64,000 nt of DNA from Pigmentiphaga sp. NML030171 (GTDB lineage Bacteria > Pseudomonadota > Gammaproteobacteria > Burkholderiales > Burkholderiaceae_B): assembly GCF_002188635.1 (NCBI RefSeq), contig NZ_NINX01000033.1, forward strand, positions 124,001 to 188,000, written 5' to 3'. Within the stretch, counting starts at the first letter, position 1, and the number at the start of each line of letters is the position of its first letter. A program made the position numbers and the translations under genes. Below, piece after piece: positions 1 to 64,000 of the stretch. The notes beneath the pieces are model-generated. The model was not told the DNA's origin. It saw only the letters and a list, made by a program, of their open reading frames with translations, and searched no databases.

Positions 1-1
1 C

Positions 2-238
2 GGACTGATCCCCGCCACGCTGCTGGCGACGGCTCCGCGCGCGGCGCCCAGTCCGGCCCGGGTGCCGCTGGTGGTCGGGCTGATGATGCAAGGCAACAAC
101 CTGGGCCAGGTCGTGGGTCCGGCCGCGGTCGGCGGCCTGATCCAGTCATACGGCTGGCCCGCCGCGGCGGGCATCGCCGGCGTGGCGGGCGTGCTGGCGC
201 TGGCCGTGGCCCTGGGACTACGACAGTCCGGAAGATGA
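2..238 (+). CDS. MFS transporter, C-terminal end (partial)
   Basis: Open frame entering from the left edge and ending at TGA 236-238, leaving 78 residues. It shows two hydrophobic stretches (VPLVVGLMMQG and AAGIAGVAGVLALAVALGL) joined by NNLGQVVGPAAVGGLIQSYGWP. That Gly-rich pattern is typical of the last two membrane helices of a major facilitator permease. The substrate cannot be told from this piece. Most of the gene lies outside the window. No start is visible, and the frame is set by the absence of stops and the membrane-protein composition. Confidence 0.6.
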   Translation, partial: GLIPATLLATAPRAAPSPARVPLVVGLMMQGNNLGQVVGPAAVGGLIQSYGWPAAAGIAGVAGVLALAVALGLRQSGR

Positions 239-341
239 ATGGCAGGGACTTGAAATGCGCGCGATCGTCCAGAGATTGGGTTCAGGGGATGCCGCAATCG
301 GGTCCCCGGTGAAACTTGCTGACTATCAGGAGATTCGAGCC

Positions 342-812
342 ATGAACGCTACTTTTTCGCTGGCGCCCTTGTTCCGCCAATCGGTCGGATTCGACCGCTT
401 CAATGACCTTTTCGAGTCCGTCTTGCGCAACGACACGGGCAGCACCTATCCGCCCTACAACGTCGAGAAGCGCGGCGACGACGACTACCGCATCGTGATC
501 GCGGCGGCCGGGCTACGCAACGAAGACCTGGACCTGCAGGTCGAGAGCGGCGTGCTGACCGTGACCGGCGGCCGCCGTGAAAAAAGCGAAGAGGCCGTCA
601 CCTACCTGCACCAGGGCATCGCGCAACGCGCGTTCAAGCTGTCGTTCCGCTTGGCCGACCATATCGAAGTGCGCGGAGCGCATCTCGAGAACGGCCTGTT
701 GAACATCGACCTGGTCCGGGAAGTGCCCGAGGCGGCCAAGCCCCGGCGCATCGAGATCGGCAGCGCCGCCCCCGCGCCGCGCGAGCAACCCGCGCTGGCC
801 AACGCCGCCTGA
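342..812 (+). CDS. Small heat-shock protein, Hsp20/IbpA family
   Basis: Predicted 156-residue ATP-independent holdase chaperone that binds unfolding proteins in the cytoplasm. The alpha-crystallin domain spans about residues 37-130, with the beta-strand pattern YRIVIAAAGL and LENGLLNIDL. A C-terminal I-x-I anchor (RRIEIG, I137/I139) is the oligomerisation motif of the family. The frame is open from 255, but the start at 342 is preferred because AGGAG at 328-332 sits 9 bases upstream and the protein then begins MNATFSLAPLF like IbpA-type proteins. It is a single gene converging on the flavodoxin-fold gene across a strong hairpin. Confidence 0.93.
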   Translation: MNATFSLAPLFRQSVGFDRFNDLFESVLRNDTGSTYPPYNVEKRGDDDYRIVIAAAGLRNEDLDLQVESGVLTVTGGRREKSEEAVTYLHQGIAQRAFKLSFRLADHIEVRGAHLENGLLNIDLVREVPEAAKPRRIEIGSAAPAPREQPALANAA

Positions 813-818
813 CGGCAC

Positions 819-840
819 GGCGGAGCGGCAACGCTCCGCC
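819..840. terminator. Hairpin terminator between converging genes
   Basis: Nine-base-pair stem GGCGGAGCG / CGCTCCGCC around a GCAA tetraloop, followed on the plus strand by the T-rich CTTCTTCCTT. It lies between two converging stop codons (812 and 849), so it probably ends transcription of the hsp20 gene and may serve both directions. Confidence 0.65.
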
Positions 841-848
841 CTTCTTCC

Positions 849-1493
849 TTACGCCGCTGCATCCCACACGTCGTGGCTGCGCGGCGTATCGATGCGATAG
901 TCCGTATAGGGCCGCTGCAGCAGTTCGGCTCCCAGCCGCCTGGCCGCGCCGACCGGGTCGCGGGGGTCGCGCGCGACTTCGCCCCGGCGATTGCCCGAAC
1001 CGTGCACATACCCGACGAAGGCCGAATGGCTGTACCGGGCGAATTCCTGCACCTGGTGCACGATGCCCAATCCCGCTCCGGGATAGCTTTCTTCCGAGGC
1101 CAGCGTCAGCGCCAGCCGCTTGCCCTGCATGCGCGTCATCACCTCGGCATGATGCGGGTAGGCGGCCGAGTAATAGGCGAACGACCGGTCGAAGAAAGCC
1201 TTGGTCTGCGCCGACATTCCGTACCAGTAGATGGGCGTGCAGAACACCACGCCGGCGGCGGGCAGGAACTCTTCCAGGAAGAGTTCGCCGTAGCGATCGG
1301 CCGGCAGCCCGGACGCAGGCGTACGGTCGCCCAGGAATCCGCTGATGTAGTCGTCCAGGAAACGCAGGCGTGGGGCAAGTCCCGCCTCCTGCGCGCCGGT
1401 CTCGACCGCGCGGGCCAGCAGTGCACTGTTGCCGTCCCGGCGGGGGCTGCCGATCAGGATGAGTATCGAAGAAGATGAGTCCATGTCATGCAT
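849..1493 (-). CDS. NAD(P)H-dependent FMN reductase, flavodoxin-fold family
   Basis: Protein of 214 residues with an N-terminal flavodoxin-like fold: ILILIGSPRRDGNSALL (about residues 10-26) is the FMN phosphate-binding loop, and CTPIYWYGMSAQTKAFFDR (about 84-103) is the flavin-contacting segment shared with NADPH-dependent FMN reductases and iron-sulfur flavoproteins. The cysteine-rich cluster motif that iron-sulfur flavoproteins carry after the second strand is absent (ISGFLGD there), so it is probably a plain flavoprotein reductase. A second ATG at 1484 has GGGA at a better distance and may be the true start. It is divergent from the LysR gene, a common arrangement for a regulator and its target. 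Confidence 0.82.
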   Translation of the reverse strand: MHDMDSSSSILILIGSPRRDGNSALLARAVETGAQEAGLAPRLRFLDDYISGFLGDRTPASGLPADRYGELFLEEFLPAAGVVFCTPIYWYGMSAQTKAFFDRSFAYYSAAYPHHAEVMTRMQGKRLALTLASEESYPGAGLGIVHQVQEFARYSHSAFVGYVHGSGNRRGEVARDPRDPVGAARRLGAELLQRPYTDYRIDTPRSHDVWDAAA

Positions 1494-1583
1494 TCCCGTA
1501 GAAAGAAGTTTCCCGGACTCGCCGGGGATGGAAAGAATGTAGGGGCATGCCGCGGTTATTGGCGAATGAGCTTCTTTCCAATA

Positions 1584-1602
1584 AGATGAATTAAATTCAT
1601 CT
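1584..1602. promoter_or_regulatory. 19-bp perfect palindrome, probable LysR operator
   Basis: AGATGAATT-A-AATTCATCT, with 9-bp arms and one central base, lies between the divergent reductase and LysR genes, 16 bp before the LysR GTG. It is AT-rich against a GC-rich background. Palindromes of this sort between a LysR gene and a divergent neighbour are the usual binding sites; the assignment to this regulator is inferred from position. Confidence 0.55.
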
Positions 1603-1618
1603 CCAGGCCGCTAATCCA

Positions 1619-2539
1619 GTGTTCGCCCGACTGCCTCTGAACGCCCTGCGCACCTTCGAAGCCGCCGCGCGGCTGCGCAGCTTCAAGCTGGCCGCGCAGG
1701 AACTGCACGTCACGCCCACCGCGGTGTCCCACCAGATCCGGACGCTGGAGCACCACCTGGGGGTGGCCCTGTTTCAGCGCGAGGCGCGCGGCGTGACGCT
1801 GACCGCGCCGGGGGCACGGCTACTGGAAACCGTGCACGGCGCGCTCCTGGACATCGGCCAGGCCATGGACGCCCTGCGGCCGCGGCCCGGCACGGGCGTG
1901 GTCACCGTCACCACCACGCATTCCTTCGCCGCCCTATGGCTCGTGCCCCGGCTGGGCCGCTTCTACCAGGAACATCCCGGTTGCGAAGTGCGGCTGGACG
2001 CCACCGAGCGCGTGGTCGACCTGTTGCAGGACGCCAGCGTGGACGTGGCCATCCGCTACGGCGGGAACGAGCCGCCGGGCCTGCTGGCACCAGCGGCGCT
2101 GGCCGAGTCCTTCGGCGTCTATGGCACGCCGGCGGCCGTCCGCGCGGCCGCCAAGGCCAGGCCGACACTGATCTCGGTGCAATGGCGCGACTCCACCCTG
2201 TACGAGCAGGGCTGGCGGCAGTGGTGCGCGGCGGCGGGCCTGCGCTGGCTGGACGGACGGCCGTCCATGCGGCATTACGAGGAAGAGCACTACGCCTTGC
2301 AGGCCGCGATCGCGGGCCAGGGGCTGGTGCTGGCGAGCTCGGTCATGGTCTCGGATGCCGTCGGCGCCGGGCTGCTGAAGCCGTTCAAACCGCGAATACG
2401 CGTGCCGGGCGACCGCTATACCGTGTTGTGCGCTCCCGGCCGCGAACGCCACCCTCCCGCGCGCGCCTTCCTGGCCTGGATCGAAAGGGAGTTCGCCGGC
2501 GCGCGCGACGGCCAGCCGGTCGGCCGGCCGACTCGGTGA
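1619..2539 (+). CDS. LysR-family transcriptional regulator (GcvA-like)
   Basis: A 306-residue DNA-binding regulator. The N-terminal winged helix-turn-helix is [20 protein letters not shown] followed by [20 protein letters not shown] (about residues 5-44), a very typical LysR reading head. The C-terminal part has the substrate-binding fold that senses a small effector. The [14 protein letters not shown] opening is the form seen in GcvA-type members. The start is GTG. It probably controls the divergent flavodoxin-fold reductase and itself through the palindrome at 1584-1602; the effector is unknown. Confidence 0.9.
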
Positions 2540-2556
2540 AGTGCCAAAATACCGGC

Positions 2557-2874
2557 ATGCGCACCTTTCTTCTCTACGTCGCCACCGCCTTGGCGGAGAT
2601 CGTCGGCTGCTACCTTCCCTACTTATGGCTGCGGGAAGGGCGCTCGGTTTGGCTGCTGGTTCCCGCGGCGGCCAGCCTGGCGTTGTTCGCCTGGCTGCTG
2701 ACCCTGCACCCCACCGCCGCCGGCCGGGTCTATGCCGCCTACGGCGGCGTCTACATCGGCGCCGCCATCGTGTGGCTGTGGGCCGTGGACGGCATACGGC
2801 CCACCTCGTGGGACGTGGCGGGCGCGGCGGTGGCGCTGGCCGGCATGGGGATCATCATTTTCCAGCCGCGCTAG
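2557..2874 (+). CDS. ynfA: YnfA/UPF0060 family inner membrane protein
   Basis: Small integral membrane protein of 105 residues with four predicted helices, beginning [19 protein letters not shown] and containing [25 protein letters not shown] and a final helix ending IIIFQPR. These are the conserved landmarks of the YnfA family, which is related in fold to small multidrug-resistance transporters; the physiological substrate is not established. The ATG at 2557 gives the family's normal length. It sits 17 bp after the LysR stop and ends 4 bp from the convergent metH stop. Confidence 0.9.
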
Positions 2875-2878
2875 GAGG

Positions 2879-6649
<3,771 letters not shown>

Positions 6650-6685
6650 GGACGACACGGGGCCTCGCAGGATCCCTGGCACAGG

Positions 6686-6712
6686 CCCCTGGGAGGCACG
6701 GCCAGCCAGGGG
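6686..6712 (-). other. Hairpin in the metH leader
   Basis: Seven-base-pair stem (CCAGGGG / CCCCTGG) with a 13-base loop in the 125-bp gap upstream of metH. I looked for SAH and cobalamin riboswitch motifs here and did not recognise them. A weak TAAAAT -10-like element lies further upstream, near 6730. Function unknown; it may only be chance pairing in GC-rich DNA. Confidence 0.25.
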
Positions 6713-6774
6713 GTGGACTGGCTAACCCGCTATTTTACCAAGGGCAACGAAGGTGCCCCATACTGGCGTCGAAT

Positions 6775-9099
6775 TCAGCGGGCACCGGGAACTGGCGGCT
6801 CGAAAGCGCGGATGGCCGGAAGCGGGCCATCGTAGCGTTCGGCCTGGACCGCGGTGAGCTGTCCCGTGCAACCCTGGGCCAGCGAGGACGTGCCCGCGTC
6901 GCGCGTCAGCACGTTGGGATTGCCGTGTACGCACAGGGGCGGGCCGTCGTCCTGCCTGTCCGCGGGGTCATACCAGGCCCCGGTAGGCAATTGCACCACG
7001 CCAGGCCGAATGTCGGTGCTCAAGGCAGCGCTTGCCAGGCAGGCCCCGCGGCCGTTGGACAGGCGCACGATGTCGCCCTCGCGAATGCCGCGCGCCGCTG
7101 CGTCGTCCGGATGCATGGTGCATACCTCCCGGCCATCTCGCTTGGCTCCCGCGCTGTGGCGGCCGAAGTCCAGCTGGCTGTGCAGCTTGGTCGCCGGCTG
7201 GTTGGCGACGAGATACAGCGGATGAGCGTCGGTAGGCGCGTCCTGCGGCGCCAGCCAGGCGGGGTGCCCGGGGCAATCGGCATAGCCGAAGCCTGACACC
7301 ACGGGTGAACTCACTTGCACCTTGCCGCTGGGAGTGGGCAGCGGCGCGCCTGCGGGATCATTGCGGAACGCGCGCAGGATGCCGCCATCGTCTTCGCGCT
7401 GTGGCAGTACCAGGCTTCCCTGCCGCCAGAATGTCTCGAAGTCCGGGGCCTCGCCGCCGAGTTCGCGCAGGGCGGCACGGGTCCGCTCGTACAGATGTTC
7501 CAGCCACTGGCGGCTGGTGCGTCCCTCGGTGAACGCCTCGTGCGTGCCCAGCCGCCCGGCCAGCGCGGCGAAGATGTCGTAGTCGTCGCGCGCCTGCCCG
7601 TTGGGGGGCGCAATGCGATGCATGGCGACGACCAGCGGATCGGTAGGCGTGGCGCCGATGTCTTCGCGCTCCAGGGTCATGGTGCTGGGCAGAACGATGT
7701 CGGCATGGCGAGCCGTGGCGGTCCAGGCGATCTCATGCACGACGAAGGTATCGAGCTGGCGGAAAGCCATCGCCAGCCGGGCCAGGTCCTGGTGATGGTG
7801 GAAGGGGTTGCCGCCCGCCCAGTACGCCAGGCGGATGCGGGGGTAAGTGCGGGTCTGGCCGTTGTAGGCATAGGACTGCCCCGGATGCAGCAGCATGTCC
7901 GCGACGCGCGCCACGGGGATGAAATCCTTCACGCCATTGGTGCCCTGGGGCAGCGCGGCCACCGGCACGGCGTTGCTGCGCTTGCCGTAGTGCGCCAGCG
8001 TCCCCAGTGCATAGGCATAGCCTCCGCCAGGCAGGCCGAGCTGGCCGAGCACCGCGGCCAGCACCGCGCCGGCCCATACCGGCTGTTCCCCATGCTCGGC
8101 GCGCTGGAGCGAATGCGACACCGTCACCAATACCCGCTTGCCGGGCAGGCTGCGTGCCAGCTCGGCGATTTCGGCGGCCGCGAGGTCGCATTTCGGCGCG
8201 GCCCACGCTGCGGACTTGGGCTGCCCGTCGCTCCGCCCCATCAGGTAGTCCTCGAAGCGGTCCCAGCCGTCGCAATACCGGTCGAGGAAGGCGCGGTCGT
8301 GCATGCCCTCGGCCACCAGCGTATGCATCAGGCCGAGCATGAGCGCCGTATCGGCGCCCGGCCGGATCGCCAGCCAGCTGGCATCCGCCTCTGCCGGCAT
8401 ATCGCTGCGCAGGGGACTGATGCAGAAGAACCGGCAACCGCGGCGCGCCGCATCGTGCATGGCGCCGCGCTCGACGTGGCGGCTGATGCCGCCGCTGGCC
8501 ACGCGCGAGTTCTTCAGCGCCATGCCGCCGAAAGCCAGCACCACGTCGGTATGGGCGACGATCTGTTCCCAGGTGACGTTGCGCCGGGCGACTTCGTCCA
8601 TGCTGCCCAGGATGTGGGGCAGGATGACGCCCGAGGCGCCCGCGCTGTAGCTGTTGACCGAGCGGACGTAGCCGCCCAGCGAGGTATTCAGGAAACGGTG
8701 GACCTGGCTCTGGGCATGGTGGAAACGCCCGGCGCTGGACCAGCCGTACGAGCCGCCGAATATTGCCTCGGGACCATGGCTTTGCTTGACGCGGGAAAGC
8801 TCCGCGGCCAGGCGGTCGAGCACCTCGTCCCAGGACATGGCCACGAATTCGTCGCGGCCGCGCCTGGCGTCGGGCCCCGGTCCGTTCTCCAGCCAGCCCC
8901 GGCGCACCATGGGCTGCGTGACGCGCGCGGGATGGTCCAATGCCCCGGGGAAATTCTCGATGATGGGATTCGGATCGGGATCGTCCGGATGCGGCTGCAC
9001 GATCAGCCCGCTCCGGTCGAGCCGCGCCTGGAAGACGCCCCAGTGCGCGCTGTGCGGCAGCATGCCCGGTGACGGAAACGCGGTGTCGATGTCGGCCAT
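6775..9099 (-). CDS. Molybdopterin-dependent oxidoreductase, BisC/DMSO-reductase family
   Basis: A 774-residue enzyme of the bis-MGD DMSO reductase family. Landmarks in order: MSWDEVLDRLAAELSRVKQ, GGSYGWSSAGRFHHAQSQVH, then NSYSAGASGVILPH, whose serine sits where BisC/DorA enzymes place the molybdenum ligand, and NQPATKLHSQLDFG in the C-terminal domain. There is no Tat signal and no N-terminal Cys cluster, so it is likely cytoplasmic and lacks an own [4Fe-4S] centre, as BisC does. The start at 9099 (MADIDTAF) has GAGG upstream and lies 8 bp after the sulfurtransferase stop, showing an operon. Sulfoxide or N-oxide reduction is the family-based guess; the substrate is unknown. Confidence 0.88.
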   Translation of the reverse strand: MADIDTAFPSPGMLPHSAHWGVFQARLDRSGLIVQPHPDDPDPNPIIENFPGALDHPARVTQPMVRRGWLENGPGPDARRGRDEFVAMSWDEVLDRLAAELSRVKQSHGPEAIFGGSYGWSSAGRFHHAQSQVHRFLNTSLGGYVRSVNSYSAGASGVILPHILGSMDEVARRNVTWEQIVAHTDVVLAFGGMALKNSRVASGGISRHVERGAMHDAARRGCRFFCISPLRSDMPAEADASWLAIRPGADTALMLGLMHTLVAEGMHDRAFLDRYCDGWDRFEDYLMGRSDGQPKSAAWAAPKCDLAAAEIAELARSLPGKRVLVTVSHSLQRAEHGEQPVWAGAVLAAVLGQLGLPGGGYAYALGTLAHYGKRSNAVPVAALPQGTNGVKDFIPVARVADMLLHPGQSYAYNGQTRTYPRIRLAYWAGGNPFHHHQDLARLAMAFRQLDTFVVHEIAWTATARHADIVLPSTMTLEREDIGATPTDPLVVAMHRIAPPNGQARDDYDIFAALAGRLGTHEAFTEGRTSRQWLEHLYERTRAALRELGGEAPDFETFWRQGSLVLPQREDDGGILRAFRNDPAGAPLPTPSGKVQVSSPVVSGFGYADCPGHPAWLAPQDAPTDAHPLYLVANQPATKLHSQLDFGRHSAGAKRDGREVCTMHPDDAAARGIREGDIVRLSNGRGACLASAALSTDIRPGVVQLPTGAWYDPADRQDDGPPLCVHGNPNVLTRDAGTSSLAQGCTGQLTAVQAERYDGPLPAIRAFEPPVPGAR

Positions 9100-9107
9100 G
9101 GCGCGCC

Positions 9108-9971
9108 TCAGTCCTGCGGGCCGGTGGCCACGGGGGCGTCGGGCTGCGCCGACCATTCGCTCCATGAACCGGGATACAGCGCCGCGCCGGGGAGGCCCGC
9201 CACCGCCTGGGCCAGCAGGTTGTGGCAGGCCGTGACGCCGGAGCCGCATTGGTTGACCCACTGCCGCACCGGCACGCCGCCCGCCAGCGCTTCGAAGTCG
9301 CGGCGAAGTTCCTCCGCGGAACGGAACAGGCCGGCGTCGGTGAGGTTGTCGCGGAAGAAGCGATTGCGCGCGCCGGGGATGTGGCCGCCTATCGGATCCA
9401 GGGTCTCGTTCTCGCCCCGGAAGCGGTCGGCGGCACGGGCATCCATGATCAGGTATTCACCGCTTCCCAGGCTGGCCCGCAAGGTATCGAGGGAGACGGT
9501 GCGGGTCAGCGCATCGCGCAGCGAGAACGTGCCGCTGGCCGCGCGCGCCGGTTCATCGGTCTCGACGGGAAGGCCGGCGGCGCGCCAGGCGGCCATGCCG
9601 CCATCGAGCACGGCCGCCGCGCGATGGCCCGCCCAGCGCAGCAGCCACCACAAGCGAGCCGCGAACATGCCGCCGGCGTTGTCATACGCCACGACCTGGG
9701 TGTCGTCGTGGGCGCCGAGCGCGCGCATGGCCCGGGCGAAAGAGTCCCGCTCGGGCAGCGGATGGCGGCCATTGGTGCCGGTCTTGGCGCCGCTCAGCAC
9801 CTCTTCCAGGTCGGCATGGCGGGCGCCGGGAATGTGGCCGCCCTCGTAGAGGCGCCGGCCGGCCCGACGGTCGGCAAGGTCGAAACTGCAATCGACCACC
9901 AGCACCTTGGAGCGATCCGCGGACAGTGCCTGCGCCAGTTCGTCGACACCTACCAGGGTTTCGTACTGCAT
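9108..9971 (-). CDS. 3-mercaptopyruvate/thiosulfate sulfurtransferase
   Basis: A 287-residue tandem rhodanese. The inactive N-terminal domain carries GGHIPGARHADLEEVL and the catalytic C-terminal domain carries GGHIPGARNRFF. The active-site loop is CGSGVTAC, with catalytic Cys242; CGSGVTA is the loop type of mercaptopyruvate sulfurtransferases rather than of classic thiosulfate rhodaneses (CRxGxx). The enzyme moves sulfane sulfur from mercaptopyruvate to a thiol or cyanide acceptor. It lies between a Bug receptor and a BisC-like molybdoenzyme on the same strand, which points to sulfur chemistry in this operon. Confidence 0.92.
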   Translation of the reverse strand: MQYETLVGVDELAQALSADRSKVLVVDCSFDLADRRAGRRLYEGGHIPGARHADLEEVLSGAKTGTNGRHPLPERDSFARAMRALGAHDDTQVVAYDNAGGMFAARLWWLLRWAGHRAAAVLDGGMAAWRAAGLPVETDEPARAASGTFSLRDALTRTVSLDTLRASLGSGEYLIMDARAADRFRGENETLDPIGGHIPGARNRFFRDNLTDAGLFRSAEELRRDFEALAGGVPVRQWVNQCGSGVTACHNLLAQAVAGLPGAALYPGSWSEWSAQPDAPVATGPQD

Positions 9972-9996
9972 GCTTGCTTCCTTAGTCGGACGGGGA

Positions 9997-10995
9997 TCAC
10001 AACCCCATCATCTTCATCAGCTCGGGCGTGACCGCTTCGCGGTATTGCTCGATGTCACGGAGCACGTACTCGCGGAACTTGTCCATGGGCACGTCCTTTT
10101 CGACTGCCGCATCCTTCCGGATGGCCTCCCGCACGGCGGGATCCTTCAAGGCCATGCCGAGATGATGCGACAGCTTTTCCACCACGGCCTTGGGCGTGCC
10201 GGCAGGCGCCGCCAGTCCGTACCATTGCGTCATCGTCATGTTCACGCCCAGCTCCTTGAAGGTGGGCACGTCGGGCAGCGCCGGGCTGCGTTCTTCGCCG
10301 GTCAGGGCCAGCACGCGCAGTTGCCCCTGCCTCACCTGGCCGATCAGGGGCGAAGCCGTCGCGAAGAACAGGTCCACCTGCCCGCCGATGAGATCGGCGA
10401 TGGCGGGCCCCGAGCCCTTGTACGGCACGTGCAGCAGATTGAGCCCGGCCAGCGACTTGATGCGTTCCATGCCGATGTGGGCCGCGCCGCCGGTACCGGT
10501 GGACGCGAAGGTCAGCTCCTTCTGCCTGGCGGTCTTCAGCACCTCGGCCGCGCTCTTGTATGACGAGTTGTGGGACACGAACATGCCATGCGGCGCTTCC
10601 AGGATGAGGCCGATCATGGCGAAGTCGTCCGGGACCTTGTAACGCAGTTGTTGCGGCTTGAAGGCCGGCGACGCCGCGAAGTTGCCGCTCATGGCCAGGA
10701 TCAGGGTGTATCCGTCGGGATTGGCGCGCGCCACCTGCTCGGCGGCAATGTTGCCGCCGGCGCCGGGACGGTTTTCCACCACCACGGTCTGGCCCAGCGT
10801 CTTGCTCAGGGCCGAAGCGATCAACCGGCCATACAGGTCGCCCCCGCCGCCAGGGGGAAATCCGACCAGCAGCGTGATCGGCCGTTCGGGATAGGCGGCC
10901 TGCGCCGCCTGCGGCATGGCAAGCGCGGCGCAGGCGCATGCGAAGGCGCCCGCCGCCAAGGCGGCGCGGCGCGAAACAGTCTTGGTGAACGCCAT
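9997..10995 (-). CDS. Bug-family (TctC-like) periplasmic solute receptor
   Basis: A 332-residue extracytoplasmic binding protein. It has a signal peptide with an arginine pair (TKTVSRRAALAAGAFACACA, cleaved near AQAAYP), then the family hallmarks YPERPITLLVGFPPGGGGD, VVENRPGAGGNIA, NPDGYTL and HVPYKGSGPAIADLIGGQ. Bug proteins bind carboxylated solutes for tripartite tricarboxylate transporters or act as sensors; the ligand cannot be read from sequence. A strong AAAGGAGATC ribosome site precedes the ATG. No TctA/TctB membrane partner is nearby, which is normal for this expanded family. Confidence 0.93.
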   Translation of the reverse strand: MAFTKTVSRRAALAAGAFACACAALAMPQAAQAAYPERPITLLVGFPPGGGGDLYGRLIASALSKTLGQTVVVENRPGAGGNIAAEQVARANPDGYTLILAMSGNFAASPAFKPQQLRYKVPDDFAMIGLILEAPHGMFVSHNSSYKSAAEVLKTARQKELTFASTGTGGAAHIGMERIKSLAGLNLLHVPYKGSGPAIADLIGGQVDLFFATASPLIGQVRQGQLRVLALTGEERSPALPDVPTFKELGVNMTMTQWYGLAAPAGTPKAVVEKLSHHLGMALKDPAVREAIRKDAAVEKDVPMDKFREYVLRDIEQYREAVTPELMKMMGL

Positions 10996-11097
10996 CGATG
11001 ATCTCCTTTGGTTCTTTTGTATGTAATAGCGCGGGCGGCTCTTCCTCCTCCGGCCGGTCCGCGCCGTCTCGCGCGTGCCGCCCCTATCCGGCCGCCA

Positions 11098-12462
11098 TCA
11101 GGACAGCCGGCCGATCGCCCGATCGGACTGCTCCACCACGCGATCCACGGAGGCGGCGCATTGGCCCAGGTAGCCGGCGGGGTCGGTCAATCTGGCGATC
11201 TCCTCGTCGCCGAGGAGCCCCGCCAGGCCCGCGTGCTGGCGCAGCGCCTGCGCGAAGTCGAGCTTGTGCGTGATGCCGTGCATGGACGCTTCATAGATCC
11301 ATTCGTGCGCCGTCGCCTTGCCTACCCGTTCGCTCAGCGCCAGCATCACGCGTTCGGACAGCAGATAGCCGCGCATCATGTCGAGGTTGCGCGCCATGCC
11401 ATCGGCGTCCACGCGCAGCCCGGCCAGAAGGTTCTTGCCTTGCAACAGCATCGCGCCCGCGATCAGGAAACACTCGGGAAGCGCCTTCCACTCGACCTTC
11501 CAGGCGATACCGTCGCGTTCGCCCTCGCTGACCATCCCCTCGATCATGAGCGCGGCGTTGTAGCGCAGCGGCCGCGCCAACCCCGCCAGGTTCTCGGCCG
11601 AGGTGGGGTTGCGCTTGTGGGGCATGGTCGAGGACCCGAGCTTGCCGTCGGAGAATGCCTCTTCCACTTCGGCAAATTCGTTGCGCTGCATGTTGAACAA
11701 CTCGTTGCCGACTTTCGACAGCGTGGCGCCGATCATGGCGAGCAGGCAGGCGTATTCGGCGAAGCGATCGCGTGCCGGGGCCCAGCTGATCGCGGGCGCG
11801 CCCAGCCCGAGCTGGTCCAGCACACGGCGCTCCAGTTCGGGCGCCTGCTCCCCGAGCGACGCCTGACTGCCCACCGCGCCGGCCAGCATGCCGACCATCA
11901 CGCGCGGCTCGCACGCCTTGAGGCGCTCGAAATGGCGCGTCATCTCGTCCAGCCAGATCGCGCATTTGTGGCCGAAGGTGATGGGCAACGCCTGCACTCC
12001 ATGGGTGCGCGCGACCATGATGGTGTCCCTGTGCTCGACAGCCAGGCGTTTCAACTCGCCGATCACGGCCAGCACGTCGCGCAGGATCACGGCGTGAGCC
12101 TGCTTGACCTGCAGCGCCATGCCGGTGTCCAGCACGTCCTGCGTGGTGGCGCCATAGTGCAGCCATTCCCCGTGCTCCTTGCAGCGCGCCTGGACCTGCT
12201 TGAGCGCCGGGACCAGCGAATGCTTGATGCGGCGGATCTCCGCGGACATGGCCGGCAGGTCCAGGCCCGACACATGGGCATGGCGGGCAATCTCCTCGGC
12301 GGCCGCGGCGGGAATAATGCCCAGTTCGGCCTGCGACCGGGCCAGGGCAACCTCGAAATCCAGCCATTTCTGCACGCGATTCTCTTCCGAGAAGATCTCG
12401 CGCATTTCATCGGTGCTCCACAGGTGCTGGAGCGATTGAATATCGAATACGGATGACGGCAT
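11098..12462 (-). CDS. Fumarase/aspartase-superfamily lyase (PurB/PcaB-like)
   Basis: A 454-residue homotetrameric-type lyase. It has the superfamily's three active-site blocks: HYGATTQDVLDT (about residues 102-113), RTHGVQALPITFGHK (152-166) and the signature loop GSSTMPHKRNP (276-286). These enzymes eliminate fumarate or a similar unit from C-N substrates, or cycloisomerise carboxymuconate. The start is the ATG at 12462 (MPSSVFDIQSL); upstream in-frame sequence is not lyase-like. It follows the FAD dehydrogenase by 16 bp in the same operon. A role in purine synthesis is unlikely in this catabolic context, so I give no gene name. The likely substrate is an amino- or thio-substituted dicarboxylate (inference). 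Confidence 0.85.
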   Translation of the reverse strand: MPSSVFDIQSLQHLWSTDEMREIFSEENRVQKWLDFEVALARSQAELGIIPAAAAEEIARHAHVSGLDLPAMSAEIRRIKHSLVPALKQVQARCKEHGEWLHYGATTQDVLDTGMALQVKQAHAVILRDVLAVIGELKRLAVEHRDTIMVARTHGVQALPITFGHKCAIWLDEMTRHFERLKACEPRVMVGMLAGAVGSQASLGEQAPELERRVLDQLGLGAPAISWAPARDRFAEYACLLAMIGATLSKVGNELFNMQRNEFAEVEEAFSDGKLGSSTMPHKRNPTSAENLAGLARPLRYNAALMIEGMVSEGERDGIAWKVEWKALPECFLIAGAMLLQGKNLLAGLRVDADGMARNLDMMRGYLLSERVMLALSERVGKATAHEWIYEASMHGITHKLDFAQALRQHAGLAGLLGDEEIARLTDPAGYLGQCAASVDRVVEQSDRAIGRLS

Positions 12463-12478
12463 TGCTGTTGTCCTGGCG

Positions 12479-13921
12479 TCAGTTGGAAGAGGTGGAGCGC
12501 GGCAGGAGGCGCCCTGGATTGAAGAGGGAAGCCGGATCCAGCGCATGCTTGATACGCTGCATCAGCGACACGGCCAAGGCCGGTTTGTATTGCAGGAAGG
12601 CGGCCTGCTTGAGCCGCCCTATGCCGTGCTCGGCGGAGATCGAACCCTGCAGCTTTGCGACGATGGCATGCACACGGGCGTGCACTTCTTCCTCGACGGC
12701 GCGGAAAGCCTCGTCGCTCATGCCGGCCGGCCGGCTCTGGTTGTAGTGCAGGTTGCCGTCCCCCACGTGCCCGAAGCACACGAGGCGTATGCCCGGCACC
12801 GCCGCGGCGAGCGCCGCGTCGGCCCGGGCGATGAAGTCGGGAATGCGGGAGACGGATACCGAGATGTCGTGCTTGATCGAGTACCCCTGCAGGCGCTGCG
12901 CTTCCGGCACGTGGTCCCGCAGCGCCCACAGCTCCTCTGCCTGCCGGCCGGATGCCGCCAGGACGGCGTCGGTCACGAGACCGCCTTCCATCGCCGCCTC
13001 CAGGGCCGCCTCGACCGCGGAAGTCGGATCCATGGCGCTGGACGTCTCCGAGATTTCCATCAGGACCGCCCATGGATACCCGCCCGCCAACGGATCCCGC
13101 ATCCCATCCAGCGGGTGGGCCAGCACCTGGTCCAACGCCTCGCGGTTGATCAATTCAAACGCGGTCACGCGTTCCCCGACCGCGCCGGTCAGGCTCGCCA
13201 GCAGGCCGACGGCCGCCTGGGGATCCGGCACGCTGGCCCATGCGGTGACCACCTTGCGCGGCGGGGAAAAGAGCTTGAACGTGGCCGCCGTGACGATACC
13301 CAGCGTGCCCTCTGCGCCGATGAACAACTGCTTGAGGTCGTAGCCGGTATTGTCCTTGCGCAGGGGCGTCAGCAGGTCCAGCACGGAACCGTCCGCCAGC
13401 ACGACTTCCAGGCCAAGGGTGAGATCGCGCGTATTGCCGTAGCGCACGACCTGCTCCCCACCCGCGTTGGTCGACACCACGCCGCCGATAGTGGCCGTTC
13501 CCTGCGAGGCCAGCGCCAGCGGGAACAGCCTTCCCTGGGCGGCGGCGGCTTCCTGGGCGGCCCGTACCGTGCAACCGGCCTCCAGCGTCATGCTGTTGTC
13601 CAGCGGGTCGACCCGGCGCACCCGGTTCATGCGGTCGAGGCTGAGCACGACCTCGGTTCCCGAGTCGTCGGGCGTCGATCCCCCCACCAAGCCGGTGTTT
13701 CCGCCCTGGGGCACCACTGCCGCGCCGTGCGCGGCGCAGGCGGCCACTACCCGTGCGACTTCCCGGGTATCGGCCGGCCGCACGACGGCGCGCGCGGCGC
13801 CAGGGTACCGGCCCCGCCAGTCGCCGCAATAGCGGGCGACGTCCCCGGCGGCGGTCAGCACATAGGGCTCGCCTACAATGGCCGCGAGCGCGGCGGCCAA
13901 GGAATCGGAATGCAGGGACAT
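12479..13921 (-). CDS. FAD-linked 2-hydroxyacid dehydrogenase (GlcD/D2HGDH-like)
   Basis: A 480-residue flavoprotein of the VAO/PCMH family. The FAD-binding domain has VVPQGGNTGLVGGSTP and ASQGTATIGGVVSTNAGGEQ; the C-terminal cap has CFGHVGDGNLHYN and SAEHGIGRLKQ, ending FNPGRLLP. This set is typical of D-2-hydroxyglutarate, D-lactate and glycolate dehydrogenases that oxidise a 2-hydroxyacid to the 2-oxoacid. ATG at 13921 is chosen; an in-frame GTG at 13954 would add 11 residues and neither has a clear ribosome site. It is the first gene of the minus-strand operon divergent from the IclR gene. Confidence 0.88.
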   Translation of the reverse strand: MSLHSDSLAAALAAIVGEPYVLTAAGDVARYCGDWRGRYPGAARAVVRPADTREVARVVAACAAHGAAVVPQGGNTGLVGGSTPDDSGTEVVLSLDRMNRVRRVDPLDNSMTLEAGCTVRAAQEAAAAQGRLFPLALASQGTATIGGVVSTNAGGEQVVRYGNTRDLTLGLEVVLADGSVLDLLTPLRKDNTGYDLKQLFIGAEGTLGIVTAATFKLFSPPRKVVTAWASVPDPQAAVGLLASLTGAVGERVTAFELINREALDQVLAHPLDGMRDPLAGGYPWAVLMEISETSSAMDPTSAVEAALEAAMEGGLVTDAVLAASGRQAEELWALRDHVPEAQRLQGYSIKHDISVSVSRIPDFIARADAALAAAVPGIRLVCFGHVGDGNLHYNQSRPAGMSDEAFRAVEEEVHARVHAIVAKLQGSISAEHGIGRLKQAAFLQYKPALAVSLMQRIKHALDPASLFNPGRLLPRSTSSN

Positions 13922-14005
13922 GAAAGCTGCCAAAGGATCAAGGTCCGAAACCACGAAGACGGGACGTCCGGATGGACGGAGAGGAATGAGTCGAGCCGTC
14001 TTTCG

Positions 14006-14031
14006 TTTTATTGAATAAAATAAATTTTATT
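14006..14031. promoter_or_regulatory. IclR-type operator, copy 1
   Basis: TTTTATTG followed by the 18-bp palindrome AATAAAAT-AA-ATTTTATT (14014-14031), in the gap between the divergent FAD dehydrogenase and IclR genes. The same 26-bp block recurs at 16227-16252 with three differences, two of which are compensating changes in the palindrome. IclR-family sites commonly have a GAAAT/ATTTC-like core. Assigned to the adjacent IclR protein by position. Confidence 0.7.
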
Positions 14032-14060
14032 GAGCAAAACTCTAAGAGGCTTCGAAGCAC

Positions 14061-14786
14061 GTGTCAAGCCAGTCTTCCCCTACTCCCCCCGCCGGCGTCC
14101 TGGAACGCGGCATCACCATCCTGGAAAGCTTCGACGCCGACCGGCTGCGGCTGTCGCTGCGCGAGCTGGCCGAACACACGGGACTGGACAAGGCCACGCT
14201 GCTCCGGCTGGCGGGCGTCCTGACCAAATCCCGCCTGCTGCACCGGTTCGACAACGGCGACTACGCGCTCGGCCCGGCCCTGCTGCACATGGGCATGCTC
14301 TATCGCAGCACCTTCGACCTGGGGGCGCGCATCCAGCCCGTGCTGCGCAACGTCATGCAGGAAACCGGCGAGACAGTCGCCCTCTACGTGCGCGTCGGCG
14401 ACGACCGTATCTGCCTGTACCGCGAAAATTCATCGCGGGAGGTGCGCCACCATGTCGAAGTCGGCACCCGGCTGCCCCTGGACCAGGGGGGGTCGTCCTC
14501 GCATGTCCTGCGCGCCTATACCGGCGGGACGACGCCGCTGGCGGAGGAAATCCGCGCCCGGGGCTATGCCATGACCCGGGCCGAACGCGTCCCCGAGATG
14601 ACCTCGGTGGCGCTGCCCGTTTTCGACGCGGACAGCAGCTTTATCGGCGCCGTCGTCGTCCTGGGCCTGGCCTCGCGGTTCAACCCCAAGGCGCAGGCTG
14701 CGGCGGTGGAGGCGGTCAGGCGCGAGCTGGCCCTGCAGGAATTCGCCTGTCGCCCTCCGGAAGGGTGGCAGCCTCCCGGCGACTGA
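14061..14786 (+). CDS. IclR-family transcriptional regulator
   Basis: A 241-residue regulator. The N-terminal winged helix is GVLERGITILESFDADR to LRELAEHTGLDKATLLRLAG (about residues 12-52), followed by the IclR effector domain with ALYVRVGDDRICLYRENSS and the glycine/serine-rich GGSSSHVLRAY stretch. Such proteins sense a metabolite of the pathway they control. The start is GTG at 14061. It is divergent from the FAD dehydrogenase operon and converges on the MmgE/PrpD gene; both targets carry matching palindromes (14006-14031 and 16227-16252). Confidence 0.92.
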   Translation: MSSQSSPTPPAGVLERGITILESFDADRLRLSLRELAEHTGLDKATLLRLAGVLTKSRLLHRFDNGDYALGPALLHMGMLYRSTFDLGARIQPVLRNVMQETGETVALYVRVGDDRICLYRENSSREVRHHVEVGTRLPLDQGGSSSHVLRAYTGGTTPLAEEIRARGYAMTRAERVPEMTSVALPVFDADSSFIGAVVVLGLASRFNPKAQAAAVEAVRRELALQEFACRPPEGWQPPGD

Positions 14787-14819
14787 CGCCGCGCTGGAGC
14801 CGGCATCGCGCCGCAGGCG

Positions 14820-16217
14820 CTAGGCGGCCACTCCTGCGCGCAATTCCGCGGTGCCGAACAAACACGGTGGCGGCAGCGCCGGCTCGCCATCGCACGCGGG
14901 ATCGACAAACGCTTCGCACCAGGCGGCGATCGAGCTGGCCGCCTCGTCGCTCATCGCGGGCGCGAACGCCCGCATGCGGGCCAACATCTGGTTCCAGTCG
15001 AACGGATCCTCGGGATCGCCGCGGCGCAGGTCGCGCCGGGCGTATAACCGATTACCGTCGGCCATGACCAGCGTCACCGTACTGGGACGTCGATGGGGGA
15101 ATTCGCGCTGGAAGGCTTCGTCCGTCCTGATGCGGATGCGGTCGGCCAGGTCGCGCAACGCCGGATCGTCCAACCGGGGAGCCTCCATGTCCTCGATGGT
15201 CAGCCGGCCCCTGAGCAGCAATACCGCGAGCACATAGCGCAGGCTGAAGCAGGTCTCGGCCGGCCGGGCGGGCCAATCGACCCCGGCAATCTTCAGTGCG
15301 TGGGGAAAGATTGCGACCTCGATTTCGCGGATCGCGCCGATGTCGGGACGATGCGCCGCCAGCAGTTCCTGCGCCGCATCCAAGGGCGTGAACAATTGCG
15401 CGCAGCATGGCCACGCCTTGATGGTAGCGGTGTGCAGGCGCAACGGGCCGTCGAGCCCCGCATCCAGCGCATCCAGCGGCCCGTCGCCGGCCAAATTGGC
15501 GTACAGCGCCCGTTTGCCCGTGACGAAAGACCGGGCCCCCGGCAAGCCCGCACGCGCCGCCAGGGCGGCCGTCATGCCGTTGCGCACGGCAAATGCCGGA
15601 TGCAGGGATTTGGACTCCTGGGCATCGTCTTCCATCAGTTGCCAGAGTCCCTGGGCCTGTGTCGCTCCCAGGCCCAGGGCGTGGTGCAGCACGGCCTCCG
15701 GCAAGCCCAGCGCCATGGACGAGGCCGCGGCGGCGCCGAGCGTGCCGGCCGTGGCCGTGGCGTGAAAGTTCGCGGCGTGGCGCGTGCCCAAGGCTTCCCC
15801 GACACGCAGGGCCACCTCGTAACCGGCAAGGATGGCGTCGGCCATGCGGCGGCGCGTGAGCTGGCCGCCCGAAGCAAACGCCATCACCGGCGACACGGCT
15901 ACCACCCCAGGATGCAGCATGGCAGCCCGGTGGGCATCATCGATCTCGCGGATATGGGCGATGGCGGCATTGGCAAAGGCGGCTGCCGGAAGCGGCAGCA
16001 TGGCGCCTCCGAAGACGGGGGTTTCGCCCGTACCGGGGTAGCAATCCGCCGCCAGTGTCCTGAAGCATCCGGCCAGCGGCATCGGCGCCGCCGACCAGCC
16101 CGCGGTGAACCAGTCGAGCAATGCCTGGGCCAGCCGCTCGCGGGTGGGCACGTCCAGCGGGGCTTCGCGTAGGCTGGACACGCGGCGGGCCAGCCGGGAC
16201 TCGGGCAAGGCGGGCAT
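14820..16217 (-). CDS. MmgE/PrpD family protein
   Basis: A 465-residue member of the 2-methylcitrate dehydratase/MmgE superfamily, seen in the all-helical N-terminal domain (ANAAIAHIREIDDAHRAAMLHPG, ILAGYEVALRVGEALG) and the C-terminal lid with IKAWPCCAQLFTPLDAA. PrpD-type enzymes dehydrate a tricarboxylic hydroxyacid; many relatives handle other substrates or isomerise, so the reaction is open. It is transcribed alone, towards the IclR gene, with an IclR-type palindrome 18-35 bp before its ATG. There are no prpB/prpC neighbours, which argues against the propionate pathway. Confidence 0.85.
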   Translation of the reverse strand: MPALPESRLARRVSSLREAPLDVPTRERLAQALLDWFTAGWSAAPMPLAGCFRTLAADCYPGTGETPVFGGAMLPLPAAAFANAAIAHIREIDDAHRAAMLHPGVVAVSPVMAFASGGQLTRRRMADAILAGYEVALRVGEALGTRHAANFHATATAGTLGAAAASSMALGLPEAVLHHALGLGATQAQGLWQLMEDDAQESKSLHPAFAVRNGMTAALAARAGLPGARSFVTGKRALYANLAGDGPLDALDAGLDGPLRLHTATIKAWPCCAQLFTPLDAAQELLAAHRPDIGAIREIEVAIFPHALKIAGVDWPARPAETCFSLRYVLAVLLLRGRLTIEDMEAPRLDDPALRDLADRIRIRTDEAFQREFPHRRPSTVTLVMADGNRLYARRDLRRGDPEDPFDWNQMLARMRAFAPAMSDEAASSIAAWCEAFVDPACDGEPALPPPCLFGTAELRAGVAA

Positions 16218-16226
16218 GTTTCGTCA

Positions 16227-16252
16227 TTTTATTGAATGAAATAGATTTCATT
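16227..16252. promoter_or_regulatory. IclR-type operator, copy 2
   Basis: TTTTATTG followed by the 18-bp palindrome AATGAAAT-AG-ATTTCATT (16235-16252), just upstream of the MmgE/PrpD ATG at 16217. It matches copy 1 at 14006-14031 except for three bases, and two of those keep the two arms paired. A repressor bound here would block transcription or initiation of the gene. Confidence 0.7.
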
Positions 16253-16297
16253 CTAGACGAGAAACGGCCCGGCATCCATTCCAGGATGCGCCCCGCC

Positions 16298-17542
16298 TTA
16301 GTGCAGCCGGCCGCCCAGCCGCTTGAACGCGAACGGTTTCATGCCGTCCAGGTTCAGGATGGGCTCGGAACTGGCCCGCACCCGCCGGCGCGCCGGCAGT
16401 TCGGGCAAGCGCTGCTCGACGTCGGCCGGGGCTTCGCCGCGCCAGGCGCCCACCGCCGCCTCGACCACCTCGGCGATTTCCTGGCCGCGGTTGTATTGGG
16501 CACGCAGCCACTTGCAGTCGCCGCCGTGGGTGAAGATTTCCTCGCGCAGGGCTTCCAGCAGGTCCGCCGTGCCCAGGCGGCGCGCCACCGGCATCAGCCG
16601 GTCGAAGGTCATGCGCAGGTGCTCGCTCAGGCGGATGCGGCCGTGGACGGGATCGACGTAGTTGCCGTGCAGCCCGAAGCGGGTGGCCTGGAAGCGGTTG
16701 GTCCGGTAGGCCATCCAGGCCTCGGCGCCGGGCGCGGGTTCGTCGGCCAGGACGATGCCCAGCGCCTGCGCGAAGGCCGCCAGTTGGCAGGCCTTCTCGA
16801 CGGTAAGCGGGGTGTCGCAGACGCGGATCTCGACGGTGCCGAACTCGGGCTTGGGCCGCACGTCCCAGTACAGGTCCTTGATGCTCTCGATCAGGCCCGA
16901 GGTCTGCAACTGGGCGAAATAGGCCTCGAAGCCGTGCCAGTCCACCACCTCGGGGGGCAGGTGCCCGCACATGGGGAACGCGTTCAGCGCGTTCAGGCGG
17001 CTGCACGCGAACTGCGTGTCGACGCCCTCGAAGTAGGGCGACGAGGCCGACATCGCGATGAAGTGCGGCACGTAGGGCGACAGCTTCTGGGTCATGGCGA
17101 TCGCGGCATCGCCGCTGGGCACGCCCAGGTGGATGTGCTGGCCGAACACGGTGAACTGGCGGGCCAGGTAGCCGTACATCTCGGACAGGTACTGGAAGCG
17201 GGGCGAATCGTAGATGGTCCGGTCATGCCAGCGCATGAACGGATGCGTGCCGCCGCCGGCCACGCGCACGCCGACGGCGTCCGCGGCCTCGACCAGCAGG
17301 TCGCGCATCTCGCGCATTTCTTCCAGCAGGCGGGCGGGATCGGTGTGCACCGACGAGTTCAGTTCGATCATGGACCGGGTGATCTCGGGTTTGACCCGGT
17401 CCGCATAGGGGTGGTTGGCGATCTGGGCAAGCAGCTCTTCGGCCGCTCCCCGCAGGTCGAAGGTCTGCGGATCGACGATCTGCAGTTCTAGCTCGATGCC
17501 CAGGGTGTTGGGCGCGGATGCCGTGAATGCGATGGACTGCAT
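16298..17542 (-). CDS. ybdK: YbdK-type carboxylate-amine ligase (GCS2 family)
   Basis: A 414-residue protein of the glutamate-cysteine ligase 2 family, which in E. coli YbdK shows weak gamma-glutamylcysteine synthetase activity. Landmarks: [62 protein letters not shown] and [15 protein letters not shown]. It is longer than E. coli YbdK (about 370) through a C-terminal extension. A good AAAGGAGA ribosome site precedes the ATG at 17542. It stands alone between non-coding stretches. Confidence 0.9.
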
Positions 17543-17959
17543 CGGGGTCTCCTTTGGAAAGGTGGCCGGGGTGAGTCATCTACCCGGGGGGCGACGCCGG
17601 ACGCGCGGAGCGTCGGGGCAGCATCACGTGAAAGAATCGTTGGGCGAGTTTAGCCGCTGGTTGATGACAGATTCCGTAAAATTGACCGATCTTAAGTGTT
17701 TCCCCTAGGCTGACACCCGAAAAACCGGGGCCCAGGAGTAAGCATCCACTGACAAATCAGCAAAAACGCGGGAGTGCGGGAGAAACCCGCCGGAGACGCC
17801 CAGCCGGCCAAGGGATGGGCGCAAGAGCGAGGCAGGCGGATTGGAAGGTATTCGTGCGTATGCCGCGCCTGCCGGCGCGATGACAGGGGCCATTATAGCC
17901 CCATGGAGGAAGAGTATGTGCTTACCGTCCGGCCGGCGCGGAGCGCCGGCCCGGCGGAA
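17543..17959. other. Intergenic region, no gene recognised
   Basis: 417 bp between the ybdK start and the DUF3567 stop. It holds the ybdK promoter region (AT-rich around 17645-17705) and a hairpin near its right end. I checked it for tRNA, 6S RNA, SRP RNA and common riboswitches, including glycine-type motifs in the GC-rich part 17770-17860, and found no convincing match. Short open frames here lack a ribosome site and look non-coding. Confidence 0.4.
17931..17951 (-). terminator. Strong hairpin downstream of the DUF3567 gene
   Basis: Perfect 9-bp stem GGCCGGCGC / GCGCCGGCC with a 3-base loop, starting 8 bp after the DUF3567 stop on the minus strand. It has no U-tract, so it may stabilise the mRNA end or terminate with help rather than act as a classical intrinsic terminator. 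Confidence 0.45.
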
Positions 17960-18208
17960 TCAGTGCAGGGTTACGGGATGGTGCATGTAGACGTCGAACT
18001 GGCTCAGGAATTCGTCCACGTCTTCCATCGAAGGTTCGGTGGCGATCAATTCCCGCACCTGGGAGCGGAATTGCTCGGCCGATTCGCCCGCGATGTAGAT
18101 CTCGCGGCGCGCCTGCTTGTCGACGATTTCGAATCCCCCCGCGGAGGCGCCATCGAGCTGGGCGAACTCCACTACGACATAGTTGGGACTGTTATAGATC
18201 ATTTCCAT
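17960..18208 (-). CDS. DUF3567 family protein
   Basis: An 82-residue acidic protein of a family found in betaproteobacteria. The opening MEMIYNSPNYVVVEFAQ and the segment GFEIVDKQARREIYIAGE are its hallmark, followed by SMEDVDEFLSQFDVYMHHPV. Function unknown; no membrane segment or signal peptide. The start is fixed by AGGAG 8 bases before the ATG at 18208; the longer open frame from 18289 lacks family similarity. Confidence 0.9.
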   Translation of the reverse strand: MEMIYNSPNYVVVEFAQLDGASAGGFEIVDKQARREIYIAGESAEQFRSQVRELIATEPSMEDVDEFLSQFDVYMHHPVTLH

Positions 18209-18341
18209 GGTCTGGCTCCTGGAGACAGGGGTCTGACCGACCACCTGTTCATTAAGTTGGTGCCTGCGTTTGGAAATCAAGAGGGCCAACCGGATTGATA
18301 CCGCCTATCGGCCACACCATGCTCGATACCGGCTTAGGGCC

Positions 18342-18692
18342 CTAACCCTCGTACAGCTTCACCGCTCCTGCAAAACCTGGTCCATTCAATTGCCTGCGCA
18401 GCTCGGCGACATGCTGGGCCGCGCTGACCTCTATCCACAGCCGGGCCGGCCGGGATTGCCGGAGCAGCCTCGCCACGGTCACCCGCAGCGGCAGCTGCCC
18501 TACGCAACAAACGCACCCGGGCGCCAGCTGTACCAGTTCGACCCCCGGTGGGGCGGACAAAGTTCCCGGCCCGCCCTCCACAATCACCGCCTGTAACCCT
18601 TCGCTTACATGAGCCCGCGCCTCTTCCAGTGCCAGACTGCGCGCCTCACGTAAGTAAGCACCAACTAATATCACGACTGGGACCGGCTTCAT
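18342..18692 (-). CDS. CobW/UreG-like fragment lacking a P-loop
   Basis: A 116-residue protein resembling the N-terminal half of CobW/P47K-type metallochaperone GTPases: VPVVILVGAYLREARSLALEEA at the P-loop position, then the metal-binding GCVCC (in APGCVCCVGQLPLRVT) and PARLWIEVSA. The Walker A G-x4-GK-S/T is missing (VGAYLREAR), and the GTPase remainder and C-terminal domain are absent, so nucleotide hydrolysis is unlikely. Its ATG overlaps the trkH TGA by 3 bases, so it is translationally coupled as the last gene of the trk operon. A metal-binding role is inference. Confidence 0.6.
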   Translation of the reverse strand: MKPVPVVILVGAYLREARSLALEEARAHVSEGLQAVIVEGGPGTLSAPPGVELVQLAPGCVCCVGQLPLRVTVARLLRQSRPARLWIEVSAAQHVAELRRQLNGPGFAGAVKLYEG

Positions 18693-20158
18693 TTCCGCCA
18701 GAATGCCCGGGTGAAGAGGACCAGTACAGCAAACAATTCCAAGCGGCCGATCAGCATGGCGAAGGTGCAGATCCAGGTCTGGGCGTCGCTCAGCACGGCG
18801 AACGTGCCTGCCGGACCGACATCCGCCAGGCCCGGGCCGGTGTTGCTGAGGCTGGCCAGGACGGCCGTGAAGGCGGTGACCGGATCCAGCCCCGTGTACA
18901 GCATGGCCATGGTCAGCGCCATCAGCGAGGCCCAGTACAACAGCATGAAGGCCATCACCGAGAACACGACCCGGTTGGGCACCGGCAGGCCACCGATGTG
19001 CACCGGGTTGATGGCGCGCGGGTGCAGGATGTGGATGAGTTCCCGGCGCGCCTGCTTGACCAGGATCACCACGCGGATCATCTTAATGCCGCCGCCGGTG
19101 GAACCTGCGCAAGTGGCGAAGCAGGACAGCACCAGCATCCAGACCGGGGCGAAGATGGGCCAGGTCGAATAGTCGGCGCTGACGAAGCCGGTGGTGGTCG
19201 CCACCGACACCGTGTTGAACAGCGCGAAGCGCAGGGCCGTCCAGACCGAGTCATAGTTGCCGCGCTCGAGCAGCAGCGCGGTGATGGCCGCCACCGAGAT
19301 CGCCAGGACGGCCAGGTAGGCCTTGGCCTCGGTGCTGCGCCAGTAGGGCCCCAGGCTGCGGCGCCGGAAGGCCTGGAAGTGCAGGGTGAAACTGATGCCG
19401 GCGATGGTCATGAACACCACGGCCACCAGTTCGATGGCCGGCGAGTCGAAGGCGGCGAAGCTCGCGTCGCGGGTCGAGAATCCGCCCAGGCCGATAGTCG
19501 AGGCCATGTGGCAATAGGCCTCGTACCAGTTCATGCCCGCCATCCGGTAGGCCAGCAGGCACAGGACCGAGATCAGCATGTAGATGGCATACAGGCCCTT
19601 GGCCGTGCCGGTGATGCGCGGCGTGAGCTTCTCGTCCTTCATCGGGCCCGGCGTCTCGGCCCGGAACAATTGGCTGCCGCCCGCGCCCAGCATGGGCAGG
19701 ATGGCCACCGCCAGCACCAGGATGCCCATGCCGCCTATCCAGACCAGGGTGCAGCGCCAGACGTTGATCGACGGCGGCAGGTTGTCCAGCCCGGAAAGCA
19801 CCGTGGCACCGGTGGTCGTGATGCCGGACATGGCCTCGAAATAGGCGTCGGTCATCGACAGCGGCGCGCCGATCTGGTGGTAGTAGAACAGCAGCGGCAG
19901 GGTGGCGATCAGCGCCAGCACGCTCCAGACCAGGGACACCAGCAGGAAGCCGTCGCGCGGGGTCAGCTCGCGCCGCTGGCTGCGCGTCGCCAGGCTCAGC
20001 AGCAGTCCGGCGATCAGGCCGACGACCATGGCGCGGATGAACGCGTCCCGCGCCCCATCGGAAAAAATGAAGGACGTCGCCAGCGGTATCGCCATCGTCA
20101 TCGAGAACAGGGCGATGACGAGTCCGAGGACGTGCAGGACCGGAATCAATTTGCGCAT
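18689..20158 (-). CDS. trkH: Trk potassium uptake membrane subunit
   Basis: A 489-residue inner membrane K+ channel-like subunit with four pore-loop repeats. The filter segments are visible as TTTGATVLSG, STIGLGGFSTRD, SVATTTGFVSADY and SLSNTGPGLADVG. About ten hydrophobic helices surround them. It forms the K+ pathway gated by the TrkA ring. It follows trkA by 18 bp and is coupled to the CobW-like fragment. Confidence 0.96.
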   Translation of the reverse strand: MRKLIPVLHVLGLVIALFSMTMAIPLATSFIFSDGARDAFIRAMVVGLIAGLLLSLATRSQRRELTPRDGFLLVSLVWSVLALIATLPLLFYYHQIGAPLSMTDAYFEAMSGITTTGATVLSGLDNLPPSINVWRCTLVWIGGMGILVLAVAILPMLGAGGSQLFRAETPGPMKDEKLTPRITGTAKGLYAIYMLISVLCLLAYRMAGMNWYEAYCHMASTIGLGGFSTRDASFAAFDSPAIELVAVVFMTIAGISFTLHFQAFRRRSLGPYWRSTEAKAYLAVLAISVAAITALLLERGNYDSVWTALRFALFNTVSVATTTGFVSADYSTWPIFAPVWMLVLSCFATCAGSTGGGIKMIRVVILVKQARRELIHILHPRAINPVHIGGLPVPNRVVFSVMAFMLLYWASLMALTMAMLYTGLDPVTAFTAVLASLSNTGPGLADVGPAGTFAVLSDAQTWICTFAMLIGRLELFAVLVLFTRAFWRK

Positions 20159-20176
20159 GCGGCGGGTCCGGAAGGA

Positions 20177-21553
20177 TCAGAAGAAAGTCGCCGAGACCTG
20201 GAACAGCTTTTCCACTTGCGCGATCAGCCGCTGGTGCGCCACGAAGACGATGACATGGTCGTCCGATTCGATGACGGTGTCGTGGTGCGCCATCAGCACT
20301 TCATCCTGGCGCACCACGGCGCCGATGGTGGCGCCCTGCGGCAGGTCGATGTCCTCGATCCGGCGGCCCACGACCTTCGAGGATTTGGCGTCGCCGTGGG
20401 CGATGGCCTCCAGGGCCTCGGTCACGCCGTGCCGCAGGCGATGGACGGACACCACGTCGCCGCGCCGCACGTAGCGCAGCAATTCGCCGATGGTGGCCTC
20501 GGACGGCGAGATGGCGATGTCGATGCGCCCCCCCTCCATCAGCTCGCCATAGCTCTTGCGCCCGATCAGCGCGATCACCCGCCGGGCGCCCATGCGCTTG
20601 GCCAGCAGCGACGACATGATGTTGTCCTCGTCGTCACTGGTCAGCGCCAGGAACAGGTCCATCTCGGCGACGTTCTCGTCCTCCAGCAGGTTCTCGTCGG
20701 TGGCGTCGCCGTTCAGGATCAGGGACCGGCTGGGAAGCTGGGTGGCCAGGAATTCGCAGCGCTTGCGGTTGCGCTCGATGACCTTGACGTCGCAGTGATC
20801 GCTGATGCCGCGGGCCAGCCGCAGGCCGATGTTGCCGCCGCCGGCGATCATGACCCGCTTGACGCGCTTGTCGCTCTCGCGCAGCTCGCGGATGATCTGG
20901 CGCACGTGCCGGGTGTTGGCCAGGAACAGCACTTCGTCGCCCGGCTCGATGCGCGTGTCGCCCTCGGGCGGCACCAGCCGGTTGTTGCGGAAGATCGCGA
21001 TGATGCGGACATCGGCGCCCGGCAGGCGCTCGCGCAGGGTCTGGATGGGCTGGTCCGCCAGCGGGCTGCCGGCGGCGGCGCGCACCGTCACGGCGCAGAC
21101 GCGGCCGCCGGCGAAGTCCACCACCTGCAGCGCCTCGGGAATGTCGACCAGCTTCTCGATGTAGCTGGTCACGCTGCGCTCGGGACAGATCAGGTGATCG
21201 ACGTCGAAACCGTCCTCGGCCATCAACTCCTCGTGGTCGAGGAACTCGGACGAGCGCACGCGCGCGATGCAGCGCGGCACGTTGAACACCTTCTTGGCGA
21301 TCTTGCAGGCGACCAGGTTGCTTTCGTCGGCCGTCACGCAGGAAATGAAGAGATCGGCGTCGGCCGCCCCGGCCTCTTGCAGGGTGGACACGTGGGTGCC
21401 GTTGCCCATCAACCCCCGCAGGTCCAGGCGATCCTGCAGCACGGACAGACGGGCGCCGTCGGTGTCGATGACGGTAATGTCGTTGTGCTCGGATACCAGG
21501 TTCTCGGCCACGCTGGTCCCCACCTGGCCAGCGCCGAGTATCAGGATTTTCAT
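20177..21553 (-). CDS. trkA: Trk potassium uptake regulatory NAD-binding protein
   Basis: A 458-residue cytoplasmic gating subunit with two tandem RCK/KTN units. Each has a Rossmann motif: MKILILGAGQVGTSVAENL at the N-terminus and MIAGGGNIGLRLARGI near residue 235. RCK_C domains follow each. It binds NAD(H) and adenine nucleotides and controls TrkH. Its ATG overlaps the ntrX-like TGA by 4 bases (21550-21553), so potassium uptake is co-translated with the two-component system. Confidence 0.96.
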   Translation of the reverse strand: MKILILGAGQVGTSVAENLVSEHNDITVIDTDGARLSVLQDRLDLRGLMGNGTHVSTLQEAGAADADLFISCVTADESNLVACKIAKKVFNVPRCIARVRSSEFLDHEELMAEDGFDVDHLICPERSVTSYIEKLVDIPEALQVVDFAGGRVCAVTVRAAAGSPLADQPIQTLRERLPGADVRIIAIFRNNRLVPPEGDTRIEPGDEVLFLANTRHVRQIIRELRESDKRVKRVMIAGGGNIGLRLARGISDHCDVKVIERNRKRCEFLATQLPSRSLILNGDATDENLLEDENVAEMDLFLALTSDDEDNIMSSLLAKRMGARRVIALIGRKSYGELMEGGRIDIAISPSEATIGELLRYVRRGDVVSVHRLRHGVTEALEAIAHGDAKSSKVVGRRIEDIDLPQGATIGAVVRQDEVLMAHHDTVIESDDHVIVFVAHQRLIAQVEKLFQVSATFF

Positions 21554-22284
21554 ACGCCTCGTTTACGCGAGAGTTCGATTCCCAGTTGCTTGAGCTTGCG
21601 GTACAGGTGGGTGCGCTCCAGTCCGGTCTTGTCGGCCACGCGGGTCATGCTGCCGCCCTCGCGCGCCAGGTGGTGCTCGAAATAGACCCGCTCGAACGCG
21701 TCGCGCGCCTCGCGCAGCGGCAGGTCGAGCGACAGGCTCAGCAGGGGCGAGCGCGGCTGGTTGTCGTGCATGGCCACCGCGCCCGCCGAGCGGTCGACGG
21801 CCGGCGCGAGCCCGGGGGCGGGCGCACGCATGCCGTCGCCGGTCGTGGGCGGCGCGGGCGCGTAACCCGGCATGGCGGGCCGCGCGGGGGCTTGCGGCGC
21901 GGCCGGCTTGGCGCCGGCCCGGCCCCGTTCCAGCGCGCCGGCGATGGTCTTGAGCAGGCGCGTCATCGTGATCGGCTTCTCGAGAAAATCGATCGCGCCG
22001 ATGCGGGTCGCCTCGACCGCCGTATCGATGGTCGCGTGGCCGCTCATCATGATGACGGGCATGTCGAGCAGGTCCTGGGCCGCCCATTCCTTGAGCAGCG
22101 TCACGCCATCGGTGTCGGGCATCCAGATATCGAGCAGGACCACGTCGGGACGATTGGCGGCGCGCAGCGCGCGCGCGGCCGCGGCATTCTCGGCCAGATC
22201 GACCGTATGCCCTTCGTCGTAAAGAATTTCCGACAGGAGTTCGCGGATGCCGACCTCGTCGTCAACCACCAAAATTCTGGCCAT
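21550..22284 (-). CDS. NtrX-like response regulator lacking the AAA+ domain
   Basis: A 244-residue regulator: CheY-like receiver (residues 1-120, phospho-acceptor D52 in LLDIWMP, conserved K in LEKPI), a Pro/Ala-rich linker (about 125-170) and a Fis-type helix-turn-helix (MTRVADKTGLERTHLYRKLK, about 212-231). Canonical NtrX has a sigma54-interacting AAA+ domain between these parts; here it is replaced by the short linker, so it should act as a conventional activator or repressor. It lies 17 bp after the ntrY-like kinase gene and overlaps trkA by 4 bases, suggesting control of, or response to, potassium or nitrogen status. Confidence 0.88.
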   Translation of the reverse strand: MARILVVDDEVGIRELLSEILYDEGHTVDLAENAAAARALRAANRPDVVLLDIWMPDTDGVTLLKEWAAQDLLDMPVIMMSGHATIDTAVEATRIGAIDFLEKPITMTRLLKTIAGALERGRAGAKPAAPQAPARPAMPGYAPAPPTTGDGMRAPAPGLAPAVDRSAGAVAMHDNQPRSPLLSLSLDLPLREARDAFERVYFEHHLAREGGSMTRVADKTGLERTHLYRKLKQLGIELSRKRGV

Positions 22285-22301
22285 ATCTTTAGAAACCTCT
22301 G

Positions 22302-24785
22302 TTACGCGGACTGCGCCCCCGCAGTCTCGGAAAAACGCGACGCATCGTGTGCAACGTCCGTACCCCCGGCAAGCCGAGTGAATAGTATAGAGACCATTGC
22401 CCCTCCTTCGGGCCGGTTGGCAAGATCAATTCTGCCTCCGTGCTCCTCGACGATCTTCTTGACGATGGCCAGCCCCAGCCCCGTCCCCCGCGCCTTGGTC
22501 GTGATGTAGGGCTCGAAGGCGCGCTGCAGGATGCGGGCGGCGAAGCCGGTACCCGTATCGGTCACCATGAATTTGATGGACGCGTGCTCGCGGCCGTCGG
22601 GCAGCCGCGTCTGGATCAGGCGCGTGCTGACCGAGATGCGGTCGCTGGACGTGGGTCCGGCCGGCGCGCCTTCCCCCGCCTGGCGGGCCGCCTCCTTGGC
22701 CTTCTCTTCGATGGAGTCGCGGGCGTTGGCGATCAGGTTGTGGATGACCTGGCGCAGCTGGGTGGCGTCGCCGCGCACGCGCGGCAGCACCGATGCCAGG
22801 TCCACCGACAGCGCGATGTTGCCCGTGCCGGCCTTCAGCACGCCGCCCGCCGTGTCCCATCCGTACAGGGTCAGGACCTCGGCCACCAGCTCGTTCAGGT
22901 CCAGCAGCTGGTGCTGGGCCGGCGGCGTCCTGGCGTATTCGCGGAAATCATCCACCATGCGCTGCATGGAACTGACCTGGTTGATGATGGTGGTGGTCGA
23001 GCGCTTGAGCATGTCGGCGTCGGGCTGCGCGAGCTTGTCGGCCAGCTTGATGGCGATCCGCTCGGCCGAGAGCTGGATGGGCGTCAGCGGGTTCTTGATC
23101 TCGTGCGCCAACCGCCGCGCGACCTCGCCCCACGCGACCGCGCGGTTGGCAGAGATGACCTCGGTAATGTCGTCGAACACCACCACGTAGCCCCCACTCG
23201 CTCCCGCCACCGGCAGGTGTGATCCTCGCGCGAGCAGGGTAATCGTATTGTCGTCGCCGGTGGGATCGGAATTGTTACCTTCGCGCGCGCCGTCCGCCTC
23301 GGCGGCCGGCTGCGGCCGGACGATCTCGAACTGCTGCTGCCAGTATTGGCGCCCGGTGCCCGCCGCCGCGTGCTCGGCGAACGCCGTGCGTATAGTCTGC
23401 GCGAAGGCGGTCAGCCCGTCTATGGTCTCCAGCGGCCGCCCGGTGACCGCGCGCAGGTCCACCCGCAGGATCTGCTGGGCGCCGCGGTTCACGGTGGCCA
23501 CGCGGAAGGCCTCGTCGAACACCAGCACTCCCGACGACAGGTTCGACAGGATGCTTTCCAGATAGACGTTGCTGCGTTCGAGCTGGCGCCGGTTGCTCTC
23601 GACCATCCGGCGCGCCTCGTCCAGCTGGCGGGTCATGGCGTTGAACGAGCGGGTCAGTTGGCCCAGTTCGTCGCTCTGGGGCGGTTCGGGAATGGGCCGG
23701 TAGTCGCCCACGCCCACCGCCTGCGTGCCCTCGGCCAGGCGCAGCAGCGGCCGCACCATCCGCGACGACAGCGAAAAGGCCGCCGCGATCGCCGCGAACA
23801 CCGCCAGCAGCAGCGCCAGGGTCAGCGTGATGCCGTACAGCTTGCGCAGGCCCACCCGCGACAGCGACAGCTCCTGGTAGTCGCGGTAGCCGCTCTGGAC
23901 TTCCTCGGCGTTGCTGGCGATCTGTTCGGGCACGCCCTGCAACAATTGCAGGTAGCGCGACTCGGCGGGCAGCACCCCGGGCAGCTCGAAGCCGCCGACG
24001 GGCGCGATGGGCACGATCACGCGCAGGCGCAGGGCGCCGCCATTGGACGTGTCGCGGGTCGTGCCCAACGGCCCCTGCACGCCCTCCACGGTGGTCGGGC
24101 TGGCAGTGCTGTTGGCCTCGGCGGCGGCATAGGAACGCGCGATCTTCAGTTGCCGCAGCACCTGCGGCGTGGGCGTCTCCGGCACCAGCGAGCCGTAGGA
24201 ATTGGTGGACCAGGCGATGACCCGCCCGCTGGAGGTGAACACCATCGCGTCCTGCACCCCGACCTGCTCGCGCAGCCGCGTCAGCGACAGCCCCACGTTC
24301 GATTCCTGGTTGTCGCCCAGTTCGATCGACATGGTGCGCGCCTTGGCATTCATCTCCTGGAGCTGCGAGTCCAGCGCCGCCCGGCCGAGATTCAGGCCGG
24401 ACTCGAGCGCGGTGTCCACCCGCACGTTGAACCACGACTCGATGGAGCGCGACAGGAACTGCACCGACAGCATGTAGATCAGGACGCCGGGCACCACCCC
24501 CACCAGCGCGAACGCCAGCGCGAAACGGGAGGTGAGCCGGGCGCCGAACTGTCCACGCCGCAGTTGCCCCATCAGCCTGACGGTCAGCACGACCACCCAG
24601 GCGAACAGCGCCAGGGCGATGATGGCATTGAGCCCCAGCAGCAGGCCGTACTGTTGCTCGAGGCGGGAGGAGTTGCCGGTGGACCAGGCCAGCAGGAACA
24701 GCAGCAAGAGGGCGCTCACGCCGCCCATGCCCAGGAGGACGCGCAGGAAGCGGTTCAGGATACGCACGCGGCGGGTTCGCATCAT
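22302..24785 (-). CDS. NtrY-like membrane sensor histidine kinase
   Basis: An 827-residue kinase. Order: two N-terminal membrane helices (about 10-70), a third (about 88-110), a large periplasmic-type sensor region, a further helix near 320 (LYGITLTLALLLAVFAAIAA), HAMP, a PAS-like domain (VLVFDEAFRVATVNRGAQQIL), then HisKA with phospho-acceptor His561 in RRLAHEIKNPLTPIQLSAER and HATPase with DTGTGFAARI and GTGLGLAIVKKIVEEHGG. This is the NtrY layout. ATG at 24785 overlaps the DUF4390 stop by 4 bases. Partner: the ntrX-like regulator directly downstream. Confidence 0.9.
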   Translation of the reverse strand: MMRTRRVRILNRFLRVLLGMGGVSALLLLFLLAWSTGNSSRLEQQYGLLLGLNAIIALALFAWVVVLTVRLMGQLRRGQFGARLTSRFALAFALVGVVPGVLIYMLSVQFLSRSIESWFNVRVDTALESGLNLGRAALDSQLQEMNAKARTMSIELGDNQESNVGLSLTRLREQVGVQDAMVFTSSGRVIAWSTNSYGSLVPETPTPQVLRQLKIARSYAAAEANSTASPTTVEGVQGPLGTTRDTSNGGALRLRVIVPIAPVGGFELPGVLPAESRYLQLLQGVPEQIASNAEEVQSGYRDYQELSLSRVGLRKLYGITLTLALLLAVFAAIAAAFSLSSRMVRPLLRLAEGTQAVGVGDYRPIPEPPQSDELGQLTRSFNAMTRQLDEARRMVESNRRQLERSNVYLESILSNLSSGVLVFDEAFRVATVNRGAQQILRVDLRAVTGRPLETIDGLTAFAQTIRTAFAEHAAAGTGRQYWQQQFEIVRPQPAAEADGAREGNNSDPTGDDNTITLLARGSHLPVAGASGGYVVVFDDITEVISANRAVAWGEVARRLAHEIKNPLTPIQLSAERIAIKLADKLAQPDADMLKRSTTTIINQVSSMQRMVDDFREYARTPPAQHQLLDLNELVAEVLTLYGWDTAGGVLKAGTGNIALSVDLASVLPRVRGDATQLRQVIHNLIANARDSIEEKAKEAARQAGEGAPAGPTSSDRISVSTRLIQTRLPDGREHASIKFMVTDTGTGFAARILQRAFEPYITTKARGTGLGLAIVKKIVEEHGGRIDLANRPEGGAMVSILFTRLAGGTDVAHDASRFSETAGAQSA

Positions 24786-25648
24786 TGGGACTCCGTGGGA
24801 GGAGTCAGGCCCAGTCCCCCCGGATGCGCGTGGGGCGATCCGCCTGGCGGGACCAGGCCGTTGCCGCCGGCGGAGGCGCCGTTGGCGGGGACGATGGGCG
24901 CGGACGGCGACGGGGGCGCCGACTGGGCGGGAACGGATTGCATGGGGGCGGACGGCGCGGCACCGGGGCCGGAACCGGCGGGAGGCTGCACGGCATAAGG
25001 CGGCGGCAAGGGCGGCGGCGGCAGGCCGGGCTGGGCGGCGGGGGGCGGCGCGGCACCGGAGCTGGGCGGCGGCGCGGGCTCCTTGCCCAGGCGCACGTTG
25101 AATTCCGTCCAGGGCGTCGCGAGCGACCAGTCGCTGCTGTTCAGGGCATTGACCTGGAACGGCTTGGACAACTGGGAGATGTCGAAACGCACGCGCAGCC
25201 GGCCTTCGTAGCGGGTGTCGGGATTCAGCGCGTCGCGGTCGCCGATGCGCCAGTTGCGTACATGGCGCACGACCGACAAGGCCTCGACCAGGGATCCCAC
25301 GGGCAGCGCGAGGTTGCCCGAATGCACGCGCCACTGGCGCGTCAGCGGGTTGTAGACGATGCGCCAGGTCTGGTTCGAGGACAGCACGACCTCGTCGAAC
25401 CAGTACCAGCGGGGGCGGCGGATCTCGACCTCGACCGAAAAGTAGAGCGGCAATCCGCGCGCGACGGCATCCTCGAGCTGGTTGTTCAGGTCAAGCAGGA
25501 CATCGGCGCTCAGGAGCAGGTCGCGGCCGCGTTCGGTCACCGTCACGGACTGGACGGCGGGCTCGGATGCCGGGGCTTGGCCGCCCCACAGCAACATCAG
25601 GGCGACGACCGGCAGGATCAGGACGCGGCGGAGTCGGAGAATGATCAA
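24782..25648 (-). CDS. DUF4390 domain secreted/periplasmic protein
   Basis: A 288-residue protein with an N-terminal signal/anchor (ILPVVALMLLWGGQAPAS), a DUF4390 domain (about residues 30-190, e.g. LPLYFSVEVEIRRPRWYWFDE and NPLTRQWRVHSG) and an unusual C-terminal tail (about 195-288) very rich in proline and alanine. The start is the rare TTG at 25646-25648, which overlaps the rsmB stop (TTGA), so translation is probably coupled. DUF4390 genes commonly sit between rsmB and ntrY in betaproteobacteria; function unknown. The tail is likely disordered and envelope-spanning (inference). Confidence 0.85.
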   Translation of the reverse strand: MIILRLRRVLILPVVALMLLWGGQAPASEPAVQSVTVTERGRDLLLSADVLLDLNNQLEDAVARGLPLYFSVEVEIRRPRWYWFDEVVLSSNQTWRIVYNPLTRQWRVHSGNLALPVGSLVEALSVVRHVRNWRIGDRDALNPDTRYEGRLRVRFDISQLSKPFQVNALNSSDWSLATPWTEFNVRLGKEPAPPPSSGAAPPPAAQPGLPPPPLPPPYAVQPPAGSGPGAAPSAPMQSVPAQSAPPSPSAPIVPANGASAGGNGLVPPGGSPHAHPGGLGLTPPTESQ

Positions 25649-26964
25649 ACCTTGGCAAACAACGCGTAGAAAAAACCATCGTGCTGCTCGGCCGGCCGAT
25701 CAGGCTCCGCCTGCGTGAGCAATTGCCCCGGCGCAGGCAGCCGCGCCGCATCGGGGTGCCTGAGCTGGAAAGCCTCGGCTTGCCTGGCCCCCTCCGCGGG
25801 AAAAATCGAGCAGGTTGCATAGAGCAATTTACCACCGGGCGCCACCACCTGCCACAAGGCATCGGCAATCCGCGCCTGGAGCGCGGCGGTATTGGCGACA
25901 TCCCCCTCGCGCCGCAGCCAGCGGATGTCCGGATGGCGCCGGACGATGCCCGACGCCGTGCACGGCACGTCGGCCAGCACCGCGTCGAAGGGCCGCCCGT
26001 CCCACCAGGTCTCCAGGTCGGCCACGTCGGCGGCCTGCGTGCGCGCAGACAGGCCCAGCCGCGCCAGGTTGGCATCCACCCGCTCCAGCCTGCCGGCGTC
26101 GATGTCCAGCGCCAGCAGGTCGAGATCCGCCAGTTCCAGCAGATGCGCCGTCTTGCCGCCCGGCGCGGCGCAGGCGTCCAGCACACGCATGCCGTCCTTC
26201 ACCTGGAGCAGCGGCGCCGCCAGTTGCGCAGCGGCATCCTGGACCGACCACCAACCCTCGGCGAAGCCCGGCAACTGCTGCACGGGCCGGGGCTGGGACA
26301 GCGCGACGCCCGCCTCGCCCACCGGCAGGGCCTCTACCCCGGCGGCGCGGAAGGCCTCGATCAGCGCCTCGCGGCTGGTGCGGCGGCGGTTGACGCGCAG
26401 GACCATCGCCGGCGGCCGGTTGGCGGCGCGCAGCAGCGACTGCCAATGGTCAGGATATTCGATGCGCAGGCGCCGCACCCACCAGTCGGGATGGTTCCAG
26501 ACGGCTTCGGGGCGGCGGGCGGCGGTCTCCATCAGGCTGTCGCGCTCGCGCAGGAAACGCCGCAGGCTGCCGTTGACCAGTCCCTTGAACGGCGCGAGCG
26601 AACGCTGGCCCGCGGCGGCGCGCACGGCCTGGTCCACTACCGTGTGGGGCGCATAACTGACGCCAGCCGCGGCGGCTTCGCGCTCGTCCGCCACCAGCAG
26701 CGCGAACGCCGTCAGCAGCAGGGCGTCGAGCAGCGGATCGGCCGGCTTGCGGGGAATCAGCGCCTGCTTGACCGCGCGGGCCAGGCCCAGTTGGCGCATG
26801 GCGTGGAAAGACACCGCCTGGGCGGCCGGCCGCAGCGGCGCGGCAACGCGCGACAGCGCATCGGTCAGCGAGACGCCCGCCAGCACGCCCTGGACAGCGC
26901 GCGCGGCGGCCAGCAGCACGTCCGACAAGGGCGCCGACATGGGCCCGGAGGCAGGCGGCGCCAT
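25645..26964 (-). CDS. rsmB: 16S rRNA (cytosine-967 C5)-methyltransferase
   Basis: A 439-residue enzyme that methylates C967 of 16S rRNA using SAM. The N-terminal NusB-like RNA-binding domain (about 10-145) is followed by the Rossmann methyltransferase: VLDACAAPGGKTAHLLEL (SAM binding), DVPCTASGIVRRHPD and the catalytic-cysteine motif LLYATCSIFP. The ATG at 26964 shares one base with the fmt stop; an alternative ATG at 26940 is possible. It follows fmt, as in many bacteria. Confidence 0.94.
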   Translation of the reverse strand: MAPPASGPMSAPLSDVLLAAARAVQGVLAGVSLTDALSRVAAPLRPAAQAVSFHAMRQLGLARAVKQALIPRKPADPLLDALLLTAFALLVADEREAAAAGVSYAPHTVVDQAVRAAAGQRSLAPFKGLVNGSLRRFLRERDSLMETAARRPEAVWNHPDWWVRRLRIEYPDHWQSLLRAANRPPAMVLRVNRRRTSREALIEAFRAAGVEALPVGEAGVALSQPRPVQQLPGFAEGWWSVQDAAAQLAAPLLQVKDGMRVLDACAAPGGKTAHLLELADLDLLALDIDAGRLERVDANLARLGLSARTQAADVADLETWWDGRPFDAVLADVPCTASGIVRRHPDIRWLRREGDVANTAALQARIADALWQVVAPGGKLLYATCSIFPAEGARQAEAFQLRHPDAARLPAPGQLLTQAEPDRPAEQHDGFFYALFAKV

Positions 26965-27911
26965 CAGGAAAGATCGGGGCTCCAGCCCCGCACGAAGACG
27001 TCGACCGGCTGGCGCTTGCCGCCGGCCTTCTGCAATTCGGTCAGGCGCAGGATGCCCTGGCCGGTGGCCAGGTCCACGCCGGCGGCGCCGGCGCGCACGA
27101 CGCTGCCCGGGCTGGCCGGCGACGCCTCGTCCAGCGCCTCGGCCCGCCATACCTTGACCGGATCGGCCAGGCCGGGCAGCCGCACCGTCGCCCCCGGCAC
27201 CGGATTGAAGGCCAGGATGCGACGCGCCAGCTCGGCGGCCGGACGCGAGCAATCGAGCGCCGCCTCGGCCTTGTCCAGCTTGGCGGCGTAGGTCACGCCC
27301 CGGGCGGGCTGCGGCGTGGCCGGCAGGCCGCCTTCCTCCAGGCGCGCCAGCGCCCGCACGATCAGTTCGCCGCCCAGCACGGCCAGGCGGTCGTGCAATT
27401 CGCCGGCGGTCTGGCCCGCCTCGATGGGCAGGGAACCTTCGAGCAGCATGTCGCCGGTATCCAGGCCGGCATCCATCTGCATGATGGTGATCCCGGTCCG
27501 CGCGTCGCCCGCCTCGATGGCGCGCTGGATGGGCGCGGCGCCGCGCCAGCGCGGCAGCAGGCTGGCATGGATGTTCAGGCAGCCCAGGCGCGGAATGTCC
27601 AGCACCGCCTGGGGCAGGATCAGGCCGTAGGCGGCCACGATCATCGCGTCGGCCCGCGCCGCGCGCAGGGCCTCGTGGGCCTGGGCGGCCTCGTCGGGAT
27701 ACTTGCCGTCCAGCCGCAGGCTGCGCGGCTGCAGCACCGGCACGCCCGCCTCCAGCGCCGCCGTCTTGACCGGACTGGGCGTCAGCTTGAGCCCGCGCCC
27801 GGCCGGCCGGTCCGGCTGGGTCAGGACCAGGCCGATCGTATGCCCGGCCCCGATCAGGGCCTGCAGGGCGACTTTTGCGAATTCCGGCGTACCGGCGAAG
27901 ACCAGATGCAT
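26964..27911 (-). CDS. fmt: Methionyl-tRNA formyltransferase
   Basis: A 315-residue enzyme that formylates initiator Met-tRNA with 10-formyltetrahydrofolate. Catalytic landmarks: [17 protein letters not shown] at the N-terminus, [18 protein letters not shown] (Asn/His of the active site) and [18 protein letters not shown] (Asp). The C-terminal OB-fold tRNA-binding domain starts near residue 207. It is normally co-transcribed with def; here 483 bp of repeats separate the two genes. Confidence 0.96.
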
Positions 27912-27919
27912 CTAGAGTA

Positions 27920-28072
27920 CCCCCCTACGCGCTTCGCGCGCCCCCCAGGGGACGATGCGAGTGGACCGGAAGGGAAGTCCACCCCCAAGCGGCCTTCGGC
28001 CGCTCCCCCTCAAGGGGGCGGCGCTGGCGGACCGGCAAAGCCGGATCCGCGGCACCCTGGATCTGGACTCCC
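27920..28072 (+). repeat. Dispersed multi-hairpin repeat, copy 1 (two variants in tandem)
   Basis: Starts 9 bp upstream of fmt. It reads as variant I (CCCCCCTACGCGC, TTC loop, GCGCG, then CCCCCCAGGGG) truncated after GGACCGG, then variant II (CCACCCCCAAGCGGCC, TTC, GGCCGCT, CCCCCTCAAGGGGGCGG), ending in the third hairpin GGACCGGCAAAGCCGGATCC and CCCTGGATCT. Closely similar sequence recurs at 28148-28393, 40102-40184, 40870-40944 and 47593-47875. Confidence 0.85.
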
Positions 28073-28144
28073 TGCTTGGCGCGCGGCCTTGCACGCCGCT
28101 TCCTGCGCGGGCGGGATGGGATTATTGATTGTCGGAGGGGGAAT

Positions 28145-28198
28145 GATACATGGTCCCCCCCTACGCGCTTGATACATGGTCCCCCCCCCTACGCGCTT
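28145..28198 (+). repeat. Tandem duplication at the repeat edge
   Basis: GATACATGGT followed by a C-run and CTACGCGCTT occurs twice in a row (28145-28170 and 28171-28198), differing only in the length of the C-run. It duplicates the flank plus the first bases of the dispersed repeat, and looks like slippage or an end duplication. Confidence 0.8.
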
Positions 28199-28393
28199 GC
28201 GCGCGCCCCCCAGGGGGCGATGCGGGTGGACCGGCAAAGCCGGATCCACCGCATCCTGGGTCTTCGTGGGGTATCTCGGTGCGAAGCACCGCATGCTTGC
28301 TTTGATCTTAGGCGCCGCGGATCCGGCTTTGCCGGTCCGCTAGCGCCGCCCCCTTGAGGGGGAGCGGCCGAAGGCCGCTTGGGGGTGGGCTTC
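28148..28393. repeat. Dispersed multi-hairpin repeat, copy 2 (inverted pair)
   Basis: A forward variant I copy (28179-28267) faces an inverted variant II copy (28309-28393) whose outer end touches the def stop codon at 28395. Between them is a small hairpin GGTGC-GAA-GCACC (28278-28290). The two arms can pair over long stretches of the GGATCCGGC/GCCGGATCC hairpin region. Read from def, the inverted copy is the first thing after the gene. Confidence 0.85.
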
Positions 28394-28394
28394 C

Positions 28395-28895
28395 CTAGAC
28401 CTTTTCCAGCTTGCGCAGCTTGGTCTTGATGCGGCTTTGCTTGAGGGGGGAGAGGTATTCGACGAAGACCTTGCCTTCCAGGTGGTCGAGTTCGTGCTGG
28501 ACGCAGACGGCCAGGATGCCTTCGGCGTCGAATTCGTAGCGTTCGCCCTGTTCGTTGGTGGCCTCGACCTTGATGCGGGCGGCGCGCTTGACCTCGTCGT
28601 AGATGCCGGGCACCGACAGGCAGCCTTCCTCGTAGACCTGGGTTTCCTCGCTCTTCCAGGTGATGACCGGGTTGATCAGGACGAGCAGGTCGTCGTTGTT
28701 CTCGGACACGTCGATGACCACGATGCGCTCGTGGATATCGACCTGGGTGGCGGCCAGCCCGATACCCGGCGCGGCGTACATGGTCTCGGCCATGTCGCGG
28801 ACGATGCGGCGGATGCGGTCGTCGACCACCGCCACCGGCTTGGCTTTCTTGTGCAGCCTTGCGTCGGGATAGTGAAGAATGGGTAGCAATGCCAT
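28395..28895 (-). CDS. def: Peptide deformylase
   Basis: A 166-residue metalloenzyme that removes the formyl group from nascent proteins. All three motifs are intact: GIGLAATQ (44-51), EGCLSVP with metal ligand Cys92, and HELDH with His134, His138 and catalytic Glu135. It is the first gene of the minus-strand housekeeping operon, divergent from dprA. Confidence 0.97.
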
Positions 28896-29020
28896 GATCG
28901 TGTTGCCGTTGCCCCTCGGACAGGGGCCATTTCAGAATAAATGGGGCCGGTTGGCCGGGATCCAAGGGGCAAGATACCACAGCTTCCCGGCGAGTCCGGC
29001 CGCCCGCGCGAGGCGGGATC

Positions 29021-29049
29021 GCGGGGATCCCCGCTATTTATATAGCGGG
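29021..29049. other. Two overlapping, mutually exclusive hairpins upstream of dprA
   Basis: GCGGGGATCCCCGC (29021-29034) is a perfect 14-bp palindrome. The right half of it also pairs in CCCGCTAT-TTAT-ATAGCGGG (29030-29049), an 8-bp stem. Both cannot form at once on one strand. It lies in the 273-bp gap between def and dprA, 120 bp before the dprA ATG. I see no other gene in this gap. Confidence 0.5.
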
Positions 29050-29168
29050 AGGCGAGCGCCGTCCCTGGCCATTGGACGCGCCGGCGCGCGATCCGTTCAG
29101 CGGCGAGGCGGGACATCGATGTCCTGCCCGGGGCTACCCTGCGGCGCCTGCCATGTTTAGATAGCGGC

Positions 29169-30278
29169 ATGCCTCTCGCCCACACTCCGGAAGAACTGTC
29201 CGCCTGGCTGCGGCTTACCCTCGAACCCGGCATCGGACCGGCCACCGCGCGCGAACTGTTGCAAGCGGTCGGATTGCCGCAGCGCCTTTACAGCCTGTCC
29301 CGCGACGAACTGGCGGCCCTGTTGCCGCCACCGCTGGCCGCGCAGCTGGCCCGTTCGCCGTCGCCCCAGCACGCCGCCACCCTGGAACGCACCCTGCGCT
29401 GGGCCGAACACCCCGGCCACCACCTCCTGACGCTGGCCGACGCCGGCTATCCCCGGGCGCTGCTGGCCATCCACGACCCGCCGCCGCTGCTCTACCTGGC
29501 GGGCGATCCGTCCCGGCTGTCGCCGCAGGCCATCGCCATCGTCGGGGCCCGCCACGCCACGCCCGACGGCATGGCGAACGCGCGCGCCTATGCCCGCCAC
29601 CTGGCGCAGCGGGGCTGGTGCATCGTCAGCGGCCTGGCGCTGGGCATAGACACCGCCGCCCACGAAGGCGCGCTCGAGGCCGGCGCCGCCGGCGGCGGCA
29701 CGGTCGCGGTGGTGGGCACGGGGGTCGACGTGGTCTATCCGCCCCGCAACCGAGGCCTGGCCGAGCGCATCGCCGCGCAAGGAGCCATCGTGTCCGAGTT
29801 CCCGCTGGGCCTGCCCGCGCTGCCGCACCAGTTCCCCCGGCGCAACCGGCTGGTGGCCGGACTGACGCAAGGCACGCTGGTGGCCGAGGCGGCCGCACGC
29901 AGCGGCTCGCTGATCACCGCCCGGCTGGCGGCCGACGCCGGCCGCGAGGTCTTCGCCATCCCGGGATCCATCCATTCGCCGCTGTCGCGAGGGTGCCACG
30001 CCCTGATCCGGCAGGGCGCCAAGCTGGTGGAATCGGCGCAGGACATCCTGGACGAGCTGGGCGCCGGTTCCGGATCCGCAGCGCCGCCGCCGGAACCGGC
30101 GCTGCCGCGGGATCCGGTGCTGGCGGGCATGGGCTACGGCCCCGTCCACGTCGACGCGCTGGCGGCGCGCACGGGCCTGGCGGTCCCGCAATTGCAGGCC
30201 AGGCTGCTCGAGCTGGAGCTGCGGGGGCTGATCGCCCGGCTCGACGGCGGCCGCTACCAGGCCACGCCCATGCGCTGA
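29169..30278 (+). CDS. dprA: DNA processing protein for natural transformation
   Basis: A 369-residue ssDNA-binding protein that loads RecA on incoming DNA. It has an N-terminal SAM-like/HhH region (LTLEPGIGPATARELLQAVG), the Rossmann-like DprA core with AIAIVGARHATPDGMANARA, SGLALGIDTAAHEGAL, VVGTGVDVVYPPRNRGL, FPRRNRLVAGLTQGTLVAEA and GREVFAIPGSIHSPLSRGCH, and a C-terminal winged-helix domain (about 310-369). It is complete. The start at 29169 gives the usual length. Confidence 0.95.
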   Translation: MPLAHTPEELSAWLRLTLEPGIGPATARELLQAVGLPQRLYSLSRDELAALLPPPLAAQLARSPSPQHAATLERTLRWAEHPGHHLLTLADAGYPRALLAIHDPPPLLYLAGDPSRLSPQAIAIVGARHATPDGMANARAYARHLAQRGWCIVSGLALGIDTAAHEGALEAGAAGGGTVAVVGTGVDVVYPPRNRGLAERIAAQGAIVSEFPLGLPALPHQFPRRNRLVAGLTQGTLVAEAAARSGSLITARLAADAGREVFAIPGSIHSPLSRGCHALIRQGAKLVESAQDILDELGAGSGSAAPPPEPALPRDPVLAGMGYGPVHVDALAARTGLAVPQLQARLLELELRGLIARLDGGRYQATPMR

Positions 30279-30284
30279 ATCCCC

Positions 30285-30303
30285 TTGTGTGCCGCGCACA
30301 CAA
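30285..30303. terminator. Perfect hairpin after dprA
   Basis: TTGTGTGC-CGC-GCACACAA, an 8-bp stem with a 3-base loop, 6 bp past the dprA stop. There is no T-run, so it is either a weak terminator or a protein site for the downstream smg promoter. Confidence 0.4.
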
Positions 30304-30329
30304 CGCATGAGCAGCAAATGCCGGGCAAT

Positions 30330-30358
30330 TTGCCTAGGGATGCAATTCAGCGTACAGT
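30330..30358 (+). promoter_or_regulatory. Candidate sigma70 promoter for smg
   Basis: TTGCCT (30330-30335), a 17-bp spacer and TACAGT (30353-30358), with the smg ATG at 30383. The leader would be short. Assigned by consensus fit and spacing only. Confidence 0.4.
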
Positions 30359-30382
30359 GGATCCAGCCTTACACGCTGACTT

Positions 30383-30841
30383 ATGTTCGAAATTCTCGTC
30401 TACCTCTTCGAGAACTACTACACGCCGGAAGCGTGCCCGGACCCGGAAACGCTGGCGCGCAAGCTTGCCGCCGCCGGCTTCGAAGACGATGAAATCGACG
30501 ACGCCCTGACCTGGCTGTCCGGGCTTGCCGAATCCACTCATCGTTGTGTCGATCTCGCCCTTGTTCCCAGTAGCGGCTGTCGTATCTACGCCGAGGCCGA
30601 GTATCGCCAGCTCGGATCGGAAGCGATCGGCTTCATCGCCTTCCTGGAGTCGGCGGGCGTGCTGTCGTCCCCCCTGCGCGAGATTGTGATCGACCGCGCC
30701 TTCGCGCTGGGCGAGGCCCCCGTGCCCCTGGACAAGCTGAAGATCATCGTCCTGATGGTGCTGTGGAGCCAGGAAACCGAGATCGACAACCTGATCCTGG
30801 AAGAACTGCTGGAAGACGGCAGCGCCCGGCAGCTGCATTAG
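30383..30841 (+). CDS. smg: Smg family protein
   Basis: A 152-residue acidic cytoplasmic protein of the Smg/DUF494 family, which usually sits next to dprA and topA/topB in proteobacteria. It opens MFEILVYLFENYY and contains the family segment DDEIDDALTWLSGLAE and the C-terminal LDKLKIIVLMVLWSQ. Role unknown; the conserved neighbourhood suggests a DNA-related function (inference). Confidence 0.93.
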   Translation: MFEILVYLFENYYTPEACPDPETLARKLAAAGFEDDEIDDALTWLSGLAESTHRCVDLALVPSSGCRIYAEAEYRQLGSEAIGFIAFLESAGVLSSPLREIVIDRAFALGEAPVPLDKLKIIVLMVLWSQETEIDNLILEELLEDGSARQLH

Positions 30842-30890
30842 CCCCCCTACGCGCTGACGCGTGCCCAGTATGGTGAGCCCCCAAGGGGGC
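30842..30890 (+). repeat. Degenerate trace of the dispersed repeat
   Basis: Directly after the smg stop: CCCCCCTACGCGCTGACGCG and then CCCCCAAGGGGGCCGGGGG. It keeps the C-run, the TACGCGC start and a C5/G5 hairpin but lacks the GGACCGGC hairpin. The placement next to a stop codon matches the better copies. Confidence 0.5.
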
Positions 30891-30981
30891 CGGGGGTTGT
30901 TTTCGATGGAAACAAGTCTTAATCCGGGGCGCTTCGAAAGGCGGAGCCGGCGTTTTTTGGCTTGGTGGGCATAGGCCCGAC

Positions 30982-31011
30982 TTGCGCTGCTTAAAAATCC
31001 CCCCGTATCAT
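30982..31011 (+). promoter_or_regulatory. Candidate sigma70 promoter for topB
   Basis: TTGCGC (30982-30987), an 18-bp spacer and TATCAT (31006-31011), about 50 bp before the topB ATG. It lies in a locally AT-richer stretch within the 222-bp smg-topB gap. Confidence 0.4.
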
Positions 31012-31063
31012 CCGGCGCTTTGACGCACTATTTGTTCGCGTCGGCTCCGTCAACTGGAAGTCA

Positions 31064-33715
31064 ATGGGCAAAACTCTGATCATCGCCGAGAAACCTTCGG
31101 TCGCGCTGGACATTTCCCGCGCGCTGGGCGGGTTCAAGCGCGAAGGCGATTATTTCGAAAGCGACGACTACGTGCTTTCGTCCAGCGTCGGGCACCTGCT
31201 CACCCTCGTGGCGCCCAACGATCCGGTCAAGGGCAAGTGGAGCTTCACCCATCTGCCGGTGATTCCTCCCGAGTTCGAGCTGGGGCCGGCCGACAAGCGC
31301 TCGGAAGAGCGCCTGCGCCTGCTGGTGCGGCTGATCAAGCGCAAGGACGTGGACGCCCTGATCAACGCCTGCGACGCGGGACGCGAAGGCGAGTTGATCT
31401 TCCGCTACATCGCCCAGTACGCAAAGACCAACAAGCCCATCAAGCGGCTGTGGCTGCAATCGATGACGCAGCAGGCCATCCGCGACGCCTTCGCCGACCT
31501 GCGCTCGGACGCCGCGCTGCAGCCACTGGAAGCCGCGGCGCGCTCGCGCGCCGAGGCCGACTGGCTGGTGGGCATCAACGGCACGCGGGCGATGACGGCC
31601 TTCAACAGCAAGGACGGCGGCTTCTTCAAGACCACGGTGGGCCGGGTGCAGACGCCCACGCTGGCCATCGTGTCCGAGCGCGAGGAGCGCATCCGCCAGT
31701 TCGTGCCGCGCGACTACTGGGAAGTGCGCGCGCAGTTCGTCGCCGCCGCCGGCCTGTACGAGGGCCGCTGGTTCGACCCCAAGCACGTCAAGGATCCGCA
31801 GGACCCCGAGAAGCGCGAATCGCGCCTGTGGAGCAAGGCCGCCGCCGAGTCGGTCGTGGCGGCCTGCCGCGAGCGCACGGGTTCGGTCACGGAAGAATCC
31901 AAGCCGTCCACCCAGTTGTCCGGACTGCTGTACGACCTGACCACGCTGCAACGCGAGGCCAACTCGCGCTTCGGCTTCTCGGCCAAGACCACGCTGGCGC
32001 TGGCCCAGACCCTGTACGAACGCCACAAGGCGCTGACCTACCCGCGTACCGACTCGCGCTACCTGCCCGAGGACTACCTGGGCACGGTGCGCCAGACCAT
32101 GCAGACGCTGGCCGCCAGCCGGCCCGGCTATGCGCCGTTCGCCTCGAAGATCCTGGACAGCGGCTGGGTCAAGCCCAATCGCCGCGTGTTCGACAACAAG
32201 AAGGTGTCGGACCACTTCGCCATCATCCCGACGCTGCAGGCACCGCGCGAGTTGAGCGAGGCCGAGGCCAAGCTGTACGACCTGGTGGTCAAGCGCTTCC
32301 TGGCGGTGTTCTTCCCGGCGGCCGAATTCCTGGTGACGACCCGGATCACCGAGGTCGCGGGCCACCATTTCAAGACCGAGGGCAAGGTCCTGGTCAATCC
32401 GGGCTGGATGGCCGTCTACGGCCGCGACGCGCAGGGCGAGGACGCCAACCTGGTGCCGGTCGCCCCTGGCGAGCAGGTGCGTACCGAGGAAGTCGAGGCC
32501 GTGGGCCTGGTGACCAAGCCGCCCGCCCGCTACACGGAAGCGACGCTGCTGTCGGCCATGGAAGGCGCGGGCAAGCTGGTCGACGACGAAGAGCTGCGCG
32601 AGGCCATGTCCGCGCGCGGCCTGGGTACGCCGGCCACGCGCGCGGGCATCATCGAAGGGCTGATCAACGAACTCTACCTGCGCCGCGAAGGCCGCGAGCT
32701 GGTGCCCACCGCCAAGGCGCGCCAGTTGATGACGCTGCTGTCGGGCCTGGACGTGGACGAGCTGACCTCGCCCGAGCTGACCGGCGAGTGGGAGCACAAG
32801 CTGTCGCAGATCGAACGCGGCCAGTTGGCGCGCGAGGCCTTCATGCGCGAGATCGCGCAGATGACCCAGGTCATCGTCAAGCGCGCGAAGGAATACGACC
32901 GCGACACCGTGCCTGGCGACTATGCCACCCTGACCACGCCGTGTCCGAAATGCGGCGCCGTGGTCAAGGAGAACTACCGGCGCTACGCCTGCACCGCCTG
33001 CGATTTCTCGATCAGCAAGCACCCGGGCGGGCGCACCTTCGAACTGCAGGAAGTCGAGGAATTGCTGGCCAAGCGCGAGATCGGCCCCCTGAACGGCTTC
33101 ATCAGCAAGATGGGCCGACCCTTCTCGGCCATCCTGCGCATCACCGACGACTACAAGCTGGAGTTCGACTTCGGCCAGGCCGACGAGGAATCCTCCGAAG
33201 CCGTGGACTTCTCCGGCCAGACGCCGGTGGGCCCGTGCCCGAAATGCGGCTCGAACGTGTTCGAACACGGCATGAGCTTCGTGTGCGAGAAGTCGGTCGG
33301 GCCGCAACGTTCGTGCGACTTCCGCTCGGGCAAGGTCATCCTCCAGCAGGAAATCACGGCCGAGCAGATGGCCAAGCTGCTGACCGAAGGACGCACCGAC
33401 CTGCTGCAGAACTTCGTCTCCAGCCGCACCAATCGCAAGTTCAAGGCCTTTCTGGTCCGGCAGCCCGATGGCAAGATAGGCTTCGAGTTCGAGCCGCGCC
33501 CCGCCAAGGGCGGCAAGGCGGGCGAGGATGCGCCGGCGGCCCGGAAGACGGCGGCAAAGAAAGCCGCCAGCCAGGACGAAGCCGTCGCGGCGCCGGCGAA
33601 GAAGGCCCCCGCCAAGAAGGCGGCGGCCAAGAAAGCCGCGCCGCGCAAGACCGCCGCCAAGAAAGCCCCCGCGAAGAAAACCGCCAGGAAGGCGGCCGCG
33701 AAGACCTCCAGCTGA
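31064..33715 (+). CDS. topB: DNA topoisomerase III with lysine-rich C-terminal tail
   Basis: An 883-residue type IA topoisomerase that passes and decatenates single strands. The Toprim domain is at the N-terminus (KTLIIAEKPSVALDI, acidic motif ACDAGREGELIFRY). The catalytic tyrosine is Tyr326 in ALTYPRTDSRYLP. Two zinc-ribbon-like units follow (CPKCGAVV and CTAC; CPKCGSNVF), and the last about 70 residues are a histone H1-like tail of repeated AKKA/APAKK units, far more basic than E. coli TopB. The SET-domain gene starts 14 bp after its stop. Confidence 0.96.
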   Translation: MGKTLIIAEKPSVALDISRALGGFKREGDYFESDDYVLSSSVGHLLTLVAPNDPVKGKWSFTHLPVIPPEFELGPADKRSEERLRLLVRLIKRKDVDALINACDAGREGELIFRYIAQYAKTNKPIKRLWLQSMTQQAIRDAFADLRSDAALQPLEAAARSRAEADWLVGINGTRAMTAFNSKDGGFFKTTVGRVQTPTLAIVSEREERIRQFVPRDYWEVRAQFVAAAGLYEGRWFDPKHVKDPQDPEKRESRLWSKAAAESVVAACRERTGSVTEESKPSTQLSGLLYDLTTLQREANSRFGFSAKTTLALAQTLYERHKALTYPRTDSRYLPEDYLGTVRQTMQTLAASRPGYAPFASKILDSGWVKPNRRVFDNKKVSDHFAIIPTLQAPRELSEAEAKLYDLVVKRFLAVFFPAAEFLVTTRITEVAGHHFKTEGKVLVNPGWMAVYGRDAQGEDANLVPVAPGEQVRTEEVEAVGLVTKPPARYTEATLLSAMEGAGKLVDDEELREAMSARGLGTPATRAGIIEGLINELYLRREGRELVPTAKARQLMTLLSGLDVDELTSPELTGEWEHKLSQIERGQLAREAFMREIAQMTQVIVKRAKEYDRDTVPGDYATLTTPCPKCGAVVKENYRRYACTACDFSISKHPGGRTFELQEVEELLAKREIGPLNGFISKMGRPFSAILRITDDYKLEFDFGQADEESSEAVDFSGQTPVGPCPKCGSNVFEHGMSFVCEKSVGPQRSCDFRSGKVILQQEITAEQMAKLLTEGRTDLLQNFVSSRTNRKFKAFLVRQPDGKIGFEFEPRPAKGGKAGEDAPAARKTAAKKAASQDEAVAAPAKKAPAKKAAAKKAAPRKTAAKKAPAKKTARKAAAKTSS

Positions 33716-33728
33716 GCCGTAGAGCCCA

Positions 33729-34289
33729 ATGACCGTCAAGAAGAAAACGCCCTCACGGGCGCGCAAGTCTCCTGTTGTCGAGCAGCCCGCCGAGGATCGC
33801 GTGGACGTCGATCCCGGCCCCGGCGGCAAGCCCTGGTATGTCGTGCGCCGCTCGCGGGTGCATGGAACCGGTGTGTTCGCGGCCCGCAAGATCCCCGCCG
33901 GCACCCGTGTCATCGAGTACGCGGGCGAACGCATCAGCGCGGCCGAAGCCGACCGCCGCCACCCGGTCAATCCCGAGGATCCGTACCACACCTTCTTCTT
34001 CGCGCTGGAAAGCGGCAAGGTGATCGACGGCGGCAGCCAGGGCAACGATGCGCGCTGGATCAACCACGCCTGCGAGCCCAACTGCGAAGCGGAGGAAACG
34101 GACGATGGCCGCGTCTTCATCGTCTCGCAGCATCCCATCGAACGCGGCGAAGAGCTCAATTATGACTACGGCCTGGTCATCGACGAGCGCATCACGCCGA
34201 CGTTGAAGAAGAACTATCAGTGCTTGTGCGGCGCCGACTCGTGCCGGGGCACGATGCTGGCGTTGAAGCGGCGCAAGAAGAAAGCCTGA
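33729..34289 (+). CDS. SET-domain protein lysine methyltransferase
   Basis: A 186-residue protein with a full SET domain: VVRRSRVHGTGVFAARKIPA (38-57, SAM-binding entry), RVIEYAGERIS (60-70), RWINHACEPNCE (109-120), GEELNYDYG (140-148, catalytic Tyr147), and a post-SET zinc motif CLCGADSC (Cys165, 167, 172; Cys119 in NC could be the fourth ligand). The N- and C-termini are short and lysine-rich. SET enzymes methylate lysines with SAM. Bacterial copies are patchy and often thought to be acquired from eukaryotes. It is in an apparent operon with topB, whose H1-like tail is an obvious candidate substrate (inference). Confidence 0.9.
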   Translation: MTVKKKTPSRARKSPVVEQPAEDRVDVDPGPGGKPWYVVRRSRVHGTGVFAARKIPAGTRVIEYAGERISAAEADRRHPVNPEDPYHTFFFALESGKVIDGGSQGNDARWINHACEPNCEAEETDDGRVFIVSQHPIERGEELNYDYGLVIDERITPTLKKNYQCLCGADSCRGTMLALKRRKKKA

Positions 34290-34297
34290 GGGCGGGA

Positions 34298-34320
34298 ACC
34301 GGGCGGCGGCGCCGCCCGGT
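34298..34320. terminator. Hairpin between converging genes
   Basis: Perfect 10-bp stem ACCGGGCGGC / GCCGCCCGGT with a GGC loop, filling the 39-bp gap between the converging SET gene (stop 34289) and glycine-zipper gene (stop 34329). No T-run, but position and stability suggest a two-way terminator. Confidence 0.5.
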
Positions 34321-34328
34321 CCGGCCGG

Positions 34329-35072
34329 TCAGTTGTAGTCGCCGACCCGCATCGCCTGGGAGTCGCCGCCGTTGCGGGACACTACCGAGCCGTTCACGAC
34401 GCGCACCGGATCGCCGCTGCGCCACGGATAGGCCGAGGCGCTATGGAAAGTGCGCACGCTGCCGTCGTCCATCCTGACGGTCATCTCGTACTGCGTCGAG
34501 CTGCGCACACGCTTCTCGACCTCGTTGCCCGCGTAGGCGCCGCCCAGGGCACCCAGCACCGTCAGCGCGGTACGGCCGCTGCCGCCACCGAACTGGTTGC
34601 CGACCACGCCGCCCACGACACCGCCGCCGACCGCGCCCAGGCCCGTTCCCTGGCCCTGGACCTGCACGGCGCGCACGCTCTCGACCGTTCCGCAGTTGCC
34701 GCAGGTGGCCGCCACCGGCCGCGCCGGTTCGCGATAGACCGGGGCAGGGCGGCTGGCGGCGCGCGTCGGCGCGGCACGCTCGGCCGCGGCCTGCTTCGCC
34801 GGAGCCGGCGCATGGGCCGAGGCCTTGCCGAAATCCCGGCCACCGGCCGGGGCGGACGCTTCGGTCAGCTCTTGCGTGGGGGCCGACTTGGCCAGCGGCG
34901 AGGGCAGCAGTCCGGTCAGGACGCCCACGCCGACGGCGGCCAGGACGATGATGCTGATGGCTGCGGCGGCCACCAGCGGATGCAGCGCGACGGCTCCCCG
35001 CATGCTGCGATGCGCGCGCGCGAAGGCGGCGTCGATGGGGATTCGGGAACCGGAAGAAGTACCGGAAAACAT
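34329..35072 (-). CDS. Glycine-zipper 2TM domain membrane protein
   Basis: A 247-residue envelope protein. One membrane helix lies near residues 34-58 (VAAAAISIIVLAAVGVGVL), followed by an Ala/Pro-rich stretch, a CGNCGTVESVRAVQVQGQG segment and a glycine zipper (GLGAVGGGVVGGVVGNQFGG, then ALGGAYAGNEVEKR) like the SlyB/Rick_17kDa family. The C-terminal domain YEMTVRMDDGSVRTFHSA is the usual partner. The start at 35072 has GGAGTG upstream. Likely structural, inner-membrane anchored and facing the periplasm. Confidence 0.82.
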   Translation of the reverse strand: MFSGTSSGSRIPIDAAFARAHRSMRGAVALHPLVAAAAISIIVLAAVGVGVLTGLLPSPLAKSAPTQELTEASAPAGGRDFGKASAHAPAPAKQAAAERAAPTRAASRPAPVYREPARPVAATCGNCGTVESVRAVQVQGQGTGLGAVGGGVVGGVVGNQFGGGSGRTALTVLGALGGAYAGNEVEKRVRSSTQYEMTVRMDDGSVRTFHSASAYPWRSGDPVRVVNGSVVSRNGGDSQAMRVGDYN

Positions 35073-35220
35073 GGCGTCACTCCGCTCGTAAGGTTCACGT
35101 AAGTTACCTCCAAGCGGCCTTCCATGTTGTTTCGGGGCGTGGCGGGATCTCGCGCTTTCTGTATCGGAATTGACCGAATGTTTCCGCCCCCGGCTGGCAA
35201 AGTCTGCCAGAATGGTCCGC

Positions 35221-35457
35221 ATGGAAATCACCCTGACCGAACTCGAGGACGCAATCAATTTCTGGCGCACGCGCAAGCCTTCGACGAGCGAAGCGTGCGT
35301 GCTGTGCGCCGAGGCCGCGGCGCTGGCGGGCCCCTATGCCGCCATGATCATGCATCACCTTCCCGCGCTGGACGAGGCGGCCATGCCCGAACCGGCGCGG
35401 GCGGCCCTCGCGGCCTGGCGGCAGGCGCGCCAGGCCGTGGCCCGGGTCAAAGGCTGA
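35221..35457 (+). CDS. DUF3717 family protein
   Basis: A 78-residue cytoplasmic protein: MEITLTELEDAINFWRTRKP then EACVLCAEAAALAGPYAAMI, the conserved core of a betaproteobacterial family of unknown function. A CVLC pair could bind metal (inference). The start is at the ATG 35221; the frame is open further upstream but not family-like. It overlaps the converging Nudix gene by 11 bp. Confidence 0.85.
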   Translation: MEITLTELEDAINFWRTRKPSTSEACVLCAEAAALAGPYAAMIMHHLPALDEAAMPEPARAALAAWRQARQAVARVKG

Positions 35458-36295
35458 CGCGGGCGGCTTCGGCCGGGGAAGCGACCAGGGATACGGGCGC
35501 GAACGCGCCCAGGCTGACCTTCATGGACAGCGCGGCCTCCAGCGTGAACGCACCGTCGGCCACCAGTTCCAGCACCTCTTCCGGCGATACCGTACGCAAG
35601 GCGACCACTTCGCCGTCCTGGTTCTCGGGCACGACCTCGGGCCCCAGGACGGTATCGACCACGGTCACGTGCTCGACCTGGTAGCCCTCGGGCAGAACCC
35701 GGCGCACGGTGAACTGGCCGCTGCGCCGGCCGTCCTTCAGGTGATGGGGCAACAGGCCGGCCTCTTCCCAGCTTTCCCTGAGCAGGGCCGATTCGGGGGT
35801 TTCCGCGGCGCTGACCAGCCCTCCCACGAGGGTATCCCACATTCCGGGATCGGTGGTCTTGGTGAACGACCGCTGGGCGATCCACAACTGCCCGCTGTCG
35901 GTCCAGGCGTTCAGGTGGACGGCATGGGTGGCGATGCCCAGGGGCCGCACGGATGCCCGCTCGATCACGCCCAGGACGGTGCCGTCCTCGGCCACCACGT
36001 CCAGCAGTTCGTTGCGCCAGCCGTTGAGCCGGCCGGCTTCGGAAAGCGCCGTGGCGACACGCGCCAGCAGCTCGCTGACGGCCTGGGCGCGCCCGGCCGA
36101 GGCCGGCGTGCCCGCCAGCTCGGGCAGCAGGTGCACCACGCCGGGTTCCAGCAGTATTTCGCCCGGAAAGGCGGCCAGCCAGCGCGGCACGTCGTGCGCC
36201 ACCCAGCCGCAATCATGGCCGGCAATGCGCAGTCGCAGGGAGTCCGGCGGGGGATCGACCTGAGCACGAGCCGATATGGAGTCGAATACGTTCAT
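35447..36295 (-). CDS. NUDIX hydrolase with DUF4743 domain
   Basis: A 282-residue protein. The N-terminal DUF4743 part (about 1-110) precedes a NUDIX domain with the signature GGLVSAAETPESALLRESWE followed by EAGL, giving G-x5-E-x7-R-E-x-x-E-E-x-G. The pairing is that of thiamine-pyrophosphate/nucleotide-type pyrophosphatases related to yeast YJR142W. The start at 36295 (MNVFDSISARAQ) gives the family length; upstream residues are not conserved in type. Confidence 0.88.
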   Translation of the reverse strand: MNVFDSISARAQVDPPPDSLRLRIAGHDCGWVAHDVPRWLAAFPGEILLEPGVVHLLPELAGTPASAGRAQAVSELLARVATALSEAGRLNGWRNELLDVVAEDGTVLGVIERASVRPLGIATHAVHLNAWTDSGQLWIAQRSFTKTTDPGMWDTLVGGLVSAAETPESALLRESWEEAGLLPHHLKDGRRSGQFTVRRVLPEGYQVEHVTVVDTVLGPEVVPENQDGEVVALRTVSPEEVLELVADGAFTLEAALSMKVSLGAFAPVSLVASPAEAARVSL

Positions 36296-36443
36296 CCAGA
36301 TATCGTGAATATGCAACACAGCAAGCCCCCATTGTGCCGGAAGTCCGGATGGGACGCCCGGCACCCCGACGTAAGCGAAGGTGAACCCGGTTGCCTCGGG
36401 TAAGATGCCGGCGCTCGCACCGCCCCCAAGGAAGAGGAAGACC

Positions 36444-37436
36444 ATGACCGATCACCCCCGTATCTGCATCGTCGGCGCCGGAGCGATAGGCGGCCTCGTC
36501 GCCGGACGCCTGGCCCAGGCCGGCAACGACGTTTCGCTGCTGGCCCGCGGCCGCACGCTGGAAGCGCTGCGCCGGCACGGCCAACGGCTCGACTCGGCGG
36601 GCAAGCTCGTCGCCTCGCCGGTCCGGGCCAGCGACGACGCCCGGGCGCTGGGCCCGCAGGACGTCGTCGTCATCACCGTCAAGGCACCGGCCCTGCCGGA
36701 GATCGCACGGGCCATCCGTCCGCTGGTCGGCGCCGACACGGTCGTGATCCCGGCCTTGAACGGCATCCCCTGGTGGTTCTTCCTGGACGCCGGCCTGCCC
36801 CTGGGCGGCACGCGCCTGCGCAGCGTCGATCCGGACGGCGGCATCGAGGCCAGCCTGCCGGCGGACCAGGTGCTGGGCGCCGTGGTCTTCGCGTCGGCCT
36901 CGACCCCCGAGCCCGGCCTGACCCTGCACGCCTCGGGCAACCGCATCGTGCTGGGCGAGCCGAAGGGCGGGTCGAGCGAACGCGCCCGCGCCGTGGCCGG
37001 GCTGTTCACGCGGGCGGGCTTCGATGCCCCCGCCAGCGAGAACGTGCGCGCCGACATCTGGACCAAGCTGCTGGGCAATGCCTGCTTCAACCCCGCCAGC
37101 CTGCTGACGGGCGCCTATACCGACGACATGATCGACGATCCCCGCCTGCACGCCATGTTCGTGGCCATGATGGACGAGGCGCTGGCGCTGGGCACCCGGC
37201 TCGGGCTGCCGGCCCAGGTCGAGTCGCGCGACCGCATCGCCTTCACCCGGGGGCTGGGCCACATCAAAACGTCGATGCTGCAGGACGTGGAGGCGGGCCG
37301 GCCGGTGGAGATCGACAGCATCCTGGGCGCGCTGGTCGAGACCGCCGCGGCGGCCCGATTCTCCACGCCGACCCTGGATACCGTCTACGCGCTGGCGCGC
37401 ATGCGCGCCGCGGCCCTGGGGCTGTATCCGGCGTAG
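36444..37436 (+). CDS. 2-dehydropantoate 2-reductase family protein
   Basis: A 330-residue NADPH-dependent reductase of the ApbA/PanE family, which makes pantoate in coenzyme A synthesis; many paralogues reduce other 2-oxoacids. The Rossmann motif CIVGAGAIGGLVAGRLAQAG is at the N-terminus, the central VITVKAPALPEIARAI follows, and the C-terminal domain has the catalytic-region segments DIWTKLLGNACFNPASLLTG and IKTSMLQDVEAGRPVEIDS. GGAAGAGG lies before the ATG. Catabolic neighbours leave open whether it is the true PanE. Confidence 0.88.
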   Translation: MTDHPRICIVGAGAIGGLVAGRLAQAGNDVSLLARGRTLEALRRHGQRLDSAGKLVASPVRASDDARALGPQDVVVITVKAPALPEIARAIRPLVGADTVVIPALNGIPWWFFLDAGLPLGGTRLRSVDPDGGIEASLPADQVLGAVVFASASTPEPGLTLHASGNRIVLGEPKGGSSERARAVAGLFTRAGFDAPASENVRADIWTKLLGNACFNPASLLTGAYTDDMIDDPRLHAMFVAMMDEALALGTRLGLPAQVESRDRIAFTRGLGHIKTSMLQDVEAGRPVEIDSILGALVETAAAARFSTPTLDTVYALARMRAAALGLYPA

Positions 37437-37561
37437 CCGGCCCTTGCCCAACTTTTCTATAGGCGAAAAATACCAAAACATCGCTTGAACCCCAGCCGCC
37501 CGCGCCGCATCCTGCCACCCTAGATAGAGTAAGCACGGAGAGCCGGCGCACGGCGGCATGC

Positions 37562-38431
37562 ATGTCCATTTCCAGCGAAACCATCAGGTCGGTCACCTCG
37601 TCCTTGTACGAGTGGTCGCTGAAGAAAGTCCCGGACGACACCAAGCGGGTGCTGGCCCAGGCGCAGCAGCGCGAGACGGTCCAGCTCGGCAGGCAGACGC
37701 TGCGCATCATGCTCGAAAGCGCCGAGGCCGCCGAGTCCGAAAGCCACCTGGTCTGTTCGGACGTGGGCGTGCCCACCTACATGATCCGCGTGGGCACGGG
37801 CGTGAGTTTCGAAGGCAACGTACGCCAGGCCATCGTCGACGGCTTCGCCGACCTGGTCGCGCGCGCGGACCCGCCCATCCTGAAGATGGTGACCAATCCG
37901 CTGACCCTGCAACGCAGCTACGAGGGCAAGAACATGCCCCTGGTCACCTTCGACATGGTCGACGGCGCGGACTACATGGAGATCGTCTGCGCGCCCAAGG
38001 CCATGGGCACGGGCCGCTGGGAAGCCATCGAGACCTTCGTCTACCCGTCGCTGGAGACCATCGAGAAATACGTGCTCGATACCGTGCTCAAGGCCGGCTC
38101 GCAGCCCTGTCCGCCCATCGTCGTGGGCGTGGGCATAGGCGGCACCTTCGACTACGCGGCCAAGATGGCCAAGGAGTGCGTCCTGCGCCCCTTCGGCCAG
38201 ACCAATCCCGAGCCCGTCCTGGCGGCCATGGAACAGCGCCTGCTCAAGGCCATCAACGACACCGGCTTCGGGCCCATGGGCACGGGCGGCGACACCACCG
38301 CCATGGCGGTGCACATCGACTATTCGGCCAGCCACGGCTTCATGCCCGTGGCCGTGGCCTTCAACTGCTGGATCAACCGGCGCACCTGTGCCCGCATCTA
38401 CCAGGACGGCACGGTCGAACGCCTGGAATAG
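37562..38431 (+). CDS. Divergent class I fumarase-like hydratase, alpha subunit
   Basis: A 289-residue protein of the two-subunit fumarase/tartrate dehydratase alpha family. The cysteine that opens the [4Fe-4S] site is Cys65, but the usual CQDTG is CSDVG here (HLVCSDVGVPTYMI). The glycine-rich substrate segment reads APKAMGTGRWEAI instead of the common GGGSEN form. Other family features are kept: PPIVVGVGIGGTFDYAAKMA and GPMGTGGDTTAMAVHIDYSA. It is probably a hydratase for a substrate other than fumarate. It forms a pair with the beta subunit 20 bp downstream, and a Bug receptor follows. Confidence 0.82.
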   Translation: MSISSETIRSVTSSLYEWSLKKVPDDTKRVLAQAQQRETVQLGRQTLRIMLESAEAAESESHLVCSDVGVPTYMIRVGTGVSFEGNVRQAIVDGFADLVARADPPILKMVTNPLTLQRSYEGKNMPLVTFDMVDGADYMEIVCAPKAMGTGRWEAIETFVYPSLETIEKYVLDTVLKAGSQPCPPIVVGVGIGGTFDYAAKMAKECVLRPFGQTNPEPVLAAMEQRLLKAINDTGFGPMGTGGDTTAMAVHIDYSASHGFMPVAVAFNCWINRRTCARIYQDGTVERLE

Positions 38432-38451
38432 CGGCAACGGAGACGAGCATC

Positions 38452-39081
38452 GTGAATACCCATCGCCTGACCTTGCCGGCAAGCGCGGACGACATCGCCC
38501 GTATCCAGGCCGGCGACCTGGTCTACCTGACCGGCGACATCGTCGTCACCATCGGCCTACCTACGCACCAGCGCATGATCGACTACGCCCGCGAGGGCAA
38601 GCCGCTGCCGGTGGACGTGCACGGCGGCGCCTTCCTGCACCTGAGCTCGTACAACCGCGAGAGCGACACGCCCTCGGGCTACGAGGCCCTGTACATGAAC
38701 CCCACCACCAGCACGCGCTACGACGCGCTCATGCCGCCGCTGATCCGGGCCTACGGCCTGCGCATCGTGGGCGGCAAGGGCGGACTGGGCGAGGAAAGCG
38801 TGCAGGCCATGCGCGAGACGGGCTGCATCTACCTGTCCTTCCTGGGCGGCGGCTGCACGCTGCTGGCCCGCGCGATCCAGGAAGTGGTGTCCGTGCACTG
38901 GGAAGACTACATCTCGCAATTCCGCCTGGTGACCTTGCGCGTCAAGGACCTGGGCCCCGCCACGGTGGGCATCGACGCCCACGGCAACAGCCTCTACCGA
39001 CAGCTGCGCGAGAACGTGCAGCAGCGGCTGCCTGGCATTCTCGAAGAACTCGACCGGCACCGCGCGGATTCCACGCACTGA
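38452..39081 (+). CDS. Divergent class I fumarase-like hydratase, beta subunit
   Basis: A 209-residue partner of the preceding gene, starting at GTG 38452 with GGAGA 8 bases upstream. Family traces: GDLVYLTGDIVVTIGLPTHQ, VDVHGGAFLHLS (where fumarases have a GPF/GAF-type motif), NPTTSTRYDALMPPLI (in place of GPTTSxRMD) and VGGKGGLGEES. These swaps parallel those in the alpha subunit and again suggest altered substrate choice. The two subunits should form a heterodimer carrying one [4Fe-4S] cluster. Confidence 0.8.
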   Translation: MNTHRLTLPASADDIARIQAGDLVYLTGDIVVTIGLPTHQRMIDYAREGKPLPVDVHGGAFLHLSSYNRESDTPSGYEALYMNPTTSTRYDALMPPLIRAYGLRIVGGKGGLGEESVQAMRETGCIYLSFLGGGCTLLARAIQEVVSVHWEDYISQFRLVTLRVKDLGPATVGIDAHGNSLYRQLRENVQQRLPGILEELDRHRADSTH

Positions 39082-39120
39082 GTGCGGCAATCTTCTTCAT
39101 TACGACAGATCGGAGACCCC

Positions 39121-40101
39121 ATGAAGAATCATCGACTTCTCGCCTGCGCCACCGCCATCCTGGCCCTGGGCGCCACCGCCGCCCACGCCAAGGACGACGC
39201 CGCGTCATGGCCTACCCGGCCGGTGCGGCTGATCGTGCCGTTCCCGGCCGGCGGCAGCACCGACGTGGTCGCGCGCCTGATCGCCGAGCGGCTGGGCCAG
39301 AAGCTCGGCCAGCAGTTCGTCGTGGACAACCGTCCGGGCGCGGCCGGCAACATCGGCACCGACCAGGTCGCCAAGGCCTCGCCCGACGGCTACACGCTCA
39401 CGCTGACGACCTCCGGGCCGCTGGCCAACAACAAGTACCTGTACAAGTCCATGCCGTACGACCCGGCCAAGGACCTGACTCCCATCGTGCTGGTGGGCGA
39501 GATCCCGCTGGTGGTCGTGTCCACCGACAAGACCCCGGCCAAGAACCTGAAGGAATTCATCGCGCTGGCCAAGGCCGCGCCGGGCAAGTATTCCATCGGC
39601 AATCCGGGCAACGGCACCATCGGGCACCTGGCCTATGAACTGCTGCGGCACAATACCCGGACCGACTTCCTGGGCGTGCCGTACAAGGGCGACACGCCGG
39701 CCATGACGGACCTGCTGGGCGGCTCCATCCAGGCCATCGTCGCGCCCATCACGGCCTTCATCCCGCAGATCCAGAGCGGCAAGATGAACGGCCTGGCGGT
39801 GACCTCCAAGAAGCGTTTCCCCGGCACGCCCGACGTGCCCACCGCGGTCGAGCAGGGCTTCGACGTCGAGGCCTCGGTCTGGTTCGCCGTCGCGGGCCCC
39901 GCCGGCATGCCGCGTCCCATCGTCGACAAACTCAACCGCGAGATCAACCTCGTGCTGAACTCGCCCGAGGGCCGGGCCAAGCTCGAGCAGTTCGGCGCGG
40001 TCGTGGGCGGCGGTTCGCCCGAGCAGCTGGATTCGCTGATGAAGGTCGAAAGCGCGAAGTGGAAGCGGATCATCGAGGACGCCAATATCAAGCTGGATTA
40101 G
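39121..40101 (+). CDS. Bug-family (TctC-like) periplasmic solute receptor
   Basis: A 326-residue receptor with a Sec signal (MKNHRLLACATAILALGATA, cleavage near AHAKDD) and the family motifs WPTRPVRLIVPFPAGGSTD, VVDNRPGAAGNIGT, SPDGYTLTL and GVPYKGDTPAMTDLLGG. It lies 39 bp after the hydratase beta subunit, so it probably binds that pathway's carboxylate substrate. The stop is followed at once by a copy of the dispersed repeat. Confidence 0.93.
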   Translation: MKNHRLLACATAILALGATAAHAKDDAASWPTRPVRLIVPFPAGGSTDVVARLIAERLGQKLGQQFVVDNRPGAAGNIGTDQVAKASPDGYTLTLTTSGPLANNKYLYKSMPYDPAKDLTPIVLVGEIPLVVVSTDKTPAKNLKEFIALAKAAPGKYSIGNPGNGTIGHLAYELLRHNTRTDFLGVPYKGDTPAMTDLLGGSIQAIVAPITAFIPQIQSGKMNGLAVTSKKRFPGTPDVPTAVEQGFDVEASVWFAVAGPAGMPRPIVDKLNREINLVLNSPEGRAKLEQFGAVVGGGSPEQLDSLMKVESAKWKRIIEDANIKLD

Positions 40102-40184
40102 CCCCCCTACGCGCTTCGCGCGCCCCCCCACAGGGGGGCGGCACTGGCGGACCGGCAAAGCCGGATCCGCTGTGCCCTGGGTCT
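40102..40184 (+). repeat. Dispersed multi-hairpin repeat, copy 3
   Basis: Begins on the base after the Bug stop codon: CCCCCCTACGCGC-TTC-GCGCG hairpin, CCCCCCCACAGGGGGG hairpin, then GGACCGGCAAAGCCGGATCC and CTGTGCCCTGGGTCT. All three hairpins are present. It separates the receptor from the flavin reductase gene. Confidence 0.88.
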
Positions 40185-40247
40185 TGTGAGTTCTTCTTGG
40201 ATTGGGGCACGGGTTTTCGGGGTGGTTTCCGCCCCATGGAGTGTTGA

Positions 40248-40868
40248 ATGAGCGGTTTCGTTACGTTGAAGACCGAGGGCATGAGCACCGAGGAGGCCTA
40301 TCGGCTGATCGTGGGCTGCGTGGCGCCCCGGCCGGTGGCGTGGATCACCACGCAGGATGAATCGGGACGGGTCAATGCCGCGCCGTTCAGTTCGTACAAC
40401 TACGTGGCGCACAGCCCGCCGATGCTGGCGGTGAACATCGGCTCGCGCAAGGGCGAGTTGAAGGACACGGCACGCAACATCGTCGAGACGCGCGAGTTCG
40501 TGGTCAACGTGGCCACGGAAGCGACGCTGGAGCTGATGCATGCGTCGGGCGCGGACTACCCGCCCGAGATCGGCGAGCCCGAGGCGCTGGGCATCGAGCT
40601 GGCGCCCAGCACGGTGGTGCGGCCGCCGCGCATTCCCGCCACGCCGATCCAGATGGAATGCCGGCTCGAGCACGTGCTGCCGCTGGGACGGGGCCTGAAC
40701 ACGCTCTACATCGGCGAAGTGGTGGCCTTCCATCTGTCCGAGGCCATATTCAACGGCCGGCACATCGATGCCGTGGCGATGCGGCCCATCGCCCGGCTGG
40801 GCGGACCGTACTACGCGGGGCTGGGCGAGATCTTCCATCGGCCGATGCTGCAGGCGCCGCCGATCTGA
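40248..40868 (+). CDS. Flavin reductase-like FMN-binding split-barrel protein
   Basis: A 206-residue protein of the flavin reductase/HpaC-like superfamily. The conserved FMN-contact stretch is YRLIVGCVAPRPVAWITTQD, then NAAPFSSYNYVAHSPPMLAV, KDTARNIVETREFVVNVAT and ECRLEHVLPLG. Members give reduced flavin to monooxygenases or are oxidoreductases of unknown substrate. No flavin monooxygenase partner lies beside it. Both sides carry copies of the dispersed repeat. Confidence 0.87.
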   Translation: MSGFVTLKTEGMSTEEAYRLIVGCVAPRPVAWITTQDESGRVNAAPFSSYNYVAHSPPMLAVNIGSRKGELKDTARNIVETREFVVNVATEATLELMHASGADYPPEIGEPEALGIELAPSTVVRPPRIPATPIQMECRLEHVLPLGRGLNTLYIGEVVAFHLSEAIFNGRHIDAVAMRPIARLGGPYYAGLGEIFHRPMLQAPPI

Positions 40869-40869
40869 T

Positions 40870-40944
40870 CCCCCCTACGCGCTTCGCGCGCCCCCCAGGG
40901 GGCGGCACTGGCGGACCGGCGGAGCCGGATCCGCTGTGCCCTGG
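40870..40944 (+). repeat. Dispersed multi-hairpin repeat, copy 4
   Basis: Starts 2 bp after the flavin reductase stop. The order is the same as in copy 3 (CTACGCGC-TTC-GCGCG, CCCCCCAGGGGGCG, GGACCGGC-GGA-GCCGGATCC, CTGTGCCCTGG), with a GGA loop in place of AAA. It is about 90% identical to copy 3 by eye. Confidence 0.88.
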
Positions 40945-40999
40945 AGACCAACGGGCTGGCGAAGTTGGGGGTTCTTAATTTTGTGACAAGGACATACTG

Positions 41000-41755
41000 A
41001 TGACGGGTTCATCTGGGGATTTCAGCCGGTCGGTGCAGGCCGGGACGTTCATCAAGACGGTGTCGCCGCACGTGGTGGAGATACTGGGGACGACGGCGCT
41101 GGATTTCGGGGTGCTGGATGCCGAGCATGCGCCGTTCGACCGGGCGGCGCTGGACTTGATGATGATGGCCGGACGGGCCGCGCGCCTGCCGCTTTTCGTG
41201 CGGGTGGCCGACTACGAGGCCGCGACCATCCTGTCGACGCTGGACCTGGGCGCGGCGGGCATCGTGGTGCCGCACGTCGACAGCGCCGAGCAGGCGGAAC
41301 TGATCGTCTCGCGCGCCCGCTACAAGGACGGCGTGCGGGGCTTTTCCAGCTCGCCCCGGGCGGCCGGCTACGGGACCATGACCTACAAGCAGGCCCAGGA
41401 AGCGGGCGACCAGACGCTGGTGATGTGCCAGATCGAAAGCGTCGAGGGCCTGGCCAACGTGGAAAGCATCGCCGCCGTTCCCGGCGTGGGCGGACTGTTC
41501 GTGGGACGCGCGGACCTGGCCCTGTCCATGGGCCAGGAAGGCTCGCGCAGCCCGGCGGTGCTGGAAGCCACCGCCCGCATCGTCCGCGCGGCGCTGGCCG
41601 CCGGCAAGATCGCCGCGATGTTCGTGGCCAACGCCGCCGAGCGCGACGAGTTCGCCGCGCAAGGCGTGACCTGGTTCGTGATCGGATCCGACCAATCCCT
41701 GCTGCGCCAAGGCGCGCAATCGGTTGCCGTGGCAGGCGACCGGTCGCACGGCTGA
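41000..41755 (+). CDS. HpcH/HpaI-family class II aldolase
   Basis: A 251-residue metal-dependent aldolase that cleaves 4-hydroxy-2-oxoacids to pyruvate (or a related keto acid) and an aldehyde. Active-site landmarks: FGVLDAEHAPFD with His43, LFVRVADYEAA with the pyruvate-binding Arg, the metal-ligand Glu in CQIESVEGLANV, and the metal-ligand Asp in GLFVGRADLALSMG. It ends 31 bp before the cupin gene in an apparent operon. It probably performs a late step of the catabolic route encoded here. Confidence 0.9.
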   Translation: MTGSSGDFSRSVQAGTFIKTVSPHVVEILGTTALDFGVLDAEHAPFDRAALDLMMMAGRAARLPLFVRVADYEAATILSTLDLGAAGIVVPHVDSAEQAELIVSRARYKDGVRGFSSSPRAAGYGTMTYKQAQEAGDQTLVMCQIESVEGLANVESIAAVPGVGGLFVGRADLALSMGQEGSRSPAVLEATARIVRAALAAGKIAAMFVANAAERDEFAAQGVTWFVIGSDQSLLRQGAQSVAVAGDRSHG

Positions 41756-41786
41756 CGCGGCTCCCTCTCAAGCAAAGGTGAAGTCC

Positions 41787-42650
41787 ATGACTGTCCAACA
41801 ACCGCGGCCCGCGACCTATGCCGCGCACTACGACACCGCTCCGCAGCAACAGCAGGCCGGCGCGCGCACCTGGCTGACCCGGGGCGCCAACTTCGTCGTC
41901 GCCGTCTCGCAGGTCGAGGCGGGAGCCGTGCTGGCGCGCGAGGCCAACCCCGACGAATACTTCGTCTTCGTGCACACCGGCGGCGCGCGCATCCAGGCGG
42001 GTTCCGAGCAGGTCGACGCCGCTCCCGAGACCGTGACCATCGTTCCGCCGGGTGCGAGCCGCGTCGAGGCCACCGCCGCGGGCACCATCGTGCGCGTGTT
42101 CTCCAACCGCGCCTCGGACCTGGCGCAGGCTTCGGTCAACCAGGAGATCTACGCCGACGGCGCGCCCGAAGTCGCGCCGCTGGTGCCATGGCCCGATCCC
42201 CCCGCCGGCTTCAAGCTGCGCCACTACGTGCTGGCCGAGCACGTGCGGCCCGACAGCAACATGCGCATCTTCCGCAGCACCAACCTGATGGTCAATTTCC
42301 TGGCCAAGCGCCTGGTGCCGCGCGACGTGCACAAGCTCAGCCCGCACACCCACGCCGACTTCGAACAGGCCTCGCTGGCGATCCAGGGCACTTACGCGCA
42401 CCACCTGCGCTGGCCGTGGACGCCGGACATGGACATGTGGAAAGAGGACGAGCACGTCGAAATCGGCAGCCCGTCCGTCACGGTCATTCCCGCGAAGGTG
42501 CTGCATACCAGCCGCAACGTCAGCCAGGGCGATTGCTGGCTGATCGACATCTTCGGCCCGCCGCGCATGGACTTCTCCAGCAAGCCGGGACTGGTCTGCA
42601 ACGCGGACGAGTACCCCATGCCCGCGCCCGCCACGGCCGCCGCGGCCTAG
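41787..42650 (+). CDS. Two-domain cupin-like protein, function unknown
   Basis: A 287-residue protein with two beta-rich halves. The N-terminal half has ANPDEYFVFVHTGGARIQAG and the C-terminal half LSPHTHADFEQASLAIQGTY with a His-x-His (HTH), followed by VIPAKVLHTSRNVSQGDCWL, resembling cupin metal sites (HxH...E...H). The first half lacks clear metal ligands. Either a dioxygenase-like enzyme or an isomerase or binding protein is possible. It follows the aldolase on the same strand, starts at the ATG 41787, and converges on the IclR gene with a 4-bp overlap. Confidence 0.7.
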   Translation: MTVQQPRPATYAAHYDTAPQQQQAGARTWLTRGANFVVAVSQVEAGAVLAREANPDEYFVFVHTGGARIQAGSEQVDAAPETVTIVPPGASRVEATAAGTIVRVFSNRASDLAQASVNQEIYADGAPEVAPLVPWPDPPAGFKLRHYVLAEHVRPDSNMRIFRSTNLMVNFLAKRLVPRDVHKLSPHTHADFEQASLAIQGTYAHHLRWPWTPDMDMWKEDEHVEIGSPSVTVIPAKVLHTSRNVSQGDCWLIDIFGPPRMDFSSKPGLVCNADEYPMPAPATAAAA

Positions 42651-43414
42651 AGCCTGGCGAGGTCCTCCGAGATGCCGCGGGAGACCTCCTGCAACTGTTC
42701 CAGATAGCGCTCGACGACCTGTTCGTTGGTGAGCGTGGAGGCGAACCACGTCATGCCGAACGAGGCCACCACATGCTTGCCGTCGAACACCGGCACGGCC
42801 AGGGTGCCGGATACCGGGCGCACGGCGGGATCGCGCAGCGCGTAGCCCTGCGCGCGCGTGATCTCTATCATCCGCCTGACCGCCTCCCGGTCCTGCGCCG
42901 GCTCGTCCTCGGGGTTCTTCGATTGGCGCAGCAGCGCGAGTATGGTCTCGCGCTCATCCTCTTCGCAGAAGGCCAGGTAGGCCCGGCCGATGGCGCGGCT
43001 GACCAGGCTCAGGCGCATGTTGATGGTCGAATGCAGCAGCGACAGCGGCGAATGGGGAATGGTGCTGTAGCGCACCACCATGGCATCGGTATCGAACACG
43101 GCGATGGCCAGCGGCCACTTGATGGCCTCGGTCAGCGCGTCCAGGCGCGGCCGGGCCGCTTCGACGATGCGCGGCTCGCTGTGATAGCCCGACGACAGCG
43201 TATTGACCAGCGACGTCAGGTAGTACGCCCCGTACTGCGGCGCATGGCGCACCAGTCCCTTGGACGCGAGCGACTCAAGAAGACGTATCAGCGATGGCTT
43301 GGGGATGCCCGTCTGCTTGTACAGTACGTCCAGGGTCGATACCGGCTGGCGGTTCAGGGCCTGCAGCAGCTCGATGGCACGGACAACGGCTTGGACGGGC
43401 GGAAAGGAAGGCAC
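42647..43414 (-). CDS. IclR-family transcriptional regulator (MhpR-like)
   Basis: A 255-residue regulator. The winged helix is PVQAVVRAIELLQALNRQPV to LYKQTGIPKPSLIRLLESLA (about residues 6-50); the effector domain has SLVSRAIGRAYLAFCEEDER and VPVFDGKHVVASFGMTWFAS. MhpR-type proteins activate aromatic catabolism genes in response to pathway intermediates. It lies between the aldolase/cupin genes and an amidohydrolase. A repeated palindromic motif (43419-43486) lies just upstream. Confidence 0.9.
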   Translation of the reverse strand: MPSFPPVQAVVRAIELLQALNRQPVSTLDVLYKQTGIPKPSLIRLLESLASKGLVRHAPQYGAYYLTSLVNTLSSGYHSEPRIVEAARPRLDALTEAIKWPLAIAVFDTDAMVVRYSTIPHSPLSLLHSTINMRLSLVSRAIGRAYLAFCEEDERETILALLRQSKNPEDEPAQDREAVRRMIEITRAQGYALRDPAVRPVSGTLAVPVFDGKHVVASFGMTWFASTLTNEQVVERYLEQLQEVSRGISEDLARL

Positions 43415-43418
43415 GCGG

Positions 43419-43486
43419 ACCTCCGTACGGAAAGGACGCCGGCCGGCGATTATCGCATTGCCGGATGCGTTCCAACCTCCGTACGG
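43419..43486. promoter_or_regulatory. Pair of 12-bp direct repeats, possible operator
   Basis: ACCTCCGTACGG occurs at 43419-43430 and again at 43475-43486, 56 bp apart start to start. Each contains the palindrome CCGTACGG. They fill the 87-bp gap between the IclR start and the amidohydrolase stop. Spacing near five helical turns suits one regulator binding twice on the same face. Confidence 0.5.
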
Positions 43487-43501
43487 CCGTCCTGGTGAAA
43501 A

Positions 43502-44461
43502 TCAGCGGCGGGCGCCGCCCTTCACGAACACGCGCTTGCCGGTGTCATGCCAGACCGCGCGCTTTTCCTCTTCGGTCAGCAGGACCGAGGCGTCGATCAT
43601 GCGCTGGACCATTTCCTTGTAGGTGCCCGACGAGGTGCCGATGTCCGAGCCCCACATGATGCGGTCGGCGCCGAACAGGTCGACCGCGCGGCGCAGCACC
43701 TGCTCGGCCGGCACGTCGGCCTCGCGGTACTCGTCCAGGTTGATCGAGGTGAACTTGAAGAAGATGTTGTGCTCGTGCGCCAGCTTCTCGAAGCGCTCGT
43801 CCAGGCCGAAGTGTTCCTCGGTGGCCTCGGGCTCCAGCAGGTGGTCCAGCACGATGCGCACGTTCGGATAGCGGCGCGCCAGTTCGATGATGGTCGGCAC
43901 CGACGGACCGCCGCCGCCCACCGCCAGCACTTCCAGGTCGATCACCAGGCCGAACTCCTCGGCCACGTCCCAGGTCTTGAGCGCCTGCGGCGAATTCAGC
44001 CACGGCATGCTGCCATCGGGCTGGCGGCCGCCGAACAGGCGCACGCCCGCCAGGCCGTTCTTCTCGATGTAGCTGCGCACCAGGCCCGGCGTGCCGGCAT
44101 CCTCGGCGTCCAGGATGACCACCGCCGAGAAGATGTCGGGATGGGCGTCGGACGAATCCAGGATGTAGCTGTTGTCGTAGCGGTAGATCATGCGCTTCTG
44201 CACGGCCACCGCGCCGTCGACGTTTTCTTCCTTCATCCAGACCAGCATGCGCGCCACGTCGGGCACTTCGTTGATCGGATTGGGGCCGTGCTTGCCGCCC
44301 GGCTTGCCGATCACGCCCGGGGCGCGCGGCGGCGCGTCGGCGGCGCGCTTCATGGGATTGCGCGGATAGCGCACCTGGTCATCCGCCACCAAGTGGGCGT
44401 GCGAATCGAACAGCAGCGGGCGAGTGCCGGCGGCCGACGGGGCTTGCTTGTCTTGGGTCAT
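43502..44461 (-). CDS. Amidohydrolase family protein (TIM-barrel hydrolase)
   Basis: A 319-residue member of the amidohydrolase-2 group, which includes decarboxylases such as ACMSD and lactonases such as LigI. Metal-site landmarks: LLFDSHAHLVAD (HxH near residue 20), VRIVLDHLLEPEA (His on strand 5/6) and DRIMWGSDIGTS (Asp). It starts MTQDKQAP with no signal peptide, so it is cytoplasmic. It is divergent from the TetR gene across a region with two palindromes. Substrate unknown; 2-pyrone-type lactone hydrolysis or decarboxylation are family options. Confidence 0.87.
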   Translation of the reverse strand: MTQDKQAPSAAGTRPLLFDSHAHLVADDQVRYPRNPMKRAADAPPRAPGVIGKPGGKHGPNPINEVPDVARMLVWMKEENVDGAVAVQKRMIYRYDNSYILDSSDAHPDIFSAVVILDAEDAGTPGLVRSYIEKNGLAGVRLFGGRQPDGSMPWLNSPQALKTWDVAEEFGLVIDLEVLAVGGGGPSVPTIIELARRYPNVRIVLDHLLEPEATEEHFGLDERFEKLAHEHNIFFKFTSINLDEYREADVPAEQVLRRAVDLFGADRIMWGSDIGTSSGTYKEMVQRMIDASVLLTEEEKRAVWHDTGKRVFVKGGARR

Positions 44462-44533
44462 ATCGAAAACTCTACGTGTTTACAGCGGGACTTTATCGCC
44501 AGCCTGCCCCCTCCGCACCCGATATTCTCGAAC

Positions 44534-44550
44534 TTTTCGGTGTCCGAAAA
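44534..44550. promoter_or_regulatory. 17-bp palindrome upstream of the amidohydrolase gene
   Basis: TTTTCGG-TGT-CCGAAAA, 7-bp arms with a 3-base centre, 73 bp before the amidohydrolase start. Its half-site differs from the TetR-side operator at 44600-44625, so a second regulator (perhaps the IclR protein) may bind here. Confidence 0.5.
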
Positions 44551-44576
44551 CTTGTGGCCGAACAGGAATCGGGCCC

Positions 44577-44625
44577 ATTCAAACAAAAATTTAAAAAAAG
44601 CGATTCAAATTTCTGTTTGAATCGC
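44577..44625. promoter_or_regulatory. TetR operator region with nested inverted repeats
   Basis: GCGATTCAAA-TTTCTG-TTTGAATCGC (44600-44625) has perfect 10-bp arms. An additional half-site ATTCAAACAAAAATTT (44577-44592) pairs with AAATTTCTGTTTGAAT (44607-44622), one mismatch in 16. The region is sharply AT-rich and ends 32 bp before the TetR GTG. Three TTCAAA half-sites suggest two bound dimers. Confidence 0.65.
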
Positions 44626-44657
44626 CGATACTACGCCGGACTACTGGATCCTCCATC

Positions 44658-45323
44658 GTGAACCTGCTCGACGACGACACCTCCACCCGCTCCCGCATCG
44701 TGCTGGCCGCCCTGCGCGTCTTCGCCACCCGGGGATTCGAGGCCGCCTCGCTGCGCGAGATCACGTCCGCCGCTCAGGTGAACATCGCCGCCATCCACTA
44801 CCACTTCGGCTCCAAGGACGCGCTGGTGCAGGAAGTGCTGCGCGTGGTGTCCGAGCCCATCAACCGCATGCGGCGCGAGGCCCTGGCCCGGGTGCCGGCG
44901 CACCGCGAACCGACGATGGAAGAAGTCGTGGAAGCGCTGATCGCACCGCCCGTGCGGCTGAGCTTCGACGCCACCGGCGAATGGCGGCTGCTGATCCGGT
45001 TGCTGATCCAGGCCCGCGCGGTGCCCCGCGCCAGCACGAACGCCGCGATCTTCGAGCAGTACGACGCGCTGGCGGCCGACTTCGTCGACGCCCTGATGGC
45101 CGCCCAGCCGTCGCTGGGCCGCGAGGAAGCCTACTGGCGCTACGCCTTCGCCATCGGCGCCATGATGTACATCGTCAGCGACGCCGACGAGACCTATCAC
45201 CGCCTGCATCGCATCTCCGGCGGGCTGTGCGACACCGACGACCCCGAACGCATCGTCGCCCAGCTCGTCGCCTTCATCGCCGCCGGCATGCGGGCAGCCG
45301 CCCCGGCCGGCACACCGCTGTGA
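44658..45323 (+). CDS. TetR-family transcriptional regulator
   Basis: A 221-residue repressor. The N-terminal helix-turn-helix is RSRIVLAALRVFATRGFEAA then LREITSAAQVNIAAIHYHFG (about residues 11-50), the classic TetR form with IHYHFGSKDAL. The C-terminal helical ligand domain resembles the CecR/YbiH-type group (RVVSEPINRMRREAL). The start is GTG at 44658. It probably represses itself and the divergent amidohydrolase, or the downstream cyclase-Bug pair, through the inverted repeats just upstream. Confidence 0.91.
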   Translation: MNLLDDDTSTRSRIVLAALRVFATRGFEAASLREITSAAQVNIAAIHYHFGSKDALVQEVLRVVSEPINRMRREALARVPAHREPTMEEVVEALIAPPVRLSFDATGEWRLLIRLLIQARAVPRASTNAAIFEQYDALAADFVDALMAAQPSLGREEAYWRYAFAIGAMMYIVSDADETYHRLHRISGGLCDTDDPERIVAQLVAFIAAGMRAAAPAGTPL

Positions 45324-45343
45324 CTTCCCTCCGGATACACGAC

Positions 45344-46129
45344 ATGACCCGCCGCATCATCGACCTGTCGGTCGCCCTCGAAGACAAGCCCACTTCGCCG
45401 GCGCACCACCGCCCCCAGATCAGCTACGTCGACCACGACCAGTCCTGGGAACTCTTCTCCAAGCTCTTTCCCGGCATCGGCCCCGACGACCTGCCCGAGG
45501 GCAAGGCCTGGGCGGTGGAGCGGGTTTCGCTGTCGACCCACGCCGGCACCCACATGGACGCGCCGTGGCACTACCACCCCACGACCGACCATGCGCTGCA
45601 GGAAGGCGGCCGGCCCGCGCCCGGCATCGACGAAGTCCCGCTGGACTGGTGCCTGAAGCCCGGCGTCAAGCTCGACTTCCGCCACATGGAAGCGGGCTAC
45701 GTGGTCACGCCCGCCGACATCCAGGCCGAGCTGAAGCGCATCGGCCATACCCTCCAGCCGCTGGACATCGTCGTGGCCAACACCCGCGCCGGTGCGCGCT
45801 ACGGCCAGGAGGACTATTGGGAAAGCGCCTGCGGCTTCGGCCGCGCCGCCACGCTGTGGCTGCTGGAGCAGGGGGTACGGGTGGTCGGCACCGACTCCTA
45901 CAGCTGGGACCCCGCCTTCAAGTTCGTGGTCGAGCGCTACGAGCGCGACCGCGACCCTTCCATCATCTGGGAAGGCCACAAGGCGGGGCGCGACATCGGC
46001 TACTTCCAGATGGAGAAGCTGACCAACCTGGACCAGTTGCCGTCCCATGGCTTCACCATCAGTTGCTTCCCCATCAAGATCAAGCACGGATCGGCCGGCT
46101 GGTGCCGCACCGTCGCCATTCTCGATTGA
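45344..46129 (+). CDS. Cyclase-family metal hydrolase (KynB-like)
   Basis: A 261-residue protein of the cyclase family, which includes bacterial kynurenine formamidase and isatin hydrolase. The metal-site signature HxGTHxDxPxH is intact as HAGTHMDAPWH (His66, His70, Asp72, His76). RIIDLSVALEDKP at the N-terminus and GYVVTPADIQAELKR are also typical. It hydrolyses an amide or lactam-like bond; longer than KynB (about 210), so the substrate may differ. It lies 20 bp after the TetR stop. Confidence 0.87.
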   Translation: MTRRIIDLSVALEDKPTSPAHHRPQISYVDHDQSWELFSKLFPGIGPDDLPEGKAWAVERVSLSTHAGTHMDAPWHYHPTTDHALQEGGRPAPGIDEVPLDWCLKPGVKLDFRHMEAGYVVTPADIQAELKRIGHTLQPLDIVVANTRAGARYGQEDYWESACGFGRAATLWLLEQGVRVVGTDSYSWDPAFKFVVERYERDRDPSIIWEGHKAGRDIGYFQMEKLTNLDQLPSHGFTISCFPIKIKHGSAGWCRTVAILD

Positions 46130-46180
46130 CCCGCGAGGCGCGCGACGCCTCGTCCAAGACAACGATCCCGGAGACTCCCC

Positions 46181-47155
46181 ATGACCTTCCTTTCCTGCGC
46201 CCGCCTGGGCGCCGCCCTCGCGCTGGCCGCCTGCGCAGTACCCGCCGCCGCGCAGGCGCCTGCCTCGTACCCCGACCGGCCCGTCCACGTCGTCGTGCCG
46301 TTCCCGCCGGGCGGCATCGTCGACAACGTCACCCGCAACCTGGGCGCGCGCCTGTCGGCCGCGCTGGGCCAGACCTTCATCGTGGAGAACAAGGCCGGAG
46401 CCGGCGGCTCGATCGGCGCCGCCCACGTCGCCAAGGCCGCGCCCGACGGCTACACCCTGCTGGCCGCCTTCGACACCCACGCCGTCAACCCGCTGCTATA
46501 CAAGCTCAGCTTCGACTCCGACAAGGACCTGGCGCCGGTCGCCTTGATCGGCACCTCGCCGCTCATCCTGGTCGTCCATCCCTCGGTGCCCGCCCGGACC
46601 GTGCCTGAGCTGGTCGCGCTGGCCAAGGCCAAGCCCGACGCGCTGAACTACGCCTCCACCGGCGCCGGCAGCTCCAACCAGCTGACCGCGGAACTGTTCA
46701 AGGCCACCGCCGGTGTCGAGATGAACCACGTGCCCTACAAGGGCGGCGCACCCGCCATCACCGACGTGCTGGGCGGCCGGGTGCAGGTCATGTTCGTCAG
46801 CGCCAGCTCGGTACTGGCCCATATCAAGGCCGGCAAGATGCGGGCCCTGGCCGTCACCACCCGGGAACGCATCCCGGCCCTGCCCGACGTGCCGTCCATC
46901 AGCCAGTTCTACCCCGATTTCGAGGCCCGCTCGTGGATAGGCCTGCTGGCTCCGGCCGGCACGCCCCCCGCCACCGTCTCGCGCCTGAACGCCGAGGTCT
47001 ACCGCGCCTTGCAGACGCCCGAGATGCGGACGTTCTTCGACGCCCAGGCCATCCAGCCCGGCAGCGGGTCGCCCGAGCAATTCGGCGCATTCCTGCGGAA
47101 CGAGACCAAAAAGTGGGGCGAAATCATCAAAAAACAGGACATCCGGGTGGAATGA
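46181..47155 (+). CDS. Bug-family (TctC-like) periplasmic solute receptor
   Basis: A 324-residue receptor with a Sec signal (CARLGAALALAACAVPAAAQ) and family motifs YPDRPVHVVVPFPPGGIVD, IVENKAGAGGSIG, APDGYTLLA and NHVPYKGGAPAITDVLGG. It follows the cyclase-family gene by 51 bp, so it likely presents the compound that the hydrolase opens. A stable hairpin follows its stop. Confidence 0.93.
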   Translation: MTFLSCARLGAALALAACAVPAAAQAPASYPDRPVHVVVPFPPGGIVDNVTRNLGARLSAALGQTFIVENKAGAGGSIGAAHVAKAAPDGYTLLAAFDTHAVNPLLYKLSFDSDKDLAPVALIGTSPLILVVHPSVPARTVPELVALAKAKPDALNYASTGAGSSNQLTAELFKATAGVEMNHVPYKGGAPAITDVLGGRVQVMFVSASSVLAHIKAGKMRALAVTTRERIPALPDVPSISQFYPDFEARSWIGLLAPAGTPPATVSRLNAEVYRALQTPEMRTFFDAQAIQPGSGSPEQFGAFLRNETKKWGEIIKKQDIRVE

Positions 47156-47168
47156 GACGGCCGGGAAA

Positions 47169-47194
47169 CCCGCGTGGCGCAAGACCCACGCGGG
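47169..47194 (+). terminator. Hairpin after the Bug gene
   Basis: CCCGCGTGG / CCACGCGGG, a 9-bp stem with an 8-base loop, 14 bp past the stop, followed at a distance by TTTT (47206-47209). Likely transcription end of the TetR-cyclase-Bug unit. Confidence 0.5.
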
Positions 47195-47208
47195 CGGCTT
47201 GCAAGTTT

Positions 47209-47238
47209 TGAGAATATTATCAATAATTAATCTCATTA
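47209..47238. promoter_or_regulatory. Candidate Fur box and promoter of bfd
   Basis: AT-rich stretch TGAGAATATTATCAATAATT onwards, 45 bp before the bfd ATG. Its complement contains TGATAAT, a perfect Fur half-site, followed by a poorer second half with non-standard spacing. Fur control of bfd genes is common, which supports but does not prove the call. Confidence 0.45.
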
Positions 47239-47282
47239 CGACGTCCACTGCGGCGCCCAACCGCGCCGCAACGAGTTCCGCC

Positions 47283-47588
47283 ATGTACGTTTGTGTCTGC
47301 AACGCCATCACCGAACGCCAGATCCGCAGCAGCGTGGAAGCTGGCGCGACTACCCTGGCCGACCTCCAGTTCGACCTGGGCGTGGCGACCTGCTGCGGCT
47401 CCTGCGCCGACACCGCCTGCCAGTACCTGCCGGCCGGCGCCAGCGCCTGCGAGCACGCCTACGAAGCGTCCATCTCGGCCGCCAACGGCCGCACCGAAGC
47501 CACCGAACTCCCCCCGCCCCGCGCCACGACGCGCCGCTTCCCCATCCACGTCGTCGGCGCCGGCGCCGGCGCCGCCAAGGCGGCGTAG
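47283..47588 (+). CDS. bfd: Bacterioferritin-associated ferredoxin
   Basis: A 101-residue [2Fe-2S] protein that reduces bacterioferritin to release iron. The four cluster cysteines are visible: CVC at residues 4-6 (MYVCVCNAIT) and CGSC (in VATCCGSCAD). The fold after CNAITERQIRSSVEAGATTL is typical. It is longer than E. coli Bfd (64 residues) by a C-terminal tail rich in Pro, Arg and Ala. The start is the ATG at 47283. bfr lies downstream beyond a large repeat. Confidence 0.9.
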   Translation: MYVCVCNAITERQIRSSVEAGATTLADLQFDLGVATCCGSCADTACQYLPAGASACEHAYEASISAANGRTEATELPPPRATTRRFPIHVVGAGAGAAKAA

Positions 47589-47592
47589 GGGT

Positions 47593-47875
47593 CCCCCCCC
47601 TACGCCCTTCGGGCGCCCCCCAGGGGGCGAAACCGGCGGACTGGCAAAGCCAGATCCGCGGTTTCCTGGGTCTAGTACCTGTTTCTTGGCACGTCACACT
47701 GTTGCTACCGCTGGCAGCCAGCGATAGCAACAATGCTACGCGCCAAGACAGCGGTACTAGACCCAGGATGCGGTGGATCCGGCTCCGCCGGTCCACCCGC
47801 ATCGCCCCCTTGAGGGGGCCCGCGTCAGCGGGTAGGGGGTGGGCTTTCCTTGCGCGCGGCAGCGCGTAGGGGGGA
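47593..47875. repeat. Dispersed multi-hairpin repeat, copy 5 (inverted pair with cruciform core)
   Basis: A forward copy (47593-47675; CCCTACGCCC-TTC-GGGCG and so on) starts 5 bp after the bfd stop and faces an inverted copy (47753-47875). Between them, CCTGGGTCTAGTACC (47665-47679) pairs perfectly with GGTACTAGACCCAGG (47753-47767), and the centre 47701-47731 is a near-perfect hairpin: GTTGCTA / TAGCAAC and CGCTGGC / GCCAGCG with a one-base centre and one mismatch. This fills the 397-bp bfd-bfr gap almost entirely. Confidence 0.85.
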
Positions 47876-47890
47876 TCATTATCATTGTCA
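47873..47890. promoter_or_regulatory. Candidate Fur box upstream of bfr
   Basis: GGATCATTATCATTGTCA; its complement TGACAAT-G-ATAATGA matches the 7-1-7 Fur pattern TGATAAT-N-ATTATCA at 11 of 14 arm positions by my count. It lies 96 bp before the bfr ATG, at the outer edge of the repeat. Confidence 0.5.
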
Positions 47891-47985
47891 CTTTCCTAGG
47901 CCATTACGGGCGGACGTACGGCCTGCTTGCCTGGCGTCAACAATGCTAACCTTGCCGGATCCATGAATTCTGCAGGGGAAAGAAC

Positions 47986-48462
47986 ATGAAAGGCGACAAG
48001 ACCGTCATCCAATACCTCAACAAGCAGCTCACCAACGAGCTGACCGCCATCAACCAGTACTTCCTGCATGCGCGCATGCTCAAGCACTGGGGCCTGGGCA
48101 AGATGGGCAAGCACGAGTACGACGAGTCCATCGAGGAAATGAAGCATGCCGATCGCCTGATCCAGCGCATCTTCATGCTGGACGGCCTGCCCAACCTGCA
48201 GGACCTGCACAAGCTGCTGATCGGCGAGAACGTCCCGGAAATCCTGGAATGCGACCTGAAGCTGGAGCTGTCCTCGCAGGTCGTGCTCAAGGAAGCCATC
48301 GCCCACTGTGAAAGCGTGCGCGACTACGTGTCGCGCGATCTGCTGCAAGACATCCTGGACGACACCGAAGAACACATCGACCACCTGGAGACCCAGATCG
48401 GCCTGGTGGACCAGGTCGGCATCCAGAACTACCTGCAATCGCAGATGGACGAGCAGGGCTGA
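47986..48462 (+). CDS. bfr: Bacterioferritin
   Basis: A 158-residue four-helix subunit of the 24-mer haem-containing iron store. Ferroxidase ligands Glu18, Glu51, His54, Glu94 and His130 are present and the haem-bridging Met52 is in place. Position 127, Glu in E. coli Bfr, is Thr here (DDTEEHID), with Glu128 next to it. The C-terminal segment [11 protein letters not shown] is typical. It is followed by a strong terminator. Confidence 0.95.
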
Positions 48463-48479
48463 TTCCCCACCCCGCCCGC

Positions 48480-48510
48480 AGCAAAGCCCCGCCACGCGGG
48501 GCTTTTTGCT
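48480..48510 (+). terminator. Rho-independent terminator of bfr
   Basis: AGCAAAGCCCCGC-CAC-GCGGGGCTTTTTGCT: GC-rich stem with flanking A/T pairing and a T5 run. Clear intrinsic terminator 18 bp after the stop. Confidence 0.88.
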
Positions 48511-48579
48511 TTATGCGCGTTCCCGGCTTCACGGAACGCGTCTTGCTGCCCGGTTGGCTTACTTCGACAGGAGACCGCC

Positions 48580-48783
48580 ATGGCCACCGTTCAGGGCAGC
48601 AACCCGCTTTCCAAACATACCGACGACGTCCTCAAGGACGAGAACCGCAGGATGCCGGCGGCGGAACTGCCGCGCGAAGACAAGGACAAGCCGGCCGCCG
48701 GCGGCGGCGACGAGTTGAACGTGGATGAGCTGGAGGAAGCGGAACGCGGCGGCCCGCCCCGTTCAGGCGGCGGGCCGGACTGA
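48580..48783 (+). CDS. Small hydrophilic protein, unknown function
   Basis: A 67-residue, highly charged protein (MATVQGSNPLSKHTDDVLKD at the start, then many Glu, Asp and Lys and a Gly/Pro-rich end). It has no hydrophobic segment and is likely disordered. It is supported by AGGAG 7 bases before the ATG and by its own position after the bfr terminator. I recognise no family. Confidence 0.6.
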   Translation: MATVQGSNPLSKHTDDVLKDENRRMPAAELPREDKDKPAAGGGDELNVDELEEAERGGPPRSGGGPD

Positions 48784-48791
48784 GCGCGGCG

Positions 48792-49415
48792 TCAGTTATT
48801 GCCCGTCGCGGGGCATTCGGCGATGCGGCCCCAGCGATTATCGGTGTTGCAGTATTTCCACCGGGCTTTCTCGTTGCAGATGACCCGGCCGACGACGCCC
48901 TGGGAAGCGCAGCGCGCCAGTTCGGCTCGCAGCGACTGGATCCAGGGCTCCTGGCCGCCGGCCGCGTCGGCTCCGGCCACCACGGTGGCGACCTGCTGCG
49001 AAGGCGGCTCGACGATGATGCGCGGAGACTGGGCGGCCGCCGGGGGCTCGGCCAGGTGGGCGGGCAGGGGGCTGCCCGGGTTCACCGTCTGCATGTCGGG
49101 CGCGATGGTCGAAAGCAGGGTATCGGGCTGCGGTTGATCGGCCGCGGATACCAGGGGAATGGGCGCGCTCGGCTGCACCGGGCGCGATGGGACGCCGCGC
49201 GAGCCGTCCACCCTGGGTTGCGGGGGTTCGGGCAGGTAGGTTTCCTGGTCCACCGCCGCCACCGGCGCTTCGCCCGGGCGCCCCTGGGCCACGGGCACGG
49301 GCGCCTCGGCCGCGCGGTCGACGGGAGCATTCCAGGACAACCAGAGCCCGAACAGCACTCCCACCACCACGACCATCGCCACGAAGGCCAGGCCCATCAA
49401 AATGCGGTTACGCAT
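48792..49415 (-). CDS. Membrane-anchored periplasmic protein, unknown function
   Basis: A 207-residue protein. One N-terminal membrane anchor (MGLAFVAMVVVVGVLFGLWL, about residues 8-27) is followed by a long Pro/Ala-rich linker (about 35-145) and a compact C-terminal domain with three cysteines: ELARCASQGVVGRVICNEKA and WKYCNTDNRWGRIAECP. The end of the protein (cysteines, Trp, NDRWG) recalls small periplasmic modules seen in other Bordetella proteins, but I give it no family. Single gene, converging on the small protein gene. Confidence 0.75.
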   Translation of the reverse strand: MRNRILMGLAFVAMVVVVGVLFGLWLSWNAPVDRAAEAPVPVAQGRPGEAPVAAVDQETYLPEPPQPRVDGSRGVPSRPVQPSAPIPLVSAADQPQPDTLLSTIAPDMQTVNPGSPLPAHLAEPPAAAQSPRIIVEPPSQQVATVVAGADAAGGQEPWIQSLRAELARCASQGVVGRVICNEKARWKYCNTDNRWGRIAECPATGNN

Positions 49416-49475
49416 GTGTACACCTCTTCACTGTGGACCGGCGGCCCCGCCGGTCCCCATGCCCGGGCGGGCCCG

Positions 49476-51101
49476 TCAGGCGAAAGCGGAATCGCCCACC
49501 CTGGTCTGGAACACCTGTCCCCCGTGCTCGCGCAGGGCATGGAACTGCACGTTGGGATAGAGCTCCTGCGCCACCCGCAGCTGCGCCGACGATCCGATCA
49601 GGAAAGCGGGCGCCTCGACTACATCGTAGGCGATGTGCTGCATGTTGGCGTCCATGAACTTCTTCAGGTCCTTGGGGTTCTCGGCCGTGATCCAGCGCGC
49701 CATCGAATAGCGCGCCGGCAGCATGCGCGCGGCCACGCCGTATTCGGTCTTGAGCCGATGCGCCACGACCTCGAACTGCAGCTGGCCGACGGCCCCCAGC
49801 AGCAACGGGCCTCCGGCCACCGGCCTGAACACCTGGATGGCGCCTTCCTCGCCCAGCTGGGTCAGGCCCGTGCGCAACTGCTTGGTGCGCAGCGGATCGG
49901 CCACCTCCACCGCCTGGAACAATTCGGGCGCGAAGAACGGCAGTCCGGTGAACTGCAGCGCCTCGCCTTCGGTCAGCACGTCGCCCAGTTGCAGCACGCC
50001 GTGGTTCGGAATGCCGATGACGTCGCCGGCATAGGCCTCGTCCAGCAGCTCGCGCCGCTGCGACAGGAACGAGACCACGTTGTTGGGCCGCGTTTCCTTG
50101 CCGGTGCGGCAGACCTTCAGCCGCATGCCGCGCTCGAAACGGCCCGAACAGACGCGCACGAAAGCCACGCGGTCGCGATGGGCCGGATCCATGTTGGCCT
50201 GCACCTTGAAGACCACGCCGGTGAATTTCGGTTCATCGGGCTGGACCTCGCGCTGCAGCGCATGGCGCGGACCGGGCGCGGGCGCCTGCTCGACCAGCGC
50301 GTCCAACACTTCCTGCACGCCGAAATTGTTGATGGCCGAGCCGAAGAACACGGGCGTCTGCTTGCCGGCCAGGAACTCGGCCTGGTCGAACGGCGGCGCG
50401 GCGCCTTCGATCAGGTCGATCTCGCCGCGCGCCTGCTCGAACGCCGCGCCGAAGCGGCGCGCGATCTCGGGGTTGTCCAGCCCGTCGATGATTTCGTCGT
50501 GCTGCTCGCTCAGCCTGTCGCTGCCGGCCTTGAAGACCCGCATCCGATCGCGCCGGATGTCGAACACGCCGCCGAAGGACTTGCCCATGCCGACCGGCCA
50601 CGCGAAGGGCACGGCATCCATGCCCAGGTGGGACTCGATCTCGGACAGCAGCTCCAGCGGCTCGCGCACCTCGCGGTCCATCTTGTTGACGAAGGTGATG
50701 ATGGGCGTATTGCGTGCCCGGCACACCTGCAACAGCCGGATGGTCTGCGGCTCGACGCCGTTGGCCGCGTCGATCACCATCAGCGCCGCATCCACGGCCG
50801 TCAGCACGCGGTAGGTATCTTCCGAGAAGTCCTGGTGGCCCGGGGTGTCGAGCAGGTTGATGACGGTATCGCGGTATTCGACCTGCATGACCGAGGACGC
50901 CACCGAAATGCCGCGCTGCTTCTCGATCTCCATCCAGTCGGACGAGGCGTGCCGCGAGGCCTTGCGTGCCTTGACGCTACCGGCGATCTGGATCGCGCCG
51001 GCGAACAGCAACAGCTTTTCGGTCAGCGTGGTCTTGCCCGCGTCGGGGTGGGAAATGATGGCGAAGGTGCGTCGCCGGGCGACTTCGGAGGATATGGTCA
51101 T
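49476..51101 (-). CDS. prfC: Peptide chain release factor 3
   Basis: A 541-residue translational GTPase that recycles RF1/RF2 after termination. G motifs: ISHPDAGKTTLTEK (P-loop), DTPGHQDFSEDT (G3), FVNKMDRE (G4). RF3-specific features include KARKASRHASSDWMEIEKQR and GVFDIRRDRMRVF. The start is the ATG at 51101 (MTISSEVARRRTFAI); upstream open frame is not conserved in character. It is divergent from the Xre-RES module. Confidence 0.96.
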   Translation of the reverse strand: MTISSEVARRRTFAIISHPDAGKTTLTEKLLLFAGAIQIAGSVKARKASRHASSDWMEIEKQRGISVASSVMQVEYRDTVINLLDTPGHQDFSEDTYRVLTAVDAALMVIDAANGVEPQTIRLLQVCRARNTPIITFVNKMDREVREPLELLSEIESHLGMDAVPFAWPVGMGKSFGGVFDIRRDRMRVFKAGSDRLSEQHDEIIDGLDNPEIARRFGAAFEQARGEIDLIEGAAPPFDQAEFLAGKQTPVFFGSAINNFGVQEVLDALVEQAPAPGPRHALQREVQPDEPKFTGVVFKVQANMDPAHRDRVAFVRVCSGRFERGMRLKVCRTGKETRPNNVVSFLSQRRELLDEAYAGDVIGIPNHGVLQLGDVLTEGEALQFTGLPFFAPELFQAVEVADPLRTKQLRTGLTQLGEEGAIQVFRPVAGGPLLLGAVGQLQFEVVAHRLKTEYGVAARMLPARYSMARWITAENPKDLKKFMDANMQHIAYDVVEAPAFLIGSSAQLRVAQELYPNVQFHALREHGGQVFQTRVGDSAFA

Positions 51102-51202
51102 CGCGCGGAATTTTAACCGGAGACGGGATCGGGCGCTTGATCCGTCCGGCCGCCACGGCAGCAAGCGCCGTGCCGCGGCGGCTCGGCTCCGCCCACCGCG
51201 CA

Positions 51203-51252
51203 TTTAGTCCTATTCAATACTCCAACTTGATTTTAGTCTCAAATGGTATTAA
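51203..51252 (+). promoter_or_regulatory. Promoter/operator region of the Xre-RES module
   Basis: An AT-rich island in GC-rich DNA with a direct repeat TTTAGTC at 51203-51209 and 51232-51238 (29 bp apart) and TTGATT/TATTAA elements near 51227-51252 whose spacing (14 bp) is short of ideal. Antitoxins of this type usually autoregulate at such sites. Confidence 0.35.
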
Positions 51253-51285
51253 CCTTGGCTTGCATGCACGACACAGGAAAGCATC

Positions 51286-51690
51286 ATGGCCATTCCTGCT
51301 TCCAAGACCCCTGAACTGACCAGCCAGGCCGCCACCGACGCGGCCCTGCGCACCTTTTTCCGGATCGCCCAGGCTTGGCAGCTCAATGCCGAAGAGTCGG
51401 CCACCCTGCTGGGCGTCCCGCGCTCGACCATGTTCCGCTGGAAGACCGGCCGCGCGCCTGCGCCGCTGCCGCGCGACACGCTCGAACGCCTGTCGCTGGT
51501 CTTCGGCATCTACAAAGCGCTGCAGGTCCTGTTGCCCGTCCCCGAACGCGCCGACGCCTGGCTGCGCCGCCCCAACGACGCGCCCCTGTTCGGCGGCCGG
51601 CCGGCCCTGGAACGCATGCTCACCGGCATGACCAGCGACCTGTACGTGGTGCGCACCTATCTCGATGCCCAGCGGGGGGGCTGGACATGA
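51286..51690 (+). CDS. Xre/MbcA/ParS-family antitoxin
   Basis: A 134-residue antitoxin. The N-terminal Xre-like HTH is LRTFFRIAQAWQLNAEESAT then LLGVPRSTMFRWKTGR (about residues 21-57); the C-terminal DUF2384 domain reads SLVFGIYKALQVLLPVPERA and ADAWLRRPNDAPLFGGRPAL (about 70-108), which is the toxin-neutralising part. Its TGA overlaps the toxin ATG by 3 bases. Such proteins block the RES active site and repress their own promoter. Confidence 0.92.
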   Translation: MAIPASKTPELTSQAATDAALRTFFRIAQAWQLNAEESATLLGVPRSTMFRWKTGRAPAPLPRDTLERLSLVFGIYKALQVLLPVPERADAWLRRPNDAPLFGGRPALERMLTGMTSDLYVVRTYLDAQRGGWT

Positions 51691-52373
51691 CGCCTGCCGT
51701 TGCCGAGGTGCAATGGACGCCCTGCCACCGGCTCGTCCCCAGCCGCTTTCCGCCCGCCGGCCTGTACGACCGGGTGGCCGATCCGGCCGACCTGGACGTG
51801 GTATTCGCTATCGAGAACCTGACCAATCCGCGCGTGCGCGACGAAGCCGGGAACCTGCGCCTGGTCCCGCCGGAAGACCGCATTTCCGGTCCGGGCACCA
51901 CCCCCATCATGGCGGCCTTCACCCATCTGAATCCGGCCGGCAGTCGCTTCACGGACGGCACCTGGGGGGTGTACTACGCCGGGGAAAGCCTGGAAACCGC
52001 CGTGGCCGAGACCATGCACCACCGCGCCCGTTTCCTGGCCGCGACGCACGAGGTCGCCATCGAGATCGACATGCGCCACTACGTGGCCGACCTGGCCGCG
52101 CCGCTGCACGACCTGCGCGGCCTGCGGCCGGCCTTGCCCGCCATTTACGATCCGGACGACTACACGGCCAGCCAGGCGCTGGCCCGCCAGCTCCGGCTGG
52201 CGGGCAGCTGGGGCGTAGCCTACGACAGCGTCCGCCGCCCCGGCGGCCAATGCGCGGCGGTGTTCCGGCCGCGCGGCCTGTCCCGCTGCCGCCAGTCCCA
52301 GCACATTGCGTTCGTCTGGGACGGCCACCGCATGAGCGGGTGGTATTCCAAGTCGGCATTGCGGTCGGTCTGA
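51687..52373 (+). CDS. RES-domain NAD+-degrading toxin
   Basis: A 228-residue RES toxin, coupled to the antitoxin (ATGA overlap). The family's Arg-Glu-Ser core is visible: CHRLVPSRFPPAGLYDRV at the N-terminus, GTWGVYYAGESLETAVAETM (Glu in the helix) and GVAYDSVRRPGGQCAAVF (Ser). Characterised RES toxins such as MbcT and relatives destroy NAD+ by phosphorolysis or hydrolysis. The segment FIEN-like VFAIENLTNPRVRDEAG suggests the larger RES subgroup. It should be bacteriostatic or lethal unless neutralised. Confidence 0.92.
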   Translation: MTPAVAEVQWTPCHRLVPSRFPPAGLYDRVADPADLDVVFAIENLTNPRVRDEAGNLRLVPPEDRISGPGTTPIMAAFTHLNPAGSRFTDGTWGVYYAGESLETAVAETMHHRARFLAATHEVAIEIDMRHYVADLAAPLHDLRGLRPALPAIYDPDDYTASQALARQLRLAGSWGVAYDSVRRPGGQCAAVFRPRGLSRCRQSQHIAFVWDGHRMSGWYSKSALRSV

Positions 52374-52659
52374 TTTTTCAAGCCTCGTTCCACCGGCCGC
52401 CCGGGCTGCCTGCCCCGTGCCCGGCCTTGTGGCTCGCGGGTTTCCTGGCTGCTACCGCCGGTCCACTGATGGGAATCGATTATTGGCGCAATTTCGATTT
52501 TCGAATATGGTTACGTCGAACGCGGGGCGCTGATATCGTCACAATTGGTATCAAGCGCAGCAGATCGCGGCGTGCGGCCGCAACGCAGTACGGATATCCG
52601 CGCCAGGGCACCGTGCCCTGGCGCGCAAGACCTCATTCCTTATCCGGAGGAACACGACA

Positions 52660-53826
52660 ATGAAAATACGTTTGTGGGGTTGTGTACTGGGCATGGCGCT
52701 GAGCGGCACGGCCGCGGCGCAGACCCCGTTGAAGATCGGTTTCGTGGGCGAGATGTCGGGCCAGCAGGCCGAGTACGGGCTGCAGATGAGCAACGGCGCC
52801 AAGCTGTTCCTGCAGGAACACGGCGACGTGGTGGCCGGCCGCAAGATCCAGCTCATCATCAAGGACGTGGGCGGACCGAACCCCGAAGTGGCCAAGCGCG
52901 TGGCGCAGGAACTGATCACGCGCGACAAGGTGGAATTCCTGGCCGGCTTCGGCTTCACGCCCAACGCGCTGGCGGTGGCGCCGCTGGCCACCGAGGCCAA
53001 GATTCCGATGGTGGTCATGAACGCGGCCACCTCGTCCATCACCGAGCGCTCGCCCTACGTGGTGCGCACCTCGATGACGCTGCCGCAGAACGCCTACGCC
53101 ATCGCCGACTGGGCGCTGAAGAACAACATCAAGACGGTGTACTCGCTGTACGCCGACTACGGTCCGGGCCAGGACGCCAACGCCCAGTTCCGCAAGACCT
53201 TCACGGGCGGCGGCGGCAAGATCGTGGCCGAGGTGGCGGTGCCGCTGAAGAACCCGGAGTTCGGCCCCTACATGCAGCGCATCAAGGATGCCAAGCCCGA
53301 TGCCGCCTTCCTGTGGTTCCCCTCGGGCGAGCTGTCGGTACTGATGCTGCGCGCCTACCGCGAGCGCGGCCTGGAGCAGGCCGGGATCAAGGCGCTGGGC
53401 ACCGGCGACGGCACCGACGACATGTTCCTGGACAGCATGGGCGACGTGGCGCTGGGCCTGACCACCTCGTTCCACTATTCCGCCGCCCACGACTCGGCCA
53501 AGAACAAGGCCTTCATCAAGGGCTACGAATCGCAGTTCGGCACCTCGATCCGCCCCAACTTCATGGCGGTGGGCGGCTATGACGGCATGGCGCTGATCTA
53601 CGAGACCATCAAGAAGCTGAACGGCAAGATCGACGGCACGAAGGCGGTCGAGGCCATGAAGGGGGCCAAGTGGGAAAGCCCGCGCGGGCCCGTCATGATC
53701 GATCCGGAAACGCGCGACATCGTGCAGAACATCTACATCCGCAAGGTCGAACGCCGCGGCAACCACTTGTACAACGTCGAGTTCTCGCATCTCGACGCGG
53801 TCAAGGACCCCGGCAAGGCCAAGTAA
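52660..53826 (+). CDS. Branched-chain-type ABC transporter substrate-binding protein (first copy)
   Basis: A 388-residue periplasmic LivJ-like protein with a signal peptide (MKIRLWGCVLGMALSGTAAA, cleavage before QTPLKI). It shares with the second copy at 57449 long identical stretches such as IKDVGGPNPE and APLATEAK. The hinge pattern VGFxGEMSG and NFMAVGGYDGMALIYET is typical. Ligands of the clade are often aromatic acids or amides rather than leucine. The 286-bp gap upstream (52374-52659) holds only its AT-rich promoter region (52470-52520). Confidence 0.93.
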   Translation: MKIRLWGCVLGMALSGTAAAQTPLKIGFVGEMSGQQAEYGLQMSNGAKLFLQEHGDVVAGRKIQLIIKDVGGPNPEVAKRVAQELITRDKVEFLAGFGFTPNALAVAPLATEAKIPMVVMNAATSSITERSPYVVRTSMTLPQNAYAIADWALKNNIKTVYSLYADYGPGQDANAQFRKTFTGGGGKIVAEVAVPLKNPEFGPYMQRIKDAKPDAAFLWFPSGELSVLMLRAYRERGLEQAGIKALGTGDGTDDMFLDSMGDVALGLTTSFHYSAAHDSAKNKAFIKGYESQFGTSIRPNFMAVGGYDGMALIYETIKKLNGKIDGTKAVEAMKGAKWESPRGPVMIDPETRDIVQNIYIRKVERRGNHLYNVEFSHLDAVKDPGKAK

Positions 53827-53840
53827 ACGCAGCACGCGCC

Positions 53841-53877
53841 CGGTCCGCCCGCTTCGGCGGGCCGGCATAAGTTTTTT
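53841..53877 (+). terminator. Terminator/attenuator between binding protein and permeases
   Basis: GCCCGC-TTCG-GCGGGC hairpin (extra imperfect pairs outside) followed by ATAAG and a T6 run at 53872-53877, 15 bp after the binding-protein stop. It should end most transcripts so that the binding protein is made in excess over the permeases. The rest of the 269-bp gap to livH shows no gene. Confidence 0.7.
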
Positions 53878-54095
53878 AGACCGGTGAAAAAGCATACGCG
53901 GCTGGATCGGCCGCGGCCGGGCGCGGACAATGGCAACACCGCCCAGAAGGACCCTGCATGAAGCCGTCTTGCCGGTCTGCCATGGTCCCTGCGGCGGAGC
54001 GATCTGCAGGAGATCATGGACTGTCCTAACCGCATTCCGCGGCCCGCCTTCGTCCGGGCCGCCATCTTCCCCCCGCACGTCACCTGGAAGCACAC

Positions 54096-54956
54096 ATGGG
54101 CATCGTAATCTTCGACGGCCTGGCCTACGGCATGTTGCTGTTCCTGATCGGAGTCGGCCTGTCGATCACCATGGGGTTGATGAACTTCGTCAACCTCGCC
54201 CATGGAGCCTTCGCCATGGTGGGCGGCTACGTGGCCGCGCTGGCCATGAGCCGCCTGCAGGTACCGTTCGTCGCCAGCCTGGCACTGGCCTTCATCAGCG
54301 CGGCCGTGGTGGGCGCGCTGCTGGAGTTCGTCTTCTTCCGCCGGCTGTACCGCGCGCATCCGCTGGACCACGTGCTGCTGTCCATCGGCATCGTGTTCGT
54401 GTTCGTGGCGGGCGGCACCTACCTGTTCGGTCCCACCATGCAGCCCTTCACCGCGCCCGAATGGCTGCGCGGCCAGATCTCGCTGCTGGGCATGGACGTG
54501 GGCGCCTACCGGCTGTTCCTGATCGTCGTGGGTTTTGCCGTGCTGGCGGCGCTGCTGCTGCTCATCAACAAGACGCGCTACGGCGCCATGGTGCGCGCGG
54601 CGGTGGACAACCAGCGCGTGGCCGCGGGCCTGGGCGTGCGGGTGGACCGACTGTTCTTCCTGACCTTCTCGTTCGGCTGCGGCCTGGCGGGGCTGGGCGG
54701 CGCGCTGGGCCTGGGCATGCTGGGGCTGGATCCGTCCTTCCCGCTGAAATACATGATCTATTTCCTGATCGTGGTCTGCGTGGGCGGGGCTGGCACCATC
54801 GTCGGTCCCTTCGTCGCAGCCGTGCTGGTGGGCATCGTCGACGTGGGCGGCAAATACTACATGCCCGAACTCGGCGCCTTCCTGATCTACGTGTTCATGG
54901 TGGTCGTATTACTCGTACGCCCCCACGGCCTGATCCCCAAGAAGGGGCTCGTATGA
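54096..54956 (+). CDS. livH: Branched-chain-type ABC transporter permease LivH
   Basis: A 286-residue inner membrane permease with about eight helices. Family landmarks: GVGLSITMGLMNFVNLAHGA at the N-terminus and CGLAGLGGALGLGMLGLDPS, followed by VVCVGGAGTIVGPFVAAVLV. The stop overlaps livM start (ATGA). One of two permeases of the importer. Confidence 0.94.
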   Translation: MGIVIFDGLAYGMLLFLIGVGLSITMGLMNFVNLAHGAFAMVGGYVAALAMSRLQVPFVASLALAFISAAVVGALLEFVFFRRLYRAHPLDHVLLSIGIVFVFVAGGTYLFGPTMQPFTAPEWLRGQISLLGMDVGAYRLFLIVVGFAVLAALLLLINKTRYGAMVRAAVDNQRVAAGLGVRVDRLFFLTFSFGCGLAGLGGALGLGMLGLDPSFPLKYMIYFLIVVCVGGAGTIVGPFVAAVLVGIVDVGGKYYMPELGAFLIYVFMVVVLLVRPHGLIPKKGLV

Positions 54957-55918
54957 CCAAACTCAATCTGAATCCGCGCCAGATCGTGGCGCTGGAAGTG
55001 GTGTTCTGGCTGGCGCTGGCCTCGACCTACTTTCTCTTGCCCGAGAAGCTGGTCCTGATCACGCAGATCATGATCACCGGCCTGTTCGCGATCGCGCTGG
55101 ACATCGCCCTGGGCTACGCCGGCATCCTGACGGTGGGCCATGCGGCGTTCTTCGGCATCGGCGCGTACCTGGCGGGCCTGCTGGCCAAGTACGGCTGGGG
55201 CGAACCGTTCTCCGGGCTGCTGCTGGCGCTGGCGGTGTGCGCGGTGCTGGGCTATCTGCTCAGCTACCTGATCGTGCGCGGCAGCGACCTGACGCGGCTG
55301 ATGATCACCATAGGCGTGTGCGTGCTGTTCTTCGAGCTGGCCAACCGCCTGACCCCCATCACCGGCGGCGCCGACGGCCTGCAGGGCGTGGACATGTGGC
55401 CGGTGCTGGGCCAGTTCCGCTTCGACCTCTGGGGCAAGACGGCCTTCATCTACACCTTCTGCATCGTGCTGCTGATGTTCCTGGCGGTGCGCCTGATGCT
55501 CAAATCGCCCTTCGGGCTGGTGCTGCGGGGCATCCACGACAACCGGCGGCGCATGCTGGCCATCGGCTCGCCGGTGGATTCGCGCCTGCGCCTGGCCTAT
55601 TGCTTCTCGGCCGCCATCGCCGGCGTGGCCGGCGCGCTGTTGGCGCAGACCACGCAGTTCGTCGGGCTGGAGATGCTCAGCTTCAACCGCTCGGCCGAAA
55701 TCCTCATCATCCTCATCCTGGGCGGCACCGGGCGTCTGTACGGCGGCCTGATCGGCGCCCTGCTGTACATGACCGTGCATGATTTCTTCTCCGACTTCGA
55801 TCCGAAGTTCTGGATGTTCTGGCTGGGCATCTTCCTGATCCTGGTGGTCATGATCGGCCGTGGCGGCGTGCTGGGCGTGCTGTCCAAGGCCTTCAAGGTA
55901 AGGGAGCAACGCCCATGA
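54953..55918 (+). CDS. livM: Branched-chain-type ABC transporter permease LivM
   Basis: A 321-residue permease. Hallmarks: ALDIALGYAGILTVGHAAFF, LVLRGIHDNRRRMLAIGSPV (the cytoplasmic EAA-like coupling loop) and ILILGGTGRLYGGLIGALLY. The start at 54953 overlaps the livH stop by 4 bases and its own stop overlaps livG by 4, so the membrane pair and ATPase are translationally coupled. Confidence 0.94.
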   Translation: MTKLNLNPRQIVALEVVFWLALASTYFLLPEKLVLITQIMITGLFAIALDIALGYAGILTVGHAAFFGIGAYLAGLLAKYGWGEPFSGLLLALAVCAVLGYLLSYLIVRGSDLTRLMITIGVCVLFFELANRLTPITGGADGLQGVDMWPVLGQFRFDLWGKTAFIYTFCIVLLMFLAVRLMLKSPFGLVLRGIHDNRRRMLAIGSPVDSRLRLAYCFSAAIAGVAGALLAQTTQFVGLEMLSFNRSAEILIILILGGTGRLYGGLIGALLYMTVHDFFSDFDPKFWMFWLGIFLILVVMIGRGGVLGVLSKAFKVREQRP

Positions 55919-56682
55919 CGACCGCGACCCTCGCGACGCCCGCGCTGCGCACCCGGAACCTGACCAAGCGCTTCGGCGGCTTCACCGCCGTCAACGGCGT
56001 GACGCTGGACATCGCGCCCGGCTCGCGCCAGGCGCTGATCGGACCGAACGGCGCCGGCAAGACCACGCTGATCAACCTGTTGACCGGCATCCTGCGTCCG
56101 ACCGAAGGGCGCATCAGCCTGGACGATGACGACATCACCCACCTGCCGGCGGACAAGCGTGTGCACCGCGGGCTGGTGCGCACCTTCCAGATCAACACGC
56201 TGTTCCCGCGCCTGACGCCGCTGCAGGCGGCCTCGCTGGCCATCTCCGAGCGCGAGGCGCTGGGCAAGGTCTGGTGGCGCACGCTGCGCAGCTGCTCGTG
56301 GGTGGCCGACGAAGCGCACGCGCTGCTCAAGCAGTTCAACCTGGCCCAGTACGCCCACGTCGACACCGCCGAGCTGCCCTACGGCAAGCAGCGCCTGCTG
56401 GAGATCGTGCTGGCGCTGGCCGCCCAGCCTCGCATCCTGCTGCTGGACGAGCCGGCCGCCGGCGTGCCCGAGGACGAAAGCGGCGAGTTGTTCGAGGTGA
56501 TCGCCGGGCTGCCCAGGGAAATGACGGTGCTCTTCATCGAGCACGACATGGACCTGGTATTCCGCTTCGCCCAGCGCATCTCGGTGCTGGTGGCGGGCGC
56601 CGTCCTGGTGGAAGGCACGCCCGCGGAAATCGCCGCCGACCCGCAGGTGCGGGCGGCCTACCTGGGGAATTCGCGTGTCTGA
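55915..56682 (+). CDS. livG: Branched-chain-type ABC transporter ATPase LivG
   Basis: A 255-residue ATP-binding subunit. Walker A ALIGPNGAGKTTLINLLTG (about 41-60), Q-loop RTFQINTLFPRLTP, signature ELPYGKQRLLEI (a relaxed form of LSGGQ usual for LivG), Walker B ILLLDEPAAG and H-loop FIEHDMDLV. It overlaps livF by 8 bp. The LivG-type C-terminal segment GTPAEIAADPQVRAAYLG is present. Confidence 0.95.
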   Translation: MTTATLATPALRTRNLTKRFGGFTAVNGVTLDIAPGSRQALIGPNGAGKTTLINLLTGILRPTEGRISLDDDDITHLPADKRVHRGLVRTFQINTLFPRLTPLQAASLAISEREALGKVWWRTLRSCSWVADEAHALLKQFNLAQYAHVDTAELPYGKQRLLEIVLALAAQPRILLLDEPAAGVPEDESGELFEVIAGLPREMTVLFIEHDMDLVFRFAQRISVLVAGAVLVEGTPAEIAADPQVRAAYLGNSRV

Positions 56683-57394
56683 TTTCCTGCAAATCGAAAA
56701 CCTCACGGCCGGCTACAACGACGCGGTCGTGCTCAGCGACCTGTCGGTCGCGATCGAACGCGGCCAGAGCCTGGCCATCCTCGGGCGCAACGGCGTGGGC
56801 AAGACCACGCTGCTCGAGACGCTGATGGGCAACACCACGGTCAAGCGCGGCCGCATACGGTGGCTGGGCGAGGACATCACCCGCCTGCGCCCGGCCGACC
56901 GCGCGCGCCGGGGCATAGGCTGGGTGCCGCAGGAGCGCGAGGTGTTCCCGTCGCTGACTGTGCGCGAGAACCTGGAAGTCATCGCGCGCGGCACGCACTG
57001 GACGCTCGAGCGCGTGTACGGGCTCTTTCCGCGCCTGCGCGAGCGCGCCGGCAACTACGGCGGGCAGCTCTCGGGCGGCGAACAGCAGATGCTGGCCATC
57101 GGCCGCGCGCTGATGACCAACCCGCAGTTGCTGCTGCTGGACGAGCCCATGGAGGGCCTGGCTCCCATCATCGTCGAGGAGCTGTCCGAGGCGGTGCGCC
57201 GCATGTGCGCCGACGAAGGCCTGACCGCCATCATCGTCGAGCAGCATCCGGTCCTTGCGCTGTCCATGTCGCAACACGCCATCGTGCTCGAGCGCGGGGT
57301 GGTGGCCTATGCCGGCGGCAGCGCCGAGCTGGCCGCCGACACGCAACTGCTGGACCAACTGCTGGGTGTCGGCAAGCGCGCCGCGGTTTCCTGA
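56675..57394 (+). CDS. livF: Branched-chain-type ABC transporter ATPase LivF
   Basis: A 239-residue second ATPase, starting at GTG 56675. Walker A AILGRNGVGKTTLLETLMG, signature QLSGGEQQMLAIGRAL, Walker B LLLLDEPMEGLAP, H-loop IVEQHPVLAL. The PQEREVFPSLTVRENL stretch is typical of LivF. It completes the LivHMGF core. Confidence 0.95.
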   Translation: MSDFLQIENLTAGYNDAVVLSDLSVAIERGQSLAILGRNGVGKTTLLETLMGNTTVKRGRIRWLGEDITRLRPADRARRGIGWVPQEREVFPSLTVRENLEVIARGTHWTLERVYGLFPRLRERAGNYGGQLSGGEQQMLAIGRALMTNPQLLLLDEPMEGLAPIIVEELSEAVRRMCADEGLTAIIVEQHPVLALSMSQHAIVLERGVVAYAGGSAELAADTQLLDQLLGVGKRAAVS

Positions 57395-57448
57395 TTCGAA
57401 TCTCCGGCGCAGTCGGTGCCGGCTCTCACGGCAAGGAGTCGTCTGATC

Positions 57449-58609
57449 ATGAAAGGTAGACAAGCGGGATTGCGCTGCGGGCTGGCCGCGGGCGCGTTGA
57501 TGGCGGCCGCCTGCGCGCAGGCGCAGGGCGTCGTGAAGGTGGGCTTCATCGGCGAAATGTCGGGTCCGTTCGCCGAGTTCGGAAAGCAGATGGAAACGGG
57601 CGTGCAGCTCTACCTGAAAGAGCATGGCGACACCGTGGCCGGCAAGAAGGTCGTGGTCATCGTCAAGGACGTGGGCGGCCCCAACCCCGAGCTGGCCAAG
57701 CGCCACGCGCAGGAACTGGTGGTGCGCGACAAGGTGGACTTCATCGCCGGCTTCGCGTTCTCGCCCAACGCGCTGGCGGTGGCGCCGCTGGCCACCGAGG
57801 CCAAGAAACCCATGGTCATCATGAACGCCGCCTCGGGCAGCCTGCCGTCCACCTCGCCCTACATCGTGCGTACCTCGTTCTCGCTGCCCGCCATCGTGCC
57901 GCCCATCTCGCAATGGATGATCAAGCAGGGCTACAAGACGACGTACTCGATGGTGGCCGACTACTCGCCCGGCCACGAGGTCGAGGCGGCCTTCATGGAT
58001 TCGTACAAGAAGGCCGGCGGCACGGTGGTGGGTTCGGTGCGCACGCCGCTCAGCACCATGGACTTCTCGGCCTACATGCAGAAGATCAAGGACCTGAAGC
58101 CCTCCGCGGTCTTCGCCTTCGTGAACGGGGCCGACGTGGCGCAATCCTTCATGCGCGAGTACCGCGCCCGCAACCTGGCCGAGGGCGGCATCGCCATGGT
58201 CGGCACGGGCGACATCACCGACGAACCCACCATCGATTCAATGGGCGACACGCCGCTGGGCGTGGTCACCGGCTATCCGTACTCCATGGACCACGACTCG
58301 CCGCTGAACAAGAAGTTCGTGCAGGCCTTCAAGGCCGCGCGCGGGCAGCAGGCCCGCCCCAACATCATGGCGGTGGCCGGCTACGACGGCATGGCGCTGA
58401 TCTACGAGGCCCTGCGCAAGACCCAGGGCAAGACCGACGGCGACGCGCTGATCGCCGCGATGAAGGGCGTGAAGCTGGAAAGCCCGCGCGGCCCGATCGA
58501 GATCGACGCGGCCACGCGCGACATCAAGCAGCGCGTCTACATGCGCAAGGTGCAAAGGGTCGACGGCCGGCTGGCCAACGTCGAATTCGAGACCATCGAA
58601 CCCCGATAG
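57449..58609 (+). CDS. Branched-chain-type ABC transporter substrate-binding protein (second copy)
   Basis: A 386-residue LivJ-like protein, paralogous to the gene at 52660, at the other end of the same importer. Signal peptide: GLAAGALMAAACAQAQ. Shared blocks include IVKDVGGPNPELAKR and SPNALAVAPLATEAK, and the two differ mainly in the ligand-facing loops (SGSLPSTSPYIVRTS against SSITERSPYVVRTS). The ATG at 57449 has AAGGAG 10 bases upstream. Two receptors on one channel imply two related ligands. Confidence 0.92.
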   Translation: MKGRQAGLRCGLAAGALMAAACAQAQGVVKVGFIGEMSGPFAEFGKQMETGVQLYLKEHGDTVAGKKVVVIVKDVGGPNPELAKRHAQELVVRDKVDFIAGFAFSPNALAVAPLATEAKKPMVIMNAASGSLPSTSPYIVRTSFSLPAIVPPISQWMIKQGYKTTYSMVADYSPGHEVEAAFMDSYKKAGGTVVGSVRTPLSTMDFSAYMQKIKDLKPSAVFAFVNGADVAQSFMREYRARNLAEGGIAMVGTGDITDEPTIDSMGDTPLGVVTGYPYSMDHDSPLNKKFVQAFKAARGQQARPNIMAVAGYDGMALIYEALRKTQGKTDGDALIAAMKGVKLESPRGPIEIDAATRDIKQRVYMRKVQRVDGRLANVEFETIEPR

Positions 58610-58620
58610 GAGGCTCGCCC

Positions 58621-60036
58621 ATGTCCGCAGCGGACTCCGCCTGGCTGTCGAAGACGGCGGCCGAACTGCACGAGGCCTATCGCGCCCGCGCGCTGTCGCC
58701 GCTCGACCTGGCCACGGCGCTGATGGACGCGGTGGCCGACGATGCGCGGGAGCTGAACGCCTTCTGCCTACTGGACCGCGACGCCGCGCTGCAAGCCGCC
58801 GAGGCCTCCGCCCGGCGCTGGCGTAGCGGCACGCCCATCGGCCCGCTGGACGGCGTGCCCGTGTCGATCAAGGACCTGGTCGACGTGGCCGGCTGGCCCA
58901 CGCGGCGCGGCTCGGCCATCACGGCCGGCGCGCCGCCCGCCGCCGCGGACGCGCCCAGCGTGGCGCTGCTGCGCCAGGGCGGAGCGGTGCTGTTCGGCAA
59001 GACCACCACCACCGAGTTCGGCTGGCTGGCCGACTCCGAGTCGCCCTATACGGGCATCACGCGCAACCCGCTGGCGCCGGACCGCAGCGCCGGCGGCTCG
59101 AGCATGGGCGCGGCGGCGCACGTGGCCAAGGGCTGGGGGCCGCTGGCGCTGGGCAGCGACGCCGGGGGCTCGATCCGCATCCCCGCCTCGTACTGCGGAC
59201 TGGTCGGGCTCAAGCCCACCTTCGGCGCCATTCCGTCGGGGCCGCGCCTGAGCGCCTTCGCCGAGTACGCGCACCTGGGCCCCATCGCCCGCACGGTGGC
59301 CGATTGCCGGCTGGCGCTGCAGGTCATGGGCCGGCCGCACCCGCTGGACCCCCATTCGCTGTATGCGCGCGCGCAAGAGCTGCCGCCGCGCCGGCCCGCC
59401 ATCGGCTACCTGACCGACGCCGGCCCCGATACGGGGCTGGATCCCCGGGTCGAATCAGCCGTCGAGGAACTGGCGCAGCGGCTGGGCCGCAGGGGCCATT
59501 CCGTCGTGCGCCTGCGCATGGACTGGATGTCGCTGGCCGAGAACGCCTGGGCCCTGTGGGAGAACCGTCTCTACGAGTCCTTCGTCGATGCCGCCCCTGG
59601 CCAGCGCGCCCAGCTCGACCCGCGCCTGCAACAGCTGTGCGAACGCGGCGCCGCGCACGGCGCCGAACGCCTGGCCCGGGCGCGGACGCAGTTGCGCGAT
59701 GTGGCGACCCAGCTCACGCTGGCCTTCGCCGACGTCGACCTGCTGCTGACCCCCGCCAGCCCGGCCGGCGCGCCGCGGGTGGGCGCGCTGTGCGCCGACG
59801 ATCATCCGCTGCGCGACCACATCCGCCAGACCTTCAACTGGCAACTGGCGAACCCCTATACCTTCCCGTTCAACCTGAGCCAGCAGCCGGCCCTGTCCAT
59901 GCCGCTGACCACCGACGCCGGCGGCCTGCCCGTCGGCTTGCAGATCGTCGGCCGCAAGTATCGCGACGACAATCTGCTCGACTTCGCGCAAATGCTGGAG
60001 TCCACTCATCTTTTCCAGGAGTCCGAACATGCCTAA
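58621..60036 (+). CDS. Amidase signature-family hydrolase
   Basis: A 471-residue amidase. The Ser-cisSer-Lys triad motifs are present: GVPVSIKDLVDVAG (Lys), RSAGGSSMGAAAHVAKG (cis-Ser) and ALGSDAGGSIRIPASYCGL (nucleophilic Ser). It hydrolyses an amide to acid plus ammonia; the subgroup is also used by indole acetamide and aryl amidases. It lies 11 bp after the second binding protein and overlaps the RidA-like gene by 8 bp, so it probably acts on the imported compound. Confidence 0.92.
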   Translation: MSAADSAWLSKTAAELHEAYRARALSPLDLATALMDAVADDARELNAFCLLDRDAALQAAEASARRWRSGTPIGPLDGVPVSIKDLVDVAGWPTRRGSAITAGAPPAAADAPSVALLRQGGAVLFGKTTTTEFGWLADSESPYTGITRNPLAPDRSAGGSSMGAAAHVAKGWGPLALGSDAGGSIRIPASYCGLVGLKPTFGAIPSGPRLSAFAEYAHLGPIARTVADCRLALQVMGRPHPLDPHSLYARAQELPPRRPAIGYLTDAGPDTGLDPRVESAVEELAQRLGRRGHSVVRLRMDWMSLAENAWALWENRLYESFVDAAPGQRAQLDPRLQQLCERGAAHGAERLARARTQLRDVATQLTLAFADVDLLLTPASPAGAPRVGALCADDHPLRDHIRQTFNWQLANPYTFPFNLSQQPALSMPLTTDAGGLPVGLQIVGRKYRDDNLLDFAQMLESTHLFQESEHA

Positions 60037-60433
60037 GATAATCGTGCAGTCCGCGCAGGCCCCCGTCACCGGGTTCACCGACAAGAGCACCCCCTCGCCG
60101 CTGGCCCAGGGCATCCGGGCGGGCGACTTCCTCTACGTCTCGGGCCAGGGCCCGCTGGACCCGGTTACCAAGGACGTCGTGTCCGACGACATCCGCGAGC
60201 AGACGCGGCGCACCTTGCAGAACCTGATGGCGGTGCTGGAGGCGGGCGGCGCCACCGCGGCCAACATCGTCAACATGCGGGTATGCCTGCGCGACGTGGC
60301 GGATTTCCCCGCGTTCAACGAGGAATTCCGCGCGTTCATGGGCGGCGAGAAGGTCACCCGCACCTGCATAGGCGGCACGCCGCACCGCCCGGGCGTACGC
60401 GTCGAGATCGACTGCGTCGCCTACTTCGGCTGA
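60029..60433 (+). CDS. RidA/YjgF-family deaminase, 2-aminomuconate deaminase-like
   Basis: A 134-residue RidA-fold protein: GDFLYVSGQGPLDPVTKDVV, EQTRRTLQNLMAVLEAGGAT and VNMRVCLRDVADFPAFNEEF are conserved, and the active-site Arg is in KVTRTCIGGT. RidA proper removes reactive enamines. In 2-nitrobenzoate/3-hydroxyanthranilate catabolism a RidA-family enzyme (NbaF/AmnD type) deaminates 2-aminomuconate; the following gene is a 3-hydroxyanthranilate dioxygenase, which favours that role here (inference). Confidence 0.85.
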   Translation: MPKIIVQSAQAPVTGFTDKSTPSPLAQGIRAGDFLYVSGQGPLDPVTKDVVSDDIREQTRRTLQNLMAVLEAGGATAANIVNMRVCLRDVADFPAFNEEFRAFMGGEKVTRTCIGGTPHRPGVRVEIDCVAYFG

Positions 60434-60442
60434 GGAGGTCCT

Positions 60443-60952
60443 ATGTTCAAGATGCCCATCGTCGACCTGATGAAGCAGGGCGACGAGCTGGCCGCCAGCG
60501 GCAAGCGGGTGGCCGTGCTCTGGCAGGAACCCGAGTCCCTCGTGTTCCTGGCCCGCGGACGCGAGTACCGCAGCGAGTTCCACATCAACCCCAGCGACGA
60601 GATGATGTACATGGTCAAGGGGCAGATGAACCTGCACTACCGCACGCCCGACGGCAAGGAAGAGATCGCCGTGCTGCCGCAGGGATCGGTCATCTACACG
60701 CCGGCGGGCATCCCGCACTCGCCGCGCTTCCCGCCCGACGCCTACCTGCTGGTGCAGGAACGCAAGCGCAAGCCGGAGGAGATCGACCGCTTCCAGTGGT
60801 TCTGCCCCAGTTGCGACACGCTGCTGCACGAGGAATCCTGCCACGTCGCGGACTACAAGGCCGACCCCGTGTCCAAGGCCTACCAGCGCTTCTTCGACAG
60901 CGAGGAATTCCGCACCTGCAAGTCCTGCGGGACGGTGATGCCCAAGCCCTGA
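60443..60952 (+). CDS. 3-hydroxyanthranilate 3,4-dioxygenase
   Basis: A 169-residue iron(II) cupin that opens the ring of 3-hydroxyanthranilate to 2-amino-3-carboxymuconate semialdehyde. The iron ligands His47, Glu53 and His92, the substrate-binding Arg43 and Arg95 are in EYRSEFHINPSDEMMYM and PAGIPHSPR. The bacterial-type C-terminal rubredoxin-like site is complete with CPSC (121-124) and CKSC (159-162). It matches NbaC-type enzymes in length and layout. It starts 9 bp after the RidA-like gene. Confidence 0.92.
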   Translation: MFKMPIVDLMKQGDELAASGKRVAVLWQEPESLVFLARGREYRSEFHINPSDEMMYMVKGQMNLHYRTPDGKEEIAVLPQGSVIYTPAGIPHSPRFPPDAYLLVQERKRKPEEIDRFQWFCPSCDTLLHEESCHVADYKADPVSKAYQRFFDSEEFRTCKSCGTVMPKP

Positions 60953-61026
60953 GCCGGACTTTTTTTGTTGCCCCCCTGGGGTGCAGCGCCGCCGCGATGC
61001 GGCAAGCGTGGTGGCTTTTTCCACCG

Positions 61027-61458
61027 TCAGTCGGGCTTGACCCCCGCCGCCTTGATGATGTCGCGCCAGCGCGCGGTCTCGGCGGCGATGAAATCGCCGA
61101 ACGCGCGCCCGGTCAGGGCCTTGCCTTCGCCGCCTATCCCGGCCATGCGCTCCTTGAACTCGGGCATCCGGGTCACCGCTTCCAGCTCGCGCTCCAGCCT
61201 GGCCACCGCCTCCGGCGGTGTGCCGGCGCGGGCCAGCACGCCGAACCAGCCGCCGGCGACGAAATCGGGCACGCCGGCCTCGGCCATGGTCGGCACTTCG
61301 GGCAGCATGGGCGAGCGCTCGGCGCTGGTCACCGCCAGCGCGCGCAGGGATCCGTCCTTGATCCGCGGCGCGACCGCCGCCACGGCCGAGGGCATCATCT
61401 CGATCTGCCCGCCCAGGAGATCGGTCACCGCCGGACTGCCGCCCTTGTAGGGCACGTG
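61027..61458 (-). pseudogene. Bug-family receptor, 5' half missing
   Basis: Only the C-terminal about 144 residues of a receptor that normally has about 325 remain: AHVPYKGGSPAVTDLLGGQI, LRALAVTSAERSPMLPEVPT and RWRDIIKAAGVKPD at the end. The signal peptide, first lobe and start codon are gone; upstream, sequence switches abruptly within 61456-61470 to an amidohydrolase in another frame. It should not be functional. Confidence 0.85.
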
Positions 61459-62470
61459 CGCCGAGGTCGCGGATCTCCTTGACCGCGCGTCCCGCCGACC
61501 GGTAGGGGAAGTCGCTGCCCATCAGGATCTGCGTGGCCGGCACCAGCTGGCGCAGCGCCGCCATCGCGGGCGGATTCAGGATGGCGGCCGTGTCGTAGTG
61601 CAGGCGCCGGAATTCGTCCATGGCGCGGGTCGGCCAGCGCGGCGCGGTGGGCGAGCCCGCGAACAGCGCGTCGATGCGGCTGGCGAAGCTGGGCAGCGAC
61701 CCGCCGCCGTGCGACAGGATGAAGCGGATGTCCGGGCAGCGCGACAGCACACCGTTGATGTAGAGGCTGGCGGCACAGCGTGTCGTGTCGGTCGGGTACT
61801 CCAGCGACACCTTGGTCTCGGGCACCAGGTTGCCGCAGCAGTTGGCGGCCGTGGGGTGGAAGTAGACCGTGGCCTTGCGCCGGTTCAATTCCTCGAACAC
61901 CGGGAAGAACGCCGGATCGCCGGCCCAGCGGTCGCCGTAGCTGGTCAGCAGGCCCACGCCGTTGAGCTTGAGCTCGTCCAGCGCATGGGCGATCTCGCGC
62001 AGGCTGCCCTCCACGTCGGGCAGCGGCACGGCCGCGAACATGCCGAACCGGCCGGGATGATCGGCGATCATCTTCGCGCCGTATTCGTTGCACTCGCGCG
62101 CCAGGCGCCGGCCCTGCGCCACGTCGCCGAAGAACACGCCCGGCGTGGAAATCGACACGATGGCCGTGACCACGCCCTGCCTGTCCATGTCGTCCAGCGA
62201 CTTGCGCGGCGACCACTTGTCGAACATGTCGGCGGGCGCGCCGGGCGACGAATCGACCACGCCGTCGCGCGCGGCCGCCAGGTAGGCGGGCGGAAAGATG
62301 TGATGGTGCGTATCGATGCGATGAGGGGCGGCGCCCTGCGCACCGGCGCGGCCCGACAACGCCAGGCATCCGGCGCACAGCGAGGCGTAGCCCGCCAGTC
62401 CCTTCAGCGCGCGCCGGCGGCCCGGCTGCGCGAGCGTCGGCGCGGCGATTGCATGGTGGTCGGTCGGCAT
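61459..62470 (-). pseudogene. Amidohydrolase (ACMSD-like), 3' end missing
   Basis: About 336 residues of an amidohydrolase-2 family enzyme: arginine-rich signal (PGRRRALKGLAGYASLCAGC), metal-site DTHHHIFPPAYL, YFHPTAANCCGNL, RFILSHGGGSLPSF and ILMGSDFPYRS. All metal ligands remain, but after AGRAVKEIRDLG the frame runs into Bug-receptor DNA, so the last 20 or so residues (the helix after the Asp strand) are lost and the frame continues open for hundreds of codons on the antisense of the amino-aromatic genes. Probably inactive. ACMSD-like enzymes act right after 3-hydroxyanthranilate cleavage, so its decay beside that gene is notable. Confidence 0.8.
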
Positions 62471-62643
62471 TGCCCGGTTCCTCGTTCGGTCATCGACGGG
62501 CGCATCTTATGCCGCGGCTCCACGCGTGTCGCATTGCAAATAATCATGGATCTATGAGCAAAAACGGGGGCGGAAAAACGCGGGCGCGAGCGCGTCCGGG
62601 CGTCGCGGACGAACGACGGCGACGCGTGGCGACAAGGGGGGAA

Positions 62644-63477
62644 TCAGCCGCGGAACTTCAGGCCCTGGCGAATCTGCGCGGCCAGTTCGGCCAGCCGGGG
62701 GCCGACGTGTTCCACCAGGCGCTGGCGATCGACCACATAGGAAGAACCGCCCAGGATCAGGGCCATGGGCGGGTTGCCGTCGTTCAGTTCCAGCGGCACG
62801 CCCACGGCGTTGATTTCCTTTTCCCAGTCGCCCAGGGACAGCGTGAAACCACGCGCCTGGTAATCCTTCAGCCCTTCCTGGATGCCCTTCAGGATCCTGG
62901 GCCACTGCGCGCCGTAACGGACCTTCTCGGCGGCGAACAGCTTGTCGCGCTCGCCGCGGTCCATGACCGCGATCAAAGCGCGGCCCATGGCGGTCGTCAC
63001 CAGGGGAGTGCGCGATCCCGATTGCACGCTCATGATCAGCGCGCCGGAACCGCGCGTATGTTCCAGGTACACCGCGTCGGCCTCGTCCCGGTAGCCCAGG
63101 GCGCAGCACAGGTTCAATTCTTCGGACACCCGCTCCATCAACGGCTTGGCGACCTGCCGGATGTAGGACCCGGCCATCGCCCAATACCCGAGCGCCAACG
63201 CCGACGTGCCCAGTTCGTAGCGGCCGGTCTGCGGCGAACAGGCCAGGTAGCCCAGGCGGGTCAGGGTATAGGTCAGGCGCGACACCGTGGGCTTGGTCAG
63301 GCCCGTGCGCTCGGCCAGCTCCTGGTTGCCCAGCGACGTGTCGCCCTGGGTGAAGGCCTTGAGGATGCTCAGCCCCCGGGCCAGCGCGGTCACGAATTGC
63401 CTGCCCGGATCCTCGTCGGCATCCGGCTCGGCAAATGGCACCGGGCTGATCGCCCTCGATTGGGAAGTTCCTCTCAT
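62644..63477 (-). CDS. IclR-family transcriptional regulator
   Basis: A 277-residue regulator. The winged helix is ALARGLSILKAFTQGDTSLG then NQELAERTGLTKPTVSRLTY (about residues 31-72); the effector domain has AVYLEHTRGSGALIMSVQSG, TAMGRALIAVMDRGERDKLF and VGVPLELNDGNPPMALILGG. The start is the ATG at 63477 (MRGTSQSRAIS). It is divergent from a Bug receptor, and the palindrome at 63541-63559 lies between them. Confidence 0.92.
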   Translation of the reverse strand: MRGTSQSRAISPVPFAEPDADEDPGRQFVTALARGLSILKAFTQGDTSLGNQELAERTGLTKPTVSRLTYTLTRLGYLACSPQTGRYELGTSALALGYWAMAGSYIRQVAKPLMERVSEELNLCCALGYRDEADAVYLEHTRGSGALIMSVQSGSRTPLVTTAMGRALIAVMDRGERDKLFAAEKVRYGAQWPRILKGIQEGLKDYQARGFTLSLGDWEKEINAVGVPLELNDGNPPMALILGGSSYVVDRQRLVEHVGPRLAELAAQIRQGLKFRG

Positions 63478-63498
63478 CCGAGCTGCTCGCAAACTTCG

Positions 63499-63528
63499 TT
63501 GACACGCGCAAAAGTTGTTGGGTAGGAT
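63499..63528 (+). promoter_or_regulatory. Sigma70 promoter of the Bug gene
   Basis: TTGACA (63499-63504), an 18-bp spacer and TAGGAT (63523-63528). The -35 is a perfect consensus; start point expected near 63535. It reads towards the receptor gene, whose ATG is at 63662. Confidence 0.65.
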
Positions 63529-63540
63529 ACCCCAAAAGTT

Positions 63541-63559
63541 TGCGAAACTTAGTTTCGCA
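63541..63559. promoter_or_regulatory. IclR-type operator just downstream of the promoter
   Basis: TGCGAAAC-TTA-GTTTCGCA, perfect 8-bp arms with a 3-base centre. It lies immediately after the expected start point of the Bug promoter, so a bound repressor would block transcription. The GAAAC/GTTTC core suits IclR-family sites. Confidence 0.65.
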
Positions 63560-63661
63560 TTACGAACCACCAGGGAGACTAGGCCGCCCACGGCCTGGAA
63601 TGCATAACCGTCCCGCGGGCAGGGGAGCCGCGGGCTTCGTCACGACAATGAAGGGTCGAGC

Positions 63662-64000
63662 ATGAATGTCAAAGCTGTCTTGAAGGCCGCCATCGGGACC
63701 ATCGCGCTGGCAACCAGCCTGGGCGCCCACGCCGAATGGCCGGAACGCCCCATCACCCTGGTCGTGCCGTGGCCGCCGGGCGGCGGCGTGGATGCGGCCG
63801 CGCGCGTGGCCGGTCCCATGCTGGCCAAGCAGCTCGGCCAGCAGGTCGTCGTGGTCAACCGGCCCGGCGCCACCGGCAGCATAGGCGCGGAGTCCGTCGC
63901 CAAGGCCGAGCCCGACGGCTACACCTTGCTGTGGAGCTCCCTGACCAGCCATGCGATCTACGCCTCGCTGTACGAACGCTCCACGCCCTTCGACCTGGAG
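63662..64000 (+). CDS. Bug-family (TctC-like) periplasmic solute receptor (partial)
   Basis: First 113 residues of a receptor cut by the window end. Sec signal: AAIGTIALATSLGAHA before EWPERPITLVVPWPPGGGVD, then VVVNRPGATGSIGAESVAKA and EPDGYTLLW, the family motifs. It is divergent from the IclR gene and preceded by a clear promoter and operator. Confidence 0.92.
   Translation, partial: MNVKAVLKAAIGTIALATSLGAHAEWPERPITLVVPWPPGGGVDAAARVAGPMLAKQLGQQVVVVNRPGATGSIGAESVAKAEPDGYTLLWSSLTSHAIYASLYERSTPFDLE

What the first reader, a model, noticed from the sequence alone, without database searches (positions are those of the whole stretch)
27920..47875. Dispersed three-hairpin intergenic element placed right after stop codons
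Copies at 27920-28072, 28148-28393, 40102-40184, 40870-40944 and 47593-47875 (with a trace at 30842-30890) share a fixed order: a C-run plus a hairpin capped by TTC or cTTCGg (TACGCGC-TTC-GCGCG, or AAGCGGCC-TTC-GGCCGCTT in a second variant), a CCCCC/AGGGGG hairpin, and GGACCGGC-AAA-GCCGGATCC, ending in CCCTGGGTCT. In most cases the element begins 1-5 bp after a stop codon. That fits a REP-like mRNA 3' element or terminator, in two sequence variants of one plan. I do not recognise a named family.
Basis: partly seen in the sequence, partly recalled or inferred. Interest (0 to 1): 0.7.

Follow-up and report, generated by a model that had tools for sequence, protein, structure and literature searches.

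The report
REP-like hairpin element after stop codons
A short three-hairpin DNA repeat is scattered through the genomes of Pigmentiphaga and related bacteria, very often placed just behind a gene's stop codon, where it probably affects how the message is finished or decays; it belongs to a known kind of repeat but has an unusual build and placement.

Summary
A ~79-nt element (C-run, hairpin 1, C5/G5 hairpin 2, long hairpin 3) is dispersed: 225 matches to a degenerate core genome-wide, reversed-pattern control 0. The genus is Pigmentiphaga. Related copies occur in Bordetella, Achromobacter, Verticiella, Caldimonas, Polaromonas, Variovorax. The fold has strong two-sided covariation (306 cells against 79 shuffled). 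Placement is striking: 49 of 99 usable own copies start at a co-oriented stop codon, against 11.4±2.9 at random; likewise 36 of 61 in other Pigmentiphaga and 25 of 42 in other genera. Hairpin 1 mostly begins 8-18 nt after the stop. None of 48 stop-linked copies holds a U-tract terminator; 5 have one downstream. RAYT transposase is absent from nearly all Pigmentiphaga searched. Facing pairs with fixed spacers build ~250-bp palindromes. At orthologous sites the place is often kept while the copy is exchanged. Best reading: a RAYT-independent, REP-like 3'-UTR element at the edge of the terminating ribosome; function is inferred, not shown. It is probably the family catalogued in Bordetella as Bor/Bor-1; BRE stays open.

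The parts
27920..27968 (+). truncated copy (hairpins 1 and 2, start of hairpin 3), antisense, 8 nt before the fmt start codon
   Evidence: R1 31.8 bits; sequence; gene calls
27982..28064 (+). full copy, variant with hairpin 1 AAGCGGCC-TTC-GGCCGCT
   Evidence: R1 87.1 bits
28155..28170 (+). fragment: C-run plus first half of hairpin 1, duplicated just before the next copy
   Evidence: read from sequence
28184..28263 (+). full copy, GATGCG-type hairpin 3; left arm of a facing pair (39-nt spacer)
   Evidence: R1 99.2 bits; pair
28303..28385 (-). full copy, AAGCGGCC variant, 9 nt after the def stop codon (28395, minus strand); right arm of the pair
   Evidence: R1 84.7 bits; gene calls
30842..30866 (+). 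trace: truncated hairpin 1 directly after the stop codon of the DUF494 gene
   Evidence: sequence and relatives at this site; below the model's threshold
40102..40184 (+). full copy, 0 nt after TAG of the gene 39121-40101
   Evidence: R1 99.6 bits; fold z -4.26
40870..40948 (+). full copy, 1 nt after TGA of the gene 40266-40868
   Evidence: R1 95.6 bits
47595..47673 (+). full copy, GAAACC-type hairpin 3, 6 nt after TAG of the gene 47283-47588 (weak match to bacterioferritin-associated ferredoxin); left arm of a facing pair
   Evidence: R1 101.0 bits
47674..47758 (.). 85-nt palindromic spacer of the facing pair (CTAGTACC..TTCTTGG..CGCTGGCAGCCAGCG..CCAAGA..GGTACTAG)
   Evidence: sequence; spacer class shared by other pairs
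47759..47840 (-). full copy, GATGCG-type hairpin 3; right arm of the pair, not after a stop codon
   Evidence: R1 88.0 bits
47852..47874 (-). fragment of a further hairpin 1 module, joined to the copy by AAGGAAAGCCCA
   Evidence: read from sequence

Best explanation
A dispersed, REP-like repeat family of Burkholderiales, present without a RAYT transposase in nearly all Pigmentiphaga genomes searched, that is carried largely in mRNA 3' regions. SHOWN: the three-hairpin plan, its covariation, its sense orientation at stop codons, and its tight placement after them. INFERRED: it is co-transcribed with the gene before it. The C-run leaves roughly a ribosome edge of single strand after the stop, and hairpin 1 then stands at the front of the terminating ribosome, with two more hairpins behind it. 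As reported for E. coli REPs within 15 nt of a stop (ribosome stalling), this would slow termination or tune output of the gene, while the hairpin stack also blocks 3'-to-5' exonucleases and keeps bare RNA short. Copies are exchanged at fixed sites, most simply by gene conversion between copies (inferred).
For: Stop-codon placement in three sets without shared loci, 49 of 99, 36 of 61 and 25 of 42, against random 11.4, 8.6 and 7.3 in the same intergenic spaces (no duplicates or overlaps among the named loci). 5' end beside the start codon of a divergent gene is rare (3, 2 and 1). First pair of hairpin 1 mostly 8-18 nt after the stop, median 11-12; 37 of 49, 24 of 36 and 16 of 25 at 0-15 nt. 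Covariation 306 cells against 79 shuffled, 0 of 500. Unconstrained consensus fold agrees. No U-tract terminator in 48 stop-linked copies, a separate one downstream in 5. No Y1_Tnp match in the own genome and in 9 of 10 other genus members. In the multi-genus set G-U exceeds A-C outside helix 2, 26 to 12. Precedent for REPs within 15 nt of a stop: PMC12306157, abstract and passages read, citing Liang et al. 2015 (not read).
Against: 50 of 99 own copies are not at a stop codon; 31 of these are arms of facing pairs, 19 are not, and some lie before start codons, as at fmt. In the own set G-U does not exceed A-C outside helix 2 (8 to 17, from the per-pair table), so selection on the sense RNA strand is not shown. 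Two-sided changes can also arise by template switching in palindromes or by gene conversion. The gap at 0-6 nt after the stop is trivial, because the C-run cannot hold a stop codon. No transcription data were available. The gene caller was home-made.
Confidence: 0.5

Rival explanations
1. Inert or selfish repeat. Copies spread by an unknown route (or past mobility) and survive mainly at gene ends because insertions elsewhere are harmful; the stop-codon spacing reflects target preference, not function.
For: Facing pairs with fixed spacers (39, 83-85, 105-109, 165-166 nt, one of 61) look like units copied whole. Tandem array of 4 x 86 bp in G015. Copy exchange at sites. Patchy spread: one genus member has no match and one draft has 4.
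Against: Simple purging predicts copies anywhere in an intergenic space, yet starts pile up within 12 nt of the stop. No mobiliser found: only RAYT was looked for, and it is absent in nearly all Pigmentiphaga searched. 2 of 72,556 plasmid records and 0 of 50,697 phage records matched.
Confidence: 0.3
2. DNA-level element (cruciform, gyrase or nucleoid-protein site), like some E. coli BIMEs.
For: Stem changes in the own set show no G-U excess (8 to 17 outside helix 2); ~250-bp palindromes made by facing pairs, two folded as RNA at -203 and -235 kcal/mol.
Against: A DNA role does not need sense orientation and 8-18 nt spacing from a stop; in the multi-genus set G-U exceeds A-C 26 to 12.
Confidence: 0.12
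3. Intrinsic transcription terminator.
For: GC-rich hairpins after stop codons; 10 of 25 classified facing pairs lie between convergent genes.
Against: No U-tract terminator in any of 48 stop-linked copies; true U-tract terminators follow 5 of them; 30 of 48 single copies lie between two genes co-directed with them.
Confidence: 0.08

Closest known systems
Bor repeats / Bor-1 of Bordetella (Petrillo 2006, PMC1590033; Cozzuto 2008, PMC2267715; passages read)
   Same: Intergenic stem-loop repeat in Bordetella with predicted RNA structure; Bor-1 models are 93 nt (128 members, B. pertussis) and 117 nt (196 members, B. bronchiseptica); the 2006 authors liken Bor repeats to E. coli REPs and suggest mRNA stabilisation.
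   Different: The Bor consensus is only in a figure, so identity is not proven. Stop-codon spacing, three-hairpin covariation, facing pairs and copy exchange were not described in the passages read.
BRE, Betaproteobacterial repeat element (Hot 2011, PMC3110155; abstract, passages and section 14 read)
   Same: 75-91 bp, GC-rich, mostly intergenic, in Bordetella and Comamonadaceae, tandem in places; tandem copies of the present element exist in G015.
   Different: BRE mean GC 69% against 65-83% per copy here, mostly above 70; 22 BREs in B. bronchiseptica. No element at 12 lexA-model loci, but those do not match the BRE context, so this is undecided.
E. coli REP / PU-BIME
   Same: Dispersed palindromic 3'-region repeat, part of it close to stop codons (PMC12306157); gene conversion proposed for it by Higgins 1988 (title seen in a reference list).
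   Different: Different sequence, three hairpins, no GTAG tag 5' of the hairpin (features of E. coli REP recalled), and no RAYT in nearly all Pigmentiphaga searched.

Membership tests
REP-like repeat (broad sense) | many dispersed intergenic palindromic copies | tested here: met
   225 core matches; of 92 cores in the own loci, 2 flagged inside a called gene
RAYT-REP / GTAG-REP system | RAYT (Y1_Tnp) gene in the genome | tested here: not met
   no match in G000, G001-G008 and G010, a fragment in G009. In one search, 7 of 15 element-bearing genomes have none (three are Pigmentiphaga already; also Verticiella, Caldimonas, A. animicus, G546) and 8 have one match each, among them Polaromonas with 81 copies and both B. 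petrii
RAYT-REP / GTAG-REP system | GTAG or CGTC tag at the 5' foot of the palindrome | tested here: not met
   no such tag conserved in A1 or in the named loci, by eye; CTAC occurs before hairpin 1 only in the main variant
Intrinsic terminator | U-tract directly after the hairpin | tested here: not met
   0 of 48 stop-linked copies
Bor-1 (Bordetella) | sequence consensus | not testable with these tools
   Bor consensus only in a figure that is not held; no Bor-1 letters in the passages read
Bor-1 (Bordetella) | intergenic structured repeat in Bordetella | tested here: met
   37 and 18 model matches in two B. petrii genomes; copies after stops in L134 and L196
BRE | copies at the lexA convergent locus | tested here: inconclusive
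   0 matches in 12 loci of the lexA model, three of them partial or weak; lexA there has other neighbours
Rfam family | match to a curated covariance model | tested here: not met
   window 26000-50000: 3 sub-threshold matches, none overlapping the copies

The most novel reading that the evidence does not exclude
A RAYT-independent REP system in which the genomic address (stop codon plus a ribosome-edge-length C-run) is what is conserved, while interchangeable three-hairpin cassettes are swapped into that address by gene conversion, giving a genome-wide set of some two hundred or more tunable translation-termination or 3'-decay elements.
Probability: 0.3. Interest if true: 0.65.

Novelty: new variant of a known kind. 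Interest (0 to 1): 0.5.

Why it matters
It would be a high-copy 3'-region element shared across several families of a large bacterial order, not matched by any Rfam 15 family in this window, with a built-in natural experiment: the same stop codons carrying different cassettes in neighbours whose flanks are 87-97% identical. That makes the old question of what REP-like elements do at stop codons, and how they are maintained without a RAYT, directly testable.

Tried and rejected
Terminator reading: rejected on the missing U-tract. RAYT-mobilised REP: rejected for Pigmentiphaga; outside it the picture is mixed, 8 of 15 genomes hold one Y1_Tnp match. G-U against A-C strand test: 62 to 17 in A2 and 20 to 19 in A3, but much of the G-U is in helix 2, where variant-2 sequences shift the alignment; outside helix 2 it is 26 to 12 in A2 and 8 to 17 in A3; undecided. 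BRE by its lexA locus: nothing found, inconclusive. Literal sequence search in papers: 0 hits. Paper searches with other words: of their listings I opened five papers, and saw no description there that matches this element letter for letter. An order-wide scan with R2 found it in 6 of 200 genomes, own included, and a pattern scan of the class in 2 of 369, own included; both are strict, so absence elsewhere is not proven. First count of stop codons (24 of 52 against 36 of 175) counted some window genes twice; recounted without the window as 21 of 48 against 27 of 118. Stop-codon-in-loop copies (first pair at -8 nt) were kept in the counts. One search used 95 of the 101 model matches (six weak ones left out; 94 usable, 48 at a stop); one search uses all 101 (99 usable, 49 at a stop). 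Of the 225 core matches 100 were listed; the 92 in contigs C1-C10 were fetched and analysed, the 8 in C11 and C12 were not.
Full report
OBSERVATION. The element is in the window as described. One copy reads C-run, hairpin 1, C5/G5 hairpin 2, a long hairpin 3 with an A bulge, then CCTGGGTCT. An alignment of 29 copies folds, without constraint, into these three hairpins. The named structure pairs 99.4% of cells, with 23 two-sided changes against 3.2 in shuffles. The 83-nt copy at 40102 folds at -53.9 kcal/mol, z -4.26. No Rfam family covers the copies (window 26000-50000).

COPY NUMBER AND KINSHIP. A degenerate 20-base core has 225 matches in the 5.86-Mb own genome (109 plus, 116 minus), and its reversed control none. 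The covariance model R1 matched all 150 candidates that were scored, so 150 is a lower bound. Contig lengths identify two genus members as P. kullae K24 and the strain SAGV5, so the genus is taken to be Pigmentiphaga. These 12 genomes were picked because they hold a core. R2 found it in 6 of 200 genomes of the order, own included, and the core pattern in 2 of 369 of the class, own included.

STRUCTURE ACROSS SPECIES. In 122 model matches from the 80 named loci (119 distinct), 18 of 24 pairs show two-sided changes, 306 cells against 79 in shuffles, and sliding the partners destroys the signal. The loci were chosen by an exact hairpin-3 core, so the low variation there is partly built in, and the alignment was fitted to the model. 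G-U against A-C in the stems is 62 to 17 in that set and 20 to 19 in the own set; outside helix 2 it is 26 to 12 and 8 to 17. So complementarity is kept, but it is undecided on which strand, and palindrome-correcting mutation or gene conversion could contribute.

PLACEMENT. Genes were called with a home-made codon model that gives 62 genes over 89% of the window. Of all 101 model matches in 60 stretches of the own genome, 99 were usable and 49 start within -20 to +12 nt of a co-oriented stop codon; random placement in the same intergenic spaces gives 11.4±2.9, maximum 22 in 2000 runs. In other Pigmentiphaga (with SAGV5 and the MAG 67-32) 77 matches, 61 usable, 36 at a stop (random 8.6±2.5); in other genera 45 matches, 42 usable, 25 at a stop (random 7.3±2.3). 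With the 5' end beside the start codon of a divergent gene lie 3, 2 and 1. The first pair of hairpin 1 is mostly 8-18 nt after the stop; in 5 own copies the stop codon is the loop of hairpin 1. Of the 50 own copies not at a stop, 31 are arms of facing pairs and 19 are not. TAG is the stop in 21 of 48 such genes against 27 of 118 others (odds ratio 2.6, p 0.009). Intrinsic terminators by a strict scan: none among 48 stop-linked copies themselves, 5 of 48 downstream (0.2 expected from shuffles).

PAIRS AND MODULES. Among the 100 listed core matches, 22 of 25 neighbours within 800 bp are facing pairs and none are back to back. With the model, 26 facing pairs have spacers of 39, 83-85, 105-109 or 165-166 nt, plus one of 61; 2 neighbours are plus-plus and 2 minus-minus. 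The commonest spacer (83-85 nt, 14 of 26) is itself largely palindromic in the pairs read, so the unit is a near-continuous palindrome of about 250 nt. Gene contexts of 25 pairs are 10 convergent, 9 plus-plus, 3 divergent and 3 minus-minus, so the pairs are not only convergent gene ends. Of 48 single copies 30 lie between two genes co-directed with them, 9 between two genes opposed to them, 7 between convergent and 2 between divergent genes. Hairpin 1 comes in at least three modules, hairpin 3 in several stem types.

SITES KEPT, COPIES EXCHANGED. Orthologous def-to-bfr regions were compared in relatives, plus loci with matching flanks. Over 41 site comparisons (14 from flank-matched loci, 27 from five window sites; in 6 of the 27 the own site holds only the trace) the 41 comparable arms have identities from 0.69 to 1.00, median 0.90; random own copies have median 0.81, and the best other own copy averages 0.95. 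19 of the 41 are at 0.88 or lower. In the 14 flank-matched pairs, whose flanks are 87-97% identical, 12 of 17 arms are at 0.87 or lower and 5 at 0.95 or higher. The arrangement differs in 15 of 41 and the other genome has no full copy in 7 of 41. The target loci were chosen for holding a core, so the share of occupied sites is biased upward. Exchange by gene conversion is inferred; repeated insertion at one site is not excluded. At def-fmt the more distant G001, G006 and G010 have short intergenic spaces and no copy.

ORIGIN. PF01797 has no match in the own genome, G001-G008 and G010; G009 has a fragment. Of 15 further searches in element-bearing genomes (three of them Pigmentiphaga already covered) 8 have one match and 7 none; Caldimonas and Verticiella have none, Polaromonas with 81 copies has one. 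Plasmids: 2 records; phages: none. Other kinds of mobiliser were not searched for.

MECHANISM. Shown: structure, orientation, spacing, exchange. Inferred: transcription with the gene before it, and action at the terminating ribosome and in 3' decay. The spacing argues for the ribosome, since an exonuclease barrier or a DNA site would not need it; E. coli REPs within 15 nt of a stop are reported to stall ribosomes (PMC12306157, abstract and passages; the primary paper was not read). Target preference of an unknown mobiliser is the main rival.

PRIOR ART. Bor repeats (26-30 bp) and the Bor-1 family (93 and 117 nt, intergenic, predicted structure) in Bordetella probably describe this family or its hairpin 3; no sequence was found in the passages read. 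BRE is similar in size, range and tandem habit but lower in GC and copy number; undecided. Searches for other descriptions.

Noticed in passing
window 27912-28394: The def-fmt gap (483 bp) holds four copies or part-copies and a fragment, in both orientations, between two co-directed genes; in G006 the same gap is 23 bp.
   Followed up: partly
L061, L075, L084, L086, L102: The stop codon of the gene is the TGA loop of hairpin 1, so the reading frame runs into the element.
   Followed up: partly
own genome, 48 genes before copies: TAG stop codons are over-represented before copies, 21 of 48 against 27 of 118; several read TAGGG facing CCCTA of the element.
   Followed up: partly
L069, L074, L090, L092, L113: Third 5' module: sequences like GGGACCCGCCTTGGGGCGGCCCGGCGCCGGG replace hairpin 1.
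   Followed up: no
L240:1575-1917: Tandem array of 4 copies with an 86-bp period in another genus of the family.
   Followed up: partly
L078:1336-1420: The spacer of this facing pair folds into a 30-bp stem with a 3-nt loop.
   Followed up: no
window 30842-31063: Site after the DUF494 gene: truncated trace here, but an antisense copy with the third module in G002 and G005.
   Followed up: partly
plasmid NC_008826.1 473959-474020: A partial match on a Methylibium plasmid lies under a feature annotated as transposase.
   Followed up: no
window 31064-33715: Topoisomerase III with a Lys/Ala-rich C-terminal tail that weakly matches the histone-like Hc2 model.
   Followed up: no
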